Source: Butyrivibrio sp. AE3004 (GTDB taxonomy: Bacteria; Bacillota; Clostridia; Lachnospirales; Lachnospiraceae). From it: a stretch of 64,000 nucleotides of DNA. Positions 1-64,000 of the stretch are shown piece after piece (position 1 is the stretch's first letter; every line of letters starts with the position of its first letter). Both the position numbers and the translations under genes were made by a program. The notes beneath the pieces were generated by a model that saw nothing but the letters and a program-made list of their open reading frames with translations, had not been told where the DNA came from and did not search any database. Where the stretch lies: positions 372,001 to 436,000 of the forward strand of contig NZ_JNLQ01000002.1 in NCBI RefSeq assembly GCF_000703165.1, read 5' to 3'.

Positions 1-57
1 ATCCTTGGTGGAGTTGTCGGATCTGTTGTGGGCTATAAGCTTAACGGGAAAAGATGA
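1..57 (+). CDS. C-terminal fragment of a gene entering from the left edge
   Basis: The first frame is open from base 1 and ends at a TGA at 55-57, giving 18 residues that end in a Gly/Val-rich stretch followed by GYKLNGKR. The glycine-spaced hydrophobic run (ILGGVVGSVVG) resembles the end of a glycine-zipper or membrane-anchored protein. Too little is present to name it. Confidence 0.5.
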   Translation: MLGGVVGSVVGYKLNGKR

Positions 58-236
58 TCATAACACCAAAAGTTACTGAAAAAGAAAAATAAGCATATTT
101 TTTTTGCTGTAAATTGAATTTATCTGAAGACAAAGGTGGATTATATTCGTTATATAAACAAGAGAGCATTTTTGAAGAAAGAGTAGGTGCAGATCACCGT
201 ACCGGTGAGATTAAAGCTGCAAGAAAGGTGTCAGTT

Positions 237-545
237 ATGAATGGAAAGAGGTTATACAAAAGTAACGATAAAAGAATCTGTGGTGTATGCGGAGGAATCG
301 CAGAATATTTCGGAATTGACCCGGTTATTGTAAGGCTCATATGGGGCATTCTGGCATTTGCATGGGGAACCAGCATAGCAGTATATATAGTTCTTGCATT
401 TATAATGGATGATGCTCCTGATTACATTGAATCAAACGAAAACGGGTATGATGAATCAAGGAATATCGAAGAAAAGACAGTCATCAATGCAGAACCGGTT
501 GGTTTCAGACTTAACAATGGAGTTAAGGAAGAAATCTACCGTTGA
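237..545 (+). CDS. PspC-domain small membrane protein
   Basis: This 102-residue protein begins with the PspC signature RLYKSNDKRICGVCGGIAEYF-like block (residues about 3-24), followed by one hydrophobic membrane segment (about 27-56, VIVRLIWGILAF onward) and an acidic soluble tail rich in D, E and N. PspC domains are inner-membrane modules first described in phage-shock responses; in Firmicutes they are small envelope-stress or membrane-associated proteins of uncertain role. The frame is open further upstream to a TTG at 114, but the ATG at 237 is preferred. It is preceded by GAAAGG at suitable spacing, and the conserved domain starts directly after it, whereas the extra 41 residues look unlike anything in the family. 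It is followed by a DUF4342 gene 59 bases on, possibly cotranscribed. Confidence 0.8.
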   Translation: MNGKRLYKSNDKRICGVCGGIAEYFGIDPVIVRLIWGILAFAWGTSIAVYIVLAFIMDDAPDYIESNENGYDESRNIEEKTVINAEPVGFRLNNGVKEEIYR

Positions 546-604
546 TATAGATAAAAATAATAAAAAATTCTAAGTTATGCTGCGAAAACGCAGAAAGGAG
601 AAAA

Positions 605-994
605 ATGAATATAACACTTGAGGCAATTGAAAAGGTAATGGAACTTACAGGAGTTGAGTACAAGGCTGCTAAGGAGGCCCTTGAGAAGACTGAGGGCAAC
701 GTTGATGAGGCAGTAAAGCTTATTCAGCCTGCTACAAAGGACATCGGTGAAGACATTAAGAACCTCATGGATAATCTTAAAAAGACCGTTGAGGAAGGAA
801 ATGTTGACAGAATCCAGATCAAGAAGGATGACGAGATTGTACTTAGTGTTCCTGTAAATGTAGGAATCATCGGTGGTATCCTCGGTCTTGCAGCAGCACC
901 CTGGGCGCTTATTGCAGGATCTGTAGCAGCATTCGGTCTTGGATGCAAGCTTGTTGTTGTGAAGAAAGATGGTACAACAGACGAAGTTAAGTAA
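605..994 (+). CDS. DUF4342 / UBA-like domain protein
   Basis: A 129-residue protein. Residues 1-42 form a UBA-like three-helix segment with the pattern seen in elongation factor Ts and NAC proteins (LTGVEYKAAKEALEKTEGN, then DEAVKLI). A charged linker follows, then a domain with a Gly/Ala-rich hydrophobic stretch (about residues 86-115) and a short KKDGTTDEVK tail. The combination matches DUF4342 proteins, common in Firmicutes and of unknown function; the hydrophobic part may associate with membrane. A strong AGAAAGGAG ribosome binding site sits just before the ATG, and an intrinsic terminator follows directly. Together with the upstream PspC gene it could form a small envelope operon, which is inference from proximity. 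Confidence 0.75.
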   Translation: MNITLEAIEKVMELTGVEYKAAKEALEKTEGNVDEAVKLIQPATKDIGEDIKNLMDNLKKTVEEGNVDRIQIKKDDEIVLSVPVNVGIIGGILGLAAAPWALIAGSVAAFGLGCKLVVVKKDGTTDEVK

Positions 995-1012
995 AACTGA
1001 ATATTTTATATT

Positions 1013-1050
1013 CCCGGAGTTTTGATTTTTTCAATACTCCGGGTTTTTTT
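1013..1050 (+). terminator. Intrinsic terminator after the DUF4342 gene
   Basis: CCCGGAGT and ACTCCGGG arms close a short loop rich in T/A and are followed by seven T residues. It lies 18 bases after the stop codon. Confidence 0.85.
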
Positions 1051-1066
1051 ACGTTATAATATTATA

Positions 1067-1098
1067 GATTCCTGAATGTCTTCAAAAATTCAGGAATC
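1067..1098. repeat. Inverted repeat followed by a short dispersed motif
   Basis: Perfect 11-base arms GATTCCTGAAT / ATTCAGGAATC are separated by 10 bases. Directly after the right arm is CAAGAAGTCAT (1100-1110), an 11-mer also found inside hairpins at 41121-41131 and 44668-44678. Lying before the GNAT gene, it may be an operator, a hairpin, or part of a dispersed element. Confidence 0.5.
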
Positions 1099-1189
1099 GC
1101 AAGAAGTCATACAACATAGTATTGTTGAAATTCTGGAATAGGTAACAGCTCAAAACGATTTATGCCAAAAGGTATTTGTGGAGTGAAAA

Positions 1190-1957
1190 ATGCTTACAAA
1201 TAGTGAGATTAAGGAAATTGCGATAAGACAATCTGCAGAAGATATCGGCTGTAAAGCGGAGGATTTTTTGTCCGGGAAAAATATCGTTTGTCGATTCCGT
1301 TTAGGGAAAAATGCCCGCAGGTATTATAAAGAGCCAATTGCCTGTAACTTTGTTTCTTATGGCAATAATGTGGTTGCTGCTGCAACGGATGAAGTGGCGG
1401 ATTTGGTCTCGGAATATATCAAAAAATATGAGTTTTATCATCTTTTAGAGACTCCAAATATGCACTGGCTTGGAGAAAGACTCGCAGAACGTGGATATAA
1501 GGTATGTTTCATGGCGGAGTATTACCTTCCTGAAGTAGAAAGGATTCCTGATCTGGAATGTGCCTATGAAACAAGGATACTGGGGCAGGAGGATTTTGAG
1601 GGGTTATATCTTCCTGAGTGGAGTAACGCTCTATGCAGTGACCGTAAACAATTGGATGTTCTTGGAATCGGTGCTTATGACAACGACAGGCTGATTGGGT
1701 TTGCAGCATGTTCTGCAGACTGTGATGAGATGTGGCAGATAGGCGTCGATGTTCTTCCTGATTACAGGCAGAAGGGAATTGCATCCGCACTTACAAGCAG
1801 GCTTGCAAAAGAAATTCTTAGCAGAGGGAAGGTGCCTTTTTACTGTTCTGCATGGTCAAATATCAGATCAGCGGGAAATGCAGTTAAAAGCGGTTTTATT
1901 CCTTCATGGGTTGAAATGACGGTAAAACCTGCAAGAACAGTTGATGAGATGAATTAA
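1190..1957 (+). CDS. GNAT-family N-acetyltransferase
   Basis: A 255-residue protein whose C-terminal half is a GNAT fold. Motif A is visible as IGVDVLPDYRQKGIASALT (about residues 184-202), with the R-x-x-G-I/A acetyl-CoA pyrophosphate-binding signature, preceded by a beta-strand GFAACSADCDEMWQ. The N-terminal half (residues 1-130) is a less familiar domain that probably contributes acceptor binding. The substrate cannot be read from sequence; acetyl-CoA-dependent acetylation of an amine in the cytoplasm is the family reaction. GTGGAGTG lies a few bases before the ATG. It is followed 44 bases later by a small hydrolase gene on the same strand, so the two may be cotranscribed. Confidence 0.8.
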   Translation: MLTNSEIKEIAIRQSAEDIGCKAEDFLSGKNIVCRFRLGKNARRYYKEPIACNFVSYGNNVVAAATDEVADLVSEYIKKYEFYHLLETPNMHWLGERLAERGYKVCFMAEYYLPEVERIPDLECAYETRILGQEDFEGLYLPEWSNALCSDRKQLDVLGIGAYDNDRLIGFAACSADCDEMWQIGVDVLPDYRQKGIASALTSRLAKEILSRGKVPFYCSAWSNIRSAGNAVKSGFIPSWVEMTVKPARTVDEMN

Positions 1958-2001
1958 AGAGATTGTGTGAAAAGGGTTAAATTTGGTGAGGTTGATAACA
2001 A

Positions 2002-2580
2002 ATGAGTAAGAAAATAGCAGTTCTTTTCCCGGGGATAGGGTATCATTGTGACAAGCCACTGCTTTATTATTCCAGGAAGCTGGCTAAGCAGTATGATTAT
2101 CGGATAAAAGAAATACAATATGATTTTGACGGTGAAATACTTGATGTGAAGAATAATAAGGCTCGTATGATGGAAGCTATAGAGGAATTCACTCTACAGG
2201 CAAAAGATCAGCTCTCAGAGATTTCTTTTGAAAAATATGACAATATTGTTTTTGTCGGAAAGAGTATTGGAACAGCAATTGCTGCGCGGCTTGCAAGTAA
2301 AAAAGATTTACCGGTAAGGCAGGTAGTTCTCACACCGGTTGAAGATACTCTTAAGAATCTTCCTAAGGAGGATGTAGTAGTTTTTCATGGATTAAGTGAT
2401 CCATGGTGTGAGAATGACATTGTAGAAGATGCGCAGAAAAAAATTGGATTTGAACTTCATCTTATCGAAGATGCGAATCATTCTCTTGAAACGGGAAATG
2501 CATTAAAGGATATAAATATTTTGAAGGAAGTGATAAGGAGAGTTGATGAGTATTTGTCTTATAGTAAGATAACTTCATAA
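2002..2580 (+). CDS. Small alpha/beta-hydrolase
   Basis: A 192-residue cytoplasmic alpha/beta-hydrolase-like protein. The likely nucleophile is Ser in VGKSIGT (about residue 90), the acid Asp in HGLSDPW (about 133), and the base His in DANHSLE (about 153), so a full catalytic triad can be proposed. The N terminus (IAVLFPGIGYHCDKP) supplies the first strand and oxyanion loop. The length is short for the superfamily and fits the minimal, lid-less members. GGTGAGG lies upstream of the ATG. The substrate is unknown. It sits between a GNAT gene and a small hypothetical gene, without a terminator in front. Confidence 0.7.
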   Translation: MSKKIAVLFPGIGYHCDKPLLYYSRKLAKQYDYRIKEIQYDFDGEILDVKNNKARMMEAIEEFTLQAKDQLSEISFEKYDNIVFVGKSIGTAIAARLASKKDLPVRQVVLTPVEDTLKNLPKEDVVVFHGLSDPWCENDIVEDAQKKIGFELHLIEDANHSLETGNALKDINILKEVIRRVDEYLSYSKITS

Positions 2581-2595
2581 ATACTATAAGATAAA

Positions 2596-2640
2596 AAGGC
2601 GCTTCGCTGTGGATACACATCGGTACTAAAGGGATATCAT
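2596..2640 (+). repeat. Degenerate copy of a dispersed intergenic repeat
   Basis: The segment GGCGCTTCGCTGTGGATACAC resembles ACGCTCCGCTATGGATGCGC in the hairpin block near 5895: they share CGCT, CGCT and TGGAT in the same order. A related GGATGCGAGAG hairpin occurs near 61180. Identity as a repeat family is inferred from these matches. Confidence 0.35.
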
Positions 2641-2664
2641 TGAGTTTTATGAGGATAGCGACGG

Positions 2665-2880
2665 ATGTTTTTTAAGAAGAAAACTGCTAAGAAATCATAC
2701 GATAAAGAAAATAAAAGACCGGTAATTAAGGCCAGTATATGCAATGGTGAGCAGGTTGCCGGTTTTCAGGATATCCATACAGGGATATTTGAAGAAGTCA
2801 TGCTGATAAGAAATGCTGAAGATCTGTTTCAATTTAAGAATGAGTATGGAATCGATGGGAACATAGAGAAGATTTACTGA
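2665..2880 (+). CDS. Conserved small hypothetical protein (71 aa)
   Basis: A 71-residue protein with a very basic start (MFFKKKTAKKSYDKENK) followed by a compact beta-rich segment containing ICNGEQVAGFQDIHTGIFEEV and a final stretch DLFQFKNEYGIDGNIEKIY. No signal peptide, membrane segment or catalytic motif is visible. GAGGAT precedes the ATG at a plausible distance. It ends just before a strong bidirectional terminator that separates it from the convergent flavodoxin gene. I do not recognise a function; the organised N-terminal basic patch could bind nucleic acid, but nothing else supports that. Confidence 0.55.
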   Translation: MFFKKKTAKKSYDKENKRPVIKASICNGEQVAGFQDIHTGIFEEVMLIRNAEDLFQFKNEYGIDGNIEKIY

Positions 2881-2936
2881 GGCTTCCTATGAAAATATTG
2901 AGAAAACCTATTCTGTATTAATATAAAAAAATGAGT

Positions 2937-2975
2937 AAGGGTACTGCCGGGGGTTAAGCCCCGGGCAGTACCCTT
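2937..2975. terminator. Bidirectional terminator between convergent genes
   Basis: 17-base arms (AAGGGTACTGCC, then G-rich) pair with one mismatch around a TTAAG loop. It lies between the 71-residue gene and the minus-strand flavodoxin gene and can serve both, though the T tracts are short. Confidence 0.8.
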
Positions 2976-2990
2976 ATAATGTGATAAGTA

Positions 2991-3422
2991 TCATGCATGT
3001 GCAAGTTGTCTTCCAAGATCTTCACACAAAGATATGGCATCCTCATCAGGAGCGCTATTTGCAATTACTCCTTCACCGCCGATTATAGAAGCGCCGGCAC
3101 TAACGAGTCTGTCCTGCCAGTCTCTCATCCATTGACCATCTCCCCAACCATAAGAACCAAACAATGCGACTTTCTTTCCGTTACATTTTGTTTCATAATC
3201 TGCCATGAAGGGTTCTACAGTTCCCTCTTCAAGCACTTCTGCACCCATAGCAGGGCATCCAAAAGCGATTACTGATTCATTTGCAGCATCTGATGGACTG
3301 AGAGAATCAAATGTAGTTACCTCAGCTTCACCACCTGCACTTCTGATACCATCCGCAACAGCATCGGCCATCGCCTGTGTATTTCCGCTTCCGCTCCAAA
3401 AAACAACCTTAACTTTACTCAT
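2991..3422 (-). CDS. Flavodoxin
   Basis: A 143-residue short-chain flavodoxin. The FMN phosphate-binding loop WSGSGNTQ is at about residues 9-16, the second FMN loop region FGCPAMGAE near 54-62 and the third GSYGWGDGQW near 88-97, with tryptophan and tyrosine available to stack on the flavin. It would carry electrons at low potential in the cytoplasm, typically replacing ferredoxin when iron is scarce. Two in-frame ATGs exist; 3422 is preferred over 3434 because AAGGATGAG gives proper spacing to 3422, whereas the SD abuts the first ATG. A 34-base perfect palindrome lies about 50 bases upstream, so metal-dependent repression is likely. The divergent DUF3793/Fur-like pair carries matching operators. 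Confidence 0.9.
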   Translation of the reverse strand: MSKVKVVFWSGSGNTQAMADAVADGIRSAGGEAEVTTFDSLSPSDAANESVIAFGCPAMGAEVLEEGTVEPFMADYETKCNGKKVALFGSYGWGDGQWMRDWQDRLVSAGASIIGGEGVIANSAPDEDAISLCEDLGRQLAHA

Positions 3423-3470
3423 ACTTTTACTCATCCTTTCTTAGCATGTGATAGAATTGGCAATGCTTAT

Positions 3471-3504
3471 GAAAAAGAAGTTAGCATATGCTAACTTCTT
3501 TTTC
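3471..3504. promoter_or_regulatory. 34-bp perfect palindromic operator upstream of flavodoxin
   Basis: The sequence reads the same on both strands for 34 bases with no spacer (left half GAAAAAGAAGTTAGCAT). Its core GTTAG-CATATG-CTAAC matches the half-sites and spacing of two further sites at 3610 and 3706 that face the divergent gene. Such a dyad without a loop suits a dimeric repressor better than a terminator. Confidence 0.75.
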
Positions 3505-3609
3505 AATATATGTATCTGATAATAATTCTCGTATGCCTTTTTAAGACATCATGTAGCGGGAAAGCTGTAATAAAACCTTATAAAAAAGAAAACAGCTCTT
3601 GAAAAAATG

Positions 3610-3625
3610 GTTAGTTGATGCTAAC
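3610..3625. promoter_or_regulatory. GTTAG-N6-CTAAC operator overlapping a promoter
   Basis: GTTAG-TTGATG-CTAAC has the same half-sites and six-base spacing as the flavodoxin palindrome. It ends just before a -10-like TATAAT at 3627-3632, with TTGAAA at 3599-3604 upstream, so a bound protein would block RNA polymerase. The -35 assignment is weak because the spacer would be 22 bases. Confidence 0.65.
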
Positions 3626-3637
3626 ATATAATTCGAA

Positions 3638-3652
3638 TGATAATTTTTATCA
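3638..3652. promoter_or_regulatory. Fur-type box downstream of the -10
   Basis: TGATAAT-T-TTTATCA is a 7-1-7 inverted repeat that differs from the Fur/Per consensus TGATAATNATTATCA at one base. It lies at the expected start of transcription for the TATAAT at 3627. A Fur-family repressor is the natural candidate. Confidence 0.65.
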
Positions 3653-3671
3653 TGACCAAAGTCGATAGATG

Positions 3672-3700
3672 TAAGCCCGTTTTATGCGGGTTTATATTTT
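3672..3700 (+). terminator. Small leader hairpin with T-rich tail
   Basis: TAAGCCCG and CGGGTTTA form an 8-base stem (one G-T pair) around a 7-base loop, followed by a T/A-rich tail. It lies in the 5' leader of the DUF3793 gene and could be a weak terminator or attenuator. Confidence 0.4.
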
Positions 3701-3705
3701 AAAAC

Positions 3706-3727
3706 CAAGTTAGCAATAACTAACTTG
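3706..3727. promoter_or_regulatory. Third GTTAG-N6-CTAAC operator, next to the ribosome binding site
   Basis: CAAGTTAG-CAATAA-CTAACTTG has perfect 8-base arms with the same six-base spacing as the other two sites. It ends 18 bases before the ATG of the DUF3793 gene, so it could act on transcription or, as RNA hairpin, on translation. Confidence 0.65.
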
Positions 3728-3745
3728 TTGAAAGGGAGAGGGACA

Positions 3746-4297
3746 ATGGGGGATCAGATGCTAATCAGGTTATGTTCACCAACACTGGCCGGGTTAAAGA
3801 CCGGGAATCTTTTTACCGTGGATATTGATGATCGTGAGAAGTTTAACAGTGAAGTCCGTGAGTTTAACAGCAGACTTTCAGGAAAAGGAATACGTATGAT
3901 TCCTGTAAAGTATTCTGAGGGATATGTGCTTATTTATCTGTACAGACCGGCCTTTTTGAAAAGAGATCTTGCAAATGAGGAAGCATGTAGGATTTTGAAG
4001 GAAAAAGGATATTCCTACAGAAATGCTGATCAGTGTGTAGCTGAACTTGCAAAGCATTTGGCAAAGGATCCGTCTTTTCCTCACGAGATAGGCCTTTTTC
4101 TTGGTTATCCTGTCGCAGACGTAAGGGGATTCATGAAAAGCCCTGAGGAGGGCGTGAAGTATACGGGATTCTGGAAGGTTTACGGTGACAAGGATGCTGC
4201 ACTTAAAACTTTTGATAAGTATAAAAAGTGTACGGAAATTTACAGCAAGGCCCATAGGAACGGAATATCACTGGAGCAGCTTACAGTTGTGAGCTAA
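3746..4297 (+). CDS. DUF3793 family protein
   Basis: A 183-residue protein with the DUF3793 hallmarks: an N-terminal CSPTLAGLKTGNLF (about residues 10-23), a central HEIGLFLGYPVADVRGF (about 118-134) and a C-terminal FWKVYGD followed by KYKKCT. The function of the family is unknown; it is typically encoded with flavodoxins and iron-transport or Fur-family genes in Clostridia, which fits this place. No membrane segment is visible. The start is set at the ATG at 3746, which follows AAAGGGAGAGG; an upstream TTG at 3725 lies inside an operator palindrome. It is followed 12 bases later by the short Fur-like gene, certainly the same transcript. Two GTTAG-type operators and a Fur box control the promoter region. 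Confidence 0.85.
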   Translation: MGDQMLIRLCSPTLAGLKTGNLFTVDIDDREKFNSEVREFNSRLSGKGIRMIPVKYSEGYVLIYLYRPAFLKRDLANEEACRILKEKGYSYRNADQCVAELAKHLAKDPSFPHEIGLFLGYPVADVRGFMKSPEEGVKYTGFWKVYGDKDAALKTFDKYKKCTEIYSKAHRNGISLEQLTVVS

Positions 4298-4309
4298 GGA
4301 GGCAGGAGG

Positions 4310-4543
4310 ATGGACAATGTGAAAATAGTCGAAGCTTTAAAAGAAAGCGGGATGAGAGTTACTAAACAGAGAATGATTGTCGCAGATGTTATTGCGGATA
4401 ATGACGGAGCCAGCTGTAAAGATATCTGCTGTATTGTGCGTCATAAGGATTCCTCAATTGGTGTTGCCACTGTATACCGAATGATCAAAGCACTTGAGGA
4501 TATCGGAGTTATAGAACGAATAGACATGATAAAGCTTAGATGA
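4310..4543 (+). CDS. Short Fur-like protein (DNA-binding domain only)
   Basis: A 77-residue protein that aligns with the N-terminal winged helix of Fur/Zur/PerR: the helix-turn-helix part GMRVTKQRMIVADVI, then the recognition segment SIGVATVYRMIKALEDIGVIERI (shown broken here at residues about 43-65), corresponding to the family's ISxATVYRxLxxLxExGLI. Full Fur proteins have 130-150 residues; the C-terminal dimerisation domain with the His/Cys metal sites is absent, and the reading frame ends cleanly with no continuation downstream in any frame. AGGAGGCAGGAGG gives a strong ribosome binding site. Either a natural stand-alone DNA-binding protein that acts with a full-length Fur, or a truncated relic. 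Linkage to the DUF3793 gene and the operators suggests autoregulation. Confidence 0.75.
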   Translation: MDNVKIVEALKESGMRVTKQRMIVADVIADNDGASCKDICCIVRHKDSSIGVATVYRMIKALEDIGVIERIDMIKLR

Positions 4544-4616
4544 GGAAAATGAACCTCAAGTCTGCTATAATTAGAAACCGAGGGGAAAAAAGGTTTGAAA
4601 AAGGAGATTTGGGGTA

Positions 4617-5579
4617 ATGAAGAAAAAGAAACTATTAAAGGTACTGGGTATCGTTGCGGGGGTGATAGTGGTCCTGGCAATAGGCGGATCTGTTGCTATG
4701 GGCGGATATATATGTGATCAGATTCTGTATCAGAACAGAAACAATGACACTATTTCTAATAGCGTTAAACAGCTTGAGGTCTATGGATATGATCTTGATG
4801 GTTTTTATAAAAAGTATACAGGAGAAGATATAAGCGCAGAAGCTGAAGACGGAAACATTGTGCCTGCAACATATTTTGACAACGGAAGTGATGAATGCGT
4901 AGTTCTTGTTCATGGAGCAGGCGGTGACCGCGTAGCTGTATACCCTCAAGCAGAAGCATATCTTGACAGAGGTTATGATGTTATAGCGCTTGACCAAAGG
5001 GGAAGCGGAGTTAATCCCGATCCCAAGGTTACATTTGGAATTCATGAAAAGCGTGATGTAAAGGCACTTGTTAAATATGCAAGAGAGAATCTTGGTAATG
5101 ATAAAGTTATTGTGCATGGCCAGTCCATGGGCGGAATGACAACTGCATTATATGCATCAGATGTTACGCCCGGAGATGTTGATGCAGCAGATGCAGTAAT
5201 CTGTGACAGCCCTGTTCCCGGAATGGAGGCATTTTTGAGACTAATGTTTGGAGATGGTCCGGAGGGGGCATATTCTGGAATGAGTAATTATCTCATTGCG
5301 GTAACTAAAACCTATATGAAGCTGTTTCACGGCATTGATTTTGCAGATGGTGACACAGTAAAAGTCGTTCAAAACGATAAACTTCCTACGATGATAGTTG
5401 TCTCCGATAAGGATGAGGTATGTCTTCCTGAGATGGTTGAGGAAGTATACGATAATGTTGGAAGCGATATCAAGACGGAGGTTCACGTTGATAGTGCTCA
5501 CATAGAAGGCATAATCGATGATAAGGATTATTATATGGAGCAGGTACGTGCCTTCCTTGAGCCTTTGGGACTATACTGA
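4617..5579 (+). CDS. Membrane-anchored alpha/beta-hydrolase
   Basis: A 320-residue protein with a basic start (MKKKKLLK), one hydrophobic anchor (about residues 8-32) and an extracellular alpha/beta-hydrolase domain. Visible elements are the oxyanion loop LVHGAGGDR (about 97-105), DQRGSG, the nucleophile elbow GQSMGG (about 168-173), the acid in VSDKDEV (about 262-268) and the base in VDSAHIEG (about 293-300). It therefore keeps a complete Ser-Asp-His triad and probably hydrolyses an ester or peptide at the cell surface. The arrangement matches the family often annotated as alpha/beta hydrolases of the YtaP/YqkD kind. It follows the Fur-like gene by 73 bases and is ended by an intrinsic terminator. 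Confidence 0.8.
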   Translation: MKKKKLLKVLGIVAGVIVVLAIGGSVAMGGYICDQILYQNRNNDTISNSVKQLEVYGYDLDGFYKKYTGEDISAEAEDGNIVPATYFDNGSDECVVLVHGAGGDRVAVYPQAEAYLDRGYDVIALDQRGSGVNPDPKVTFGIHEKRDVKALVKYARENLGNDKVIVHGQSMGGMTTALYASDVTPGDVDAADAVICDSPVPGMEAFLRLMFGDGPEGAYSGMSNYLIAVTKTYMKLFHGIDFADGDTVKVVQNDKLPTMIVVSDKDEVCLPEMVEEVYDNVGSDIKTEVHVDSAHIEGIIDDKDYYMEQVRAFLEPLGLY

Positions 5580-5654
5580 CAAATAAGGGGTAAATTCATT
5601 TTAGATTATTACAACATTTATATTTTTAGATCATTATGAGAGAATCGACAAATG

Positions 5655-5689
5655 CTCTGCCGTTAAATATAGCGGTAGAGTGTTTTTTT
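5655..5689 (+). terminator. Intrinsic terminator
   Basis: CTCTGCCG pairs with CGGTAGAG (one G-T pair) around a 10-base AT loop and is followed by TG and seven T residues. It ends the alpha/beta-hydrolase transcript. Confidence 0.8.
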
Positions 5690-5710
5690 GTTTATAATGT
5701 AAGGGTTGTG

Positions 5711-5744
5711 CACTCCAAATCATGTTTGTAAATGCTTTGGAGTG
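5711..5744. repeat. Inverted repeat CACTCCAAA/TTTGGAGTG
   Basis: Perfect 9-base arms are separated by 16 bases. It lies 34 bases before the sensor-kinase remnant and may mark its former promoter or operator. Confidence 0.4.
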
Positions 5745-5778
5745 AAGATGAAATGGGTTTTTGGCGGTAGGTTAAGAA

Positions 5779-5862
5779 ATGCGTGCTAAGAAAATTATTG
5801 AATTCATATATGACTGGCTCAACGACTTAAGTATCAAGAACAAGCTGTTTCTTGTTCAATAG
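5779..5862 (+). pseudogene. N-terminal remnant of a sensor histidine kinase
   Basis: The ATG opens a 27-codon frame reading MRAKKIIEFIYDW and then LSIKNKLFLVQ before a TAG. The pattern of a short basic-aromatic start followed by LSIKNKLFL is the typical beginning of YesM/LytS-type or Cache sensor kinases just before their first membrane helix. The frame stops inside the left arm of an 18-base inverted repeat, so the rest of the gene seems to have been lost or replaced by the repeat block. The identification rests on a short stretch only. Confidence 0.5.
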
Positions 5863-5989
5863 GAAATTCCTCCGAATTTCCTATTGAACAAAAAACGCTC
5901 CGCTATGGATGCGCACTCGCGCGTAAGGTATATGTTGCATAAATGCAACCGCGCTCGGCGCGAGCATGTTGCGAGCAACATGCTTTTTT
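5852..5989. repeat. Hairpin-rich intergenic repeat block
   Basis: Four dyads follow each other: 18-base perfect arms at 5852-5869 and 5874-5891 (loop CTCC); GTTGCAT-aa-ATGCAAC at 5934-5949; CGCGC-tcg-GCGCG at 5950-5962; and GCATGTTGC-ga-GCAACATGC at 5964-5983, which is followed by six T residues and can act as a terminator. The GC-rich part CGCTCCGCTATGGATGCGC differs in composition from its surroundings and is echoed in degenerate form near 2600 and 61180, as expected for a dispersed non-coding element. Confidence 0.65.
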
Positions 5990-6056
5990 ATGAACCAGAA
6001 ATATGTAGTATACTAATCATATGAATTGCACGATAAAACTTAGTAAAGAGGAAAAT

Positions 6057-6563
6057 ATGAAGAAAGATAATATTATACTTATTGGAATGCCGACTTCAGG
6101 TAAGAGCACCATGGGTGTTGTACTTGCAAAAATACTTGGATACAACTTCGTTGATGCAGATCTGGTGATACAAAAGCGGGAAGGGAAAAAGCTATCCGAA
6201 ATCATCGAAGAACAGGGAATTGAGAGATTCATTGAGATTGAGAACAGAATTAATTCAGAGATTGAGGAAGAAAAGAGCGTCATTGCTACCGGGGGTAGTG
6301 TGGTTTACGGAAAAGAGGCAATGGAGCATTATAAGAATATCGGTAAGATTGTCTATCTTAAGCTTGATATGGAAGAACTGACAAACCGTCTCCATGATGC
6401 TAAGCAGCGAGGCGTAGTAATGAAAGAAGGCCAGACACTTTCATCTCTTTATGATGAGAGAAGCTCACTTTATGAAAAATATGCAGACATTACTATTGAT
6501 GAAAAAAATCATAACCTTGAGGAAGTGGTAGAGCTTACCCTGGAAGCGCTTGGGATGAATTGA
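6057..6563 (+). CDS. aroK: Shikimate kinase
   Basis: A 168-residue P-loop kinase. The Walker A loop GMPTSGKST is at about residues 10-18, the shikimate-binding DADLVI follows at 32-37 (family DxD), and the central TGGSVV (about 79-84) corresponds to the GGG motif, here with Ser as third residue. The lid region with arginines follows (NRLHDAKQRGV). The enzyme phosphorylates shikimate at the 3-hydroxyl using ATP in the aromatic amino acid pathway. The start is placed at the ATG at 6057 after AAAGAGG; the frame is open to an ATG at 6021 without a binding site. The Ser in the glycine motif leaves a small chance that it is a related small-molecule kinase. No other aro gene is nearby. Confidence 0.8.
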   Translation: MKKDNIILIGMPTSGKSTMGVVLAKILGYNFVDADLVIQKREGKKLSEIIEEQGIERFIEIENRINSEIEEEKSVIATGGSVVYGKEAMEHYKNIGKIVYLKLDMEELTNRLHDAKQRGVVMKEGQTLSSLYDERSSLYEKYADITIDEKNHNLEEVVELTLEALGMN

Positions 6564-6584
6564 TAATAGATGAGGAGGTATCTT

Positions 6585-6851
6585 ATGGCGAAATGTGTAA
6601 ATTGCGGAAGAGAATTAGAAGGTAATGAGAGATTTTGTCCCAATTGTGGAAGTCCCATAGGGAATGGTAACAGCTCGAATGATATCGCAGAATTGACACA
6701 AGCAATAAAGCTTCTTGTATTCGAGAACAGGACTCAAAACGAGAAGATCATTAAGCTATTGGATAATCAGAACAAGATGATCTGTGAACTTGGAAAAATG
6801 GTGGCAACCATTTCCAAGTACCAGATTGTAAATACCATATTCAAGGATTAA
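6585..6851 (+). CDS. Zinc-ribbon protein with coiled coil
   Basis: An 88-residue protein with an N-terminal zinc ribbon: CVNCGRELEGNERFCPNCG gives two CxxC knuckles at about residues 4-7 and 19-22. The rest (about 35-85) is a predicted helix with heptad-like hydrophobic spacing (LTQAIKLLV, IIKLLDNQNKMI), likely a coiled coil for oligomerisation. There is no membrane segment. GAGGAGG precedes the ATG at 6585, which is better than the ATG at 6570 that falls in the binding site itself. Function is unknown; such proteins often act as adaptors. It follows the shikimate kinase gene by 21 bases and may be in the same transcript. Confidence 0.7.
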   Translation: MAKCVNCGRELEGNERFCPNCGSPIGNGNSSNDIAELTQAIKLLVFENRTQNEKIIKLLDNQNKMICELGKMVATISKYQIVNTIFKD

Positions 6852-6867
6852 GCATCAGAAATCCTTT

Positions 6868-7050
6868 TTAAATGAAGAATAAAAATGAAGCAGCTACGAG
6901 ACCGGCTAGTATCGAAAATGATATTATGCCGGTTGCTTTTTCTTTTACGGTCTCTGTATCTATATAACGATTATTAAAACGAACTGTATCTATAATCTTA
7001 GGTGAAGCTTCCTTTGCAAAAACATTTTTTGTATTATTATTATTTCGCAT
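6868..7050 (-). CDS. Small single-pass membrane protein (60 aa)
   Basis: A 60-residue product with a polar, Asn-rich start (MRNNNNTKNVF), a charged middle and a C-terminal hydrophobic helix (about residues 41-60, IISFSILAGLVAASFLFFI) running to the last residue. This is a tail-anchored layout. The coding claim is supported by GGGAGGAT eight bases before the ATG. It converges with the zinc-ribbon gene, with only 16 bases between stops. No function can be assigned; small tail-anchored proteins often regulate membrane complexes. Confidence 0.55.
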   Translation of the reverse strand: MRNNNNTKNVFAKEASPKIIDTVRFNNRYIDTETVKEKATGIISFSILAGLVAASFLFFI

Positions 7051-7297
7051 TGATCCATCCTCCCATAAACACTAAATATTTATTAGTTATTTCAACATTT
7101 AGTGGTTTTAAAAGATTATATATACAACATATAAAAACTTTATAAACTTGATGGAAAAATACTATTAAATTACAAAATACTAAAATAGGTATTGAAATTT
7201 TTATTTTTTTGGAGAAAAGAAATGGTAGAATGATGATAAATATCTATGTTTTCTGAATATAATAAGAAAAAATTGAAAATTATCTTTCATTAAGGAC

Positions 7298-7454
7298 CCG
7301 CTTATAGTAATATTATAAACGGATTCCCAAATGATCCTCTATTATATAGTTCCCTCTATATAACTTGGTCCAGCCTATGGCTGGATCATTATATGAAAAA
7401 TCAATCAGGTTCCCTCACGGTAAGGTTCTTAGAGAAGTTTCCCAAATGTTCCTC
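7298..7454 (+). ncRNA. Candidate structured RNA of unknown type
   Basis: Four elements occur in mirrored order: TTCCCAAATGATCCTC (7324-7339), GTTCCCTC (7349-7356), then a 10-base hairpin TGGTCCAGCC-tat-GGCTGGATCA (7366-7388), then GTTCCCTC again (about 7409) and TTCCCAAATGTTCCTC (7439-7454). Further hairpins are TTATATAG-ttccct-CTATATAA (7342-7363) and an imperfect one at 7298-7322. No known RNA family was recognised. The strand is uncertain. Confidence 0.3.
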
Positions 7455-7649
7455 AATTCATATACCGCTCTGAATGACTTTCTTCGACAATCAATATATC
7501 ACATATCAAAATGCGGTGCTTGGACGCTTTTATGCCTATAAGCCCACCTTTTTCCCCTTGGATAAAACCTATATTCCGACTAAATCTCCCTTTGATTACC
7601 CCTTGATTTTGACTAAAGGAAAGCATTCATTTGCCTGCAAGGGTGCAAC

Positions 7650-7675
7650 AAAAAAGGAGAGTAATAAACTCTCCT
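7650..7675 (-). terminator. Intrinsic terminator for the minus-strand gene
   Basis: On the minus strand GGAGAG-N7-CTCTCC is followed by six T residues. It lies about 40 bases beyond the stop codon of the 206-residue gene. Confidence 0.8.
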
Positions 7676-7714
7676 CAATAAACAAAAGTTGATATCTGTA
7701 TAGACGTTGCCGGA

Positions 7715-8335
7715 TCATGTTCCATACCCGAGCATAAGATCAAATCGTCCTTCTTCTTTTTGTATTTTTTCCAATAGACTCTGCCAATCACCGAGGCTCT
7801 CCAGACATCTCTGCCAGAAGTAGATGCCAAAAAGCATGACAGCCTCTTCTTTTCGGTATGAGAATTTGTGCGAATCAAGGTCTAAAGCAAGATAAACATC
7901 AGTGTTGTTATAGTCCTCTTCGGAAACATATAACATATCGAGAATATTATAGTAAAGCATGCCAAGATTTGCTTCTTCCTCAGTCGGAGCATTAACCTTA
8001 AATTTCTTCAGCTCTTCGAGAGTGTCATAAAGAATTCCTTCTGTTTTTTCATCATTAAGAATCTGCATGACCATCTTATCTACAGCTGCCTGCTCAATTT
8101 CGGTTTCGCTTATAAAATGCCTGTATACAAATGGTGCAACCTTTTCAAGGGAATCCTTACCCATTACTCCGTAATTGAACATATCACGGTTTTGCATATA
8201 AAATTTGTAGCATTTTAAAATCTTCTCAATATTTTTATAGGTCTTTTTATCGTAATTAACATTAAATAGTCCACCGGACAGTTCTATAAGCCTTTTTGCA
8301 CGTGTTTCTTTCACATTCTCTTCCCCACATTTCAA
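7715..8335 (-). CDS. Hypothetical helical protein (206 aa)
   Basis: A 206-residue cytoplasmic protein that seems mostly alpha-helical, with alternating charged and aromatic patches (for example YKFYMQNRDMFNYG, NLGMLYYNILDML and GIYFWQRCLESL). No signal peptide, membrane segment or catalytic motif is seen, and I do not recognise the family. The start is well supported: GAGGGGAG lies nine bases before the ATG. It is transcribed alone, with a terminator after it and an AT-rich 220-base intergenic region before it that is shared with the divergent thpR gene. Confidence 0.6.
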   Translation of the reverse strand: MKCGEENVKETRAKRLIELSGGLFNVNYDKKTYKNIEKILKCYKFYMQNRDMFNYGVMGKDSLEKVAPFVYRHFISETEIEQAAVDKMVMQILNDEKTEGILYDTLEELKKFKVNAPTEEEANLGMLYYNILDMLYVSEEDYNNTDVYLALDLDSHKFSYRKEEAVMLFGIYFWQRCLESLGDWQSLLEKIQKEEGRFDLMLGYGT

Positions 8336-8555
8336 AATTCTCCCCTCAAATTTGTCAAATGTAAGTGTGACAATAAATTAACATAAATTATAACATAATG
8401 AAAAAAGGTTTGTAAATTTTTTGCGAAATAATTTTAACAAAAATGTAATATTTATTCGTAATGATATTTTTATATGAAAATTTCATAACTTACACTAAAT
8501 ATAAATAAAACGTGTTAGCATATAATTATTCCTTAGTTTATAGAGGAGGTATATT

Positions 8556-9068
8556 ATGCGTTTATTCATAGCGATTGTCCTTGATGAAAACATGACTGAT
8601 GCGCTCACGGAGATGCAGGATGATCTGATGAGGGTTGGAGTGAAGGGCGGATATACAAGGCCCGAGAATCTTCACATAACCCTTGCGTTTCTCGGAGAAA
8701 ATGATGAACCGGAAAAGGTTGAGGAGATAATGCGTGATGTGCCGCTTAGGGCTTTTACTATAAAAGTATCGGGAACTCGCCGGTTTAAGGATATGGTTTT
8801 TGCCAATGTCGAGGAAAACCGGGATCTTCATGATTATGTAAAGCGTTTACGAAAAGCACTGTCAGATAATGATATAAGTTATGATATGAAAAAATTCATG
8901 CCACATATTACTCTTGTAAGGAGAGCATCGGGCAACAAGGAGTTTCCGGTGCAGTATGAGATAGATACTGAAGAATCCATGAGAGTAAAGGGGATATCTC
9001 TTATGAAATCCGAACATGGAAAGCATGGAATGGTTTATACTGAAATTGCCTATGTGAGGGCATTTTAA
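8556..9068 (+). CDS. thpR: RNA 2',3'-cyclic phosphodiesterase (2'-5' RNA ligase family)
   Basis: A 170-residue 2H-phosphoesterase. The two catalytic HxT motifs are HITLAFLG (His about residue 40) and HITLVRR (His about 117), at the normal distance. The N-terminal strand MRLFIAIVLDE is typical for ThpR/LigT proteins. These enzymes open 2',3'-cyclic phosphates at RNA ends and can ligate tRNA halves in vitro; the physiological role is unsettled. TAGAGGAGG is a strong binding site before the ATG. A TATAAT at 8521-8526 is a likely -10. It heads a run of three genes (hypothetical, nucleotidase) on the same strand. Confidence 0.9.
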   Translation: MRLFIAIVLDENMTDALTEMQDDLMRVGVKGGYTRPENLHITLAFLGENDEPEKVEEIMRDVPLRAFTIKVSGTRRFKDMVFANVEENRDLHDYVKRLRKALSDNDISYDMKKFMPHITLVRRASGNKEFPVQYEIDTEESMRVKGISLMKSEHGKHGMVYTEIAYVRAF

Positions 9069-9106
9069 TAACTGTTAATAGAGAAAGGATTTATACAATT
9101 AAGAAT

Positions 9107-9400
9107 ATGGATAACCGTATTGAATGGGCAAGAAACCGGGATGATCTGGTGCTTGCCATAAAAAAGCTGGGATTTCCGGAGGCCCTTGGAGAACAGATAG
9201 CCAAGATGCTTGGGAGTCCGAAGGCTATGCAAAGGATGATGGCATATTTGTACAATGTTAAACCCGGGACAGCGGAACTTATTGTTGACGAGGCGCTTGC
9301 AATCTGCAGTGATGTAGACAGATGGAAGGATAAAAAGGCTGCGGAAGAGGCAAATGCCAGATATAATGAAATTTTGTATTACGGCTTGGGAGATGAATGA
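9107..9400 (+). CDS. Hypothetical protein (97 aa)
   Basis: A 97-residue soluble, helical protein (WARNRDDLVLAIKKLGFP near the start, YNVKPGTAELIVDEALAIC in the middle). No recognisable motif or membrane segment. AGAAAGGA lies rather far (about 18 bases) before the ATG, so translation may be weak or start elsewhere. Its stop overlaps the start of the downstream nucleotidase by four bases (ATGA), which strongly suggests translational coupling and that the frame is real. Confidence 0.6.
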   Translation: MDNRIEWARNRDDLVLAIKKLGFPEALGEQIAKMLGSPKAMQRMMAYLYNVKPGTAELIVDEALAICSDVDRWKDKKAAEEANARYNEILYYGLGDE

Positions 9401-9996
9401 TGAAAATTTATGTTGATTTTGATGATTGCCTGTGTGAGACAGCAAAGGCTTTTTCTGATATTGCGGGGAGACTGTTTGGCAAAGATGTTCCTTATGAGAA
9501 GATGAAGTATTTTAATCTTCAAAAGACGTTTGATCTTAATGATAGTGAGTATGAACAACTTATGGCAGAAGGACATTGTTCAGATGTTCTTTTAGCATAT
9601 GAAGAAACACCGGGAGCATCCAGGGTACTAAATGAACTGATCGATCTTGGACATGAGGTTTATATTATTACGGGAAGACCGCTTATTACCTATGAGAGTT
9701 CCAGAAAATGGCTTGATGACCATGGACTTTCGAGGGTAAAGCTGTTTTTTCTGAATAAATACGGCAGAGACTTTTTTTACAAAAACGGTGAGTTCAATCT
9801 TGAACTGGAGGATTTCTATAAGATGAAATTTGATTATGCAGTTGAAGATTCACCAATGGCATTTAAATATTTTGATCATTTGCCTGAGCTTAAGGTCATG
9901 GTGTTTGATAGGCCATGGAACAGGGATTGCGAGTTCCCCGGGGACAATTATTTCAGAAGCCCTGATTGGAAGTGGATAAGGGAACAGATAATATAA
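9397..9996 (+). CDS. HAD-type 5'(3')-deoxyribonucleotidase-like phosphatase
   Basis: A 199-residue HAD-superfamily protein. Motif I is VDFDDCLCET (about residues 5-14; the two Asp are the nucleophile and acid), motif II is IITGRPL, and motif IV is VEDSPM (about residue 149). This layout and length match the NT5C-like 5'-nucleotidases that dephosphorylate deoxyribonucleoside monophosphates, but the substrate is not certain. The ATG overlaps the upstream stop as ATGA. Cytoplasmic, Mg-dependent by family. No terminator is seen right after it. Confidence 0.75.
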   Translation: MMKIYVDFDDCLCETAKAFSDIAGRLFGKDVPYEKMKYFNLQKTFDLNDSEYEQLMAEGHCSDVLLAYEETPGASRVLNELIDLGHEVYIITGRPLITYESSRKWLDDHGLSRVKLFFLNKYGRDFFYKNGEFNLELEDFYKMKFDYAVEDSPMAFKYFDHLPELKVMVFDRPWNRDCEFPGDNYFRSPDWKWIREQII

Positions 9997-10117
9997 TGCT
10001 TGCAATATTCTCCATAATTGATGTAAAATACCGAATGTTCGCCCTTTGGGTGATTAAATACGAATATTAAAAAGAGGAATCATTTAAGATTACAATTTCA
10101 ATTATAGGAGAAAGATT

Positions 10118-10438
10118 GTGACTAAAGACGAATTTTTGAAGAATCTTCTTTCGGAAGGTTTTATATGTGAGAAATCCGGGCAGTATCCTACGGTAGTTTG
10201 TGAAGCTGATGAGGTTAAAAAGGTGGCAGGAAAAGTTAAATCAATTGCCAAAGACAAAGGATATACATCATCCTTTGCTATCAAAAGCATACGCGAGGGG
10301 ATGGAACTTATCTCCAAGGACGGCGAGATTTCAAGGATCGTAGCCGTAGAGGATGATGAACCCGAAACAAAAGAACAACCAATAGCAATAGCGGAACCTA
10401 TACCGATGACAGCAATGACAGAGGATGCAACTGCATAA
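10118..10438 (+). CDS. Hypothetical protein (106 aa)
   Basis: A 106-residue protein with a compact N-terminal domain (MTKDEFLKNLLSEGFICEK, then VVCEADEVKKVAGKVKSIAK) and an acidic, Pro/Ala/Thr-rich flexible tail from about residue 80. It starts with GTG after AGGAGAAAG. No motif known to me is present and no membrane segment is visible. An intrinsic terminator follows 22 bases after the stop, so it is the last gene of its transcript. Confidence 0.6.
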   Translation: MTKDEFLKNLLSEGFICEKSGQYPTVVCEADEVKKVAGKVKSIAKDKGYTSSFAIKSIREGMELISKDGEISRIVAVEDDEPETKEQPIAIAEPIPMTAMTEDATA

Positions 10439-10460
10439 AAGGGAAAATGAAGAAGAAAAA

Positions 10461-10498
10461 AACGGAAACACTGAAAAACAGTAGGTTCCGTTTTTTTT
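10461..10498 (+). terminator. Intrinsic terminator
   Basis: AACGGAA and TTCCGTT arms enclose an inner ACTG-aaaaa-CAGT hairpin and are followed by a run of eight T residues. Confidence 0.9.
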
Positions 10499-10630
10499 AG
10501 TTTAATAGTATAATTTTAATTGTATTCTGCTAAATCATGAGCTAATTGTATGAAGACGGGGGCAAAGCAAAAATGATTACAGAATTCAGGAAGGTAAAAG
10601 GTTTTGTAGGGATAAGGAAGAAAAAAACAT

Positions 10631-11275
10631 ATGTTGGACAATATCGAAGTATTTACACAGAGCAGCATAAGGGTAAAATGCAGTTCCGGAACTATATATG
10701 TGGATCCTTTTCGAATGAAGGAAGAGCCTCATGATGCGGATTATGTACTGATAACACATGGACATTCGGATCATTTTTCTATAAAGGATATCCGAAAGGT
10801 GATAAAGGCTACAACGACCATTGTTGTTCCCGTGAGATTAGAGGATGATGCAAAAGAACTGGCACCTGAAGTAAAGGACATAATTACCTTAAAGCCCGGT
10901 ATTTATAAGGAAATAAGCGGACTTGAGCTGGAGACGGTTCCTGCATATAACACCGTCAAACCTTTTCATCCAAAGCGTGCTGAGTGGGTAGGATATATCC
11001 TCAGAGTAGATGGGAAGAGAGTTTATATAGCAGGCGATACAGGCCTTACAAAGGAATCAAAGCTTGTAAAGTGCGATATTGCTCTTGTGCCTGTAGGCGG
11101 TACGTATACCATGGATGCAAAAAAAGCTGCAGATCTTATAAACACAATTCGTCCGGAGTATGCCATACCTACACATTATGGAAGTATAGTTGGCAAAAAG
11201 ACTGACGGACAGACCTTTGCCGGATATGTAAAGAGCCCTGTTATGGTTATAGAGAAAATACAGTATTTTGAATAA
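10631..11275 (+). CDS. MBL-fold metal-dependent hydrolase (UlaG-like)
   Basis: A 214-residue metallo-beta-lactamase-fold protein. The metal motif THGHSDHFS (about residues 42-50) is complete, GDTG (about 137-140) supplies the bridging Asp, and THYGS (about 180-184) the last His. The N-terminal stretch with YVDPFRM and the general size match UlaG-like hydrolases of the L-ascorbate/RNase-like group rather than glyoxalases. The substrate is unknown. The ATG at 10631 has a modest GATAAGGAAG site. A strong terminator follows. Confidence 0.8.
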   Translation: MLDNIEVFTQSSIRVKCSSGTIYVDPFRMKEEPHDADYVLITHGHSDHFSIKDIRKVIKATTTIVVPVRLEDDAKELAPEVKDIITLKPGIYKEISGLELETVPAYNTVKPFHPKRAEWVGYILRVDGKRVYIAGDTGLTKESKLVKCDIALVPVGGTYTMDAKKAADLINTIRPEYAIPTHYGSIVGKKTDGQTFAGYVKSPVMVIEKIQYFE

Positions 11276-11294
11276 TAGTATGATTTACCAAATA

Positions 11295-11336
11295 AAAATC
11301 CCGGGAAGGTTTAAGGAAATACCTTTTCGGGATTTT
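11295..11336 (+). terminator. Intrinsic terminator
   Basis: AAAATCCCG and CGGGATTTT arms with an inner AAGGT/ACCTT extension follow the MBL-fold gene. Confidence 0.8.
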
Positions 11337-11455
11337 GTGTAGTTGTGCTTTAATTTGCAAAATCCGGGAATCTATCAACAAAATAATGGAAAGATGGACT
11401 ATTCTGATGTATTTTAGTTATAAGAAAAGATGAACTGATCGGAGGAGGGCACAGC

Positions 11456-11743
11456 ATGGAAATTACAGCTAAATTAGAGGGTCTTATTGAAAAAGCAAAG
11501 AGTGACAAGAGTCTTAAGGAAAAGCTTCTTAATACGAGAGAGTCTGAAAATCCAATTGCTGATTTTTGTGATATAGCAACTCAGAACGGTTTTCCTATGA
11601 CGGTAATGGATATAGTTAATCAGGGAGAAGAGTTTTATGCGGAAATAAAGCGCAGCACAAACGGTGGTGGAGAAAACTCACCTGATCTTGATTTCCAGAA
11701 TGATGAATACTCCATTTTTATGATGAGGCTTAAGGATCTGTAA
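11456..11743 (+). CDS. Nif11-like small protein
   Basis: A 95-residue protein. Residues 1-60 resemble Nif11-type leader domains: an amphipathic helix LEGLIEKAKSDKSLKEKLL, then ADFCDIATQNGFPMTVMDI, corresponding to the LAxxxGF...t..ei pattern of the family. A flexible segment with Gly-Gly-Gly (about 71-73) separates this from a short acidic end. Nif11 leaders precede RiPP core peptides with a GG cleavage site; here the region after the glycines has no Cys and few Ser/Thr, and no modifying enzyme is nearby. It could be a free-standing family member. GGAGGAGGG precedes the ATG. Terminators flank it on both sides. Confidence 0.55.
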   Translation: MEITAKLEGLIEKAKSDKSLKEKLLNTRESENPIADFCDIATQNGFPMTVMDIVNQGEEFYAEIKRSTNGGGENSPDLDFQNDEYSIFMMRLKDL

Positions 11744-11764
11744 ATCATAGTAAATAAATATCAG

Positions 11765-11804
11765 GAAACGCCGGCTATTTTCATAGGAGAATAGTCGGCG
11801 TTTC
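11765..11804. terminator. Bidirectional terminator
   Basis: GAAACGCCG and CGGCGTTTC arms, extended by CTATT/AATAG, lie between the Nif11-like gene and a convergent small gene. Confidence 0.8.
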
Positions 11805-11823
11805 TTGATTTAAATTAATTTTT

Positions 11824-12045
11824 TTAATGACCTACAACCTGGTAATCTTTGTTCCAGATAAGCTCAAGCCCGTCAAAAAGATAGGTGAGCTTTCCATCAG
11901 GATATAGGCTGATGAACTTACTTGTGATATCGGACGGATTATCCTTGGAATTGTAGAAAACACCGCCAATATCATTGTACCCCTGCCTGTCATAAACAAA
12001 ACCGTCAATAGTGATCTTAGAAGGAAATGTTGATAAATCTGGCAT
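11824..12045 (-). CDS. Small hypothetical protein (73 aa)
   Basis: A 73-residue protein that looks beta-rich, with repeated Gly/Asp turns and aromatic residues (IDGFVYDRQGYNDIGG, ISLYPDGKLTYLFDG). No signal peptide or membrane segment. AAAGGAG lies seven bases before the ATG, which supports translation. I do not recognise the family. It is convergent with the Nif11-like gene and divergent from the riboflavin operon. Confidence 0.55.
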   Translation of the reverse strand: MPDLSTFPSKITIDGFVYDRQGYNDIGGVFYNSKDNPSDITSKFISLYPDGKLTYLFDGLELIWNKDYQVVGH

Positions 12046-12265
12046 GATCTGACTCCTTTATAATACTTATGGGTTGTCGTATCTTTGTGGGACATTCTAG
12101 CACATAATTGCCTAATTGTAATTGATTAAAATTAATTTAAAGTAAAGCATTGAGGTAAGCGGATTCCGGGAGAATTAACTTGCAGCCTATGACAAAATTA
12201 ATGTATTTTTGCGTTTGGGGAGATATGTAATAATGTTTATTTGTGGTCGTTATTTCCTATCTATA

Positions 12266-12294
12266 TTGACATGATATATTATGTGTACTAGAAT
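12266..12294 (+). promoter_or_regulatory. SigA-type promoter of the riboflavin operon
   Basis: TTGACA at 12266-12271 and TAGAAT at 12289-12294 are separated by 17 bases. Transcription would start near 12301, just ahead of the riboswitch. Confidence 0.8.
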
Positions 12295-12313
12295 TGAGTG
12301 CAATTGAATAACT

Positions 12314-12420
12314 ATCTTCAGGGCAGGGTGTAATTCCCTACCGGCGGTATAGCCCGCGAGCCATTTGGCATGATTCGGTGAGATTCCGAGGCCGACAGTA
12401 TAGTCTGGATGAGAGAAGAG
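12314..12420 (+). ncRNA. FMN riboswitch (RFN element)
   Basis: The conserved RFN core is plain: ATCTTCAGGGCAGGGTG, AATTCCCTACCGGCGGTA, AGCCCGCGAGC, then GGTGAGATTCCGAGGCC, GACAGTATAGTCTGGATG and GAGAAGA. It precedes ribD and is followed by an intrinsic terminator, the classic layout for transcription termination when FMN is abundant. Confidence 0.97.
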
Positions 12421-12438
12421 TTTTGCTTATGATTAGGT

Positions 12439-12474
12439 ATCCCTGGGAATATTTATGTTCTCGGGGATTTTTGT
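12439..12474 (+). terminator. Riboswitch-controlled terminator
   Basis: ATCCCTGGGAA pairs with TTCTCGGGGAT around a short AT loop and is followed by TTTTTG. Its place just after the RFN element makes it the likely expression platform. Confidence 0.85.
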
Positions 12475-12557
12475 TGTTTGGGAGCCATATAAATTCATGA
12501 AGCGTATGACATGTCTTGGATAGGAATATTCAAGACATTTTTTTTTGGAGGAGACCT

Positions 12558-13682
12558 ATGAATGATGAGTTTTATATGAAGAGGGCGCTTGAACTTGCAA
12601 GGAAAGGCGCAGGCTTTGTCAACCCCAATCCAATGGTGGGCGCGGTGATCGTAAAGGATGGAAAAATAATCGGAGAGGGGTATCATGAACGCTACGGTGA
12701 GCTGCATGCGGAAAGAAATGCTCTTAAGAACTGCAGTGAAAGTCCAAAAGGCGCGACTATGTATGTAACGCTTGAACCATGCTGTCACTATGGAAAAACA
12801 CCGCCTTGTACTGAGGCAATAATTGAAAACGGCATAAGCCGGGTGGTTGTGGCATCACTTGATGTAAATCCACTTGTTGCGGGGAAAGGTATAAAGATTC
12901 TGGAGGAGCACGGAATATCAACATCTGTGGGGATTCTTAAGGAAGACGCTGACAATCTGAATAAGGTCTTCATCAAATATATTCGTACACGACTTCCATA
13001 TGTGGTTATGAAATATGCAATGACTTCCGATGGCAAAATTGCGACAAAAACCGGAGCTTCAAAATGGGTAAGCTCGGAGGAATCAAGAAAGAACGTGCAC
13101 AGGCTCCGCAGCAGACTTTCGGCAATTATGGTAGGAGTCGGAACAGTTATTTCGGACGACCCGCTTCTGACCTGCAGAATATCTGCTGATAGCGAAAATT
13201 CCGGAAATGAATACAGAAATCCCATAAGAATAATCTGCGATACAAACTTTTCCACTCCGATGGATGCACATGTGGTTTTGGATGCAAAAAACAATAAAAC
13301 AATAATAGCAACCTGCTCAGAGGATGAAAGAAGGCAAGACTATTTTGAAAAAATGGGATGCGAGATTATCAGGGTATCAAAAAAAGACGGAGTAATAGAT
13401 TTAAAAGAGCTCATGCAAATCTTAGGAGAAAGAGGAATAGACAGCATTCTTCTTGAAGGAGGAGCTACGCTCAATTACAGTGCGCTAAATGCTCAGATAG
13501 TAGATGAAGTACAGATATATATTGCACCGAAGGTATTTGGAGGTCATGCAAAGAGTCCTGTTGAGGGTACGGGAATAGAGATACCCGGTGATGCATTTTT
13601 ACTTTCGCCGAGAAATGTATCCATGATAGGACAGGATGTTCTTATAGAAAACGAGGTGATTTATCAGTGTTTACAGGCATAA
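12558..13682 (+). CDS. ribD: Bifunctional diaminohydroxyphosphoribosylaminopyrimidine deaminase / reductase
   Basis: A 374-residue RibD. The N-terminal deaminase domain (1-145) has the zinc motif HAERNAL and CCHYGKTPPC with the NPNPMVGAV substrate loop; the C-terminal reductase domain (about 146-370) contains KYAMTSDGKIAT and the nucleotide-binding LLEGGATLN segment. It performs the second and third steps of riboflavin synthesis after GTP cyclohydrolase II. The ATG at 12558 follows GGAGGAG at ideal spacing; an upstream in-frame ATG at 12516 would add 14 residues outside the domain. It is the first gene of a four-gene operon under FMN riboswitch control and overlaps ribE by 16 bases. Confidence 0.96.
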   Translation: MNDEFYMKRALELARKGAGFVNPNPMVGAVIVKDGKIIGEGYHERYGELHAERNALKNCSESPKGATMYVTLEPCCHYGKTPPCTEAIIENGISRVVVASLDVNPLVAGKGIKILEEHGISTSVGILKEDADNLNKVFIKYIRTRLPYVVMKYAMTSDGKIATKTGASKWVSSEESRKNVHRLRSRLSAIMVGVGTVISDDPLLTCRISADSENSGNEYRNPIRIICDTNFSTPMDAHVVLDAKNNKTIIATCSEDERRQDYFEKMGCEIIRVSKKDGVIDLKELMQILGERGIDSILLEGGATLNYSALNAQIVDEVQIYIAPKVFGGHAKSPVEGTGIEIPGDAFLLSPRNVSMIGQDVLIENEVIYQCLQA

Positions 13683-14296
13683 TCGAGGAGATCGGCAAAA
13701 TCAGGGCTGTTTCCCGTGGAAGCGCTAAAAGCCAGCTTGTGGTAGGGGCAAGGAAGGTTCTCGAAGATGTTCATCTTGGGGACAGTATTGCGGTAAACGG
13801 CGTGTGCCTTACTGTTATCAGCTTTGATAAAGAGAGCTTTACAGTGGATGTTATGAATGAGACTTACTTAAGATCAAGTCTTGGAAATCTTAGGATTGGA
13901 AATGAAGTGAATCTGGAAAGGGCAATGGCAGCAGGCGGACGTTTCGGAGGACATATAGTTTCGGGACATATTGACGGAACAGGAAGAATAAAGGGAACGA
14001 GAAAAGACGGAAATGCAGTGTGGTACGAAATAATAGCAGATAATAGCATTCTTAAGGGAATTGTTGAAAAGGGATCAATAGCTATAGACGGAATAAGCCT
14101 GACTGTTGCAGCAGTTACACCGATAAGTTTTTCAGTATCAATAATACCACATACTCTGGAACAGACTATTCTTAAGGATAAGCGCGCGGGAAGTACGGTT
14201 AACCTTGAGAACGATATTATCGGGAAATATGTTCAGGCTTTCCTTACAAAGCCAAATGACAATAATGAAAAAATATGGGAGGTATTGTATGGATAA
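13667..14296 (+). CDS. ribE: Riboflavin synthase, alpha subunit
   Basis: A 209-residue protein made of two lumazine-binding repeats. Repeat 1 begins with [10 protein letters not shown] and contains NGVCLTV; repeat 2 begins after [13 protein letters not shown] and contains DGISLTV. This duplication is the mark of the trimeric riboflavin synthase that converts two lumazine molecules to riboflavin plus the pyrimidine. It starts with GTG inside the end of ribD (16-base overlap) after a GAGGTGA site, implying translational coupling. Its end overlaps ribBA by eight bases. Confidence 0.95.
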
Positions 14297-15485
14297 AAAA
14301 TTAGTGGAGCAGGCGCTTGAAGATTTACGACAGGGAAAAATCGTACTTGTTATGGATGACGAGAACCGGGAGAACGAGGGTGATCTTATATGTGCAGCTG
14401 AATTTGCATCTACGGAAAATGTGAATTTCATGGCTAGTAAAGGAAAGGGGCTTATCTGTATGCCTGTCAGCGGAAGGATTGCAGGAACGTTGGGACTTAA
14501 TCCCATGGTTGATATCAACACGGATAACCATGAAACGGCTTTTACAGTATCTGTTGATTATAAAGAGACAACTACCGGCATTTCAGCAGCTGAGAGAGGT
14601 CTTACAGCCAGGATGATGGTTTCTGGCAAGGCAGATGCAGCTGATTTTAGAAGACCGGGGCATATGTTTCCGCTTGTCGCAAGAGAAGGAGGAGTACTTG
14701 TAAGAGGAGGGCATACCGAGGCAACCGTTGACCTGATGAGACTTGCAGGACTTAAGGAGTGTGGCCTTTGCTGTGAGATCATGTCAGAAGACGGAACCAT
14801 GATGAGGCGAAAGGAGCTTGAGGCATTTGCTAAAGCAGAAGACCTTACCATGATTACTATCGCTGATATAGCAGAATACAGGAAAATCTATGAGAAGCTT
14901 GTCGAATGCGTATCTGTTGCGAAGATGCCGACGAAATACGGCTTTTTTACGGCTCACTGCTACATTAACAGGATTACCGGCGAGCATCATGTGGCGCTTG
15001 TGAACGGTGATATAGGAGACGGAAGAGATGTCCTTTGCAGGGTTCATTCCGAGTGCCTTACGGGAGACGTATTTGGATCCATGAGATGCGACTGTGGGCA
15101 GCAGCTGGAAAAAGCGATGGAAATGATCGCCAGGAACGAGCGAGGAATTCTTTTGTATATGAGGCAGGAGGGAAGAGGCATCGGACTTGTTAATAAGCTT
15201 AAGGCATATAAACTGCAGGACGGTGGCATGGATACTCTTGATGCAAACATAGCGCTGGGCTTTCCCGGAGATCTGAGGGAATACTACGTAGGTGCGCAGG
15301 TTTTAAAGGATCTGGGGGTTCGCTCACTTGAACTTTTGACCAATAATCCGGACAAGGTATATCAGCTTGAAGATTACGGGATGAAGATAAACAAGCGTGT
15401 TCCCATTGAGATAGAAGCAAATAGATTTGACATCTTTTACTTAAAGACAAAAAAGGCGAGAATGGGACATCTTCTAAGAGTTTGA
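14289..15485 (+). CDS. ribBA: Fused DHBP synthase / GTP cyclohydrolase II
   Basis: A 398-residue fusion. The first half (about 1-200) is 3,4-dihydroxy-2-butanone-4-phosphate synthase, with the acidic [10 protein letters not shown] loop and RPGHMFPL. The second half (about 205-398) is GTP cyclohydrolase II, with the zinc cysteines in [18 protein letters not shown] and RQEGRGIGL, and TNNPDK. Both entry reactions of the pathway are thus on one protein. The ATG at 14289 after GGGAGGT is chosen over an ATG at 14205 that lies deep inside ribE. Catalytic residues for both activities seem intact. Confidence 0.96.
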
Positions 15486-15558
15486 CCGGGTAATGGATCC
15501 GGCAGCTAAATATTGTGAGTCAGACAAAAAATACATTTTAGAAGAGGAGAATAAGAAA

Positions 15559-16023
15559 ATGAAAGTGTATGAAGGAAAGTTAGTATCAAAGGATATCAAG
15601 GTTGGAATAGTGGTGGCCAGATTTAATGAGTTCATTACATCAAAGCTCTTAGGCGGTGCAATTGACGGCTTGAAAAGAGAAAACGTAAATGACGAGGATA
15701 TAGAGGTTGCATGGGTTCCCGGAGCTTTTGAGATACCACTTATAGCCTCTAAAATGGCAGATACGGGTAAATATGATGCTATCATTTGTCTTGGAGCTGT
15801 AATAAGGGGGGCTACTTCACATTATGACTATGTTTGCTCTGAGGTTTCCAAGGGGGTTGCTCAGGTAGGACTTCAGGCTAAAATACCTGTAATGTTCGGA
15901 GTTCTTACTACAGATACGATTGAGCAGGCTGTTGAGCGTGCCGGAACCAAGGCAGGAAACAAAGGTTTTGAATGTGCTCAGGGTGCGATTGAGATGGTAA
16001 ATCTAATAAGAGAAATAGGCTGA
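15559..16023 (+). CDS. ribH: 6,7-dimethyl-8-ribityllumazine synthase
   Basis: A 154-residue lumazine synthase. Typical elements are ARFNEFIT (about 18-25), WVPGAFEIP (about 55-63), the [15 protein letters not shown] loop with the catalytic His (about 80-94), and [16 protein letters not shown]. It condenses the RibBA-derived butanone phosphate with the RibD-derived pyrimidine. The start at 15559 follows AGAAGAGGAG; the upstream ATG at 15493 would add 22 residues not found in the family. It closes the riboflavin operon. No transporter gene follows. A weak AAGAG/CTCTT hairpin at 16049 may end the transcript. Confidence 0.96.
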
Positions 16024-16192
16024 TTTCAAATTTTAACAAGATGCATAAAGAGGGTCTCTTAAAATGTTATATAATGATGGTAGGGTCAAAGGTCATAATA
16101 TGATTAAACTGTGCATAAACCGCTTAGCACCTTCCTGACCTGTAAAGCATGAGGAAATAGCAATTTGTATCATCATTTAGGGGAATAAACGT

Positions 16193-17350
16193 ATGAAAAT
16201 ATTACATTTAGGGGACCTGCATCTTGGAAAGTCTTTGGGGGATTTTGATCTGATAAAGGATCAAAAATACATTCTTGACGAAATTCTTGACCTTGCGCAA
16301 AAAGAAAAAGTCAATGGGGTTCTGATAGCGGGGGATGTTTATGACAAATCGATTCCCAGTGAGGCCGCAACAGGACTTCTTGATTATTTTTTAAATGAAC
16401 TATCCGCAAGGGGGATTAAAACATTTATGATAAGCGGAAACCATGATTCGGATGACAGATTGAATTATGGAAGTACGCTTTTTGAAAGTAACGGAATCTA
16501 TATTTCCGCAATCTATGATGGGACTCTTCACAAATATGTTCTGAAGGACGGTGAAGAAGAGGCGGATATCTATTTACTTCCCTTTGTTAAGGCATCACAG
16601 GTAAGACATTATTTTCCTGATGCAAAGATTGAAAACTATGAGGATGCTGTAAAGGTAATTCTTGAAAATGCAAAAATCGACGAGAGCAGATGCAACATTC
16701 TTGTAGCTCACCAATTTGTAGCCGGCAAAGGTGAAGATCCCTTCCTTGGAGGATCTGAAAGTGCAGGAACGCAGAGCGTAGGTCTTGTGGAAAAGATAGG
16801 TTATGATCTTTTCGATATGTTCGATTATGTGGCGCTGGGGCACATCCATTCACCCCAGAGAGTCGGAAGAGACGAGGTCAGATATTCCGGCTCACCACTG
16901 AAGTATTCCCTTAGTGAAGTGAATAATGAAAAATCGGTACCGATAATTACGATTGGAAAAAAGGGGGATATAAGTATTGAGCTTATCCCTTTAAAACCCA
17001 TGCGCGATTTAAGACATATCAGAGGAAAAATGGAGGATCTGCTAAGAAGTGACCATGTTGAAGAACCGGAGGATTTTATCTATGTAACTCTGACTGATGA
17101 AGACATGATAAATGATGTTATGGGGATTTTTCAGCAGACATATCCAAACACTGTAAAGATCGATTATGACAACAGCCATACGAAGCAGGTTGAGCAGGTT
17201 GATATTTCTCAGATTGCGCAGAACAGATCTTTTGCGGATCTTATAGGCGATTTTTACAGACTTATGTATAACTGCGAGATAAACGATGAGGAAATGGATG
17301 TAATGAGAATGGTAGCAAGAGAGGCAGGTGTCTTAGATGAAGCCGATTAA
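16193..17350 (+). CDS. sbcD: SbcD nuclease subunit
   Basis: A 385-residue calcineurin-like phosphoesterase. The metal-binding series is LHLGDLHLGK (about 4-13), AGDVYDKS, GNHDS, and GHIHSPQ (about 216-222). The C-terminal third is the capping/SbcC-binding region. With SbcC it forms the Mre11-Rad50-type complex that cleaves hairpins and protein-blocked DNA ends. It overlaps sbcC by 14 bases, as usual for this pair. The 169-base leader has a TATAAT-like -10 at 16067 but no other clear signal. Confidence 0.93.
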   Translation: MKILHLGDLHLGKSLGDFDLIKDQKYILDEILDLAQKEKVNGVLIAGDVYDKSIPSEAATGLLDYFLNELSARGIKTFMISGNHDSDDRLNYGSTLFESNGIYISAIYDGTLHKYVLKDGEEEADIYLLPFVKASQVRHYFPDAKIENYEDAVKVILENAKIDESRCNILVAHQFVAGKGEDPFLGGSESAGTQSVGLVEKIGYDLFDMFDYVALGHIHSPQRVGRDEVRYSGSPLKYSLSEVNNEKSVPIITIGKKGDISIELIPLKPMRDLRHIRGKMEDLLRSDHVEEPEDFIYVTLTDEDMINDVMGIFQQTYPNTVKIDYDNSHTKQVEQVDISQIAQNRSFADLIGDFYRLMYNCEINDEEMDVMRMVAREAGVLDEAD

Positions 17351-20300
17351 ACTGATAATAAGCGCCTTCGGACCATATGCGGAAACGATGCCGGAGATAA
17401 ATTTTGAAAGATTTGAGGATAAGGGGCTTTTTCTGATATCCGGAGACACCGGTGCAGGAAAAACCACTATTTTTGATGCCATCTGTTTTGCGCTGTACGG
17501 TACAACCAGTGGGACCTACAGAGATACCAAAAAGCTTAGAAGTGAGTATGCAAAGCCTGAAACGGAAAGCTTTGTTGATTTTTATTTCTCGCATCAGGGC
17601 AGAAACTATCATGTGGAAAGACGCCCTGAATACGAGCGGAAAAAACAAAGAGGAGAAGGCTTTATTACCGAAAAGGCAAAGGCTGTTTTGTATCCTGAAG
17701 GTGAAGCTCCGATAGAGGGACTCACGCAGGTAAACGCCGCAATAGTTGAACTCTTGCACATAGATGAAAAGCAGTTTAAGCAGATTGCCATGATTGCTCA
17801 GGGAGAATTCTGGAATCTGCTTAATGCCACTACGGATGAGAGAACAGGAATACTTCGCACAATTTTTATGACAAGCGGCTACAAAAATATTGAAAATAAG
17901 CTTTTTGACCGAATGAATTCCAATAAGAAGAAAAAGGAAAGTACGGAACAAAGTATAATTCAGTATTTTTGTGATGTTATGGCAGATGAAGAGGACGAGC
18001 TGTCAGGGAAGCTTACTGAATTGCAGGACATGGCAAAAAGTGCCAAAAGTGCCTGGAATATAGAAGAGATTTTGGAAATCCTTGACGCACTTACAGAGTC
18101 CGACAAAAAAAGTCAGAAGGAGATAAGAGAAAAACTGAAGGTGGCAGAAGCTGAGCTCGATAAAAACAAGGAAGCTCTCGCCGTGGCAGAAACAAACAAT
18201 AAATTCATAGAGAGACTTGAAGTCCTGACTAAGGAGAAGGAAAGCTTAGAGGAACGAAAAAAGGAAACAGATGAAGCGGAAAAACTCCTTAAGAGACAAA
18301 AGGCTGCAACCCGTGAAGTATATCCCTCATATGTATCATGGAATAAAAAAAGCGAGGAAATACTTTTATCTGTAAATAAGATCGCCATTAAAAAGGATGA
18401 AGAAAAAGGATATATTGAGGATGCAAAACAGGCAGAGGAGTATCTTTTTGAGGCAAAAAAAAGAGAACCTGAGCTTGAAGAGCTAAAGAAAACAATTAAC
18501 AGGATAAGTGAAGAAGAGCCCAAATATTTGCTAAGGGATGAACTTACAAAAAAAGGAAGGGAGCTGGATGCAGCAAGAAAAAATATAAGTGAGCAGGAGA
18601 ATGAACTAAAGAAAGCGGAAACTGAACTAAAGAAAAAGTCTGAGAGTTTAAAACAGACGATAGCAGATCTTAAAGACAAGCCGGGTGAATTGGTAAAGGC
18701 TAAAGCGGAAGGAAAGGAATTAGCAGGGCTTAGTGAAGATATCAGAGATATTCTTGATAATCGGACAGAGGAAAGAAAAAAGAGAATACAGAAACTTTTT
18801 GATAAACAGGAAGCATATAAAGCATCTTTTTCTGAGTACGAAAAAGCAAGTATAGATCGCCTACATGCAGAGGGAATACTTGAAAGCTGCAGAGCCGGCA
18901 TCCTGGCAGAGCACCTTAAGGAAGGGGATAAATGTCCTGTGTGCGGTTCCGTGCATCATCCTGAGCTTGCAAAGCTTCCGGACAGTGTTATTTCCGAAGA
19001 GGAATTTGAGACTCTGAAGAAAAAAGAGTCTGAGCTCTCAGAAAAGAAAGCAGCTGATAACACAGAAGCAGAAAAAGCAAAAACAGCGCTTAAAGAATAT
19101 GAGGATCAGATGAGGGTGAATATCCTTGACTGCCTTGAGAAAATTGCTTCCGGATGTGGTGATAGTGAAAATGTGCTAATTAGCTTCGCTGCTGATAAAG
19201 AAAAAAACGATGCAGGCAAAAACGAAATTGATAAACTTATCGATAATCTCATAAGAGCAGAAAATGCGGTTTTGAGCAGAATTTCCGAAAACACCGCACT
19301 TCAAAACAAACTTGATGACATGTGCCATACGCTTGATGAAGCAGAAAAAGCTTATGAAAAGGCTATTGGAAAAGACAGTGAAGAGCTAAAGGAAAAAATG
19401 GATGCTCTTGTAAAGAAGCTTAAGGAAACGGATGAAGAGATTGCTGCCGGAAAAGCTACTCTGGACACCTTTGAAGAACTAAGCTACGAGAATCTTGAAA
19501 CTGCAACAAAGAAAAGGGAAGAGGCAGAAAAGCTTTCAAAAGAAATAGCGGACAATATAGAAAAGAAAACCGGGGAAAAGGCAGCAGCCGATAAGAAACT
19601 GACAGCCCGGGCGGCGGAGATAAAAGCCCTTGAGGAGAACCTTGGGCACCTTAAGGATGATGAAAAGAAACTACAGGCAGAGCTTGATCAAAACCTGCAA
19701 AACCAGAAATTTTCATCAAACGAAGAAATGCTCTCTTTTGTGGTATCGGAAGGCAATCTGACAGAGGCTGAACGGAAAATAAACGAATACAGGCAGGCTG
19801 TATTAACAAATGAAAAACAGCTCAAACAGGCTGCTTTAGATGCTAAGGGGAAAGAGCTGATTGACATAGATGCTCTTAAGGATAAATGCCTGGTACAAAG
19901 TGAAAATGTGGCTGCCATAAGAAAGGCGGATAATGCTGTTGCAAACAGACTATCCAACAATACGGATAAGCAGAAGAATATTATGGCAAAACAAAAAGAC
20001 CTGGAAACCTCCGGGAAGGAGTATGGCATTTGTAAAAGGCTTTATGAGCTTGTTCGTGGAACAACAGGGAATGGAAAAATCACACTTGAGCAGTATATTC
20101 AGGCAGCAGGTTTTGACGGGATAATAGCTGCTGCCAACAGGCGCCTTCTTCCAATGAGTGATGGCCAGTATGAATTGTACAGACAGGAGGATTCACTTGG
20201 TAAAAAGAGTAATAACTTCCTGGATCTTGAAGTTCTTGATAACTACACAGGTCACAGAAGACCTGTAGGTAATCTCTCGGGAGGAGAGAGCTTTAAGGCA

Positions 20301-20570
20301 TCTCTTAGCCTTGCTCTCGGCCTTTCCGATACAGTTTCTTCAAATCTTGGAGGCGTGCAGATGGATGCTCTTTTTGTAGACGAGGGCTTTGGAACACTTG
20401 ACAGAAGGTCTATAGAAAGTGCCATGGACATTCTGATAAATCTGTCCGGAGCAAACAAACTGGTGGGGGTAATAAGCCACAGAGAGGAGCTTATCGAAAA
20501 CATACCTCAGCAGATACGTGTAAAGAAAACAAAGGACGGCAGCAGAATCGAAATCGATATGGGAATTTAA
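17337..20570 (+). CDS. sbcC: SbcC ATPase subunit (Rad50-like)
   Basis: A 1077-residue SMC-like ATPase. Walker A GDTGAGKTTIFD is at about residues 36-47, the zinc hook CPVCGS near 532-537, long heptad coiled coils lie on both sides (about 200-500 and 560-900), and the C-terminal lobe has the signature LSGGESFKASL and Walker B FVDEGFGTLD. The hook sits close to the middle, so the two coiled-coil arms are of similar length, as needed for folding back. It partners SbcD in DNA-end processing. Several long minus-strand frames overlap it; they are by-products of its Glu/Lys-rich coding. Confidence 0.94.
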   Translation: MKPIKLIISAFGPYAETMPEINFERFEDKGLFLISGDTGAGKTTIFDAICFALYGTTSGTYRDTKKLRSEYAKPETESFVDFYFSHQGRNYHVERRPEYERKKQRGEGFITEKAKAVLYPEGEAPIEGLTQVNAAIVELLHIDEKQFKQIAMIAQGEFWNLLNATTDERTGILRTIFMTSGYKNIENKLFDRMNSNKKKKESTEQSIIQYFCDVMADEEDELSGKLTELQDMAKSAKSAWNIEEILEILDALTESDKKSQKEIREKLKVAEAELDKNKEALAVAETNNKFIERLEVLTKEKESLEERKKETDEAEKLLKRQKAATREVYPSYVSWNKKSEEILLSVNKIAIKKDEEKGYIEDAKQAEEYLFEAKKREPELEELKKTINRISEEEPKYLLRDELTKKGRELDAARKNISEQENELKKAETELKKKSESLKQTIADLKDKPGELVKAKAEGKELAGLSEDIRDILDNRTEERKKRIQKLFDKQEAYKASFSEYEKASIDRLHAEGILESCRAGILAEHLKEGDKCPVCGSVHHPELAKLPDSVISEEEFETLKKKESELSEKKAADNTEAEKAKTALKEYEDQMRVNILDCLEKIASGCGDSENVLISFAADKEKNDAGKNEIDKLIDNLIRAENAVLSRISENTALQNKLDDMCHTLDEAEKAYEKAIGKDSEELKEKMDALVKKLKETDEEIAAGKATLDTFEELSYENLETATKKREEAEKLSKEIADNIEKKTGEKAAADKKLTARAAEIKALEENLGHLKDDEKKLQAELDQNLQNQKFSSNEEMLSFVVSEGNLTEAERKINEYRQAVLTNEKQLKQAALDAKGKELIDIDALKDKCLVQSENVAAIRKADNAVANRLSNNTDKQKNIMAKQKDLETSGKEYGICKRLYELVRGTTGNGKITLEQYIQAAGFDGIIAAANRRLLPMSDGQYELYRQEDSLGKKSNNFLDLEVLDNYTGHRRPVGNLSGGESFKASLSLALGLSDTVSSNLGGVQMDALFVDEGFGTLDRRSIESAMDILINLSGANKLVGVISHREELIENIPQQIRVKKTKDGSRIEIDMGI

Positions 20571-20585
20571 ATCCGGTAAATTTTT

Positions 20586-20622
20586 ATGGCATCTTGAATC
20601 TTTGGTTCAGGATGCCATTTTT
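20586..20622 (+). terminator. Intrinsic terminator after sbcC
   Basis: ATGGCATC and GATGCCAT arms, extended by TTGAA/TTCAG, are followed by five T residues, 16 bases after the sbcC stop. Confidence 0.9.
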
Positions 20623-20703
20623 CCTTTGGACATGAGGAAACTTATGTGGTTTACTTGTTCTCCAAAAAGGATTAAAATCAATACTTCACGGAACCTTAAA
20701 AGC

Positions 20704-20772
20704 GTCAAGTACGAATCTTGAAACTCTTTTTGCAAAATTGGTTCCCATGATGTGAGGTTTAAGGAATATATT
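20704..20772 (+). promoter_or_regulatory. Surface-regulon promoter A (GTCAAGTACGA motif plus -10)
   Basis: GTCAAGTACGAATCTTGAAA begins at 20704; a -10-like TATATT begins at 20767, 63 bases later. No -35 hexamer is found at the usual distance. The same motif and spacing precede the genes at 42319 and 44952. Confidence 0.65.
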
Positions 20773-20860
20773 AGTATGGCACGCATTATGATTTTCTAAG
20801 TGCAATGATGAAAATACATTCAGAAATCTCAAATTTTATATACATTAACCGGAGGAACAA

Positions 20861-23233
20861 ATGATTTCAATAAAAGCAAATAAAGCTCTTTCTTTTGCGC
20901 TGGCAATGGCCATGTCGGTATCTATTATGCCGACGGTATTTAGTCCTATAACAGTTAATGCGGCCGGCACAAAAGAAATAACAGGACTTGGAACGGGAGC
21001 TATCAGTGACCCGTCGAATGGCAAAGGTAACTGGGATTACGTTTACTATGGTAAATACAACGGAAATGCCGTAAAATACAGAGTCCTCGATAAGGACAGT
21101 GAGGATTTCGGAAGTGATACACTGCTTCTTGATTGCGACAATATACTTTACACACTTTCGCCCGATGAGAACATATCCAGTGCGGTAAATCTGGACAGCA
21201 TGACCGGACTTATGAAGAACTTAAACGGTGATGGCTTTTTAAATAAGAAGGACGTATTTACAGATGCGGAAAAGGATGCCATAGCAATTAGTACAAAGAC
21301 AAGCGCATCATCTACAGACGGTCAGGGAATAAACGGTAAGTTCTCAAAGCTTACAGGGAAAAAGATTTTTGCACTTGATCCAAAGGAGGCAACAAATGCT
21401 TCTTATGGCTATGTAAACAGCACTGCTTTATCCGATTACAGGATAAAGACTTCTCTGGACAGTACTTACAGGAAGGGCTCCTGGTGGCTCAGACTTCAGG
21501 ATGACAGCTTATTGCCAAAGGCGCCTGACAAATGCTACTACGTAGATAAAATCGGAAAAATCGGAAATGAAAGGATTACATATTCAGAAGGCGTAAGTCC
21601 TGCCTTTAATATCAGTCTTTCATCCATACTTTTCACATCAAAAGTGTCCGGTTCGACTAATGAGTATAAGCTTACGGTTGTTGATGACGATATGCTCCGT
21701 CCCGGGAACATTGAAGGTACACCCTCAGGGGATAAGGTAGACATTACCTTTGAGTATCCTTCAACCAAGCTTGATGATACTATCAGCTTTTCCGTTCTTC
21801 TTCTTAAAAACGAGTACGAAGCCGGAAAAACCGTTACAGCGCAATCCGAATTTAAATATATTCCGCTTACTGTGACAAGTAAGGCAGAAGGAACGCCTAC
21901 ACCGCAGTATACAAGAGTAAATGCAAGCTTCACTCTTCCTGCAGGATGTAAAAATTATTACCCGTACCTTATAAGCGAAAAGCTTGGAGGGGCAAATGAA
22001 ACAGACTACGCAAGTGTTCCCAGGCATTTTGATCTTGATAAGACAAAGCACGAACATACCTGGAAGATAACCGAGTCCAAGGGAGATAAGGTGACAACTG
22101 CTGCTGATAAGGTTGCGATTATTGCCTGCACGGAATGCTCTGTAAAATATACGGTTTCGCTTGATGCCAAGTCAAAGGTTTACGACGGAAAAGTTGCAGA
22201 GGTTGAAGTAGAGAAATCGGAAGGCTTTCCGGATAACATTGTAGTAAGTGAAGTTGTTTATAAACAGCATAACGATTCAAAGGCACTGTCAGATGAAGAA
22301 GCAAGTAATTGCGGAGAATATGATGCGGTAGTTGGTATCACGGCAGGCAGTGAAGTTGCTGAGATAAAAGATGACTTCAAGATTGAGCAGAGACTTATAT
22401 CTGCTGATATGATAACTCTCAGCGAAAACAAATATGTATACGACGGAACGGAGAAGAAACCGAAGGTTACTGTTGAGCTGGGTGACAGAGTACTTACCGA
22501 GAATGTGGATTACGAAGTTACTTATAAGGACAACATTGAGCCCGGTGTGGCAAAAGTCATTGTAACAGCAAAGAGTTCCAATTTTACCGGAAAAGCCATA
22601 AAGGACTTCATAATAAAGAAGCATGAGGATTCGGAAATCAATCCCAAGGAAGATGCCTCGGATTTAGTTGATAAAGCAAAGGATAAAGTAAAAAAGGACA
22701 ACAAGGATAATAACAGCTCATCATCTTCATCATCAAAAGGCAGCGTTATTGTTGAGGTACCGGATACGGTAAATGCAGCTCAAAGGCATAAGGTTGGTGA
22801 CAAGATAATAGATGCGGGTAATACCTACATTATTACATCCGTGAGTGATGACGATCTGACCGTAACCTTTGCGGAACCAAAGTCCAGATATGTGAAGAAT
22901 GCAACGATTCCTTTATCAATATTTGATGACGGCCTCGAATACAGAGTAACCGAAATTGCTGCAAATGCTTTCGGCGGAAGTGCAGAGCTAAAGAAAGTAA
23001 CGATTGGAGAAAACGTAAGTAAGGTTGGTAAGAATGCTTTTTATAAGTGCAGAAACTTAAAGAGCATAAGAATAAAAACTACCGGACTTACAAAGAAATC
23101 TGTCGGTAAAAATGCTTTCAAAAATATCCATCCCGAAGCAAAGGTCAAGGTTCCGAAGAGTAAAGTGGGTTCATATAAAAAGCTCTTAAAATCAAAGGGG
23201 CTTAAGGGAAAAATGCAGAAGGTTACAAAATAA
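20861..23233 (+). CDS. Secreted MBG / BspA-type leucine-rich repeat protein
   Basis: A 790-residue exported protein. Residues 1-33 are a signal peptide ending near VNAAG. Residues about 40-270 (WDYVYYGKY, VKYRVLDKD) resemble DUF6273 domains of secreted Lachnospiraceae proteins. An FN3/MBG-like part follows, with a clear MBG repeat at about 520-590 (YVYDGTEKKPKVTVEL, NVDYEVTYKDN, NFTGK). After a Ser/Asn/Lys-rich linker, the C terminus (about 630-790) carries BspA-type leucine-rich repeats (ITEIAANAFGG-like, then VGKNAFYKCRNLKSI). It has no sorting motif or C-terminal helix, so it is released or held by non-covalent contacts. Regulated by the shared upstream motif. Terminal KKLLKSKGLKGKM is basic and may bind the wall. 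Confidence 0.75.
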   Translation: MISIKANKALSFALAMAMSVSIMPTVFSPITVNAAGTKEITGLGTGAISDPSNGKGNWDYVYYGKYNGNAVKYRVLDKDSEDFGSDTLLLDCDNILYTLSPDENISSAVNLDSMTGLMKNLNGDGFLNKKDVFTDAEKDAIAISTKTSASSTDGQGINGKFSKLTGKKIFALDPKEATNASYGYVNSTALSDYRIKTSLDSTYRKGSWWLRLQDDSLLPKAPDKCYYVDKIGKIGNERITYSEGVSPAFNISLSSILFTSKVSGSTNEYKLTVVDDDMLRPGNIEGTPSGDKVDITFEYPSTKLDDTISFSVLLLKNEYEAGKTVTAQSEFKYIPLTVTSKAEGTPTPQYTRVNASFTLPAGCKNYYPYLISEKLGGANETDYASVPRHFDLDKTKHEHTWKITESKGDKVTTAADKVAIIACTECSVKYTVSLDAKSKVYDGKVAEVEVEKSEGFPDNIVVSEVVYKQHNDSKALSDEEASNCGEYDAVVGITAGSEVAEIKDDFKIEQRLISADMITLSENKYVYDGTEKKPKVTVELGDRVLTENVDYEVTYKDNIEPGVAKVIVTAKSSNFTGKAIKDFIIKKHEDSEINPKEDASDLVDKAKDKVKKDNKDNNSSSSSSSKGSVIVEVPDTVNAAQRHKVGDKIIDAGNTYIITSVSDDDLTVTFAEPKSRYVKNATIPLSIFDDGLEYRVTEIAANAFGGSAELKKVTIGENVSKVGKNAFYKCRNLKSIRIKTTGLTKKSVGKNAFKNIHPEAKVKVPKSKVGSYKKLLKSKGLKGKMQKVTK

Positions 23234-23296
23234 TCTAAATTCATATCATTAGTAAGGGGCAAAATTTACTTTTGTCCTTACATAATAAAAAGGCGT

Positions 23297-23336
23297 TAAA
23301 AAATGAGGTGTAAGGGGATTTCCCTTACACCTCATT
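23297..23336 (-). terminator. Terminator overlapping the prs stop codon
   Basis: AATGAGGTGTAAGGG pairs perfectly with CCCTTACACCTCATT around GATTT. On the minus strand it is followed by six T residues. Its first arm contains the last three codons and the TAA of prs, so translation end and termination are physically linked. Confidence 0.85.
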
Positions 23337-24419
23337 CTTATATTTTCTGATAGTATCCCGAATCCTGTTTTCGGGTTTTGCCAGAACCTGCATCGATCCA
23401 TGATTGTTGAGAGTATCGATGATAGCAGCAATGTACCTGTTCATATTTATACTGAAATAATAATCTCTTTCCAAAAGAGCAGGCTTCTGATATACAAGAT
23501 TGGTTGTAAAAATTCTTGTAAACAGACCTTCTTCATAGGCTTTGTCGAATTTATCAAAGCCGTTCAAAAACAGACCAAAGGTTGAGAAAATAAATATTCT
23601 TCTTGCTCCGCGGCTCTTTAACTGTTTACATACATCTATCATGCTTCCGCCGGAAGCGATCATATCATCTGTCACAATGGTATCAATACCATCAAGGTTA
23701 CCACCACAGAATTCATGGGCTATGATAGGATTTGATCCGTTTACTACGTGGGAGTAATCCCTTCTTTTGTAGAACATCCCCATATTAACGCCAAACAGGG
23801 TGGCAAGGAAAATGGCTCTTTCTGTTGCACCTTCGTCAGGAGCTATGAACATAAGGTTTTCGGAGTCAATTTTTAAATCCTCGTATTCCGCAAGAAGAGC
23901 CTGAGTGAATTGCAGGGCGGGTGAGATGTTTTCAATTCCTCTAAGAGGAAGAACATTTTGCATTCTGGGATCATGTGCGTCAAAGGTTACGAGGTTGTCA
24001 ACACCAAGGAATTCCAGTTCTTTTAGCATAATTGCGCAGTCAAGGGATTCTCTTGCTGTTTTTCTATGCTGCCTTCCTTCATATAAAAAAGGCATGATGA
24101 CCGTAATCCTTTTTGCTTTTCCGTTGCATGCGGCAATCACTCTTTTCAAATCCTGGTAATGGTCATCGGGAGACATACGATTGGGCTCGCCGTCCATCTT
24201 GTAGGTGATGGAATTGTTACAGACATCTACAAATATATAAAGGTCTTTTTCCCGAACGCTTTCTTCAAGCACACATTTTGCTTCACCGCTGCCAAATCTC
24301 GGGCAGGAGATATCTATAAGATAATTATCATGACCTCGCCATTTACATAAAATCTCGTTTACACGCTTAGTCTGGTTAGCAAAGGATTCAAGTGTTATCA
24401 GTGCAAGATTGTCTTCCAT
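23325..24419 (-). CDS. prs: Ribose-phosphate pyrophosphokinase (PRPP synthase)
   Basis: A 364-residue PRPP synthase, somewhat longer than the common 310-330. It has two phosphoribosyltransferase-like lobes. Visible are the ATP/ribose region FDAHDPRMQN (about 145-154), the pyrophosphate-binding APDEGATERA, KRRDYSHV, and the PRPP loop TDDMIASGGSMIDV (about 238-251), where A-S-G-G-S replaces the usual T-G-G-T. It makes PRPP from ribose 5-phosphate and ATP. Related longer enzymes are known in Firmicutes and Bacteroidetes. It is single, with its stop codon inside the terminator stem. The first ATG is used; the leader shows no strong SD. Confidence 0.88.
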   Translation of the reverse strand: MEDNLALITLESFANQTKRVNEILCKWRGHDNYLIDISCPRFGSGEAKCVLEESVREKDLYIFVDVCNNSITYKMDGEPNRMSPDDHYQDLKRVIAACNGKAKRITVIMPFLYEGRQHRKTARESLDCAIMLKELEFLGVDNLVTFDAHDPRMQNVLPLRGIENISPALQFTQALLAEYEDLKIDSENLMFIAPDEGATERAIFLATLFGVNMGMFYKRRDYSHVVNGSNPIIAHEFCGGNLDGIDTIVTDDMIASGGSMIDVCKQLKSRGARRIFIFSTFGLFLNGFDKFDKAYEEGLFTRIFTTNLVYQKPALLERDYYFSINMNRYIAAIIDTLNNHGSMQVLAKPENRIRDTIRKYKNEV

Positions 24420-24535
24420 ATATGCAAATTCCTTTCATAAAAGACTATGTAAATAATCAAATATCAATTTCAAAAATTCAACAGGACACAAAGATTCACT
24501 TTAATTATACTGTTTTAACCTAATGTGGAGATGAA

Positions 24536-24576
24536 GCCTTTCTAAAAAAACGATAAATTGTTTTTTATAGAAAGGC
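24536..24576. terminator. Long AT/GC hairpin upstream of the ABC operon
   Basis: GCCTTTCTA-AAAAAAC pairs with GTTTTTT-ATAGAAAGGC around an eight-base loop. It lies between divergent prs and the ABC operon, so it is more likely an operator or leader attenuator than the end of a gene. Confidence 0.5.
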
Positions 24577-24587
24577 GCTGTTTATAA

Positions 24588-24599
24588 CCCCCCGGGGGG
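24588..24599. promoter_or_regulatory. CCCCCCGGGGGG palindrome
   Basis: A 12-base perfect self-complementary run of six C and six G, 70 bases before the substrate-binding protein gene, in otherwise AT-rich DNA. A protein-binding site or a leader RNA element for the ABC operon is possible. Confidence 0.4.
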
Positions 24600-24669
24600 C
24601 TTAAAAATGTATTTGAATTAATATAAACTCTTATTTGCTATAGATTATTAACTTATAGGAGAGATTATT

Positions 24670-26310
24670 ATGAAAAAGAAAGTTTTGGCAACTATTCTTA
24701 CGGCAGCTCTTGTTATAACTGCTGTGGGATGCGGCGGCAGTACTGCTGATAATGGAACAGGTAATGATACTGCTCAGACTGAGACTGCGGATAACTCTAA
24801 GAATGATGAAAGCACAGAAAACGGTACTGAAGGCTCTGAGGGTGATGCTAATGCAGATGCTGCAGAAGACAGTGAAAAATCAGAGGGAACAAAGATTTTA
24901 AAGACTGCTGCATCCTTTGCGTACCCTAGTCTTGATGTTCATAAGGAATATTACGGCTGGTATACATCAATATACGGTGTTTCCGAAGCACTTTTTAAAA
25001 TGAATGAAAGTATGGAGGCTGCACCCTGTCTTGCTAAGGATGCTTCTGTAGAGGGCAGCGTCTGGACAATAACTCTTAATGATGGAGTGGCATTTTCAAA
25101 CAACAATCCACTTACAGCTGAAATGGTTATAAAGAATCTTCAAAGAGTAGCAGAAGTTAATGAGCGCTTCTCTTATTTGGCAGATTTTGACATGGCAGCA
25201 GTTGATGACAAAACACTGACAATAGATACAAAGGAAGTATACCCTACACTTAAAAACGATCTTGCAAGTCCTGAGCTTGGAATGATCGATCTTGATTCCA
25301 CAACAGATTTTGATAATGATCCTGTTTGCACAGGACCCTTTGTAATAACAAAATTCCAGCCCGAGGGTGATGTGGAAGTTGCAAAGAACGACAATTATTG
25401 GGGCGGAGATGTTAAGCTTGACGGAGCAATCTTCTATTACATGCAGGAGGATGATCCTAAGCTTCTTGCTATGCAGAGCGGTGAAATTGACTGCTACAAC
25501 AGTGTATCCTCAGCAGCTCTTTCGGTTTATGAACAGGAACCTGAAAATTACAATGTTGTTTCTATTCCGGGGGCAAGACTTCAGTTCTATATTTTAAATG
25601 AGAACACCCTTGATGATGCTGTAAGAGAAGCAATCAATCTTACGGTTGATAAGGATAAAATAGCAGAATACCTGTCAGGTACCGTTTCACCGGCAGTCGG
25701 ACCTTTCAGCACAAATGCGGTGTATGGAAAAGTTACTGTACCTGCAGTTGATACTGATAAGGCAAAGGAATTACTTGAGGCTGACGGCTATACACTTGGA
25801 AGTGATGGTATTTATGAAAAAGACGGTCAGAAGCTTTCGATAAATATCAAGTACTATGCGGCAAGATCTCTCGATACTCTTGCACTTCTTATACAGGAAC
25901 AGTTAAAGGCGGTTGGAATTGATTCTGTTCTCGGAGTTGAAGAAGATCCCGACTCAACATATATTGCAAACAGTGATTTTGATCTTGCGCTTTACTGCAT
26001 GATTGCAGATAAGTCCGGAGATCCCTTGTATTTCATCGAGTCTACACTGAAGGATGGCGCTTACTATGATTGCGGCGGCTTTGATGATGAACACTGCGAA
26101 GAACTCATCGGAGAGCTTAAATATGAGACAGATACAGCTAAGAGAGCAGAACTTGCAAACGAGATCGTACAGATTGCAATAGATGATAATGCTTTCGGAT
26201 ATGTGGGACTGTTTAATAATACTACTGTACTTCGTCCCGGTGTCTCAGGTTTTGCAGAGAATATTCCATTCGATTTCTACGGAATTGATGCGGAGACAGA
26301 AATTCAATGA
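24670..26310 (+). CDS. Peptide/nickel ABC transporter substrate-binding lipoprotein
   Basis: A 546-residue lipoprotein. The signal peptide ends at the lipobox TAVGCGG (Cys about residue 21). An 50-residue acidic Asp/Glu/Thr/Asn linker follows, then an SBP_bac_5 (DppA/OppA/NikA) fold with the characteristic NNPLTAEMVIKNLQR and a C-terminal lobe. Its ligand is not readable; the partner permease is of the nickel-type subfamily, so nickel or a metal-chelate is as likely as a peptide. The start after TAGGAGAG is clear. It overlaps the first permease gene by four bases (ATGA). The linker tethers the protein to the outer face of the membrane. Confidence 0.85.
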   Translation: MKKKVLATILTAALVITAVGCGGSTADNGTGNDTAQTETADNSKNDESTENGTEGSEGDANADAAEDSEKSEGTKILKTAASFAYPSLDVHKEYYGWYTSIYGVSEALFKMNESMEAAPCLAKDASVEGSVWTITLNDGVAFSNNNPLTAEMVIKNLQRVAEVNERFSYLADFDMAAVDDKTLTIDTKEVYPTLKNDLASPELGMIDLDSTTDFDNDPVCTGPFVITKFQPEGDVEVAKNDNYWGGDVKLDGAIFYYMQEDDPKLLAMQSGEIDCYNSVSSAALSVYEQEPENYNVVSIPGARLQFYILNENTLDDAVREAINLTVDKDKIAEYLSGTVSPAVGPFSTNAVYGKVTVPAVDTDKAKELLEADGYTLGSDGIYEKDGQKLSINIKYYAARSLDTLALLIQEQLKAVGIDSVLGVEEDPDSTYIANSDFDLALYCMIADKSGDPLYFIESTLKDGAYYDCGGFDDEHCEELIGELKYETDTAKRAELANEIVQIAIDDNAFGYVGLFNNTTVLRPGVSGFAENIPFDFYGIDAETEIQ

Positions 26311-27230
26311 TAAAAAAGGCGATTAAAAAAATTGTCGGTTTAGCGTTAATACTTGTTATACTAAGCTTTTTCGTATTTGCACTTCTATACCTCTCACCGG
26401 GAGATCCTGCTGAAAAGAGACTTACTTCACAGGGAGTTGCGGTGACCAAGGAAGTGCTCGATGCGGAAAGACAAAGACTAGGTCTTTTAAAGCCATTCCT
26501 CGTAAGATACGGGGAGTGGCTTGTATGCGTTATCAGAGGTGATTTCGGTGTGTCATTTAAGGATGACATGCCTGTGGCACCAAAGCTTTTTACGGGACTC
26601 AAAAACACAACTATACTGGCGTCGGCAAGTCTTTTGCTATCGCTTGCTGTTTCTTTCCTTTTTTCGATAGTATCGGCTCTTAGGAAAAACAAAATATCAG
26701 ATAATGTCATAAAGCTTTTGTCATTTATCGGAAACTCACTTCCAAACTTCCTGATATCTGTTCTTCTTATGTACTTTTTATGTATTAAGATTAAAGTCTT
26801 TCCGGTTATTGCGGCAGGGGACTTAAAGGGGCTTTTCATGCCTGTTCTTTCTCTTTCAATACCCATGACAGGGAGATTTATAAGGCAGATGAGAGCCGAG
26901 TTTTTGGAACAGTTAAAGGAAGATTATGTGATCGGAATGAAGGGAAGGGGAGTAAAAAAGAGATATATTGTCTTTAATGTACTTAGAAATTCCCTCGGAC
27001 ATATTTTTACGATCATTGCCCTCCAGATAGGAACTCTCATGGGCGGAAGCGTTGTTATAGAGACTATTTTCAGATGGCCCGGAATCGGAAAGCTTGTCAT
27101 GGACTCGATAACAGCGAGAGATTATCCTGTGATAATGGGATTTGTAGTTATTATGGGAACAATATATGTGCTGATAAATCAGCTATCGGATATCATAGGA
27201 AGAATGCTTGATCCCAGGACTAATATATGA
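26307..27230 (+). CDS. ABC transporter permease 1 (NikB/DppB type)
   Basis: A 307-residue polytopic permease with about six membrane helices and the EAA-loop region before the last helices (KGRGVKKRYIVFNVLRN). The N-terminal loop LSPGDPAEKRLTSQG followed by DAERQRLGL and the later GGSVVIETIFRWPG are features I associate with nickel-type permeases of the DppB family. Forms the channel with the second permease. Coupled by ATGA overlaps on both sides to the lipoprotein gene and the next permease gene. Confidence 0.85.
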   Translation: MIKKAIKKIVGLALILVILSFFVFALLYLSPGDPAEKRLTSQGVAVTKEVLDAERQRLGLLKPFLVRYGEWLVCVIRGDFGVSFKDDMPVAPKLFTGLKNTTILASASLLLSLAVSFLFSIVSALRKNKISDNVIKLLSFIGNSLPNFLISVLLMYFLCIKIKVFPVIAAGDLKGLFMPVLSLSIPMTGRFIRQMRAEFLEQLKEDYVIGMKGRGVKKRYIVFNVLRNSLGHIFTIIALQIGTLMGGSVVIETIFRWPGIGKLVMDSITARDYPVIMGFVVIMGTIYVLINQLSDIIGRMLDPRTNI

Positions 27231-28051
27231 AAAATAGTAAAAATAAAAACAAAATTAAGAATAGAAACAGACTTATAATTGTCGGTACTCTTGCTCTGCT
27301 TATCATCCTTTCGGCGGTGTTTGCAGCAATACTTGCTCCGAATGACCCGTATCAGACCTCTGCGTCTTCCATAAGAATGGCTCCTTGTGCTGCATATCCT
27401 TTTGGTACGGATAATCTTGGAAGATGCGTGTTTTCAAGGGTTTTATACGGTGGAAGAACAACCATAGCAGCAACCTTTATTCTGGTATTTATTTCCTTTG
27501 TGATAGGAACGGTACTGGGAATGCTTTGTGGATATTACGGCGGTATTCTTGACATGGCTTTGATGAGACTTGCCGATATTATGCTGGCTTTTCCACAGAT
27601 GGTAATAGCAATAGCTGTAGCGGGAATATTAAATGCAGGTATGACCGGCGCAATGATAGCTCTTGGCATAACTATGTGGGTCAGCTTTGCCAGACTTTCA
27701 AGAAGCCATACCTTTTCCATAAAAAATGAGGCCTATATTGAGGCAGCAAGGTTTGCAGGAAAGACAGATTTATATATAATAATGGTTCATGTATTTCCGG
27801 GACTTCTGGGACCGGTACTTACAAATACACTTACACAGATAGGAACCACTATGATAGGCCTGTCGGGATTATCATTCCTTGGACTCGGTGTTATTCCTCC
27901 GAAAGCTGAATGGGGATCAATGATAAGTGAGGCGAGGGCTTATATACAGATTGCTCCATGGGCTGTGATATTTCCGTCACTTGCAACAGTTATAACGATA
28001 ATAGTTTTTAACTATCTTGGTGATGTGGTAATGGATTATAGGGAGGCGTAA
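27227..28051 (+). CDS. ABC transporter permease 2 (NikC/DppC type)
   Basis: A 274-residue permease with an N-terminal basic stretch (MKNSKNKNKIKNRNR), a first membrane helix, the DppC N-terminal motif LAPNDPYQT with FGTDNLGRCVFSRV, five further helices, and the EAA loop EAARFAGKTDLYIIMVHVFPG. It starts with ATG overlapping the previous stop (ATGA). Forms the second half of the import channel. Confidence 0.87.
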   Translation: MKNSKNKNKIKNRNRLIIVGTLALLIILSAVFAAILAPNDPYQTSASSIRMAPCAAYPFGTDNLGRCVFSRVLYGGRTTIAATFILVFISFVIGTVLGMLCGYYGGILDMALMRLADIMLAFPQMVIAIAVAGILNAGMTGAMIALGITMWVSFARLSRSHTFSIKNEAYIEAARFAGKTDLYIIMVHVFPGLLGPVLTNTLTQIGTTMIGLSGLSFLGLGVIPPKAEWGSMISEARAYIQIAPWAVIFPSLATVITIIVFNYLGDVVMDYREA

Positions 28052-28054
28052 GGG

Positions 28055-28834
28055 ATGGAGAACAGACTTCTTGAAATTGATAACCTTAGCGCCTTATATG
28101 AGGACCGCATTATTTTACAGGATATAAATCTTGACGTAAGAAAAGGTGAGGTGCTTTGCGTAGTGGGAGAGAGTGGCTCGGGAAAATCCACTTTGATTCG
28201 TGCCATCTGTAAAGATGATAGAGTTAAACTCGCAAAAGGAAGTATAAGCTTTAACGGAGAATGCATCTCGAATGGTTCTCTTTCAGGGAAAAAGAAAGGG
28301 AATAACCTTCTTGGAAAGAAAATCGGACTTATACAGCAAAATCCGGAGGGTGCCTTTAATCCGCTTCGTACATTTGATGTGCAGTTTAAGGAAACATTAA
28401 AGAGTCACGGGATGAAATTTGACAAGGATAAGCTTGAACATATTTTTACAACACTGGGGCTTAAGGATACAGAGAAAATATTAAAGAGCCACCCCTATGA
28501 GATGAGCGGCGGCATGAACCAGAGAATAGCAATTGCCGCATCTCTTATTTTAGATCCGGAGCTTCTTCTTTGTGATGAGATTACCAGTGCGCTGGATGTA
28601 TCAACGGCGATAGCTGTTACCGAAGAGCTTCTTCGTCTTAAAAAAGAACTGGATGTGACAATTGTTTTTGTAACACATAATCTTGGTATTGCGGCAAATA
28701 TCGGTGACAGGATAGCCATTATGAATAATGGGCAAATTGTTGAAGATGGTAAGGCGGGAGAAGTACTTAGAAATCCCCGCCATGAGTATACAAAGGGACT
28801 CTTACGGAATGTCCCGAAACTGAAAGTGGTTTAA
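28055..28834 (+). CDS. ABC transporter ATP-binding protein 1 (NikD/DppD type)
   Basis: A 259-residue ATPase with Walker A GESGSGKSTLI (about residues 39-49), Q-loop LIQQNPEGAF, signature MSGGMNQRIAIA, Walker B LLLCDEITSALD and the switch His in VFVTHN. It lacks the longer oligopeptide-type C-terminal extension, which fits the short NikD-like form. It starts three bases after the permease stop. Hydrolyses ATP at the inner face of the importer together with the next gene product. Confidence 0.9.
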   Translation: MENRLLEIDNLSALYEDRIILQDINLDVRKGEVLCVVGESGSGKSTLIRAICKDDRVKLAKGSISFNGECISNGSLSGKKKGNNLLGKKIGLIQQNPEGAFNPLRTFDVQFKETLKSHGMKFDKDKLEHIFTTLGLKDTEKILKSHPYEMSGGMNQRIAIAASLILDPELLLCDEITSALDVSTAIAVTEELLRLKKELDVTIVFVTHNLGIAANIGDRIAIMNNGQIVEDGKAGEVLRNPRHEYTKGLLRNVPKLKVV

Positions 28835-28837
28835 TCT

Positions 28838-29581
28838 ATGGTTTTACTTGAAGGAAAAAACTTAAGCAAGAGCTTTAGGGATAGAGCGGGAGTGACGGAT
28901 GCCCTTAAGGATGTCAGCTTTGTACTCGGAGAGGGAGAGGTACTCGGAGTTGTCGGTGAAAGTGGCTCGGGGAAAAGTACTCTTTTTAGAATAATATCAG
29001 GTATGATAAGGCCCGATAGTGGCAGTCTTTTTTACAAAGGGAGTGAATACACAGGCAAGGGGCCTGCAGATACCGGTGAGTTTTTGCAGGTGATTTTCCA
29101 GAATGCCAAGAGTTCATTTGATCCAAGGATGACAATGGAAAAGGCAATTCTTGAAAACGGAAGAGGTAAGAAGGACAGGGAGGAGATTTTGGGACTCCTC
29201 AAAATGGTCGGACTTGAAGAAAGATTTTTATCCGCAAAAGCTTCCGAGCTTTCGGGCGGTCAGTGCCAGAGAATGTCAATTGCAAGGGCTTTTTACTCCG
29301 AAGCAAGAATACTCTTGTGCGACGAGATTTCCAGTGCACTCGATGTTTCAACTCAGGCGAGAGTAATAGAACTTTTGCAAAAGCTTAAAATAGATGACGG
29401 GTTATCTGCAATATTTATTTCACATGATATTGCCCTTGTCAGCATGATCTGTGACAGGATAATGGTGATGAAAGATGGCAGATGTGTGGAGCAGGGAGAT
29501 ACTGTCCGGGTTATACAAAATCCACGGGATGAATATACGAAACTTTTGATCGACAGTGCCAAAAAGCAGAGTTTGGCGTGA
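28838..29581 (+). CDS. ABC transporter ATP-binding protein 2 (NikE/DppF type)
   Basis: A 247-residue ATPase with Walker A GESGSGKSTLF, Q-loop VIFQNAKSSFDP, signature LSGGQCQRMSIA, Walker B ILLCDEISSALD and switch His in IFISHD. Together with the preceding paralogue it makes the heterodimeric motor of a complete importer. It begins three bases after the previous stop. The next gene, a methyltransferase, follows 39 bases later with no terminator between, so it belongs to the same transcript. Confidence 0.9.
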   Translation: MVLLEGKNLSKSFRDRAGVTDALKDVSFVLGEGEVLGVVGESGSGKSTLFRIISGMIRPDSGSLFYKGSEYTGKGPADTGEFLQVIFQNAKSSFDPRMTMEKAILENGRGKKDREEILGLLKMVGLEERFLSAKASELSGGQCQRMSIARAFYSEARILLCDEISSALDVSTQARVIELLQKLKIDDGLSAIFISHDIALVSMICDRIMVMKDGRCVEQGDTVRVIQNPRDEYTKLLIDSAKKQSLA

Positions 29582-29620
29582 GCAGATAAAAACATGCGAC
29601 TACAGACGAGGTGAAAAGTA

Positions 29621-30409
29621 ATGTTTAATAATATAAAATCCCTGAACATAACTAACCATGATTATTGGATAGACAGAGCTGAGGGATATTCTGAGGTTAA
29701 TCAGGAAGAGCTTTGCGGTGTTCAGAGAAAAAACTGGTCAGTGCTTCTTGATGAAGAAATCAGGAATCATTTTGGCATAACGCCCAAGGAAAGAGGGAAT
29801 GTTAAGATACTTGATATCGGTGCAGGACCGGGTTTTATCTCTATTATTCTATCTGAGCTTGGGTATAATGTTACTGCAGCTGACTTTGCAAAAACCATGC
29901 TGAAGGAAGCCAGGAAAAACGCGGGCGAGCTTGCGGACAAAATATGCTTTAGAACTGAAAACGCGATGGAGCTGAGCTTTGAGGATGACAGCTTTGATGT
30001 TGTTTTTTCAAGGAATCTTACATGGAATCTTCCTGATCCTCAAAAGGCTTACAGCGAATGGATGAGAGTATTAAAAAGTGGCGGGCTTATGCTGATTTTT
30101 GATGCCAACTGGTATGCATATCTTCGTGATGAGGATAAAAAAGCGGAGTATGAAAGAGACAGGATCAGTGTAAAGGAAAAAGGCTTTGGTGATTACAATA
30201 TAGGGAAAAACTTTGACGTAATGGAAGCCATTGCTGACAGGATGCCACTTACAGGAGTCGACAGACCAAGATGGGATGTTGATTATTTCAGAAAAAACAG
30301 GGTGAAGTCGGTTACGGGCTTTAATGATATCGGGGACAGGGTCTATTCCGAAAAGGAGAAGGTAAACTATGCTTCCACTCCTATGTTTATGGTAAAGGTT
30401 GTTTTATAA
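29621..30409 (+). CDS. SAM-dependent methyltransferase, copy 1
   Basis: A 262-residue class I methyltransferase. The SAM-binding motif I is ILDIGAGPGFISIIL (about residues 63-77), motif II AADFAKTML, motif IV/V FSRNLTWNLPDP (about 131-142), and then SGGLMLIFDANWYAYL. It is close to the next gene product in layout and in the NLTW(N/T)LP segment, so the two arose by duplication. The substrate is unknown; linkage to an ABC importer of nickel/peptide type suggests modification of an imported or metal-binding compound. GAGGTGAAAAG precedes the ATG. Stop and next ATG are directly adjacent (TAA-ATG). Confidence 0.8.
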   Translation: MFNNIKSLNITNHDYWIDRAEGYSEVNQEELCGVQRKNWSVLLDEEIRNHFGITPKERGNVKILDIGAGPGFISIILSELGYNVTAADFAKTMLKEARKNAGELADKICFRTENAMELSFEDDSFDVVFSRNLTWNLPDPQKAYSEWMRVLKSGGLMLIFDANWYAYLRDEDKKAEYERDRISVKEKGFGDYNIGKNFDVMEAIADRMPLTGVDRPRWDVDYFRKNRVKSVTGFNDIGDRVYSEKEKVNYASTPMFMVKVVL

Positions 30410-31189
30410 ATGAGTGAGATAAAATATATTCCTTTTGAGGAAGAATCAGATGATATAAAAGACAGAGTCACTGGCTACTGGACAGAGAGAGCGGAGAGCT
30501 TTTTTGAACAGAGACAGCATGAGCTTAAAAGTCCAAAAGCCGGTAAATGGCTTGGTGAGATAAAGTTAAAGATGGATGAGGTATTCGGTGCCGGAAACAA
30601 AGAAATTAAGATTTTGGATGTAGGCTGCGGAGCAGGTTATTTTTCGGTTCTTCTTGGCAAGGAAGGCTATGAAGTTACAGGAATTGATCTTACTTTAAAG
30701 ATGATAGATGAAGCAAACAGGCTTATTGAAATGAATGGTCCGTTTTCTCGGAAGGTTAGTGCTCTCAAGATGGATGCGGAAAATCCGGAGTTTCCTGATG
30801 AGAGCTTTGATATGGTGATCACAAGAAATCTTACCTGGACACTCCCTCATCCTGTTGAAGCATACAGGGAGTGGAAAAGGGTTCTGAAAAAAGGTGGTCT
30901 TCTTCTTAATTTTGATGCTGAGTATGCAAAAGGAGCGCACAATTTAAAAACAATGGAAAATCTGGCGCACAGAAATATCAGCGATAAATTAAAGGATGAG
31001 TGCCATGAGATTTATCATATGCTTACAATAAGCGCCCTGGACAGACCCGAGTGGGATAGGGAAATCTTAGAACGTCTGGGATATGCGGACGTGATGACGG
31101 ATATTGATTTTGCCGACAGGATTTTTTCAGAGAAGGATGAATTCTACATACCGGACAGAATGTTTATGATAAGTGCACGAAAGATCTGA
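30410..31189 (+). CDS. SAM-dependent methyltransferase, copy 2
   Basis: A 259-residue class I methyltransferase paralogous to the preceding gene: motif I ILDVGCGAGYFSVLL (about 67-81), GIDLTLKMID, then TRNLTWTLPHP and KGGLLLNFDAEYAKG. It lacks the membrane segments or extra domains that would indicate a special substrate. It starts directly after the stop of copy 1 and is the last gene of the seven-gene transcript; an intrinsic terminator lies about 90 bases downstream. Heterodimer formation with copy 1 is possible but only inferred. Confidence 0.8.
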   Translation: MSEIKYIPFEEESDDIKDRVTGYWTERAESFFEQRQHELKSPKAGKWLGEIKLKMDEVFGAGNKEIKILDVGCGAGYFSVLLGKEGYEVTGIDLTLKMIDEANRLIEMNGPFSRKVSALKMDAENPEFPDESFDMVITRNLTWTLPHPVEAYREWKRVLKKGGLLLNFDAEYAKGAHNLKTMENLAHRNISDKLKDECHEIYHMLTISALDRPEWDREILERLGYADVMTDIDFADRIFSEKDEFYIPDRMFMISARKI

Positions 31190-31277
31190 AAAAGGAGTGC
31201 TGCTTAAACTGACAGGTCTTGAAGCTATCCATTCTGAAATGTTTGTTTTGGGCACATTTCTGAACGGATTGTTTTGA

Positions 31278-31307
31278 GGCTGGCTATAGTTGCCAGCCTG
31301 CGTTTTT
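31278..31307. terminator. Intrinsic terminator after the methyltransferase genes
   Basis: GGCTGGC-tatagtt-GCCAGCC is followed by TGCGTTTTT. A second imperfect hairpin (arms TTCTGAAATGT/ACATTTCTGAA) lies just before it at about 31229-31266, perhaps for the opposite-strand gene. Confidence 0.75.
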
Positions 31308-31327
31308 ATGCAAATATACTTCGATAG

Positions 31328-32428
31328 TTATTTCGCAAATGATGTACTAAAGGAAACCTCACGATAGATTTTTTCGATTTTATCGATATGCGAATCAAAG
31401 CTGTAACCTTCATCGGCGAGCTTAAGGCTCTGCCTGCTTGCTTCTTCCCAGGATGCTTTGTCGGAGAAATAGGAAATTATTCCCGAAGCCATTCCGGTAA
31501 CATCCTTGGGTTTATATAGTTTTCCGTTTATATCTTTGGATACAACACGTGGAATTCCTCCGACCTCACAGGATACGATAGGAAGTGCATAGCCCATAGC
31601 TTCAAGAATGGACATGGGCATTGCTTCCATGTGAGAGGGGAGAAGGAAGATAGAACTTTCTTTTAAAAGCTTTATCTTTTCATCGCCTCTTATCCAACCC
31701 GGGAGTATGACTGTATCTTCCAAATGCAGTCTTTTTATTTCATTTTCAGTAGGCTGTGTTTCACCCGTTCCGCCAAGTACAAATCTGGCTTCTGGAAATT
31801 CTTTCTTTACTATATCTGCTATTGCAGGGATATCAACGACCCCTTTAAGATCATCAAAGCGTCCAAGATATAATATTTGTTTTTTCTCAAAACGTTCCTG
31901 CATCACTTTATCAGAGATCATCTCGGGAACAATCACGCTGTAATTTGGAATAACTTCTATTTTGTCTGCAGGCACTATTGCTGATATTTTCTTTTTCCAA
32001 TCCTCAGATAAAACAATAAGTCTGGTGCATTCTCCATAGCTCTTTTCTACCATCCTTTTTTTCCAGGCTGGTGCATTTGTGTAGAGCTCATCGAGGGCAG
32101 AACCGTGAATATGGTTAACAATAGGGATTCCTGCCTTGTGGGCCATATGAATTATGGGATATTTTCTGAAAAAACTGGGACCGAAGGAAGAGTGAACATG
32201 GACTACATCCGGTCTGTTGGTTTTTAGGACTTTTCGGAATTCCCGATAGGCTTTAAGAGCCTTTATGAGTTTTGAAAATTTTCCCCCGTCACGGTAGGAT
32301 TCAACGTAAGTTATATCAAAATCCTTTTCAAGGCGACTATTATAGTAACCGCTTGTGACTGCGGCAATTCCGCCTTTTACATTGGGATCCTGGACTATCA
32401 TGCATATTTTTAGCTTTGAATTCGACAT
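31328..32428 (-). CDS. Family 4 glycosyltransferase
   Basis: A 366-residue GT-B fold glycosyltransferase. The N-terminal lobe has GGIAAVTSGYYNS and VHVHSSFGPSFF; the C-terminal lobe shows LYLGRFDDLKGV, the sugar-nucleotide site LPSHMEAMPMSILEAMGYALPIVSCEVGG (only key parts: E-x7-E region EAMPMSILE) and GIPRVV. It lacks membrane segments and would act at the cytoplasmic face on cell-surface glycan or exopolysaccharide. The gene stands alone, convergent with the methyltransferase transcript. Sugar donor and acceptor are unknown. Confidence 0.85.
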   Translation of the reverse strand: MSNSKLKICMIVQDPNVKGGIAAVTSGYYNSRLEKDFDITYVESYRDGGKFSKLIKALKAYREFRKVLKTNRPDVVHVHSSFGPSFFRKYPIIHMAHKAGIPIVNHIHGSALDELYTNAPAWKKRMVEKSYGECTRLIVLSEDWKKKISAIVPADKIEVIPNYSVIVPEMISDKVMQERFEKKQILYLGRFDDLKGVVDIPAIADIVKKEFPEARFVLGGTGETQPTENEIKRLHLEDTVILPGWIRGDEKIKLLKESSIFLLPSHMEAMPMSILEAMGYALPIVSCEVGGIPRVVSKDINGKLYKPKDVTGMASGIISYFSDKASWEEASRQSLKLADEGYSFDSHIDKIEKIYREVSFSTSFAK

Positions 32429-32731
32429 TTCACTTCTCTTTTTTTCTGTAATTTTGGATTCCCGAATGAATTTTTCATAATTGCATTCAGTAATTTTGCT
32501 ATCAAACGGATACCGTTTTTCTGAAGGAAAACAGGAATCTATACCACCATAATACCATCCATATCCTTTTTAGTTAAGTTATCGGTTGGCATAGGTATTC
32601 TAAGCAGCGCTCATATATAACTATAGCGCATAATTGTGGTAGAATATACTTAGATTTTTATCACCAAAAAACGGACATCCGACAGCATTTGGTCAGATAA
32701 AAAACTTGCATTTAGATGAGGAGATTTAATC
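32429..32731. other. 303-base intergenic region between divergent genes
   Basis: No gene was found. It contains a small dyad AAACGG-ata-CCGTTT (32504-32518) followed by T residues and a -10-like TAGAAT at 32640-32645 for the plus-strand ACT-domain gene. No -35 is evident. Confidence 0.5.
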
Positions 32732-33100
32732 ATGGAATTAAAAAAGATAGACAGTGATTTTTCGGTATGTAAGGTGGAAAATCTTGAACAGACAGATCTT
32801 AGCAGGGATTTCATGTTTGTAAGTAAGACGGATGAAGAGATATCTGTTGTCTGCAGGACCTGTGATGTTCCCGGAAACACAACCGAGAGAAGCGATGGTT
32901 TTCGTGCTTTCAGAATAGAGGGGAAGCTTGACTTTACACTTATTGGAATTTTGGCAAAAATCTCTTCGGCACTTGCAAAGAATAACATAGGTGTTTTTGC
33001 GATATCTACCTATAATACTGATTATATACTTGTAAAGAACAGTGATTTTGACAAGGCGTTGGAGGTTCTTGAGGAGAAAGGGTACAGGATAACAGACTGA
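32732..33100 (+). CDS. ACT-domain protein (amino-acid sensor-like)
   Basis: A 122-residue protein with two small beta-alpha-beta modules of the ACT type; the second (residues about 58-120) contains LDFTLIGILAKISSALAKNNIGVFAISTYNTDY, cited here only by its key words GILAKIS and IGVFAISTY, which is the ACT_7 pattern. Such stand-alone proteins bind amino acids and act as small regulators; they are related to the arginine sensor CASTOR fold. No catalytic domain is attached. GATGAGGAG precedes the ATG. It lies 33 bases before the M32 carboxypeptidase gene and probably shares its transcript. Confidence 0.75.
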   Translation: MELKKIDSDFSVCKVENLEQTDLSRDFMFVSKTDEEISVVCRTCDVPGNTTERSDGFRAFRIEGKLDFTLIGILAKISSALAKNNIGVFAISTYNTDYILVKNSDFDKALEVLEEKGYRITD

Positions 33101-33133
33101 TACCAAAAAATAAATCGAAAGGATTATCAGAAA

Positions 33134-34690
33134 ATGAATGCAGAAATAAAAAAGAAACTTGAACATGTACAGGCTGTGCTTAGGGAGGCGGAGATGTATT
33201 CGCATGCCAGCCGCATTTTGACATATGATCAGGAGACAATCTGCCCTGAAAAAGGAATGGAGGAGCAGGGTGAGATTACTGCCTTTTTGCAGAATCAGGT
33301 CTTTAAGCTTCAAAAGGATCCGGTTTTTATAGATGATGCTGAGTATCTTTACACACACAAAGATGAGCTTGAAGAATTTGACAGAGTTCTTGCAGAGCAG
33401 CTCCACAGGGCTTACGCAAAGACTAAAAATATAACGGCAGCGAAACAGCTTGAATTTTCAAGGATAATGAACAAGGCTTTTGTTGACTGGTCTGCTGCAA
33501 GAAAGAATTCGGATTTTTCCATGTTTTCAGAATCTCTTAAAAAAGTAAGAGATGCCAACATAGAGATGATAAAACTCCGCGATCCTGCTGATGTAGAGGA
33601 TTTGGGCAAGGATGCAAAGAGCCTTGATCCTTCGGACAAGAATTATGTTATCGGGCAGCTCATAGGCGATTATGAAAGAGGAATTACCATCGAAGAGCTT
33701 GATGAATGCTTTGAGCATTGTAAAGAGAGACTGGTACCTCTTCTTAAGAAAATAATGGGCAGCAAAAAGAAGATACGTACCGACTTCATGCATAAGGAGG
33801 TTACGGAAGAGCAGCAGAGAAGGATGACGGAATATCTTATAGACGTCATTGGCTACGATCTTACAAGAGGTGCATATTCAACCTCCGAGCATCCATTCAC
33901 AGACTGGATGGGCAGAAATGATATCCGTATCACGACACATTATTATCCGACCGATTTTGCCGCAAGTATGTATTCAATCATACATGAGGGCGGACACGCT
34001 CTGTTTGAAATGCTTCAGCCTGAGGAAAATTATGACCATTTCATAGAGGGCGGAAAAACTCTTGGTATGCACGAGTCGGTATCAAGAATGTATGAGAACA
34101 GAATAGGCAGATCAAGAAGCTTTATAAAACTTATATATCCCAAGACCTGTGAAATATTCCCTGAGGCTATGGAGGGAGTATCCGAGGAAGAGTTTTACGA
34201 GGCTATAAATGTGGTGCAGCCTTCGCTTATCCGTACGGAGTCTGATGAATTCACCTATACTTTTCATATCATAATCAGATACGAGATTGAAAAGGAAATC
34301 ATAAACGGAGATATAGATATAAACGATATTCCACGCAGATGGAAGGAAAAATATGAGGAGTATCTTGGGGTATCTCCGGAAAATGACAGAGAGGGTGTTC
34401 TTCAGGATGTTCACTGGTCATCAGGCTTTGGCTATTTCCCGACATATTCAATGGGAAATATGTACAATGCCATGTATTACAACCGCATGAAGAACGAGAT
34501 AGATATAGATAAGTCAGTGTTAAACGGAGACTTTGATACCATAAATAACTGGATGAAGGAGAATGTATTTAAGAAAGCAGACAGGCTTTCACCTTCTGAT
34601 TGGATAAGAGACATAACCGGAAGAGATTTTACTGCCGATGATTTCCTCGATTATCTGGAGGAAAAGTATTCCGCTTTATATGAAATCTGA
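33134..34690 (+). CDS. M32 family metallocarboxypeptidase
   Basis: A 518-residue M32 carboxypeptidase (thermostable carboxypeptidase 1 type). The zinc site is IIHEGGHALFE (His-Glu-x-x-His about residues 282-286) and the third ligand region is MHESVSRMYENRIGRS (about 313-328), with the family DxRITTxY-like segment RITTHYYPTDF in front. It removes C-terminal residues from peptides in the cytoplasm; usual length is about 500. It follows the ACT-domain gene and may be linked to peptide or amino acid use. Confidence 0.93.
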   Translation: MNAEIKKKLEHVQAVLREAEMYSHASRILTYDQETICPEKGMEEQGEITAFLQNQVFKLQKDPVFIDDAEYLYTHKDELEEFDRVLAEQLHRAYAKTKNITAAKQLEFSRIMNKAFVDWSAARKNSDFSMFSESLKKVRDANIEMIKLRDPADVEDLGKDAKSLDPSDKNYVIGQLIGDYERGITIEELDECFEHCKERLVPLLKKIMGSKKKIRTDFMHKEVTEEQQRRMTEYLIDVIGYDLTRGAYSTSEHPFTDWMGRNDIRITTHYYPTDFAASMYSIIHEGGHALFEMLQPEENYDHFIEGGKTLGMHESVSRMYENRIGRSRSFIKLIYPKTCEIFPEAMEGVSEEEFYEAINVVQPSLIRTESDEFTYTFHIIIRYEIEKEIINGDIDINDIPRRWKEKYEEYLGVSPENDREGVLQDVHWSSGFGYFPTYSMGNMYNAMYYNRMKNEIDIDKSVLNGDFDTINNWMKENVFKKADRLSPSDWIRDITGRDFTADDFLDYLEEKYSALYEI

Positions 34691-34733
34691 CAGCAGACAA
34701 CAAATATATTAAAGAGTGGATTTTGCATAAATA

Positions 34734-36368
34734 ATGAAAAATATAGCATATAGAGTAAAGTTCATAGGATATGTGACCCTGATGCTCGTAAGCCTCTTTC
34801 TGGGCGGAGTAGCTATAGCTTACAGATGGGAGATCTTATGGGTATTGTTCTTTACGCTTGTTTTCTCCCTTTTTCTGGTCCTGGCGGGTTACACCTACAT
34901 GACCAGTCAGAGGGACAGTGCTTATGAGACACTTCGTAAGCAAAAACAGATTGATGAAGAGGACGCCAAACGCAGAATGGAATATTTTGCAAATATGGCA
35001 CATGAGATAAGGACACCTATCAATGCAATCCTTGGCTATGATGAGCTGATACTTAGGGAGTACAACGATCCTGCACTAAGGCAGTATGCTTATAACATAA
35101 GGTCTGCCGGTAACACTCTTTTGGCACTAATAAACGACTCGCTGGATTATTCGAGAATTGAAGCGGGGAAAATGGAGCTCTTTGTTTCAGAATATGACCT
35201 TGGTACTGTGATTGAGGATATGATGAGCCTTATACGTCCAAGAGCACTTGCTAAAGGGCTTGAGTTAAAGGGATTCATAAACAAAAATGCGCCAAGGAGA
35301 CTTTACGGGGACGCAAACAGGCTGAAACAATGTATGGCCAATATTCTTACGAATGCCGTGAAATATACGCAGGAAGGTGAGATAGACTTTTCCGTTGATT
35401 TTGAAAGCTTAAGTAAGGATACCATTCTCCTTAAGGTTGCGGTAAGAGATACCGGAATAGGTATAAAGGAAGAGGACATAAAAAAACTCTATGAGCCTTT
35501 TGAGAGAATCGATGAGGACAGGCTTGGAAGCATAGAGGGAAGCGGACTTGGCATTTCAATTGTAAGAAAGATACTTTCTCTCATGGACTCGGAATTGCAG
35601 GTGGAGAGTATTTACGGAGAGGGAAGTAATTTCCACTTTTCCATAAAACAGAGAGTTGCAGGTCCTGAATCCATCGGAGATTTTGCCCAGGGCTATGCTC
35701 GTAACGTCATTGATAAGACCCATTTTGAGATCAGCTTCAAGGCACCTGAGGCGAGAGTGCTTGTTGCTGATGATGCGGAACTCAATCTTGCGGTTATGGA
35801 AGGACTTCTTAACGGTACGGGAATTCAGGTTGATTCTGCAATGTCTGCAGCAACAGCTCTGGAATTTGCCAAGAACAATGATTATGATCTTATATTCCTT
35901 GATCTAAACCTTCCGGAAATTAGAAGCAAAGATATGATAAAAAGATTTCGCGGTGAGTCAAAAAATGACTTAGGTGGAAAAGAAAGTCGCCGTTCCAATA
36001 TGATGCTTCATCGCAGAGTTCAGGAAAAGGCTAAGAACAAAGATAAACAAGGTGGCAATAAAGATGGGGCAAAAGAGCGCACACATAACTCTGCTACACC
36101 TGTTATAGCATTGACAGCAGGTGTACTTCAGGATGTGCAGAGTGAATATAAAAAACTCGGTTTTTCGGATTATCTCCTGAAACCTATAGTATACAAGGAA
36201 TTGGAAACAATACTTTCAAAGTATCTTCCTCATGAAAAAATAATCAGAAACAGTAATAAGATTAATGATTATATAAGAAAAAGATCTTCAGATACTCCGC
36301 TTCTTGCGACGGATGAAAAGCTGCAGGAGGCACTCAATATTCTGGCACAAAGGGAGCAGGTAAATTGA
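34734..36368 (+). CDS. Hybrid histidine kinase (2 TM, HisKA, HATPase, receiver)
   Basis: A 544-residue membrane kinase. Two membrane helices (about residues 10-57) have almost no external loop. HisKA has the phosphorylatable His in MAHEIRTPINAIL (about residue 90). The ATPase domain has the N-box NILTNAVKYT (about 203-212), DTGIGI, and the lid GSGLGIS. A C-terminal receiver follows (VLVADDAELN, acceptor Asp in IFLDLNLPE about residue 388, TAG, and LLKPIV), interrupted by a basic, Gln/Lys/Gly-rich insert of about 35 residues (near 412-450) between strands 3 and 4. It is the only kinase of the four-gene signalling cluster with a complete catalytic core. It overlaps the next gene by one codon. 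Confidence 0.9.
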   Translation: MKNIAYRVKFIGYVTLMLVSLFLGGVAIAYRWEILWVLFFTLVFSLFLVLAGYTYMTSQRDSAYETLRKQKQIDEEDAKRRMEYFANMAHEIRTPINAILGYDELILREYNDPALRQYAYNIRSAGNTLLALINDSLDYSRIEAGKMELFVSEYDLGTVIEDMMSLIRPRALAKGLELKGFINKNAPRRLYGDANRLKQCMANILTNAVKYTQEGEIDFSVDFESLSKDTILLKVAVRDTGIGIKEEDIKKLYEPFERIDEDRLGSIEGSGLGISIVRKILSLMDSELQVESIYGEGSNFHFSIKQRVAGPESIGDFAQGYARNVIDKTHFEISFKAPEARVLVADDAELNLAVMEGLLNGTGIQVDSAMSAATALEFAKNNDYDLIFLDLNLPEIRSKDMIKRFRGESKNDLGGKESRRSNMMLHRRVQEKAKNKDKQGGNKDGAKERTHNSATPVIALTAGVLQDVQSEYKKLGFSDYLLKPIVYKELETILSKYLPHEKIIRNSNKINDYIRKRSSDTPLLATDEKLQEALNILAQREQVN

Positions 36369-38191
36369 AATTCAACATCTTTCTCGAGTTGGCGGTAATC
36401 CCGCTGGACTTTATATTGTGCGTATTTTTCCAAATCAGATATACGGATAATACGAGAGTGAACAGAGAGTTTAAGCTTCTGTCATATCTTGTGTTCTTTG
36501 GTACGATCATCGACGTAGTTGATGCGGTCATGCTGGCCTATGAGTCTGTTCTTCCACCTGTTTCGATGTATGCCATTAATACATTAAACTACGCTTTGGC
36601 AACATTCGGAGCGTATCAGTTTGTAAGATACGTTATTTCATATGTTGGTGAAGAGTATTATCAGACTACGGGAGCCTTTATAAACAGGGTACTTTTGCTG
36701 ATATATTCAGCCATTCTCATTCAGAATTTTTTTACTGGAACGGTATTTTCATATTCTCCGGACAGACATATGATATCAGGCCCTCTGTTTACTCTTGTTG
36801 TCTATGCATATCCGCTGTATTACATCATGAGCGGAGGCGTATTTATTCTAAGTCATGGTGAGAGCTATGCCAGAAAAATGAAGTATGCACTTGCGGCAAC
36901 CTTTGGATTTATGGTCACACTGTACTCGCTTCAGATGTTTTTCTACAGGGACCTTCTGGTAACTTTTTTTGCTGCTTCAATCGCTATACTTGTAATTTTC
37001 CTTACACTTGAAACACCCGACTATGTAAAGCTTACCAAAACTCTTGAGGAGCTTTCCATATCAAAGAGAGAACTAGAAGCATCAAGCATAAGAGCGACTG
37101 AGGCGAGTCATGCAAAAACAAGATTTCTTGCTCAGATGTCGAATGATATCAGAACACCTGTGAATGCTATTATGGGTTATTCGAATCTGATACTTGCAGA
37201 TACAAATGAGGAAGCCACCAAGGAGTATACAAGACGTGTGAAAATATCCGCCAAGAGACTTCTTACCTTCTTTGAAAATGTACTGAATTATGTTTCTGAA
37301 GAGACAGGGGAAAATGGTCCAAGAAGACTTCCTTCCATGGCTGACCTCATAGATAAGGTTGATGAAAATGAGTTTCTTGGGCCGGAAGAGCAGGTTGGCA
37401 GAAGAGGAATCATAGGTGCCTCCGATATGAGAATTCTTGTGGTTGATGATACTCCGTTAAACCTGGATCTTCTGGTAAGGATTCTGGCACCTATGGGATT
37501 TACGGTTGATACGGCTTCTGATGGGCAGCAGGCTATCATGCAGGTCAGAAAGTTTCGCTATGACATTATTTTCATGGACCATCTGATGCCTGTACTAGAC
37601 GGAATAGCAGCCTTCAGGCAACTTAGAGATGAAAAGCTCTGTGACAATACACCTGTCATTATGCTGACAGCAAACGCTGTTGTCGGGGAAGAGGAGAAGT
37701 ATTTAAAGGAAGGCTTTGCCGCATATCTGACCAAACCTTTTTCTGAGGATAAGGTTACGGATATACTTGAGAAATTTCTTTCTGTTAATAATTCAAAGAT
37801 TAGCGGTGATATGGATGTCAGTTTCTGGGAGAATTTACAGGAAAAGCTTCCTATGGTAAGGGTTGCGGATGCCAGAGAATATACACTTCATGATATCAAG
37901 CTGTACAAGAAGATACTCATGGAGTACTCGGAAGAGGAAGTCGGCAGTGATATTTCACTTGCTATAAGGACTTCGGATTACAATAAGTGCATGGCTCTTA
38001 TAAGATCTGAGAGAGATAAGGCTGAGCTCATTGGTGCTGATAAGCTGGTTAAAATGGCGGAAAGGCTCGAGAGCTTATGTAAAAAGAGGGAGTTCAATCT
38101 TCTTCGTGAGAGAATAGGGGCTTTTGCGCAGGAACGAAACGATATAGCAAATGCACTATACGAGAGGCTACAGGTGGAGACCGGTGAATAA
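36365..38191 (+). CDS. Membrane protein with substituted HisKA and HPt plus receiver
   Basis: A 608-residue protein. About six N-terminal membrane helices (1-220) form a sensor module shared with the gene at 38572. A HisKA-like segment follows, but its His is Asn (QMSNDIRTPVNAIMG, about residue 260), and no ATPase domain comes after it. The receiver (about 355-480) keeps all key residues: VVDDTPLN, FMDHLMPVLDG, MLTAN, TKPF. A C-terminal HPt-like helical bundle (about 510-600) has Arg where the phospho-His should be, judged by alignment to the gene at 38572 (LIGADKLVKMAERLES against TIGADALSEEALRLEN). It starts with TTG overlapping the upstream TGA, after AGGGAGCAGG. Confidence 0.8.
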   Translation: MKFNIFLELAVIPLDFILCVFFQIRYTDNTRVNREFKLLSYLVFFGTIIDVVDAVMLAYESVLPPVSMYAINTLNYALATFGAYQFVRYVISYVGEEYYQTTGAFINRVLLLIYSAILIQNFFTGTVFSYSPDRHMISGPLFTLVVYAYPLYYIMSGGVFILSHGESYARKMKYALAATFGFMVTLYSLQMFFYRDLLVTFFAASIAILVIFLTLETPDYVKLTKTLEELSISKRELEASSIRATEASHAKTRFLAQMSNDIRTPVNAIMGYSNLILADTNEEATKEYTRRVKISAKRLLTFFENVLNYVSEETGENGPRRLPSMADLIDKVDENEFLGPEEQVGRRGIIGASDMRILVVDDTPLNLDLLVRILAPMGFTVDTASDGQQAIMQVRKFRYDIIFMDHLMPVLDGIAAFRQLRDEKLCDNTPVIMLTANAVVGEEEKYLKEGFAAYLTKPFSEDKVTDILEKFLSVNNSKISGDMDVSFWENLQEKLPMVRVADAREYTLHDIKLYKKILMEYSEEEVGSDISLAIRTSDYNKCMALIRSERDKAELIGADKLVKMAERLESLCKKREFNLLRERIGAFAQERNDIANALYERLQVETGE

Positions 38192-38552
38192 AAAAATACT
38201 TATTGTTGATGATTCCGACATAGAAAGAATGTATCTTAAAGAGCTTACCCGTCGAATAGATAACGTGAAAGCAGAAGAAGCGAAGGGCTTTGCGGATGCA
38301 ATAAAAAAGCTGGAAGCTGAAAAATATGACCTTATTATTGTTGACTATTATCTGCTGGATGGGCAGGGTGACGAACTGATGAAGATGATAATCAGTGGGA
38401 ATCCTTCGGGTAATGCCGACACTAACGCTATTGTGCTCGGAAGAGAGAGCGATTTTGAAAAAAGCTTTTTAAAAGACAGCGGTTTTTCAAATTATATTGA
38501 GAAGCCTGTCGAATTCAATATGTTACAGGCTGCAATCAGTATGTATGCCTGA
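38184..38552 (+). CDS. Stand-alone receiver-domain protein
   Basis: A 122-residue single receiver. It has the acidic pair (LIVDDSDIER, about 7-16), the acceptor Asp in IIVDYYLLDG (about 51-60) and the Lys in IEKPVE (about 105-110). The usual Thr/Ser after strand 4 is replaced by VLGRES. There is no output domain. A GTG at 38184 after GGTGGAG is chosen because it gives the normal receiver start; the frame extends back to an ATG at 38151 inside the preceding gene. It overlaps that gene by eight bases, implying coupling. It may shuttle phosphoryl groups between the neighbours. Confidence 0.8.
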   Translation: MNKKILIVDDSDIERMYLKELTRRIDNVKAEEAKGFADAIKKLEAEKYDLIIVDYYLLDGQGDELMKMIISGNPSGNADTNAIVLGRESDFEKSFLKDSGFSNYIEKPVEFNMLQAAISMYA

Positions 38553-38571
38553 TAGGGGATGAGGGAGAAAG

Positions 38572-41070
38572 ATGCTGTTACATAATTTGTCCTTTGGTTT
38601 ATCAGCGATTTTATATGATATTATAATTTGCGTTTTTCTGAAGCTGACCTATACGGATTCCTACAGAACTACCAAGGCGTTCAGGCGCTTTGCGTATTTT
38701 CTTACTGCTGCGACAATGATTGAAGTTGCAACGGTTCTGGTTGAAATGTATGCGGTTTATGTGCCGCCTGCAGGACATTATACCGCACATGCTTTTAATA
38801 TTCTTTCGGCAACAGTTGCCGCAAATTCCTATGCTGAGTACATAGTAGCCTGTGCCAATGTTGGTATTAAGGATACACTCTTATACAAGATAAATCTTGC
38901 GGTAATAATCGGGCAGTGTTTCCTACTGGTTCAGAATGTTTATACCGGAAATGTATTTGCTTATACCCTTGAGGATGGTTACACACGTGGCATGATGTAT
39001 TTGGCCTGCTCATTTCTTCTTCCCGCATACTATGTGCTACTTGCGGCGGGCTTTGTAAGCGTGAATAGGAAAAGCTATACATTACTTCAGCTTTTCAGTA
39101 TAGTTATTGCAACGTTCATAGTTATTACAATTTATCTGGTGCAGATGTTTGTTTTAAAACATGTGGTTCTTATTTTCTTTTCTGCATCAGTTGCACTTCT
39201 TGTACTTCTTTTTACGCTTGAGACACCGGATTATCACAGGCTTGAAAGGACCATCGGGAAACTGGAAAGTGCCGAGAAGGCTGCTCTTGAAGCAAGAAAA
39301 AAGGCTGAAGAAGCCAATGAAGCAAAGAGCGAATTTTTGTCACAGATGTCCCATGAAATAAGGACTCCTATTAATTCAATTCTTGGTTTTGATAATCTGA
39401 TCCTGGAACACACAAATGATGTAAAGGTATCCGAGTATGCAGCAAAGATAAAAGGTGCGGGCGAGACCCTGCTTGCTTTTTTTAATAACCTGCTTAATCT
39501 TATTGCGCAAAATCCGGGCGAGGATGTGGATATCAGCAGTTTGTTTGATTATTCTGCGCTCCTTGAGACAGACATGGAGGAGATAATAGTTCCAATAATG
39601 CCCAAGGCAAATGTTCTCGTGGTTGATGATAATGCCATGAATGTTGATCTTTTGCTAAAGATCCTGAATAAAACCGATGCCCGTATTGATACTGCGGTTG
39701 ATGGTCAGAAGGCACTTATGAAGCTTCGAAAGAAGACATACGATCTTGTTATCATGGATCACATGATGCCCATAATGGATGGTGTTGAAACACTTAGCAT
39801 TATGAGAGAAGAGAGACTTAGCAGAAGTGCTCCCGTTATCATGCTGACAGCGGGAGGCCTAAGAGGCGATGAGGAAAGGTTTAAGGAGCTTGGCTTTGAT
39901 GCATATTTGACAAAACCTGTCGTTGCGGAAAAGCTGTATGATCTTTTGATAGATATTATGCCAACGGCGCTTATTGAGAGAAGAGCATCCTTAGAGCACC
40001 TTTTCTATATGGAGAACAAGGAAAATAAGGAAAAAGAAGACAAAGAAAGGGTAGGACAGACAGTCCGCAAAAGACGAACCCTTGCTGAAATATTTTCGGT
40101 ACTTAATGTGACTGATGCTCTTGGCTTTTGCATGGGAGATGAAGAGTTCTATTTATCACAGCTTGAAATATTTGCTGAGAATAAAAAGGGAGATGAGCTG
40201 GAGGAACTTCTGCAAAAAGAAGACTTTGAGGAATATCTTATTTCGGTTCATACTCTTAAAAGTACAGCAAAAACCATAGGCGCGGATGCTTTATCAGAGG
40301 AAGCATTAAGACTTGAAAATGCGCTTAAGGAAGGAAATACGGAACTTGTAAGAAAAGAACACCCTGCACTTAAAGAGCACTATGAACTTCTTTGCGAGGA
40401 CCTGCGAAAAGGTTTTAAGGAATACAGGCAGGCCGGAATATCCAATAACGAAGAAGCAAGTGAAAATGAGCTTGCGATTGCTGAGCTCAGTGAGTTTTCC
40501 GGAACAGGTCTGTCCGCTCAGATACTTATGGCTCTTGCAAATACGGTTGATTCAAGGGATATAAATAATCCCGGCAGGTCCCTCAGAGTTGCTAAATACT
40601 CCATGGAGATAGCAAGGAGGCTTGGAAAAAGCGATTCGGAGCAGCAGAATATTTATTATATGGGGCTTGTTCATGATATAGGGAAACTGATAATACCTGA
40701 AAAAATCCTTAGGAAGCCTGATATCCTGACGGAGGAAGAGGCTGAGATTGTTCGTCAGCATCCTATAATCGGCTATGAGATTTTAAGAAATATATCGGAA
40801 ATGCCGGGACTTGCTACCGGCGCAAGATGGCATCATGAAAGATACGACGGAACGGGATATCCCGACGGTCTTGCCGGTGAAGAAATACCTATAGAGGCAA
40901 GGATTATAGGAATAGCGGATGCTTACGATGCCATGACTTCCGAAAGGGCCTATGCATCTGTTATGCCGCCTCTCAGAATAAAAAAAGAGCTGGAGAAGAA
41001 CCGCGGAAAGCAGTTTGATCCGGCACTTGTGGATGTACTTATAAGTATGATGGACGAAAGTTCTATGTAA
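38572..41070 (+). CDS. Membrane relay protein with HPt and HD-GYP phosphodiesterase
   Basis: An 832-residue multi-domain protein. Six-helix membrane module (1-220, like the gene at 36365); a coiled linker; HisKA-like helices with the His intact (QMSHEIRTPINSIL, about residue 261) but no ATPase domain; receiver (about 345-465: VVDDNAMN, IMDHMMPIMDG, MLTAGG, TKPV); HPt with His (VHTLKSTAKTIGADAL, about residue 560); and an HD-GYP domain (about 665-830) with VHDIGKLIIP and HHERYDGTGYPDG intact. The last domain should hydrolyse c-di-GMP to GMP/pGpG. GATGAGGGAG precedes the ATG. It is the last gene of the signalling cluster, with a terminator after it. Confidence 0.9.
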   Translation: MLLHNLSFGLSAILYDIIICVFLKLTYTDSYRTTKAFRRFAYFLTAATMIEVATVLVEMYAVYVPPAGHYTAHAFNILSATVAANSYAEYIVACANVGIKDTLLYKINLAVIIGQCFLLVQNVYTGNVFAYTLEDGYTRGMMYLACSFLLPAYYVLLAAGFVSVNRKSYTLLQLFSIVIATFIVITIYLVQMFVLKHVVLIFFSASVALLVLLFTLETPDYHRLERTIGKLESAEKAALEARKKAEEANEAKSEFLSQMSHEIRTPINSILGFDNLILEHTNDVKVSEYAAKIKGAGETLLAFFNNLLNLIAQNPGEDVDISSLFDYSALLETDMEEIIVPIMPKANVLVVDDNAMNVDLLLKILNKTDARIDTAVDGQKALMKLRKKTYDLVIMDHMMPIMDGVETLSIMREERLSRSAPVIMLTAGGLRGDEERFKELGFDAYLTKPVVAEKLYDLLIDIMPTALIERRASLEHLFYMENKENKEKEDKERVGQTVRKRRTLAEIFSVLNVTDALGFCMGDEEFYLSQLEIFAENKKGDELEELLQKEDFEEYLISVHTLKSTAKTIGADALSEEALRLENALKEGNTELVRKEHPALKEHYELLCEDLRKGFKEYRQAGISNNEEASENELAIAELSEFSGTGLSAQILMALANTVDSRDINNPGRSLRVAKYSMEIARRLGKSDSEQQNIYYMGLVHDIGKLIIPEKILRKPDILTEEEAEIVRQHPIIGYEILRNISEMPGLATGARWHHERYDGTGYPDGLAGEEIPIEARIIGIADAYDAMTSERAYASVMPPLRIKKELEKNRGKQFDPALVDVLISMMDESSM

Positions 41071-41080
41071 ATTTTTCTAT

Positions 41081-41099
41081 ATTGATGATACGAATTACT
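41081..41099 (+). repeat. 19-base direct repeat, left copy, flanking the LytTR gene
   Basis: ATTGATGATACGAATTACT recurs as ATTGATGACACGAATTACT at 42013-42031 on the other side of the LytTR gene (one mismatch). It may be a binding site pair of the regulator. Confidence 0.5.
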
Positions 41100-41116
41100 A
41101 CTTACTCAAATTTTAA

Positions 41117-41175
41117 GGGTCAAGAAGTCATGATGCGATTTATTCAAGGATAATCGTATTATGACCTCTTGACCC
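41117..41175. terminator. Bidirectional terminator between HD-GYP and LytTR genes
   Basis: GGGTCAAGAAGTCAT pairs with ATGACCTCTTGACCC (one mismatch), with an inner GATT/AATC dyad. It separates two convergent genes. The arm contains the 11-mer CAAGAAGTCAT. Confidence 0.75.
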
Positions 41176-41253
41176 TATTATCATATTACTTTTGTTAAAA
41201 TCAAAATATTCTGCATGATTTTTAGCCATCGATGGATGGCATTTCTTCATTAA

Positions 41254-41973
41254 TTATAAATCTCTCATGGCATAATCCGCCAGCATTCTATTTGCCTCTC
41301 TAAGGCTTTCCCTTCTGATATGAACAGAATCTCCATCCTTCATTTCAAAGACCTGAAGCTCCTTGTCGATGCTTTTTACGTGCGCGAGATTTACAAGATA
41401 ACTCTTGTGGCACCTCATAAAGGAATCGTCCGGAGTCTGAGCTTCGATATCATCCAGTTTTCCTGTTAGCTGAAGGGTTGCTCCGTTTGCCATATGCAGA
41501 TAAAGAGTATGAGCGCTTTGTTCCACGTAACATATCTTTTCAAAGGAAAAAGTCATATCCTTACCGCCTATACGTACGGATACTCCACCCTGTGCTCCCT
41601 TCATCTGCGCGGCAAGCTCAAGTACTTCGCCGACTTCAATAGGATCAAAGGGCTTCATGAGATAACGGATTACGCGATTTTTGTAGCCTTCCATGGCGTG
41701 ATCCTGACTGGAAGTTGCAAATACGATTGGGACGGATGCGTCAATGCTGCGAATTTTAGTCGTGGCATCCACTCCGCCCATTCCCGGCATAAGAATATCC
41801 ATAAATATCAGGTCATAAACACCCGGACGGAAAGCAGATAAAAAGGCTTCTCCGGATTCAAATAGATTGATCTCGGTTCCGGGACGATGCTTTTCAATAA
41901 GAAACTGTAACTGACGTCTCTGAGCCATTTCATCGTCGCAGACTGCAATTTTCATAGTATCAGAGCTACTCAT
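41254..41973 (-). CDS. LytTR-family response regulator
   Basis: A 239-residue regulator. Receiver domain (1-120): AVCDDEMAQRRQL, acceptor Asp in IFMDILMPGMGG, Ser in FATSSQ, and LMKPFDP. LytTR DNA-binding domain (about 133-239): ICYVEQSAHTLYLH, SFMRCHKSYLVNLAHVKS with the basic surface, and a final SLREANRML. It controls transcription of virulence, bacteriocin or surface genes in other Firmicutes. The ATG at 41973 is preceded by GAGGGAG; the TTG at 41988 falls on the binding site itself. No cognate kinase of the LytS type is adjacent, but the sensor cluster is convergent with it. It lies between promoter elements A and B, C. Confidence 0.9.
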   Translation of the reverse strand: MSSSDTMKIAVCDDEMAQRRQLQFLIEKHRPGTEINLFESGEAFLSAFRPGVYDLIFMDILMPGMGGVDATTKIRSIDASVPIVFATSSQDHAMEGYKNRVIRYLMKPFDPIEVGEVLELAAQMKGAQGGVSVRIGGKDMTFSFEKICYVEQSAHTLYLHMANGATLQLTGKLDDIEAQTPDDSFMRCHKSYLVNLAHVKSIDKELQVFEMKDGDSVHIRRESLREANRMLADYAMRDL

Positions 41974-42012
41974 ATGTATCTCCCTCAAATATTAAAGATA
42001 AATATACCCATT

Positions 42013-42031
42013 ATTGATGACACGAATTACT
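42013..42031 (+). repeat. 19-base direct repeat, right copy
   Basis: Matches 41081-41099 at 18 of 19 bases. It lies about 40 bases upstream of the LytTR start, where autoregulation sites are common. Confidence 0.5.
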
Positions 42032-42182
42032 GCGATGCAAGTAACTCCCGTAATTCTAACAAATATTCGGAAACCGAATAAAAGCTCCTTCCTAATGTTT
42101 GCTACGGGATTCGAAGTTATCATAATATATTTTATCATAAAATAGCACACAGAGAACATTGATTAGCATATTTATAATAATT

Positions 42183-42251
42183 GTCAAGTACGAATTTTGA
42201 AATGTTTTGTTCATTTTCAGTATAAATATGATTGATGACTATTGGTATAAT
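42183..42251 (+). promoter_or_regulatory. Surface-regulon promoter B (GTCAAGTACGA motif plus -10)
   Basis: GTCAAGTACGAATTTTGAAA begins at 42183 and TATAAT at 42246, exactly 63 bases apart. No -35 match is found 17 bases before the -10 (sequence TAAATA). Confidence 0.7.
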
Positions 42252-42318
42252 TAAAATTGTAAAATTTTGTCACGGAAATGGGGTCTTATTTTCCGTACGA
42301 AAGGTGATGGGGAGATAG

Positions 42319-42966
42319 ATGAATAATAATGTGTTTGGAAGTAGGGCAATTGCGCATCTGCGTATTTTGCTTGCGATTTGCGCAGTTGTTCTGCTACCAT
42401 GCAGTGGTATCAGAGCCATGGCATGGGATTCCGGAGTTTATCGTAACAAGGTTATTTTTACTGCACCAAGTGCTGAGAAGATTTTCGATGGCACACCACT
42501 TACTGAACAGATAGATGTTACCGCTCAGGGATTACCTGATGGCTTTACCTATAAGGCGGTAGCAGAGGGGAGTGTTACGTATCCGGAGGATAATGAAGAA
42601 AATAATAATATAGTAACAGATTATGTAATTTATGATCCGAGTGGACTCAATGTTACTGATAAATTTGTTAACGTTGAGCTTCGTCCCGGTACGCTCAGAA
42701 TCAGTGAAAAAGAAGCTGTTCTTGGTGCTAAGAGAGACGAAGAGACATCAGATTCGGATGCCGGAGGAGAGAGTAGGATTAAAACTGATAATGCCGATGA
42801 AGGGGACACAGTCGATATTGAAGACGAAGAAACGGCAAAATCAGATAAAATGAATAACCGGGGCGATTATTCGCTTGAACTTGTCCTTTATAGTTTCTTG
42901 ATAATTATAATGCTCGCTGTTTTCGTTATTTTTATGATGGATAGCAATAAGATGAGGGAAAAATGA
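42319..42966 (+). CDS. Small membrane-anchored MBG-like surface protein
   Basis: A 215-residue exported protein. Signal peptide about 1-34 (AHLRILLAICAVVLL, then RAMA). One MBG-like domain (about 45-132: APSAEKIFDGTPLTE, NVELRPGTLRIS) resembles the last domain of the 2587-residue protein (TAEKVYDKTPL). Then VLGAKRDEE (about 136-144), the same motif as near the end of the giant protein, an acidic linker of about 45 residues, a membrane helix (about 187-208) and a short tail with Lys/Arg. It starts after GGGGAG. Its TGA overlaps the ATG of the diguanylate cyclase gene by four bases. It may display a sensing or binding domain outside. Confidence 0.7.
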   Translation: MNNNVFGSRAIAHLRILLAICAVVLLPCSGIRAMAWDSGVYRNKVIFTAPSAEKIFDGTPLTEQIDVTAQGLPDGFTYKAVAEGSVTYPEDNEENNNIVTDYVIYDPSGLNVTDKFVNVELRPGTLRISEKEAVLGAKRDEETSDSDAGGESRIKTDNADEGDTVDIEDEETAKSDKMNNRGDYSLELVLYSFLIIIMLAVFVIFMMDSNKMREK

Positions 42967-44603
42967 AATCGATTCAGGAAAAAATAACTCTTCTCACGAC
43001 AATAGCAATACTGATGGTAGCGCTTATTGTCGGAGGTACGGCTATTTATACACTCAGGCAGGTGGGAAACTATGATTCCGCCCGCATTCTAAATCTGACC
43101 TGCGAGACTGAAACCAATGATATAGACAGAATCCTGTTCAACACTGAGGAGGCTGTTAATATTCTGGCGGATTATGCAGTCGAGCGTCTGTTTTCTGTTG
43201 AAAAGCTTGCCAGTGATGAAGCTTACAGAGATAGCTATACTGTGCAGCTTGCCAATCTTTTTTCCAATATAGCGGCGAATGTGCCGGGAACAGTTTCATA
43301 CTATGTGCATTACAATCCGGAGATAATGCCTTCTGACAGCGGCCTTCTATATATAAGGGATTCTGTTAATGATGATTTTACATACATGCAGCCTACGGAT
43401 ATCAATTTGTATGATCCTGATGATATCGAGCATGTTGTCTGGTGGTATGAACCTGTAAGGAAGGGCGGACCGACATGGGTTGAACCGTATCATAATGCTA
43501 ATCTTGAAAAATATCTTATATCTTATATAGTTCCTCTTTATGAAAATGGGGTTCTTATCGGAATTGCCGGAATGGATATAGATTTTTATAGCATGATTGA
43601 TACTGTAAAGGCTATTAAATGCTATGAGACCGGATATGCGTGCCTTGTGGATAATGAAGGATTAGTATATTACAATCCTCTTTTTGATACCGGTACTAAA
43701 ATGGAAGATATGGGTATTGAAGGCGACATGTCTTTTGAAAGTGAGAGCAATGGCTCAGAACCTCTTGCGTATAGCATGGGTGGTATAGATAAACAGCTTG
43801 CTTACAGGACATTGTCCAATGGTATGAGACTTATAATCACAGCTCCTGTCAAAGAAATTTTGGCTATGAGTAATGAGCTGATGAGAAGAGTCATTATTTC
43901 TACTATATTAGTACTGTTTACATTCCTGTTCCTTACCATAATGGTGAGCCGCAGAATCACAAGTCCTCTTAAGAGCCTTGCGCGTGTGGCACGTGAGATC
44001 AATGATGGAAAACTTGAAGTGGTATTCCCGAAGGAAACCAAGGATGAGGTCGGAGAACTGACACATGCCATGGAAAAAATGGTTCATCATTTGAAACACC
44101 ATATTGATGATCTTAATTCACTTGCTTATCATGATTCACTTACCGGGGTTAAGAACAAGACCGCATATGATGATGCAGCATCAAAGCTGGATCTTCAGGA
44201 AGGCGATAAGGAATATGGCATTGTCGTATTTGATGCCAATAATCTTAAGAAGATCAATGATACCTATGGCCATGAGCGCGGAAATATTTATCTGCAAAAT
44301 GCATGCAGACTTACCTGCAGGATATTTAAAGGAAGTCCTGTATTCAGAATAGGAGGAGACGAATTTGTAGTCATTCTGCAGGGCGAAGATTATGATAACT
44401 GCTACAAACTCCTAAGAGATTTTGATGTCGAGGCAGAACGCCATAACATGGAGACAACAAACGAGTGGGAGAAGATAAACATCGCCAAGGGAATGGTTAA
44501 ATATGATCCCGAAACTGATTCAAATGTTGAGTCGGTATTCAAGCGTGCTGATGCCAGAATGTATGTTGCAAAGCAGAAAATGAAGCTTGCTGAGATGGGG
44601 TAA
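42963..44603 (+). CDS. Cache-HAMP-GGDEF diguanylate cyclase
   Basis: A 546-residue membrane protein. First helix about 8-30, an external Cache-type sensor (about 35-290: YYVHYNPEIM, WWYEPVRKGGPTWVEPYHN, GIAGMDIDF), second helix (about 300-325), HAMP (SRRITSPLKSL onward) and a GGDEF domain (about 385-546). The active-site motif RIGGDEFVVIL is intact, with LTGVKNKTAYDD and FDANNLKKINDTYGHERGN. There is no RxxD inhibitory site five residues before GGDEF (the sequence there is RIFK). It should make c-di-GMP on binding a small carboxylate or amino acid, as related sensors do. It is translationally coupled to the small MBG protein. Confidence 0.9.
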   Translation: MKSIQEKITLLTTIAILMVALIVGGTAIYTLRQVGNYDSARILNLTCETETNDIDRILFNTEEAVNILADYAVERLFSVEKLASDEAYRDSYTVQLANLFSNIAANVPGTVSYYVHYNPEIMPSDSGLLYIRDSVNDDFTYMQPTDINLYDPDDIEHVVWWYEPVRKGGPTWVEPYHNANLEKYLISYIVPLYENGVLIGIAGMDIDFYSMIDTVKAIKCYETGYACLVDNEGLVYYNPLFDTGTKMEDMGIEGDMSFESESNGSEPLAYSMGGIDKQLAYRTLSNGMRLIITAPVKEILAMSNELMRRVIISTILVLFTFLFLTIMVSRRITSPLKSLARVAREINDGKLEVVFPKETKDEVGELTHAMEKMVHHLKHHIDDLNSLAYHDSLTGVKNKTAYDDAASKLDLQEGDKEYGIVVFDANNLKKINDTYGHERGNIYLQNACRLTCRIFKGSPVFRIGGDEFVVILQGEDYDNCYKLLRDFDVEAERHNMETTNEWEKINIAKGMVKYDPETDSNVESVFKRADARMYVAKQKMKLAEMG

Positions 44604-44634
44604 CTATTAAAATTCAATAAATGTGACAAATGAA

Positions 44635-44679
44635 TATGACTTCTTGAACGTAAAAATGAAAAGCGTTCAAGAAGTCATA
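44635..44679 (+). terminator. Long hairpin after the GGDEF gene
   Basis: TATGACTTCTTGAACG pairs perfectly with CGTTCAAGAAGTCATA around 13 bases. There is only a weak T tract after it (ATATTTT). It carries the CAAGAAGTCAT 11-mer found also at 1100 and 41121. Confidence 0.65.
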
Positions 44680-44827
44680 ATATTTTAAAAAGTATAGGAA
44701 ATATAAGGAATTTAAAGCTGCGGAGTGATCTGCAGCTTTTTCATTATCATAAATATATTTATTTTTGAAAATATAAGCACAATTCGATATTACTGAGAAT
44801 AGAGCAGATGCATAGAGACCGGTATTT

Positions 44828-44896
44828 GTCAAGTACGAGTTTTGCATAAAATTTTTCAAATTTAGTGAATTTTCTTGAAAAAATCTTTCGTATAAT
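44828..44896 (+). promoter_or_regulatory. Surface-regulon promoter C (GTCAAGTACGA motif plus -10)
   Basis: GTCAAGTACGAGTTTTGCAT begins at 44828 and TATAAT at 44891, exactly 63 bases later. Position 44868-44873, where a -35 should be, reads AATTTT. The 5' leader to the giant gene is about 50 bases. Confidence 0.7.
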
Positions 44897-44951
44897 TATT
44901 ACGTGTAATTATTTTAAGTTACCATAAAAAGTATGAAGGGGGAATTTCATA

Positions 44952-47900
44952 ATGCGTAAAAACATCGCAAGAAAGCTTGCTATGCTTCTGGCACTCGTGG
45001 TACTGGTTACGACCTTTGGGTCTGACTATAACAGTATCGGTGCTCGTGCTACATCTGAAGAGCAAGTTACTTCCACAAATCACGAAAATTATGAATCGCT
45101 TTTCACCGAAGGTATCGGAGAAGAGCAAAATAATGAGCAGGTAGCGGAAGAAACCGCTGATGAGCCTGCCAAGGAGGAGGTTGTACAGGAAGAACATGCA
45201 CAGGTAGAAACTGTACAGGAAGAGTCTGCAACAGAGCAGGTATCTGAAGAACCTCAGACTGAGGCAGCAACTGAGGATCCTGCTCAGGAGGAAACAACTC
45301 AGGTTGAGCCTGCTGCAGAAGAGCAGACACAGGAAACAGCTCCTGCAGAAGAGGTAACTCCTAATGAAGAGCAGCCTGCAGAGGATCCTTCTCAGGTTGA
45401 ACCCGCTCAGGAAGAACCTGCACAGGAAACACCTGCTGAGGAGAAAACTGAGGAAGAGGTTCCGGCTGAAGTACCTGCAAAAGAAGTTGTAGAAATTAAG
45501 GAAGTAACAGTTACTTATACTGCTACAAAGGGCGGTACAGTTTCCAATACTTCCGAGACAATCGATGTCAATGCAGAAGGCGCTGCATTTGAAGGCTCTA
45601 CTGCTATTGCATGGAATGATAAGTATGAGTTCGTAAACTGGACTGATGCTAATGACAATGAAGTTTCAACCGAAGCTACATTCGTTCCTTCTAATATAGA
45701 AGAGAATGCAACCTTCAAAGCTAACTTCAAGGCAGCTGAGGGTATCGAAGTTGATATGCCTGAGCTTTCCGCAGAAGACGTTCATGAAGGCGGTATGGTT
45801 GTTTCTGTTAAGGCTGAGGAAGGTATCTTCCCTGCAGGTACAGAAATTTCCATTACTGCTATTTCTGATGACCAGGCTCTTGAGACAGCTCAGAATGAAC
45901 TTGGTGACCAGGTTACAACTGCAAAGGGTGTTGACATTACTTTCATGTTCGAAGGCAAGGAAATACAGCCTGCAGATCGTAAGTATGTTCATGTAAGCCT
46001 TGCACTTGAAGAAGCACTCACAGAAGAGAACGTTACAGTTCTCCATGACCATGACGGTGAAGTAGAAACTATTGAAGCTGATGTTACCGAGAATGCTAAC
46101 GGTGATGTTGAGGCAGTTGAGTTTGATTCAAATGAGTTCTCAATTTATATCGTTGCCGGTGGAACAGAAGAAGAGAATCGTTTGCATGTGTCGTTCTACA
46201 ATGAAAATGCCAAAACGAGTGATAATAAAGATGGATTAATTGCAGACCTGTATATTAAAGAAAATGATATAAAGAAAAAGGATGCTTCAGGAAATAAGGT
46301 TATTCGAGACGATGCTTTAAATAATCTGAAGAGTATTATTTACGATCCCGGTGTAGGCACTATAAATGAACAGGATATATTTAAAGGATGGACGCAGGAT
46401 CAGAATTATACAAAAGATTCAAAAGCATACTCTATCGATGATATTCGAACGATGGTTGCTGGTACTGCTGTTACTGGTCTTCAAGTAGACGGTAATAATG
46501 TTGATGGAATGCTGCCTCCTAGTGCAGATGGTGTTGAATTAAAATTCTATGCTATGTTTTTTAATCAGTATAGAGTGAATTATGTAGATAATAATGGCAT
46601 TTCACTTGGCGAACATTTTGTGGATAAATTATCAAATGCGTCGGGTGAAGCTGCTATACAGGAGTACAAAGTTAACATGGCTTATACCCCTGAAGATGAT
46701 GAACATGACTTCCAAGGATGGATTATTACTTCCGGAGCAGATAAAATTGTTAAGGTGCAGCAGAAGGATGAAGAGGGTAATCCTAAGAAAGATGCAGAGG
46801 GAAATCCTATATGGCAGGATGCTAATTATACTAAAGGAGATATTATACAAAATGATACCCTGCTGAAGATATGCGGTGATATCACTTTCAGTGTTAATGC
46901 CCCAAAGGGATATTGGATTGTTTTTGAACAGAATGGTAAGGGAGCAACGTATATTGCACCTAAGTTTATCATGGAGAACGAGCGTGCGTTTAAACCACCC
47001 GTTCAGGATAAAGATGGCAAGCCACTAATTGTAAGAAAAGGATATACATTTGACAACTGGTATGAAGTAGAAGGGTTTGATGACAAAGGTAATCCTTTAA
47101 AAGATGACAAGGGAAATATTAGACTTAAATCAGAACCATTTTGGAAAACTGAGGCGGAATTAAAAGATGGAAAAGTATTGAATAGTAAGACCTTTGTTGC
47201 TGCAAAGTGGATTTCAAATGAAACAGCATCATATACTATTCTGATTTATAAGAAAACCTTAAACGATAATACTAAGAGTAATGGTGAATCTGAGAGTAAT
47301 GATGAAGAAGAAAAGGGATTACAGTTTGTTGCTTCATATGTTGGAACAGGCAAGGTAAATGATAGCATTAAAAAAACAGCTATAAAAAAGAAAAAAAAGA
47401 ATGATCTGTTTTATGTTGATTTGGGCACAGATGACTACGATACAAAAGAACAGTATGGTGGAATAGCTAAGCCAAAAACAGAGTCTGATCCATATCATCT
47501 TATGGGATATACATATAATGAAGAACTTACTGAAGATGGGACAATAACGACTGAGGGAGACGGCGTAGCTAAGATTGTTTTTGAACCAATGGAGTATAAC
47601 TTCAGATTCTATGTATCAAAGGATGATGGAAATGGCTTAAAGGGATCTTCTAAGCAAGGGCCAGAAGCTAATTATGATGGTAACTGGGACGTTGAGCTTA
47701 AGCGTCAGACCAAAATTAACGGTAGTGAGCCGACTCTGAAAGAGGGAGACTACTATTATTTTAATCTTACAGCAAAGTATGGTGAGCGTTTGCTGGATGC
47801 TTCAAATAATGAAAGATGGTACTCATATAGCAATATTGATAGTAAACCTGCATTTGTTAGCTGGATTCTTATGCGAGATGCAAAAGCACATACCGGTGAT

Positions 47901-50900
47901 GATAAAGGTAAGGATACAATTAAAGGTACTGTAAGCTTCATGGACGAGCAGGTTCTTGGAGATCTTTCTAAGAGAGATGGAAATTTTGTCACTGCAAGAT
48001 ATGAAGATGGCGTATATAAGTGGAAATATAGATTATTTTTCCAAAATGAAGACGGAACATATCCAGATGATCCCGGAGAGGTGGTTGAGGCTAAATCCGC
48101 TCAGAACATAAAGGACTCACAGCATAATCCCGGAAGAGAGGGATACGAGCTTGATGAAGCTAAAACTCTATACCATCAGAAAAAGGATGCTGATGGGTAT
48201 TACATTGTAGATTTTTACTATAGCCCATTGTATTATAAAATCAATTTTATGGATGGTGAGTATGTAGATGGTGACGGAAATCAGAAACAGAATAGAGCAG
48301 CTCATCTGTTAAAGACTGTAGATGATGTCAAATATCAGTCAAAAATTGCCGGTAACTACTATAAGCCTAGTCTTCCTGAAGGACAAGAAGGATATGTATT
48401 TGAAGGGTGGTATAAAGATAAAAAATGTACACATCCATATGAACACACAATTGAAAAAACAATTGAGGGCAATGTTGTCTCCGAAAAACGTTTAGGTGAG
48501 AAGGAAGAGGATGTAATGCCCAAGGGTGGTATTACAGTATATGCAAAATGGCGTATTATTCAGTATCGTGTATTTCTTCATCCTAATGCGGGAACAAAAG
48601 AAACTGTACCGGATTTGTCATGGGGTGATGAAAATGCTCAAACCAAGCAGGCAATGAACTTTAGAGTTTCATATGGTGATAAAATAAGTACACCTTATGG
48701 AACACGTTCAGGATACGAGTTTGTTGGATGGTTCATAGATCCGGGATTGAAACATGCCTTCAATGGCTCAGCAATTGTGATGAACGAAACCAATGTTACC
48801 ACTCCTTATAATAAGGGGACAGATAAGACTGATCCAATGGATAAGTGGGGCAATGGGGCAAACACAAATAATGATGAAAGCCGTTGGTGGATTGAAAAGA
48901 AATATGATATCTATGCAAAGTGGAGAAAAGTCATTGATGGAGCTGATGGTATAAAGGTTGTATACAGTCCGGATGATCCTGATGTTGACGATGATGAAAA
49001 AATAGAAGTTCCTAAAGATGGAAAGCTTTATGTTGACAACGCAGATGCTTATGCAGTTCCGGCTTCTAAGGCTCCCAAGGGATATGAGTTTGGCTATTGG
49101 GTAATGCAGAAGTGGAATGGTTCTGCATATGAGGATGTTAAGGATGAATATGGAAACATAAAGCCTATACTTCCGGGTACAACTTATGTTGTTCTTGTAG
49201 ATAATGCTAAACAGGAACTTGATAAAGAGCATACTACAGAAGAGAAAACTAGATATACATACACAATTCAGCTTCGTGCAGAATATGTAAAACTCGGAGA
49301 TCCTACACCTACGTATATTCCTTGGTTTGAGAATGATGGAACAGAAGCATTCCAAATTGATATTGTAAAGAAGGTTGGAGAAGAATATAAGTATACACTT
49401 GGTATTAACGAAGCAGTAGATATTCAGAAAAAGCCTACAGATGCTAAGGACAAGGAAGACTACGAATTCGTTGGTTGGGCAAGAGTAAAGATGGGCGAGA
49501 GCGAAGCGGAAGCTAAAGCTTTCATGGCAAATTCTTCCAATTGGACACAAAATATTGCCAATAATGATCCCGAATTTATCTACTATAAAGAGAACGATGA
49601 AGGCGTAGGTAAGTTCTATTCAGATAAGGCATGTACAAAAGAAGCAAAGCAAGTTGCTGCTGATGAGGATATGCCATATCAGGCAATGTTTGCTGTATGG
49701 AAGAAGAAGACAGTAGATGTTGTAGTCAAGTATTACAAGGATAATCCATCAGATAGTAACTATTTAGGTGATCAGTACGACGATACGACTACATTTAAGA
49801 ATGTTGAGGTTGGGACAAAGATTGAACTGAATATTGCTGATAATGAAGCAGTACTGAATAAATGTAAGTCAGTTGTTGGCATAAATTATGGCGATGGTGC
49901 ACAGAGTCCTTCTTCACATACTGTTGTAGCTACACCTAATCCTAATGTAATCAAAGTAGTGTATGTAAGAAAGCTTGTGGACTACACAATCAGATATTGG
50001 AAGGGTAAATCGATCACTGATACAAATAAGCAACGTATTCTGCCCGATGCTGTATCAAGTGGAAATGCTGCTGGTACAGAAATTACACTTACCGACAGTC
50101 AGATTAATGATAAAGATCATAAGCCTGAAAAGGGGTATAAGAACGGTATAGCGTATAAAGACAATACAGTACTGGAAGGCAATAAATTTACATTAGACGC
50201 AGATAGTAATAATAATATTATAGATGTTCTTTATACACCTAATAAAATCACTGTTACTATCGTAGGTAAGACGGCAACTACAATGTATACCGGAGAAGAG
50301 CAGTCAACCTATAAGCTACCTGCAGATGATACTGACTTCAAAGATGAAGGAACCACAGAGGAATATTTGGGTTATATGATAACCGGTATCACAGCCGAAG
50401 AAGGCACAGCACCTAGTAAAACTGATTTGAAGGTTAAGCTTAAAAAAGATGTAAAGGCTGAGGCTCGTGGTACAGAGGTTAAATACAATAATGAGTATTA
50501 TCCAATGAATCTCCAGGGAGGAACAAAGGATAACAATAACTGCAGCTTTACATGGGATAATACAACTTACCAGGATGTTGAGTTCGATGTAACTGATGGA
50601 TGGCTTAAAATCACTCCTAATGAAGAAAAGTTAGTAGTAAAAATAGTAGGTAAAACGGTTGAGACCCCTTACACAGGAGAAAAACAGAGTACAAAGACCT
50701 TTAAAAAGGACGGTTTTGATCCTATAGAGAAGGGTTACAGGATTGATTCCATTAAGTATGACAATGAAGGACAGACGGACGTTGATGCAGTTATGGCTGA
50801 AGAAATTGCTGCCGGTGTTGCTTTGGCAAATGGCGCAAAAGATTATGCTGAAGGAACAGATGTAAATACAACTGATAATCCGAAATACCTCATGGGAATG

Positions 50901-52715
50901 CAGGGAGGAACGAATGGAGATGCTGATTGTAGCTTTGTATATACCGATATAAATAATACTAACCACTATAAGGGATCTATAAGATTTGTGGTAGAAGATG
51001 GATGGCTCAAGATTAATCCTGTTAAGGATGAGATTGTAGTTACCATAACAGGTAATCATGCTATTACAAATTACAATGGCAAGGAGCAGTCGGTTAAGGG
51101 TTACAAAGTAGATTCCATAACGAAGAAGAATGGTGAGAAGTTCACAGGAATTACAGCTGACGATATCGCACTTGTTTCAGATGGCAATGCTGTAGCATCA
51201 GGAAAAGATGTTAAACGTAATGCTGTAACAAAGGCAATCGAGAGTTATGTGATGGGACTCAGGGGGTCAGAAGCTGGATCGGATTGTAGCTTCAAGTGCA
51301 CAAATCCTGGCTATACAAATGTAGTTTTCGTAGTTCATGACGGATACCTCACAATCAATCCTCTTAAGTTAACCGTAGAAGTTATCGGTAACAGAGGTGA
51401 AGAATTCTACGATGGAACTGAGAAGAGGGTAGAAGGTTATACACTCAACAATGTACAGGCTGTTTCAGACGGCAATGCAGTATCAAACGGCAATGCAGTA
51501 ACTGACGGCTCAGCAGCAGTTGATCCTACTTCACTCTTTGATAAGAGTAAGGTTACATTTACAGGCGAAGCAGTGGCAAAGGGAATTTTACCTGATACAT
51601 ATCCTATGGGTCTTACACCCGGACAGTTTGGTTATGATGATCCTAACATTGATGTTACTTTCACAGTTATTGATGGACAGCTCATTATCAAGGATATACC
51701 TGAAGGTAAGAAACTCCATGTTATGGCAAGTACACCTGATGTTGTAGAGATGTACAGTGGTAAGACATGGCTTGGCAGTGACTTTGATTACACAGTTGAA
51801 GGATCAGCTCCGAGTACAAACGCAGCAATTAAGACTCTTGGTGCTATAGGTGATTTTGTTAACAAGGTACTTGGTATTTTTAAGGTTCACGCTGCTGAAA
51901 CAGGTAAGCCTATTGAAATCAATGGTGTTAAGTACTTTGTTTCAGGACTCAGGGTTGAAGTTAAGGCCAGATCTGTTGGTAAGTATGATCTTGCAATCGT
52001 TGATGAAGGCTTCAAGGTAACAGACGTTAACGGCAACGACGTAACAAAGCAGTTTGACGATCCTACTTACAAGATTGGTACACTTACAATCATTCCTAAG
52101 CCGATTGAGATCACATCAGGAACAGCTGAGAAGGTTTATGATAAGACACCTCTTGTATGTCATGTGGCAACAGAGAATACTACATGGGGTGAGGGCGATG
52201 CAGTAACTTATGAGTTCACAGGAAGCCAGACAGAACCCGGAACAAGTAAGAACACCTTTACAGCAAAACCTGCAAACGACCTTACAGACTTTAAGAACTA
52301 CGAGATTAAGTATATTCTCGGTGATCTTACAGTTAAGAAGCCTACAGATGTTGAGCCTCCGAAGGATCCCGAAGATCCTAAAGATCCTCCGAAGGATCCG
52401 GAAGATCCCAAAGATCCTCCAAAGGAAAATCCTAAGAAGCATAAGAAGCACAATCCTCCTGTAGATAATCATGATGATGATGATCATTACAGAGGTGGAA
52501 ATGATAACTCTAATAACAATCCTCCTGCAAAGCATGGAGATGTTCTCGGAGCTAAGAGATCAGATGGTGGTGAGAAGGAAACTGTACTTGGCGCAAGACG
52601 CGGTGGTACAGATGACTACACCAATACATCCAGAATAATTGTTCTTCTAATTGCAGCAGGCGCAGTTGTAACACTTCTTGCAACTGGCAAAAAGCGCAAG
52701 AAAAATGATGAATAA
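44952..52715 (+). CDS. Giant repeat surface protein with C-terminal anchor
   Basis: A 2587-residue exported protein. Signal peptide about 1-34 (RKLAMLLALVVLVTTFG). Residues 35-185 are a Glu/Pro/Gln/Ala repeat region. One beta domain (187-265) and a pre-repeat domain (268-405, GGMVVSVKAEEGIFPAGTE) follow. Residues about 410-1650 hold many InlB/Flg_new-type repeats with the core Y-x-F-x-G-W-Y/F (for example YVFEGWYKDKKC, YEFVGWFIDPG). Then a MucBP-like stretch, four MBG-like repeats at about 1765-2255 (YTGEKQS, then GWLKINP), an SDGNAV tract, and a last MBG domain. A PKDPEDPKDP wall region precedes VLGAKR and VLGARR, a helix (about 2557-2575) and a basic tail. Function: adhesion or contact at the cell surface. 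Confidence 0.88.
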   Translation: MRKNIARKLAMLLALVVLVTTFGSDYNSIGARATSEEQVTSTNHENYESLFTEGIGEEQNNEQVAEETADEPAKEEVVQEEHAQVETVQEESATEQVSEEPQTEAATEDPAQEETTQVEPAAEEQTQETAPAEEVTPNEEQPAEDPSQVEPAQEEPAQETPAEEKTEEEVPAEVPAKEVVEIKEVTVTYTATKGGTVSNTSETIDVNAEGAAFEGSTAIAWNDKYEFVNWTDANDNEVSTEATFVPSNIEENATFKANFKAAEGIEVDMPELSAEDVHEGGMVVSVKAEEGIFPAGTEISITAISDDQALETAQNELGDQVTTAKGVDITFMFEGKEIQPADRKYVHVSLALEEALTEENVTVLHDHDGEVETIEADVTENANGDVEAVEFDSNEFSIYIVAGGTEEENRLHVSFYNENAKTSDNKDGLIADLYIKENDIKKKDASGNKVIRDDALNNLKSIIYDPGVGTINEQDIFKGWTQDQNYTKDSKAYSIDDIRTMVAGTAVTGLQVDGNNVDGMLPPSADGVELKFYAMFFNQYRVNYVDNNGISLGEHFVDKLSNASGEAAIQEYKVNMAYTPEDDEHDFQGWIITSGADKIVKVQQKDEEGNPKKDAEGNPIWQDANYTKGDIIQNDTLLKICGDITFSVNAPKGYWIVFEQNGKGATYIAPKFIMENERAFKPPVQDKDGKPLIVRKGYTFDNWYEVEGFDDKGNPLKDDKGNIRLKSEPFWKTEAELKDGKVLNSKTFVAAKWISNETASYTILIYKKTLNDNTKSNGESESNDEEEKGLQFVASYVGTGKVNDSIKKTAIKKKKKNDLFYVDLGTDDYDTKEQYGGIAKPKTESDPYHLMGYTYNEELTEDGTITTEGDGVAKIVFEPMEYNFRFYVSKDDGNGLKGSSKQGPEANYDGNWDVELKRQTKINGSEPTLKEGDYYYFNLTAKYGERLLDASNNERWYSYSNIDSKPAFVSWILMRDAKAHTGDDKGKDTIKGTVSFMDEQVLGDLSKRDGNFVTARYEDGVYKWKYRLFFQNEDGTYPDDPGEVVEAKSAQNIKDSQHNPGREGYELDEAKTLYHQKKDADGYYIVDFYYSPLYYKINFMDGEYVDGDGNQKQNRAAHLLKTVDDVKYQSKIAGNYYKPSLPEGQEGYVFEGWYKDKKCTHPYEHTIEKTIEGNVVSEKRLGEKEEDVMPKGGITVYAKWRIIQYRVFLHPNAGTKETVPDLSWGDENAQTKQAMNFRVSYGDKISTPYGTRSGYEFVGWFIDPGLKHAFNGSAIVMNETNVTTPYNKGTDKTDPMDKWGNGANTNNDESRWWIEKKYDIYAKWRKVIDGADGIKVVYSPDDPDVDDDEKIEVPKDGKLYVDNADAYAVPASKAPKGYEFGYWVMQKWNGSAYEDVKDEYGNIKPILPGTTYVVLVDNAKQELDKEHTTEEKTRYTYTIQLRAEYVKLGDPTPTYIPWFENDGTEAFQIDIVKKVGEEYKYTLGINEAVDIQKKPTDAKDKEDYEFVGWARVKMGESEAEAKAFMANSSNWTQNIANNDPEFIYYKENDEGVGKFYSDKACTKEAKQVAADEDMPYQAMFAVWKKKTVDVVVKYYKDNPSDSNYLGDQYDDTTTFKNVEVGTKIELNIADNEAVLNKCKSVVGINYGDGAQSPSSHTVVATPNPNVIKVVYVRKLVDYTIRYWKGKSITDTNKQRILPDAVSSGNAAGTEITLTDSQINDKDHKPEKGYKNGIAYKDNTVLEGNKFTLDADSNNNIIDVLYTPNKITVTIVGKTATTMYTGEEQSTYKLPADDTDFKDEGTTEEYLGYMITGITAEEGTAPSKTDLKVKLKKDVKAEARGTEVKYNNEYYPMNLQGGTKDNNNCSFTWDNTTYQDVEFDVTDGWLKITPNEEKLVVKIVGKTVETPYTGEKQSTKTFKKDGFDPIEKGYRIDSIKYDNEGQTDVDAVMAEEIAAGVALANGAKDYAEGTDVNTTDNPKYLMGMQGGTNGDADCSFVYTDINNTNHYKGSIRFVVEDGWLKINPVKDEIVVTITGNHAITNYNGKEQSVKGYKVDSITKKNGEKFTGITADDIALVSDGNAVASGKDVKRNAVTKAIESYVMGLRGSEAGSDCSFKCTNPGYTNVVFVVHDGYLTINPLKLTVEVIGNRGEEFYDGTEKRVEGYTLNNVQAVSDGNAVSNGNAVTDGSAAVDPTSLFDKSKVTFTGEAVAKGILPDTYPMGLTPGQFGYDDPNIDVTFTVIDGQLIIKDIPEGKKLHVMASTPDVVEMYSGKTWLGSDFDYTVEGSAPSTNAAIKTLGAIGDFVNKVLGIFKVHAAETGKPIEINGVKYFVSGLRVEVKARSVGKYDLAIVDEGFKVTDVNGNDVTKQFDDPTYKIGTLTIIPKPIEITSGTAEKVYDKTPLVCHVATENTTWGEGDAVTYEFTGSQTEPGTSKNTFTAKPANDLTDFKNYEIKYILGDLTVKKPTDVEPPKDPEDPKDPPKDPEDPKDPPKENPKKHKKHNPPVDNHDDDDHYRGGNDNSNNNPPAKHGDVLGAKRSDGGEKETVLGARRGGTDDYTNTSRIIVLLIAAGAVVTLLATGKKRKKNDE
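45140..45480 (+). repeat. Glu/Pro/Gln-rich coding repeats
   Basis: Imperfect tandem units encode QVEPAQEEPAQE-like peptides (AEE, QEE, VEPA) near the N terminus of the giant surface protein. They would give an extended, negative stalk and are likely to vary in number between strains. Confidence 0.7.
52362..52427 (+). repeat. Tandem PKDPEDPKDP coding repeat
   Basis: Two imperfect copies of a 33-base unit encode PPKDPEDPKD. This Pro-rich stretch, followed by a His/Lys/Asp/Asn-rich segment, has the character of a wall-spanning region before the C-terminal anchor. Confidence 0.7.
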
Positions 52716-52738
52716 TAATTCATAGTTTTAAATGTAAT

Positions 52739-52766
52739 TCAGCCCTGTCGGAAACGACAGGGCTGA
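52739..52766 (+). terminator. GAAA-loop hairpin after the giant gene
   Basis: TCAGCCCTGTCG-GAAA-CGACAGGGCTGA is a perfect 12-base stem with a stable tetraloop, 23 bases past the stop. No T tract follows directly, so it may protect the 3' end instead of ending transcription by itself. Confidence 0.7.
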
Positions 52767-52837
52767 TATACTGTGTAAAGAAAAATATAAGCATAGTATT
52801 TTAATGAGTTGTATGAAAACGAAATAGAAATAGCGTA

Positions 52838-52884
52838 AAAAAGTACCTCTAAACTGGGTTGTGTCCAGCTTAGAGGTACTTTTT
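52838..52884. terminator. Bidirectional terminator
   Basis: AAAAAGTACCTCTAA-a-CTGG pairs with CCAG-c-TTAGAGGTACTTTTT around GTTGTGT. It has A and T tracts on the two sides and lies between the giant gene and the convergent PilZ gene. Confidence 0.9.
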
Positions 52885-52893
52885 GTTTTAAAT

Positions 52894-54810
52894 TTATTCG
52901 TTTTTACTGATTCGTTCAAGTTCTATGATGTCTGCAATCTGTTCAGGAGTGAGGAATCCGTCATTTCTTTTTATGGAGAACAGATCTTCATCTATGGCAT
53001 TTCCTTTTTGATTATAGTAACCATCATAATCGGCAGGAAAATCAGCAGATGATACAGCAACTTTTTTATTATTCAGTGATGGTGCTCTGTCCGGGAGATT
53101 TCCTCTGCCGGAAAAATCATTGGGAATAGAAGCGCTAGTTGCATGGATTACGCCTTTGGCCTTGGCAATACCTGTAATTGGCTGTTCTTTATCCTGAGGC
53201 TTTTGCTTATCAGCAGGTTTAGTTGGTGCAGATTTCATTGAACTGTTATAAGCATCAACAAATTTTACCTGATGACCTGTGCCGGCAGACTGTATTGAAC
53301 CAGCTTTCGGGATAGAAGCAGCATTAAGGAAGTTTTCCTGCGGTTTATTCTTTTTCTTTGGTTTTGACTGCCTCGATGAGCCACTTATAAGATTCTTTAG
53401 TTCATTGGCATCACCAACAATTGATGAAATGAAATCCAGTTTTTTCTTAGTCTGTTCAGAAGGATTAAAATCACGTCCTTCCAGCTCTGCAAGATCAGCT
53501 ACATACTGTTTTGATGATTTGGAAGCACTACCCGGTTGCTTTTTTAACTCATCAAGAGGATCGGCAGGCTTTTTTGGATATAGCTTTTTAGCCTTATGAG
53601 GTGTTCTGTCCTCTATGGATGCAAGCTCTTCCTCGTATTGAGGGTCGGGATCCTGGTCATCCAGCGACTTTGTGAGTTCGTTCCGTACAGGGACATTCAT
53701 GCCGGGCGTCCTGTCTTCGATAAAGGTAAGCTCTTCCATATCGTTTTCAGAAATATAGGTTGGCTGATTAGCCTCATCCTCTATTGGATTAACGTCAGCA
53801 ACACGATTGGCTCTTGCGAGCATGATTTCTGCTTCATTTCTCTCAGGGATAAGATCAGCTGCTTCATCCGGTGAAAGAAGTTGTTCTGCCTCATACTGAG
53901 GAGGATTGTCAGAAGTTTTATCTTTAATAGGAATTTCCCGGTATTCTGCTTCAAGGGGAGCAGTGAACTGATATTGTTCTACCTTTGGGATTTCCTTTTC
54001 GTATTTTGATATAGGCTTGTTTTTGTTTTCTTTTTTCTCGGGTTCCGGTAGTTCCCATCTTCCCTGATATTTTTTGCTCTCGTAATCCTTGGAAACCGCA
54101 AGCTGAGGAACATAATTGACAGGAATCTTATCACCGGAAGCAATCTTCTCATCAGGAGATTTAGAGATGCCAAGAATATCGTCAACCTTAAGCCCGAGCT
54201 TTTCCTTTTTCTTGTTCTGTATGAGTGTTACGAGATCCGCACCCATGGAATCAAGAGTACAGCCTATGGCGGGCTGTCCGTTTAGTATAAATACACGTAC
54301 AACGGTTGCCTCGCAGGCATAGAAATGAAAATATGTCGGGTCATATCTGAAAGAAGCAATAACGTGGTCACCAACCTTAACAGATGCGTCTGTATCCAGA
54401 ATAAAGGCTATTCCCTTCATGGAGATATCATAAACAAGAGCATTTCTAATGTCCTTGCCATCACCTATCCTGATGACACCGAGTCTGTCTATATCATAGC
54501 GCTCGGCCTGTCTGCGATTTACGATATGGCCATCCGTGGTACACCTGATAAGATGGTATTTGCCATACTTGGTATCAACAGGAGCTATTCTGTCGGATAT
54601 GAATTCATAGGACCTGCCGTCTCTCTTGTTTACGGCAACAATCTTTGAAGGTTCGGAAAAAGTAAGATCCTCATCAAAATAGGTCAAAGAGTCCACAAGA
54701 AGACCATCTCTGACACCTACAGCTGCCTTAGTGATAAGAAGAATGCCGTGTCCGTTGATGGTTGCATGAATTTTAATTTTTGATTCTTTCATGATTTCGT
54801 TTAGTTTCAT
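52894..54810 (-). CDS. PilZ-domain c-di-GMP receptor with long acidic tail
   Basis: A 638-residue cytoplasmic protein. Residues about 1-95 are a YcgR-N-like beta domain. The PilZ domain (about 98-205) has both c-di-GMP motifs: the arginine motif NRRQAERYD (about 100-108) and DISMKGIAF (D-x-S-x-x-G, about 131-139). The remaining 430 residues are charged and seem disordered, with repeated acidic words ELTFIEDRTPG, ELASIEDRTPH and DLAELEGRDF, and basic patches between. No membrane segment. Output through the tail to a partner is likely. The ATG has no clear SD (only AT-rich bases), so expression may be low or start at the ATG six codons on. Confidence 0.85.
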   Translation of the reverse strand: MKLNEIMKESKIKIHATINGHGILLITKAAVGVRDGLLVDSLTYFDEDLTFSEPSKIVAVNKRDGRSYEFISDRIAPVDTKYGKYHLIRCTTDGHIVNRRQAERYDIDRLGVIRIGDGKDIRNALVYDISMKGIAFILDTDASVKVGDHVIASFRYDPTYFHFYACEATVVRVFILNGQPAIGCTLDSMGADLVTLIQNKKKEKLGLKVDDILGISKSPDEKIASGDKIPVNYVPQLAVSKDYESKKYQGRWELPEPEKKENKNKPISKYEKEIPKVEQYQFTAPLEAEYREIPIKDKTSDNPPQYEAEQLLSPDEAADLIPERNEAEIMLARANRVADVNPIEDEANQPTYISENDMEELTFIEDRTPGMNVPVRNELTKSLDDQDPDPQYEEELASIEDRTPHKAKKLYPKKPADPLDELKKQPGSASKSSKQYVADLAELEGRDFNPSEQTKKKLDFISSIVGDANELKNLISGSSRQSKPKKKNKPQENFLNAASIPKAGSIQSAGTGHQVKFVDAYNSSMKSAPTKPADKQKPQDKEQPITGIAKAKGVIHATSASIPNDFSGRGNLPDRAPSLNNKKVAVSSADFPADYDGYYNQKGNAIDEDLFSIKRNDGFLTPEQIADIIELERISKNE

Positions 54811-54893
54811 AATATTATTTTATAACAATGGAAAATGCTTCGCAATTACTAAAGAAAAACTAAAAATGTACCGAAATATAAGTTGAACATTAG

Positions 54894-54965
54894 GATAGCG
54901 GAGCTATCTTAAGTTTAATTTTGAAGCTGGGCAGACCCTGTTATGGGGTGGCTCAGCTTTTGTTG
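54894..54965 (+). terminator. Two leader hairpins before the EF-hand-like gene
   Basis: GATAGC-gga-GCTATC (54894-54908) is followed by an imperfect stem (AAGCTG, ACCC, GGGGT, CAGCTTTT; 54924-54960) with a TTTTGTTGTTTT tail. This terminator-like form lies ahead of the next start codon with no gene in front on the same strand, so it could be an attenuator. Confidence 0.45.
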
Positions 54966-55009
54966 TTTTAGGGCATGGAGGCCGCATGTTGAATTTGGAG
55001 GGATTGCTT

Positions 55010-56101
55010 ATGAGGATTGCAAACAGTACGGTCAACCTTGTTTCGGAAAGGAGGTTTCACGAAGCATACAGTATCACGAAAGAAAAAGGCGTAGTATCAT
55101 CAATCAGTGACATGGCGGGAAGCTTTAAAAATTTGCTGACAGGTATTAATGGTGAGACTAATGAGAGTAATAAAGCTGTGAGCGATGAGAAAAAGGGAGA
55201 AGAAAAGCTTTTTACAAATTACAACTCAGATGGTGGATATGCGGTTTCAAACGACTCCCCATTTATGTCCAAGATGTCGGATATTGAAAATCTACGCATG
55301 CAGATTATGGAAAAGCTTCTGAATATAATGCAGATATTGTACGAAGGAATGGCTTCAGGAAGCAGTAAATCGAGAATGCAGGAGTATATGCGTGGATTAA
55401 GTGAAAAGATGAGTGCAGGAAGCTATCAGTGGATGTCGGTTACGACAACGACCTATATCCATACACAAGAGGAGCATACAGCGTTTACAGCTAAAGGAAT
55501 TGCCAAAACAGAGGACGGAAGAGAACTTAATTTTGGGATTAATGTAAGCATGTCCAGACAGTTTAATGAGGCTATAGGAGTTATGCATGCAAGTCCCATG
55601 CAGCTCATAGATCCGCTTGTCATAAATATCGGAAACAGTGTCACGGAGATTTCCGACCAGAGCTTTACTTTTGATCTTGATGCTGACGGCAGTGAGGATA
55701 CTGTTAAGAGCCTTGCTCCCGGTTGTGGTTTTCTTGCTTATGATAAGAATGGTGACGGAATAATAAATGATGGTTCAGAGCTGTTTGGAGCATTATCCGG
55801 AAATGGATTTACGGAACTTTCAAAGTACAACACAGATGGTAATGACTGGATCGATGAAAATGATGAGATTTACGAAAAACTTCGCGTCTGGTGCAGAGGA
55901 GAGGATGGAAAGGATACACTTATGACTCTGAAAGAAGCGGATGTAGGAGCTATCTATCTAAAGCATGCGGAAACTGAGTTTACCTCTCAGGGAAATGACT
56001 TCATGGTAAATGCAAAATATAAGTCAAGCGGAATATTCTTAAGGGAATCAACAGGTGAAGCGGGTGTGGTTCACCAGATTGATCTTGCAAAGATGGCATA
56101 A
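55010..56101 (+). CDS. EF-hand/dockerin-like calcium-binding protein
   Basis: A 363-residue protein. No signal peptide or membrane helix is seen. The middle is a helical region (about 90-135, LRMQIMEKLLNIMQILYEGM). The C-terminal half has three calcium-loop-like segments: FDLDADGSED (about 220-229), YDKNGDGIINDGSELFG (about 244-260) and YNTDGNDWIDENDEIY (about 271-286). These resemble the loops of dockerin and VCBS/FG-GAP type proteins. The start at 55010 follows TTGGAGGGATTGC; the ATG at 54986 has only a very close GGAGG. It shares an intergenic region with the divergent PilZ gene. Function is not known; a c-di-GMP link is only suggested by position. Confidence 0.65.
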   Translation: MRIANSTVNLVSERRFHEAYSITKEKGVVSSISDMAGSFKNLLTGINGETNESNKAVSDEKKGEEKLFTNYNSDGGYAVSNDSPFMSKMSDIENLRMQIMEKLLNIMQILYEGMASGSSKSRMQEYMRGLSEKMSAGSYQWMSVTTTTYIHTQEEHTAFTAKGIAKTEDGRELNFGINVSMSRQFNEAIGVMHASPMQLIDPLVINIGNSVTEISDQSFTFDLDADGSEDTVKSLAPGCGFLAYDKNGDGIINDGSELFGALSGNGFTELSKYNTDGNDWIDENDEIYEKLRVWCRGEDGKDTLMTLKEADVGAIYLKHAETEFTSQGNDFMVNAKYKSSGIFLRESTGEAGVVHQIDLAKMA

Positions 56102-56212
56102 GGACCGATATTTTGCTACTTTTTTTCATTTCGTTAAGCGCTATTTTGTATTAAACCAAGATGTTTTATGGTAAAATACTTCATAAGAAAACTTGTTGGG
56201 GGAGTTTAACTT

Positions 56213-58978
56213 ATGGGGAAGAATCACAGAATCCATTTCGGATTTCTTTTTCACGTAAATTTTTACCATCCGGATCTTGGTGATTCCAATGACGATAAGG
56301 GCTTTGGAAGAGACCTGTCGAGAATTCGTGAGATTCTTGAGATTTTGAAGCGGGCAAATAATGATGGACAACCGGTGCAGGCAACCTGGGATTTTGAAAA
56401 TGATTATACCCTGGGCAGAATACTTCCTTCTCTTGGTCCTGATGTTATAGACGGCGTAAAGACAAGACTTCGTGAACGGGGAGACGAGCTTGTTTTATCC
56501 GGAAGACATGCAAATCTTTTTGCGGGAATGACCGGAAAAGAATTGAATTTTGCTCTTCATTACAAGTCTAATGAGCTTGGAGAAACTTCGGATGTGCTGC
56601 GGACTGAGGGGGATATTTTTTCACCTGCTATGATTGGGAGACTTCGCAAAGCAGGGATAAACACGGTGCTTCTTAGTAACAGTAATGTTGGACCGAATGC
56701 ACTCTCAGGTGTAGTAAGGGAGTTTGGAAAATCTGATTATGCGACTTATAATCCTGCGACGTACAGGCATGGAAATAATTCCATGAACGTGATTCCAGTA
56801 TATACACCTGCGGATTGGATAGAAGAGGGATCGCTGACCAGATTTCTTAATTCACTGCATGCAAAGCAGGTTTCAGGTGAGATAGAGGGTGATATTTTCA
56901 TTCTTGCAGGGGCAGATGTGAAAAGTCCCTGGTGGGAGCCTATGGAAATAAGAACTCTTTTCAGAAAGGCAGCAGGAACGGAAGGGCTTGCAGGTTTCCT
57001 TAAGGCCCTAAGAAAACTTGATTTTGTAGCATACAACACTCCCAGTGGATATATGACGGATCATGCGCCTGTTTCCGAGATTTCATTTTCAGGAGATATG
57101 GGCTGCGGCACGAGCGGAGATCTTTCAAACTATAGCGAGCTTCCTTTTGACAGACTGATATGGACCAGAATCGAGAGAGCGAGAATGGGAAGCAAAGTTT
57201 ATAACGCAGAGAGAGTTTCAGATTCGTTGTCAGAGAGAGTAAAGATTCTTTCCGCATCGGATTTTGGACCCTTTTCACCCGCACCCGCTAAGGACAGATT
57301 TAAAGAGATTGATAAGCGTTCAAAAGAGATTCAGAAAATAGAGCGCAGAGCAATAAATGCCAAGGAAATGTCCATGCGGACAAGCGGAAGGCAGAGACTT
57401 AACAATAGCGCCGCCGGCAAACATCTCTACTCCAGAAGAAGGGATGAAGAGGAGAGGAATTCATTTATCATAATGAATCCCAAAGGACAAAAGACAGTCA
57501 CCTTTCAGCTTGCCATAGACAGCGGAATGTGTCCTAAGGTAAAGACACTTGTTTTTGAGTGCGACGAATGCAGGATAAATACATATACCGCTGTAGAGAT
57601 GGGGACAGATAACGGTTATGTAAATTCTGTTTTCGTGATCATGAGATTTGCGGAAGCACAGAGCACTTATAAAATTTTTTATCATTTTGACAGAAAAGAC
57701 ATTCCCAAGGAACCACATAAGCCTCTTATAGAGCTTGGACCTGAGGATCACCCTGTTTTTCATGCTGAGGGAGCAATGAGAAGACTCCTGGAGGCGCAGG
57801 GAAAATTAAAGGCAAAGCCGGAGCCTGTCAAGGAAGAAAAAAACCAGGCTGTTGCAGAGCGTATAGCAGCAATGAGAAGTGCCAAGGAGTCGGCAAGACC
57901 CGCAGGCTATAATGCTAACGGAGAGAGAGAAAGCTATGTAATAATAAGTCCGGAGCAAAAGCTTAAGCTTGTGGTTGGTGGAACCGGTGCTTCGAAGGGT
58001 AAGATCAGAGAAGTATATTTCGGAGATGAGAGAATAGGCGATGACCAGTTCCTGTCTTCGTTTATAAAGTGCGGTAACGTTGTAAATGAATTTACCTGCG
58101 AAGAGGTTAGCGAGGCTGAATTTGCCGGAAAAGGTGACGGCGTTATGGTTCAGGGAGCAGTGCACGCGCAGGGCGAAACGTCTCCGGGAAAATATAAATT
58201 GCAGATAATCAAATCCCCGGCACTTAAGGGTATCGACGGCCTTTTTATACATATGGATGTTACCTATCCCGAAATGGGAGACGCAGCAGACAAGCTGCAG
58301 GAGATAGTTCCTTTTCAGATATCGCCTCAATACCACGCAGGAGTATCCGTTATCAGAAAAAGCTTTACAGGCGATGTGAGTGACTATCCAGTCTCTGTTT
58401 TTGGTAAAGCAGTAAGAGGAAATGAGAATCTGCAGTCGTTCAATCATCAGCTTACTGCCGGAATAGTCGGAGCAAAGGGAGCGCTTTCCGGTATACTTCT
58501 CGGTATGACAAGAACTGTGCTTGGTGGACTTGCCGTATGCCCGGGAAGGCTTGTAACTGACGGTGAGGGCCAGCATCTTAGTCTTAATCCTTATGGAACC
58601 TATGGAGTGCGCGAAAAGAAATATCCGTCTAAGAGCGAGGGGCTTCTGCAAAAATATGCGGATTCTGTTATAAATGAAAAGCCTGTTAATACAGCAGCAG
58701 CTTACAGCGGAGTCAGGGAGAAGTTCTGTATGTGTCTTGCAGGCTTTGGAGGGGCAAGACCTTCGGAAGGTCTTGTTGCTGAACTTACGGCATTTTGTGA
58801 CGGAGCTGTTATCTGCGGCGATGAAGCGGGAGTTATTCATCCGTTTGAAGGAGATAACGTCATTCTTCCAAAGGCTTTTTCCGAAGTTGCCATAGGTACG
58901 TCGGGACATGAAGAGCCTGAGGATATGAAGCAGTTAAAAACTGACCTTGCAAGATTTTTAAATCAACGTCGCAAATAG
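56213..58978 (+). CDS. Putative glycosidase/deacetylase-fold protein (GH57/GH38-like)
   Basis: A 921-residue cytoplasmic protein, no signal peptide. The N-terminal 330 residues look like the beta/alpha barrel of the glycoside hydrolase/deacetylase superfamily (IHFGFLFHVNFYHP, TWDFENDYTLGR, LRTEGDIFSPAMIGRLRKAGI, then FILAGADVKSPWW). The next part (330-560) is charged and includes a linker; the C-terminal 350 residues are beta-rich with VVGGTGASKGKIREVYFGD, similar to the sandwich domains of family 38/57 enzymes. Catalytic Glu/Asp cannot be named with confidence, so an inactive or non-enzymatic role is possible. GTTGGGGGAG precedes the ATG. A strong terminator follows. Confidence 0.5.
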   Translation: MGKNHRIHFGFLFHVNFYHPDLGDSNDDKGFGRDLSRIREILEILKRANNDGQPVQATWDFENDYTLGRILPSLGPDVIDGVKTRLRERGDELVLSGRHANLFAGMTGKELNFALHYKSNELGETSDVLRTEGDIFSPAMIGRLRKAGINTVLLSNSNVGPNALSGVVREFGKSDYATYNPATYRHGNNSMNVIPVYTPADWIEEGSLTRFLNSLHAKQVSGEIEGDIFILAGADVKSPWWEPMEIRTLFRKAAGTEGLAGFLKALRKLDFVAYNTPSGYMTDHAPVSEISFSGDMGCGTSGDLSNYSELPFDRLIWTRIERARMGSKVYNAERVSDSLSERVKILSASDFGPFSPAPAKDRFKEIDKRSKEIQKIERRAINAKEMSMRTSGRQRLNNSAAGKHLYSRRRDEEERNSFIIMNPKGQKTVTFQLAIDSGMCPKVKTLVFECDECRINTYTAVEMGTDNGYVNSVFVIMRFAEAQSTYKIFYHFDRKDIPKEPHKPLIELGPEDHPVFHAEGAMRRLLEAQGKLKAKPEPVKEEKNQAVAERIAAMRSAKESARPAGYNANGERESYVIISPEQKLKLVVGGTGASKGKIREVYFGDERIGDDQFLSSFIKCGNVVNEFTCEEVSEAEFAGKGDGVMVQGAVHAQGETSPGKYKLQIIKSPALKGIDGLFIHMDVTYPEMGDAADKLQEIVPFQISPQYHAGVSVIRKSFTGDVSDYPVSVFGKAVRGNENLQSFNHQLTAGIVGAKGALSGILLGMTRTVLGGLAVCPGRLVTDGEGQHLSLNPYGTYGVREKKYPSKSEGLLQKYADSVINEKPVNTAAAYSGVREKFCMCLAGFGGARPSEGLVAELTAFCDGAVICGDEAGVIHPFEGDNVILPKAFSEVAIGTSGHEEPEDMKQLKTDLARFLNQRRK

Positions 58979-59014
58979 TATTGACTCAGATATGTTTCTT
59001 TTGATATTGTAGAC

Positions 59015-59062
59015 AAAGGCAAAGGCGCCGTTCCATATAGGGGAAGTGCCTTTGCCTTTTTT
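59015..59062 (+). terminator. Intrinsic terminator
   Basis: AAAGGCAAAGGC pairs perfectly with GCCTTTGCCTTT around a 21-base loop containing a smaller dyad and is followed by TTT. Ends the 921-residue gene transcript. Confidence 0.9.
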
Positions 59063-59167
59063 CTTATAAAAATACAGTTGAGCAGAATACTTACAGTGAG
59101 ATGGTATCGAGCTTTTTATGTAGTTATTCAGCTAAAGAAAATGGGCATAATGTAAAGAATTAAACCG

Positions 59168-59195
59168 GCGTCTTAAAGACACATAGAAAAGACGC
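59168..59195 (+). promoter_or_regulatory. Leader hairpin directly before glnA
   Basis: GCGTCTT and AAGACGC close a 14-base loop that ends six bases before the glnA ribosome binding site. It could influence glnA translation. I could not match it to the paired hexaloop hairpins bound by ANTAR proteins. Confidence 0.4.
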
Positions 59196-59209
59196 AGAAA
59201 AGAGGACAA

Positions 59210-60562
59210 ATGGGAAAGCTTACCAAGAAGGATATTTTCAGGATTGTCAACGAAGAGGATGTCGCATTCATAAGGCTTCAGTTCTGTGATATTTTCGGAA
59301 CTCCGAAGAATATCGCTATCACAGCGGGCCAGCTTGAGAGCGCACTTAATAATGAATGTATGTTTGACGGCTCTGCGATAGAAGGATTTACGGGTATGGA
59401 GGGTGAAAGCTCACAGGAAACTTTAAGCGAGATGTATCTGTATCCTGACCTGGACAGTTTTCAGATATATCCCTGGAGACCACAGAGCGGAAAAGTTGCG
59501 AGAATGTTCTGTGATGTCTACACTGCGGACAGAAAGCCTTTTTCCGGCGATCCCAGAAGTATTCTGAAAAGAGTACTAAGTGATGCCAAGGAAATGGGAA
59601 TGACCTTCAAGGCTGATCCGGAGCTTGAGTTTTTTCTGTTTGATCTTGATGATGAAGGGCAGCCGACTACGGAGACTCATGAGAATGCAGGGTATTTTGA
59701 CCTCGCACCTGCAGACCAGGGTGAGAACGTAAGACGAGACATTATTATGAATCTTGAGGAGCTTGATTTTAATATAACTTCATCCCACCATGAGATTTCT
59801 CCGGCCCAGCATGAAATAGATTTTACAGAAGATGATGCTGAAAGAATGGCAGATATGATCATGACCTTTAAGATGACGGTCAAGACAATTGCCAAGAGGC
59901 ACGGCCTCTATGCGACATTTATGCCAAAGCCCAAAGAAGGTGTAAACGGTTCCGGTATGCACATAAATATTTTGTGTGAGGATGAGGATGGTAACGACCT
60001 TTTTTCTGAGAATGGCAATCTGTCTGATATGGCGAAGGAGTTTATTGCCGGAATCCTGGATCACATCTGTGGAATGACGCTGGTTACAAATCCGGGAGTT
60101 AATTCCTATAAGCGTCTTGTACCCGGGTACGATGCTCCTGTTAATGTTTCCTGGTCTGCATCCTCAGCAAATAGGAGTGCTCTCATAAGAATTCCTTCCA
60201 TGTCCGGTAAAAATGCGAGAATAGAGCTTAGAAATCCTGATGCAACCTGTAACCCGTATCTTGCGATCGCACTCATCCTTGCAGCAGGAATGGATGGAAT
60301 AAAGAGAGGGCTTACACCTCCCGCTGAGCTAAAAATGAATCTGAAAAACAAAACAGATGATGAGCTAAGAAAAACAAAGCTTTCGACTCTTCCCGAAACT
60401 CTGGGTGAGGCGATAGAAAGCTATCAGAAGGATAAATTTGTCAGAAAGGTTCTGGGGGATGCGGTTTTCAACAGGTACCTTGACGCAAAGAGAAAAGAAT
60501 GGAAAAACTTCCGCACATGCGTTACGCAGTGGGAAATCAAAGAATATCTGAACAAGCAGTAA
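59210..60562 (+). CDS. glnA: Glutamine synthetase, type I
   Basis: A 450-residue GSI enzyme, the short GSI-alpha length. Typical elements are FDGSAIEGF (about 52-60), ADPELEFFLF, the HHEISPAQHEIDF metal/ammonia region (about 192-204), GSGMHINI, the NPGVNSYKRLVPGYDAPV loop and IRIPSMSG. No tyrosine adenylylation segment of the GSI-beta type is seen, so control is by feedback or protein partners rather than by GlnE. AGAGGACAA precedes the ATG. The next gene, an ANTAR regulator, follows 18 bases later. Forms glutamine from glutamate, ammonia and ATP. Confidence 0.97.
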   Translation: MGKLTKKDIFRIVNEEDVAFIRLQFCDIFGTPKNIAITAGQLESALNNECMFDGSAIEGFTGMEGESSQETLSEMYLYPDLDSFQIYPWRPQSGKVARMFCDVYTADRKPFSGDPRSILKRVLSDAKEMGMTFKADPELEFFLFDLDDEGQPTTETHENAGYFDLAPADQGENVRRDIIMNLEELDFNITSSHHEISPAQHEIDFTEDDAERMADMIMTFKMTVKTIAKRHGLYATFMPKPKEGVNGSGMHINILCEDEDGNDLFSENGNLSDMAKEFIAGILDHICGMTLVTNPGVNSYKRLVPGYDAPVNVSWSASSANRSALIRIPSMSGKNARIELRNPDATCNPYLAIALILAAGMDGIKRGLTPPAELKMNLKNKTDDELRKTKLSTLPETLGEAIESYQKDKFVRKVLGDAVFNRYLDAKRKEWKNFRTCVTQWEIKEYLNKQ

Positions 60563-60580
60563 GATAAAGGAAGTAACAGG

Positions 60581-61132
60581 TTGCAGAATATTATCGTGGC
60601 ATTCGCAAAGCAGGAGGATGCGCAGAATTTTAAAAGCATATTGATGCGTGGCGGTTTTGAACCTGCCTACGTATGCCTGACCGGAGCTCAGGTTCTTTCA
60701 GCTATGGAGAACCTGGGAAACGGTGTGGTAATCTGCGGCTATCGCCTGGGTGATATGCTCTGCACCGAGCTTTCAGAGGATATGCCGGAGTATTTTAAGA
60801 TGCTCCTTATTGCCAGCAAAGCAAAGGCTGACGACCTTGATCTTTACGGAAAAGAAAATGTAGTTTATCTGCCAACACCCTTGAAGAAGGATGATCTGTT
60901 TTCTACCCTCACGATGATGATAGAGGGCGCTGCAATTCGCCGAAAAAAGGTGAAGGAAAAAAGGCGCTTTAGAAGCAGTGAGGATCAAAAAGTTATCGAC
61001 AGGGCAAAAGCCATACTTATGGAGCGTCATAATATGACTGAGCCTGAAGCCCACAAATATCTTCAGAAATGTTCCATGGATTCCGGAACATCACTCCTTG
61101 AAACAGCTGAAATGCTTTTGGCTTTTAAGTAA
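60581..61132 (+). CDS. ANTAR-domain RNA-binding regulator
   Basis: A 183-residue protein with an N-terminal receiver-like domain (1-115) that lacks the acidic pocket of true receivers (NIIVAFAKQEDAQNF, VVICGYRLGD) and a C-terminal ANTAR domain (about 125-183: VIDRAKAILMERHNMTEPEAHKYLQ and CSMDSGTSLLETAEMLL). ANTAR proteins bind RNA hairpin pairs and prevent termination, mostly in nitrogen genes. It starts with TTG after AAAGGAAG and belongs to the glnA transcript. It lacks a phosphorylatable Asp and may respond by protein contact or ligand. Targets were not found in the glnA leader. Confidence 0.85.
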   Translation: MQNIIVAFAKQEDAQNFKSILMRGGFEPAYVCLTGAQVLSAMENLGNGVVICGYRLGDMLCTELSEDMPEYFKMLLIASKAKADDLDLYGKENVVYLPTPLKKDDLFSTLTMMIEGAAIRRKKVKEKRRFRSSEDQKVIDRAKAILMERHNMTEPEAHKYLQKCSMDSGTSLLETAEMLLAFK

Positions 61133-61138
61133 TCACTT

Positions 61139-61201
61139 AGCGAGGTATTTTCGAGCTTAGTGTACTACTTAGTTCTGGCGAGCGGATGCGAGAGCAGAAC
61201 T
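61139..61201. repeat. Hairpin repeat between ANTAR and thioesterase genes
   Basis: AGTTCTG (61171) and CAGAACT (61195) enclose GCGAGCGGATGCGAGAG, which echoes the GGATGCGC of the block near 5900. In front, CACTTAGC and GCTTAGTG form a second, imperfect dyad. Confidence 0.45.
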
Positions 61202-61290
61202 TCCGAAATTTCTTTTATATATATAATGCATAACCAAGGCATATGGTGTGATATAATATATCTATATTTAGCGGAAAACGGAGGGCGGTT

Positions 61291-61800
61291 ATGAATAACA
61301 GAGTTTTTCACGTAGATCACCAGATTGCCAGCAAGAATGTAGATGATTCGGCTACCGAATGGACCAGAGTCGTTCAGTACGATGAGATTAATGGGTATGA
61401 GCGATTATCCGGCGGAAAGCTTATGAGCTGGATTGACCAGGTTGCAGGTACGGTTGCGTTGAGGCATGCCGGGACGCCTGTCACGACAGCAGCTATCGAC
61501 AATATGCAATTTAAACAGTCGATAAAGCTTAATGATATAGTGGTTGTTCGCGGTCACATTACCCATGTTGGACGTACTGCTATGGAGATTCGTGTCGACA
61601 CTTATGTTGAAGATCTCCACACAGGTATGAGACATGTTGTGAACAGAGCATATGTTACTGAAGTATGCATTGATGAAGAGGGTAAGCCAACAACGGTTCC
61701 TTATGGTTTAAATGTCCGCACTGAGGTCGAGAGAGCTGAGTGGCAGGGCGCTGAAAGGAGAATAGAGCTTCGTGCACAGAGGAGAAGAGAGGGATTCTGA
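61291..61800 (+). CDS. Acyl-CoA thioesterase (hotdog fold)
   Basis: A 169-residue hotdog-fold protein of the YciA/BACH type. The core has LSGGKLMSWIDQVAGTVALRHAG (key residues Asp in WIDQ and Ala-Gly region, about 42-58), DNMQFKQSIKLNDIV and a C-terminal strand pair. These proteins hydrolyse acyl-CoA in the cytoplasm as hexamers. The C-terminal end after about residue 140 is basic and Arg-rich (GAERRIELRAQRRREGF). GGAGGGCGG lies before the ATG. A terminator follows. Its place near ptb-buk may be chance; the substrate chain length is not predictable. Confidence 0.85.
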   Translation: MNNRVFHVDHQIASKNVDDSATEWTRVVQYDEINGYERLSGGKLMSWIDQVAGTVALRHAGTPVTTAAIDNMQFKQSIKLNDIVVVRGHITHVGRTAMEIRVDTYVEDLHTGMRHVVNRAYVTEVCIDEEGKPTTVPYGLNVRTEVERAEWQGAERRIELRAQRRREGF

Positions 61801-61858
61801 GTATTGAATTTATTTTTGAAAAAAGACTTCCACTCCTACACTAAAAAGTGTAAAATGG

Positions 61859-61895
61859 TTTCCTGCGTAGTTTTTTTTCTGCGCAGGAAATTTTG
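61859..61895 (+). terminator. Intrinsic terminator
   Basis: TTTCCTGCG pairs with CGCAGGAAA around a T-rich loop and is followed by TTTTG. It lies 59 bases past the thioesterase stop. Confidence 0.8.
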
Positions 61896-61962
61896 CGTAT
61901 TATAAGAAAAAAATAATTTTTGTTTTCGAGGGGAGATTACTAAAGAGGGATCAGAAAACAAA

Positions 61963-62622
61963 ATGGAAAACTATGAAGTTAAATATCATCAGCAAAAAAG
62001 GCTGATAGATCAGCTTATGCATGCTCTTGCCAGGGTGGCCGATGAAAATGGTAAATATACGAAGGAACATTCTGAGAGAGTCGCACTGTACTCAATGGAA
62101 ATTGCGAGAAGTATGGGAAAAAGTCGCAAGGAGCAGTACGAGATATATCAGATGGGGCTTCTGCATGATATCGGAAAAATAGGGATTCCCGATTCAATAA
62201 CCGCTAAACCGGAAGGTCTTCAGGATGATGAATACAGTCTTATGAAACAGCATCCTATGATAGGCGCCAGGATTCTTCAGAATATTACGGAGATTCCGGG
62301 GCTTGCTGTGGGCGCCAGATGGCATCACGAGAGATATGACGGAAGCGGATATCCGGATGGGCTTATAGGCAATGCCATTCCTGAAGAAGCACGTATTATA
62401 GGCTGTGCAGATGCATATGATGCGATGAGCTCCGAGAGGAATTATTCCGGAGTTATGAAACAGCAGAAGGTAAGAGAAGAAATTGAACGCGGAAAGGGAA
62501 CTCAGTTTGATCCGAAGATAGCTGACATTCTTCTTCAAATGATAGATGATGACAAAAATTACGTTATGAACTCAGAGGTTCCGACTTATATTATTGAGGA
62601 ATATTTTTCCAGATTGGAATGA
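61963..62622 (+). CDS. Stand-alone HD-GYP c-di-GMP phosphodiesterase
   Basis: A 219-residue HD-GYP protein. The metal residues are His-Asp in LLHDIGKIGIPD (about 66-77) and the later HHERYDGSGYPDG (about 124-136) with the GYP motif; also H in EHSERVALYS (about 40) and DAYDAMSSER. All key residues are present. It should hydrolyse c-di-GMP. The domain is very similar to the C-terminal part of the gene at 38572 (both MGL-HDIGK and GARWHHERYDG), so it is likely a duplicate without the sensor part. It has no membrane segment and no sensor domain. A GAGGGATC binding site precedes the ATG. Confidence 0.9.
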   Translation: MENYEVKYHQQKRLIDQLMHALARVADENGKYTKEHSERVALYSMEIARSMGKSRKEQYEIYQMGLLHDIGKIGIPDSITAKPEGLQDDEYSLMKQHPMIGARILQNITEIPGLAVGARWHHERYDGSGYPDGLIGNAIPEEARIIGCADAYDAMSSERNYSGVMKQQKVREEIERGKGTQFDPKIADILLQMIDDDKNYVMNSEVPTYIIEEYFSRLE

Positions 62623-62719
62623 GGAAAAATTCATAGTCAATTGTTATTCTTAATTCCTGCAAGAGTGTAAAAAAATTTAAGCAGAGAAGAATAATTCAAT
62701 TTTTGAGTTCGATTGAAAA

Positions 62720-62765
62720 GCATGACACATCGTGGTAAAATTTTAACGATGTGCCATGTTTTTTA
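62720..62765 (+). terminator. Intrinsic terminator before ptb
   Basis: GCATGACACATCGT pairs with ACGATGTGCCATG (with two mismatches) around an AT loop and is followed by TTTTTT. It lies about 100 bases after the HD-GYP stop. Confidence 0.75.
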
Positions 62766-62815
62766 TTAATTGTGGCTCAATATAAATTTGTTTATATAAC
62801 CCAGGAGGTACACTG

Positions 62816-63733
62816 ATGAGTAAGAGTTTCGACGATATTCTTGCAAAGTTAAAGACAGCCAGCACTAAGAAGCTTGCAGTAGCTTGTGCACAGGATGAGC
62901 CTGTTCTTGAGGCTGTTAAGCTGGCAAAGGAGCGCGGCATCGCAGATGCTATTCTTGTAGGCGATAAGGAAGAAATTGAGAAGATTGCTGCAGGTATGGG
63001 CATGGATCTTTCACAGTTCGAAATTATCGATGAGAAGGATACAGTAGAGGCTGCAACTAAGGCAGTATCACTTGTTCATGATGGCAAGGCTGATATTTAT
63101 ATGAAGGGACAGCTTGATTCCAAGACATTCCTTAAGTCTGTTTTGAATAAGGAAGTTGGACTTCGTACAGGTCGTCCTCTTTCTCATGTATGTGTGTTTG
63201 AGATTCCCGGCATTGACCGTCTTCTTTTCCTTACAGACGTTGCTTTCATGCCTTATCCCACTCTTGAAGATAAAAAGGTTATCATTGAATATACAGTAAA
63301 TGTTGCAAGAGCTTGTGGCGTTGAGTGTCCTAAGGTTGCTCCTCTTGCAGCTGTTGAAGTTGTAAATGACAAGATGCCCGTAACTGTTGAGGCTGCTGAG
63401 CTTACACGTCTCAATGAGGCAGGTGAGATTAAGAACTGCATCGTTGACGGACCTCTTTCAATGGATCTTGCAATCGATCCTTCTGCGGCAGAACACAAGG
63501 CAGGCGCTAAGGACCGTAAGATTGTAGGTGACGCAGATATCCTTCTTTTCCCTGATATTCATGCAGGTAACCTTACATACAAGACAATCGTTCGTCTTGC
63601 TACAGTTAAGAACGGTAACATCCTTACAGGAACCAAGGCTCCCGTAATTCTTACATCACGTTCTGATTCTGTTGAGGTTAAGCTCAACTCTATCGCACTT
63701 GCAGCAGTAGTAGCAGAAGAGAAGAATTTATAA
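62816..63733 (+). CDS. ptb: Phosphate butyryltransferase
   Basis: A 305-residue phosphotransbutyrylase/phosphotransacetylase-family enzyme. Recognisable parts are KLAVACAQDEPVLEAV, AILVGDKEEIEKIA, VHDGKADIYMKGQLDSK-type segment (key GQLDS region, about 95-103) and LLFPDIHAGNLTYK near the end (about 242-255). It converts butyryl-CoA and phosphate into butyryl-phosphate. GGAGGT lies before the ATG. It is followed 23 bases later by the butyrate kinase gene, the classical pair for making butyrate and ATP in fermentation. The codon use is strongly biased, as in highly expressed genes. Confidence 0.93.
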   Translation: MSKSFDDILAKLKTASTKKLAVACAQDEPVLEAVKLAKERGIADAILVGDKEEIEKIAAGMGMDLSQFEIIDEKDTVEAATKAVSLVHDGKADIYMKGQLDSKTFLKSVLNKEVGLRTGRPLSHVCVFEIPGIDRLLFLTDVAFMPYPTLEDKKVIIEYTVNVARACGVECPKVAPLAAVEVVNDKMPVTVEAAELTRLNEAGEIKNCIVDGPLSMDLAIDPSAAEHKAGAKDRKIVGDADILLFPDIHAGNLTYKTIVRLATVKNGNILTGTKAPVILTSRSDSVEVKLNSIALAAVVAEEKNL

Positions 63734-63756
63734 TAAGGGAAAAAGGAGAGAAAACC

Positions 63757-64000
63757 ATGATCAAAAGTTTAATTATCAATCCGGGTTCCACATCAACAAA
63801 GCTTGGTATTTTCGAGGATGAGACACTTAAAATGGATGAGACACTCCGCCATCCCACAGAGGAGATTGCAAAGTATGATCACATCACTGATCAGCTTGGC
63901 TGGAGAAAGGAACTCATTCTTAACTTCCTCAAAGAGTCAAATGTAGACGTAAAGTCTTTCAATGTTATTGTAGGCCGCGGCGGACTTGTTAAGCCCATCC
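63757..64000 (+). CDS. buk: Butyrate kinase (N-terminal part, runs off the window)
   Basis: The last 244 bases hold the start of a gene coding for at least 81 residues: IKSLIINPGSTSTKLGIF at residues 2-19 is the acetate/butyrate kinase phosphate-binding start, and GRGGLVKP at the end is typical for butyrate kinase. The frame is uninterrupted to the window edge. AAAGGAGAG precedes the ATG. With ptb it would form butyrate and ATP from butyryl-phosphate. The C-terminal part is missing only because the window ends here. Confidence 0.93.
   Translation, partial: MIKSLIINPGSTSTKLGIFEDETLKMDETLRHPTEEIAKYDHITDQLGWRKELILNFLKESNVDVKSFNVIVGRGGLVKPI

Follow-up and report, generated by a model that had tools for sequence, protein, structure and literature searches.

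A dyad-symmetric box at -35-less promoters of surface and export genes in Butyrivibrio, very probably read by a regulator of a narrow LytTR clade

The closest described counterparts of the locus presented here are LytTR regulators of the HdrR/BrsR type, whose sites are 9-bp direct repeats such as ACCACTTAC-12-ACCACTTAT, mostly with a -35 hexamer 10 bp further on, and which are paired with a membrane inhibitor; in the 12 promoter rows that are computable from the accessible part of that source, the first repeat lies 57–64 nt from the -10 hexamer, with 63 nt being, by our own arithmetic, the commonest offset (7 of 12; PMC6193735). In Staphylococcus aureus, the accessible part of another source describes AgrA as a LytTR response regulator with a site centre near -60 and suboptimal -35/-10 spacing (PMC4227749), and SilA, of a peptide-signal system, has sites of two 10-bp direct repeats set 11 bp apart, again according to the available text (PMC2766830). 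Like HdrR/BrsR and other LytTR regulatory systems (LRS), as far as the available text describes them, our locus combines a LytTR DNA-binding domain with a site beside the regulator gene, and it probably resembles the HdrR/BrsR type in being activated from just upstream of the promoter, but differs from it by a long dyad, the lack of a -35 hexamer and the presence of a receiver domain. ComE belongs to a peptide-signal system, and its sites are direct repeats, in contrast to the dyad found here. The LytTR-family regulator AlgR of Pseudomonas aeruginosa reportedly (from a 1992 title by Mohr) has algD sites that are inverted repeats separated by a large segment, whereas here two arms make up a single operator that recurs across a regulon.

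The window, a stretch of 64,000 nt from Butyrivibrio sp. AE3004, has exact plus-strand matches to the motif GTCAAGTACGARTYTTG at 20704, 42183 and 44828, and 63 nt from the first base of each begin the hexamers TATATT, TATAAT and TATAAT, respectively (Table 1). A preliminary description had reported these positions and this spacing, and exact matching bears it out, including the CA at +29/+30 and the G at +37 common to all three boxes and the missing -35 hexamer, since the place set by a 17-bp spacer (index 40–45) reads CCCATG, TAAATA and AATTTT in boxes 1, 2 and 3. No further copy had been noticed in the window, and at up to 3 mismatches there is indeed a single additional match, at 31772 with 3 mismatches (100 shuffles gave a mean of 0.44 hits). 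It is the extent of the motif that had to be revised, from a 17-mer to a box of about 40 bp with dyad symmetry.

Table 1. Boxes, -10 hexamers and genes of the locus, in positions of the window.
Feature	Position	Strand	Remark
Box 1, weak copy, 5' of the DUF6273/LRR_5 protein gene	20704..20749	+	3 mismatches to the extended pattern
Box 1 -10 hexamer TATATT	20767..20772	+	63 nt from box start
Box 1 target: exported 790-aa protein, DUF6273, LRR_5, weak MBG_3	20861..23233	+	signal peptide by eye
Conserved neighbour: HisKA-REC-Hpt-HD_5 protein	38572..41070	+	HATPase_c not detected
LytTR response regulator (REC + LytTR), proposed box reader	41254..41988	-	ATG at 41973
Box 2, flanked by the regulator gene and the divergent target operon	42183..42228	+	exact 17-mer match
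Box 2 -10 hexamer TATAAT	42246..42251	+	63 nt from box start
Box 2 target: small exported protein	42319..42966	+	FDGTPLT (MBG-like), VLGAKR, C-terminal hydrophobic stretch
Box 2 target, same operon: diguanylate cyclase	42963..44603	+	dCache-HAMP-GGDEF
Box 3	44828..44873	+	exact 17-mer match
Box 3 -10 hexamer TATAAT	44891..44896	+	63 nt from box start
Box 3 target: 2587-aa surface protein	44952..52715	+	SDYNSIG-type signal peptide, Listeria-Bacteroides repeats

Copies scattered at random would have spoken against this motif, and the searches of the own genome and of related genomes went in its favour. In the 4.47-Mb own genome there are nine matches to GTCAAGTACGARTYTTG at up to 2 mismatches, seven of them with a -10 box at exactly +63; by reading, those at C2:2560542 and C2:3372475 lack it. 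The bare 9-mer GTCAAGTAC was rejected as a marker, with 22 copies in this genome vs. 43 of its reversed control. Throughout 61 Butyrivibrio genomes, the extended pattern, which itself contains TATAAT at +63, gave 79 sites in 11 genomes at up to 3 mismatches, and its reversed control gave none. These 11 genomes may be one lineage, and any other gene confined to them would give the same profile within the genus. The own genome has seven box promoters, and up to 11 sites occur in a relative. A scan with the 17-mer and no selection for a -10 (50 of its 120 stretches being discarded on visual inspection because they looked coding or lacked a promoter) found a -10, counted at a minimum of 5 of 6 matches to TATAAT among the best 80 of the 120 rows, at exactly +63 in 25 of the 26 Butyrivibrio-titled stretches listed and at +62 in the remaining one (L085). 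Single 17-mer matches in two other genomes (G019, G047) were discarded, being without a -10 at +63 and absent from the extended-pattern scan. Among 250 genomes sampled from 249 genera of the family, own genome included, the exact pattern GTCAAGTACGANTTNTG occurs in three: the own genome, G151 and G267.

The full box reads about GTCAAGTACGRAWTWTGAAC-N6-GTTCATATTCNGTA, with its dyad centre at box index 22.5, or near -52 if the -10 hexamer begins at -12. Complementarity at this centre reaches 10.14 of 14 arm positions, while none of 12 other centres exceeds 4.70, and the best direct-repeat offset among those tried (14–33) takes second place with 6.74 of 14 at offset 21, the repeat period of SilA, whose sites, according to the available text, are direct repeats and not a dyad. 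Complementarity is as high between arms of different sites (9.9 of 14) as between those of one site, and the dyad rests on column symmetry because only one of eight mate pairs covaries (pair 17/28, p = 0.008, 74 sites). In the column table of 62 sites, which include one viral-contig match (L183) and two loci from outside the genus (L070, L146), the proximal arm extends as far as the -35 position. Where the -10 would call for a -35, none of 77 distinct sites has 5 or 6 matches to TTGACA, and three have 4. With the canonical direct-repeat class the box shares the offset (57–64 nt, mostly 63), but neither the -35 hexamer 4–11 bp after the second repeat nor the 9–10 bp repeats with an 11–13 bp spacer and ACC..TTA; GTCAAGTAC and ACCACTTAC are alike, by reading, in 5 of 9 letters. 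Operators of PlcR, ArgR, LexA and ComR type were also weighed as alternatives.

Judging from these sequences, the -35-less promoters of a surface and export regulon are very probably activated by regulators of a LytTR clade bound to the dyad near -52. The 17-mer would be the promoter-distal arm of the operator for the regulator encoded at 41254–41988, with two LytTR domains binding the two arms, and, given that the proximal arm ends where the missing -35 would lie, the bound and presumably phosphorylated regulator would stand in for this hexamer and recruit RNA polymerase to a -10 whose distance is set at 63 nt. The earlier idea that a common activator acts from a constant position gains support from the published LytTR offset together with the +63 spacing, and we infer DNA binding, activation rather than repression, phosphorylation, a partner kinase and a signal. 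The same clade could instead read the box mainly as a repressor, the dyad blocking RNA polymerase until the regulator is inactivated; in favour of this are a proximal arm that reaches the -35 position and the regulator's own leftward promoter, which could be the repressed one: its TTGAC (GTCAA on the box strand) adjoins the distal arm in 10 of 15 divergent loci outside Butyrivibrio, but at no remaining site in the 31 loci kept there. However, target promoters without a -35 should be weak without an activator, and the offset fits promoters activated by LytTR proteins in the accessible part of the published set (PMC6193735), which makes repression unlikely.

Very probably, a regulator of this LytTR clade reads the box. 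The protein encoded next to box 2, in a genome with ten LytTR domains, scores 72.2 bits for Response_reg (cut-off 30.2) and 63.7 bits for LytTR (cut-off 22.6), and the phosphorylation-site residues of its receiver, D14, D59, T87 and K107, are invariant in 15 aligned members. By these domains and residues it is a LytTR-domain response regulator, with ComE (4cbv) as the best match covering both domains among the matches listed (profile 5–231, E 3e-16), and it is of the same kind as AgrA, which differs, in the available text, by its direct repeats and other targets (PMC4227749). An LRS-type operon with a membrane inhibitor is not seen, with no ORF of at least 100 aa downstream of the regulator on the same strand before the HisKA-REC-Hpt-HD_5 gene, whose product may possibly be its signalling partner.

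A regulator ortholog with 78–100% identity is found in exactly the 11 of 61 Butyrivibrio genomes that have the box, and the other 50 give best matches of E 1.1e-30 or weaker, with at most 37% identity among the matches listed; the chance of this agreement would be 2.4e-12 if the 11 genomes were independent draws, a figure that relatedness weakens. Outside the genus, a divergent LytTR gene starts 42–185 bp from the box in 15 of the 31 loci retained as box candidates and at 484 bp in a 16th, and by their labels these loci, all with the same clade beside the box, belong to Oscillospiraceae, Ruminococcus, Roseburia, Hornefia and [Clostridium] citroniae. In a tree, these 16 box-adjacent regulators and the 11 of Butyrivibrio stand apart from 10 other LytTR proteins (split support 88/79, under the tree tool's starred level), and a profile built from 15 of the box-linked proteins gives these regulators 251–375 bits and other LytTR proteins at most 190. 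In a class-wide search, with up to nine candidates scored per genome, 42 of 291 genomes were above the cut and only the own genome exceeded 190 bits. The box belongs to a narrow LytTR clade, since the whole loci of 29 lower-scoring relatives have none (best 17-mer match with 3 mismatches in one, 4–6 in 28). Thus, the regulator at 41254, proposed earlier as a candidate, is favoured by its co-occurrence with the box in the same 11 of 61 genomes and by the divergent clade genes of other genera. That some other regulator travelling with these species reads the box, with the LytTR protein a mere neighbour or regulon member, is very unlikely: the genes of the HD-domain hybrid, the small MBG-like protein and the GGDEF protein are likewise conserved beside the box within the genus, but other genera keep the same LytTR clade there with, as judged by eye, different genes on the far side of the box, and of 20 chosen family genomes, G267 (363 bits) and G151 (269 bits) carry both box and clade member, being the only ones above 250 bits, whereas the other 18 have neither and reach at most 179 bits.

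The spacing is conserved and the spacer sequence is not, since columns 43–62 carry little information (0.53 bits at index 58 and at most 0.27 elsewhere). Of the 33 sites in the 31 kept outside loci, 23 have a -10 (5 or 6 of 6 matches) between +63 and +66 whereas ten have none there, and in L075 and L165 the proximal arm and the -10 are, by reading, shifted by about one helical turn. We give practically no credence to a copied or mobile promoter segment that brings its own -10, despite the nearly uniform distance in Butyrivibrio and three copies within 24 kb, because this spacer divergence, those 23 outside sites and the two shifted loci all contradict it. A phage origin was also rejected, with three of four viral-contig matches lacking a -10-like hexamer at +63; the fourth (L183) has TATCAT there (5 of 6), with a proximal arm misaligned by eye and no gene found near its box.

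With regard to the genes behind the box, taken as targets, 50 of 52 readable ones are, by reading, exported proteins or signal peptidases, and they comprise giant surface proteins, small exported proteins, signal peptidases I, lipoproteins and the operon of an exported protein and a diguanylate cyclase, the coupling of a surface gene to such a cyclase having been rightly recognized before. The "small surface regulon" stands as to the exported or export-related nature of its members, but not as to its size, which is seven sites here and up to 11 in a relative instead of three. The MBG domains once seen in all three products survive in part: a YDGT/FDGT stretch, which we take to resemble MBG domains, occurs in all three exported target proteins of the window, but Pfam gives only MBG_3 in the 790-aa protein (23.5 bits, below the cut-off of 25) and no MBG family in the small exported or the 2587-aa protein, the former showing no Pfam family with an E-value of 1 or below. 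MBG domains do not unite the targets, among which are also lipoproteins, signal peptidases and small proteins with VLGxxR; the 2587-aa protein also has VLGAKR/VLGARR and a C-terminal hydrophobic anchor. The regulon would serve the cell surface through anchored giants, small exported proteins, lipoproteins and signal peptidases I, and the operon adjoining the regulator gene would belong to it. It is conceivable, though less likely than not, that a LytTR clade of Clostridia moved from direct-repeat to dyad operators replacing the -35, and also that its Butyrivibrio member runs a dedicated display pathway of giant anchored proteins sharing the SDYNSIG signal peptide, signal peptidases I of their own and small exported VLGxxR proteins, linked to cyclic-di-GMP via the neighbouring genes for the diguanylate cyclase and the HD-domain protein.

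A literature search covering few subscription journals found no LytTR regulon or box described for these bacteria, in which LytTR regulators are common, nor any title on this subject among the six papers containing GTCAAGTACGA, and the accessible parts of PMC4227749, PMC2914790, PMC6193735, PMC2766830, PMC4064291 and PMC6222199 report neither. In 11 Butyrivibrio genomes and several other genera, sequence now allows the box, the regulator and the targets to be named, so that the scheme of "one LytTR, one box, one regulon" can be put to the test with a single protein and a short probe. If true, a dyad LytTR operator replacing the -35 would give a domain known for direct repeats a further mode of recognition, and for rumen biology a candidate switch for surface display has been named.

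The three motif copies that the preliminary description had placed ahead of exported MBG-protein genes are all exact matches, each with a -10 hexamer starting exactly 63 bases past its first base (+63), with the common CA and G in the downstream part, and with CCCATG, TAAATA and AATTTT at the place of a -35 box; as had also been claimed, the window holds no further copy, the only other match, at 31772, having three mismatches. In the 4.47-Mb genome containing the window, the 17-mer motif at up to two mismatches occurs at nine places, and the expected position before a -10 box was borne out in part, with this box exactly at +63 in seven of them and missing from the other two. The finding is real, and the earlier interpretation, a common activator of a small surface regulon, is right in outline. 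The lipoprotein ORF listed in the table begins 328 bp past its box and is the first of at least 70 aa with a ribosome site. In the ORF after the box at C1:357848 (locus L010 of this genome, G000) neither the start nor a signal peptide is clear, and the gene may be truncated.

Box-promoter targets, protein motifs and signalling genes (C1 and C2, contigs of the same genome; L, scan loci; bare coordinates, window; the four targets outside the window were named by eye alone)
Feature	Location	Remark
Exported DUF6273/LRR_5 protein	20861	Box target
Small exported protein, diguanylate cyclase	42319, 42963	Box targets
2587-aa surface protein	44952	Box target
94-aa exported protein	C2:984652	Box target, by eye
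Signal peptidase I, then large protein with sortase-like signal at end	C2:1222201	Box targets, by eye
Lipoprotein	C2:1847924	Box target, by eye
Ig-like ORF	C1:357848	Box target, by eye; beginning seemingly missing
SDYNSIG-type signal peptide	44952-45060; L067, L084, L089, L102, L106, L132, L134, L176	
VLGxxR motif	42319-42966, 44952-52715; small proteins of L097, L098, L140, L144, L145, L167	Recurrent
LytTR regulator	41254-41988 (-)	
Histidine kinase	34734	
HisKA-REC protein	36365-38191	HATPase_c not detected between HisKA and REC (scanned at E 0.001 only)
Lone receiver	38151	
HisKA-REC protein with Hpt and HD_5	38572-41070	HATPase_c not detected between HisKA and REC
PilZ-domain protein	52894-54810	Adjoins giant surface protein gene

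Across the genus, the enlarged box of about 40 bp followed by TATAAT at +63 (at most three mismatches) was found at 79 sites in 11 of 61 genomes, with 3 to 11 per genome, while a reversed control pattern gave none in the same 61. Among the matches listed from the 17-mer scan, records of the same kind carry Butyrivibrio titles, and here, without selection for a -10, this hexamer lies at +63 in 25 of 26 such stretches and at +62 in one. The same 11 genomes have an ortholog (78-100% identity) of the LytTR response regulator at 41254-41988, the candidate proposed in the preliminary description. In the other 50, no match has an E-value better than 1.1e-30, and the identities shown do not exceed 37%. 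In at least six relatives' loci (L161, L049/L094, L085, L103, L051/L162, L134) the regulator gene adjoins a box that is followed by the genes for the small exported protein and for the diguanylate cyclase.

Reading 59 distinct box promoters from a chosen list of loci gave 52 with a first gene in reach, which fell by rule into 16 giant SDYNSIG proteins, 8 signal peptidases I, 8 small VLGxxR proteins, 7 small MBG proteins, and 9 others with and 4 without a hydrophobic N-terminus. After reassignment by eye of L094 (giant variant), L161 (small MBG), L053 (signal peptidase), and L066 and L218 (signal peptides), and removal by eye of the MalT-like L169 from the exported set, 50 of the 52 targets read as exported proteins or signal peptidases, the exceptions being L169 and L045. 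Signal peptidases I belong to the same regulon as the SDYNSIG giants, whose unusual common signal peptide, approximately MRKxIARKxAxLLAxVVLxTTFxSDYNSIGxRA, is perhaps a dedicated export signal. In the window proteins VLGxxR sits ahead of a C-terminal hydrophobic stretch and is a possible processing or anchoring signal. MalT-like ATPase regulators, recognized by eye, lie downstream of box promoters at L169 and L240. Outside Butyrivibrio, the box at L124, L148, L154 and L166 precedes genes for 76-87-aa proteins which, by eye, look like the helix-hairpin-helix of the RNA polymerase alpha C-terminal domain.

The 17-mer scan took in 84,980 species, each represented by a single genome, and returned at least 120 stretches, 50 of which were set aside by eye; 31 kept stretches are not of Butyrivibrio type. 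A divergent LytTR gene starts 42-185 bp from the box in 15 of these 31, and at 484 bp in one more. In a 37-protein tree, these 16 box-linked proteins and 11 Butyrivibrio regulators split from 10 other LytTR proteins with a support of 88/79, a branch that is not starred, several of the 10 being on long branches. A profile built from 15 box-linked proteins scored box-linked proteins, including L063, L165, L158, L142 and L170 from outside the profile, at 251-375 bits versus at most 190 for other LytTR proteins. The exact 17-mer occurs in 3 of 250 genomes of a family sample. Among 20 chosen genomes, only the two bearing the box, G267 and G151, exceeded 250 bits, the other 18 reaching at most 179. 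G267 has a one-mismatch 17-mer divergent from its regulator gene and three exact boxes on other contigs, identical letter for letter to those of L081, L124 and L160, and therefore only G151 is wholly new. In a class sample of 291, no genome but the one containing the window passed 190 bits (at most 9 candidates scored per genome), and 29 loci of lower-scoring regulator relatives had no box. From all these searches, box and regulator clade are both rare and are found together.

The box is a dyad centred at 22.5: over 77 distinct sites, index 6-19 is complementary to 26-39 at 10.14 of 14 positions on average, versus 2.3-4.7 at 12 other centres, and at 13 or 14 in six sites. Arms taken from different sites are equally complementary (9.9), so that the dyad reflects consensus symmetry, not covariation. 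AlgR sites are likewise reportedly inverted, going by the title of a cited study. The best same-strand offset, 21, scores 6.74 of 14 and equals the period of canonical LytTR repeats, and the box can possibly be read as a mixed dyad and direct repeat. Index 43-62 carries little information, yet the distance is constant; five or six -35 matches occur in none of the 77 sites and four in three. Upstream, CA at -17/-16 is frequent (43 and 41 of 62 sites), and in Butyrivibrio sites an A-rich stretch comes after it.

At the 31 kept loci outside the genus, a -10 counted at 5 of 6 matches lies at +63 to +66 in 23 of 33 sites, 20 of them at +64 or +65, and is missing from the other 10. There the proximal arm, nearer the -10, often reads GTACTGG; in L075 and L165 (Oscillospiraceae) this arm and the -10 are, by reading, displaced by about one helical turn. 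Just beyond the distal arm, GTCAA occurs in 10 of the 15 loci with a divergent regulator and in none of the other sites; as TTGAC on the regulator strand, it looks like a putative -35 of the regulator gene itself.

In published LytTR promoters the direct repeats are 9 bp long, with a usual gap of 12 bp between them and of 10 bp before the -35 (PMC6193735); for 12 promoter rows of that source, the distance between the first repeat and the -10 works out at 57-64 nt, and at 63 in seven, counting three bases into the printed extended -10 strings. The direct repeats to which AgrA binds have their centre near -60 (PMC4227749), and those of SilA are 10 bp long and separated by 11 bp (PMC2766830). Compared with these direct-repeat promoters, the box keeps the same distance but differs in repeat type. 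In B. proteoclasticus, three LytTR response regulators have secreted enzymes and Listeria/Bacteroides-repeat surface proteins in their vicinity, and that account of the regulators mentions no box (PMC2914790). The box promoters would form a LytTR regulon in which the distance is customary but the operator, a dyad lacking a -35, is unusual.

Very probably, this LytTR clade binds the dyad and activates the -35-less promoters of a surface and export regulon, a confidence slightly lowered by the 10 of 33 outside sites that show no -10. Most likely, the phosphorylated regulator would bind the dyad, its proximal protomer would substitute for the -35 contact, and transcription would be initiated at the fixed -10. 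We suggest that the input comes from the neighbouring kinase, HisKA-REC and receiver genes, any particular one being a guess. The diguanylate cyclase, together with the HD-domain and PilZ proteins nearby, suggests that the regulon is coupled to cyclic-di-GMP.
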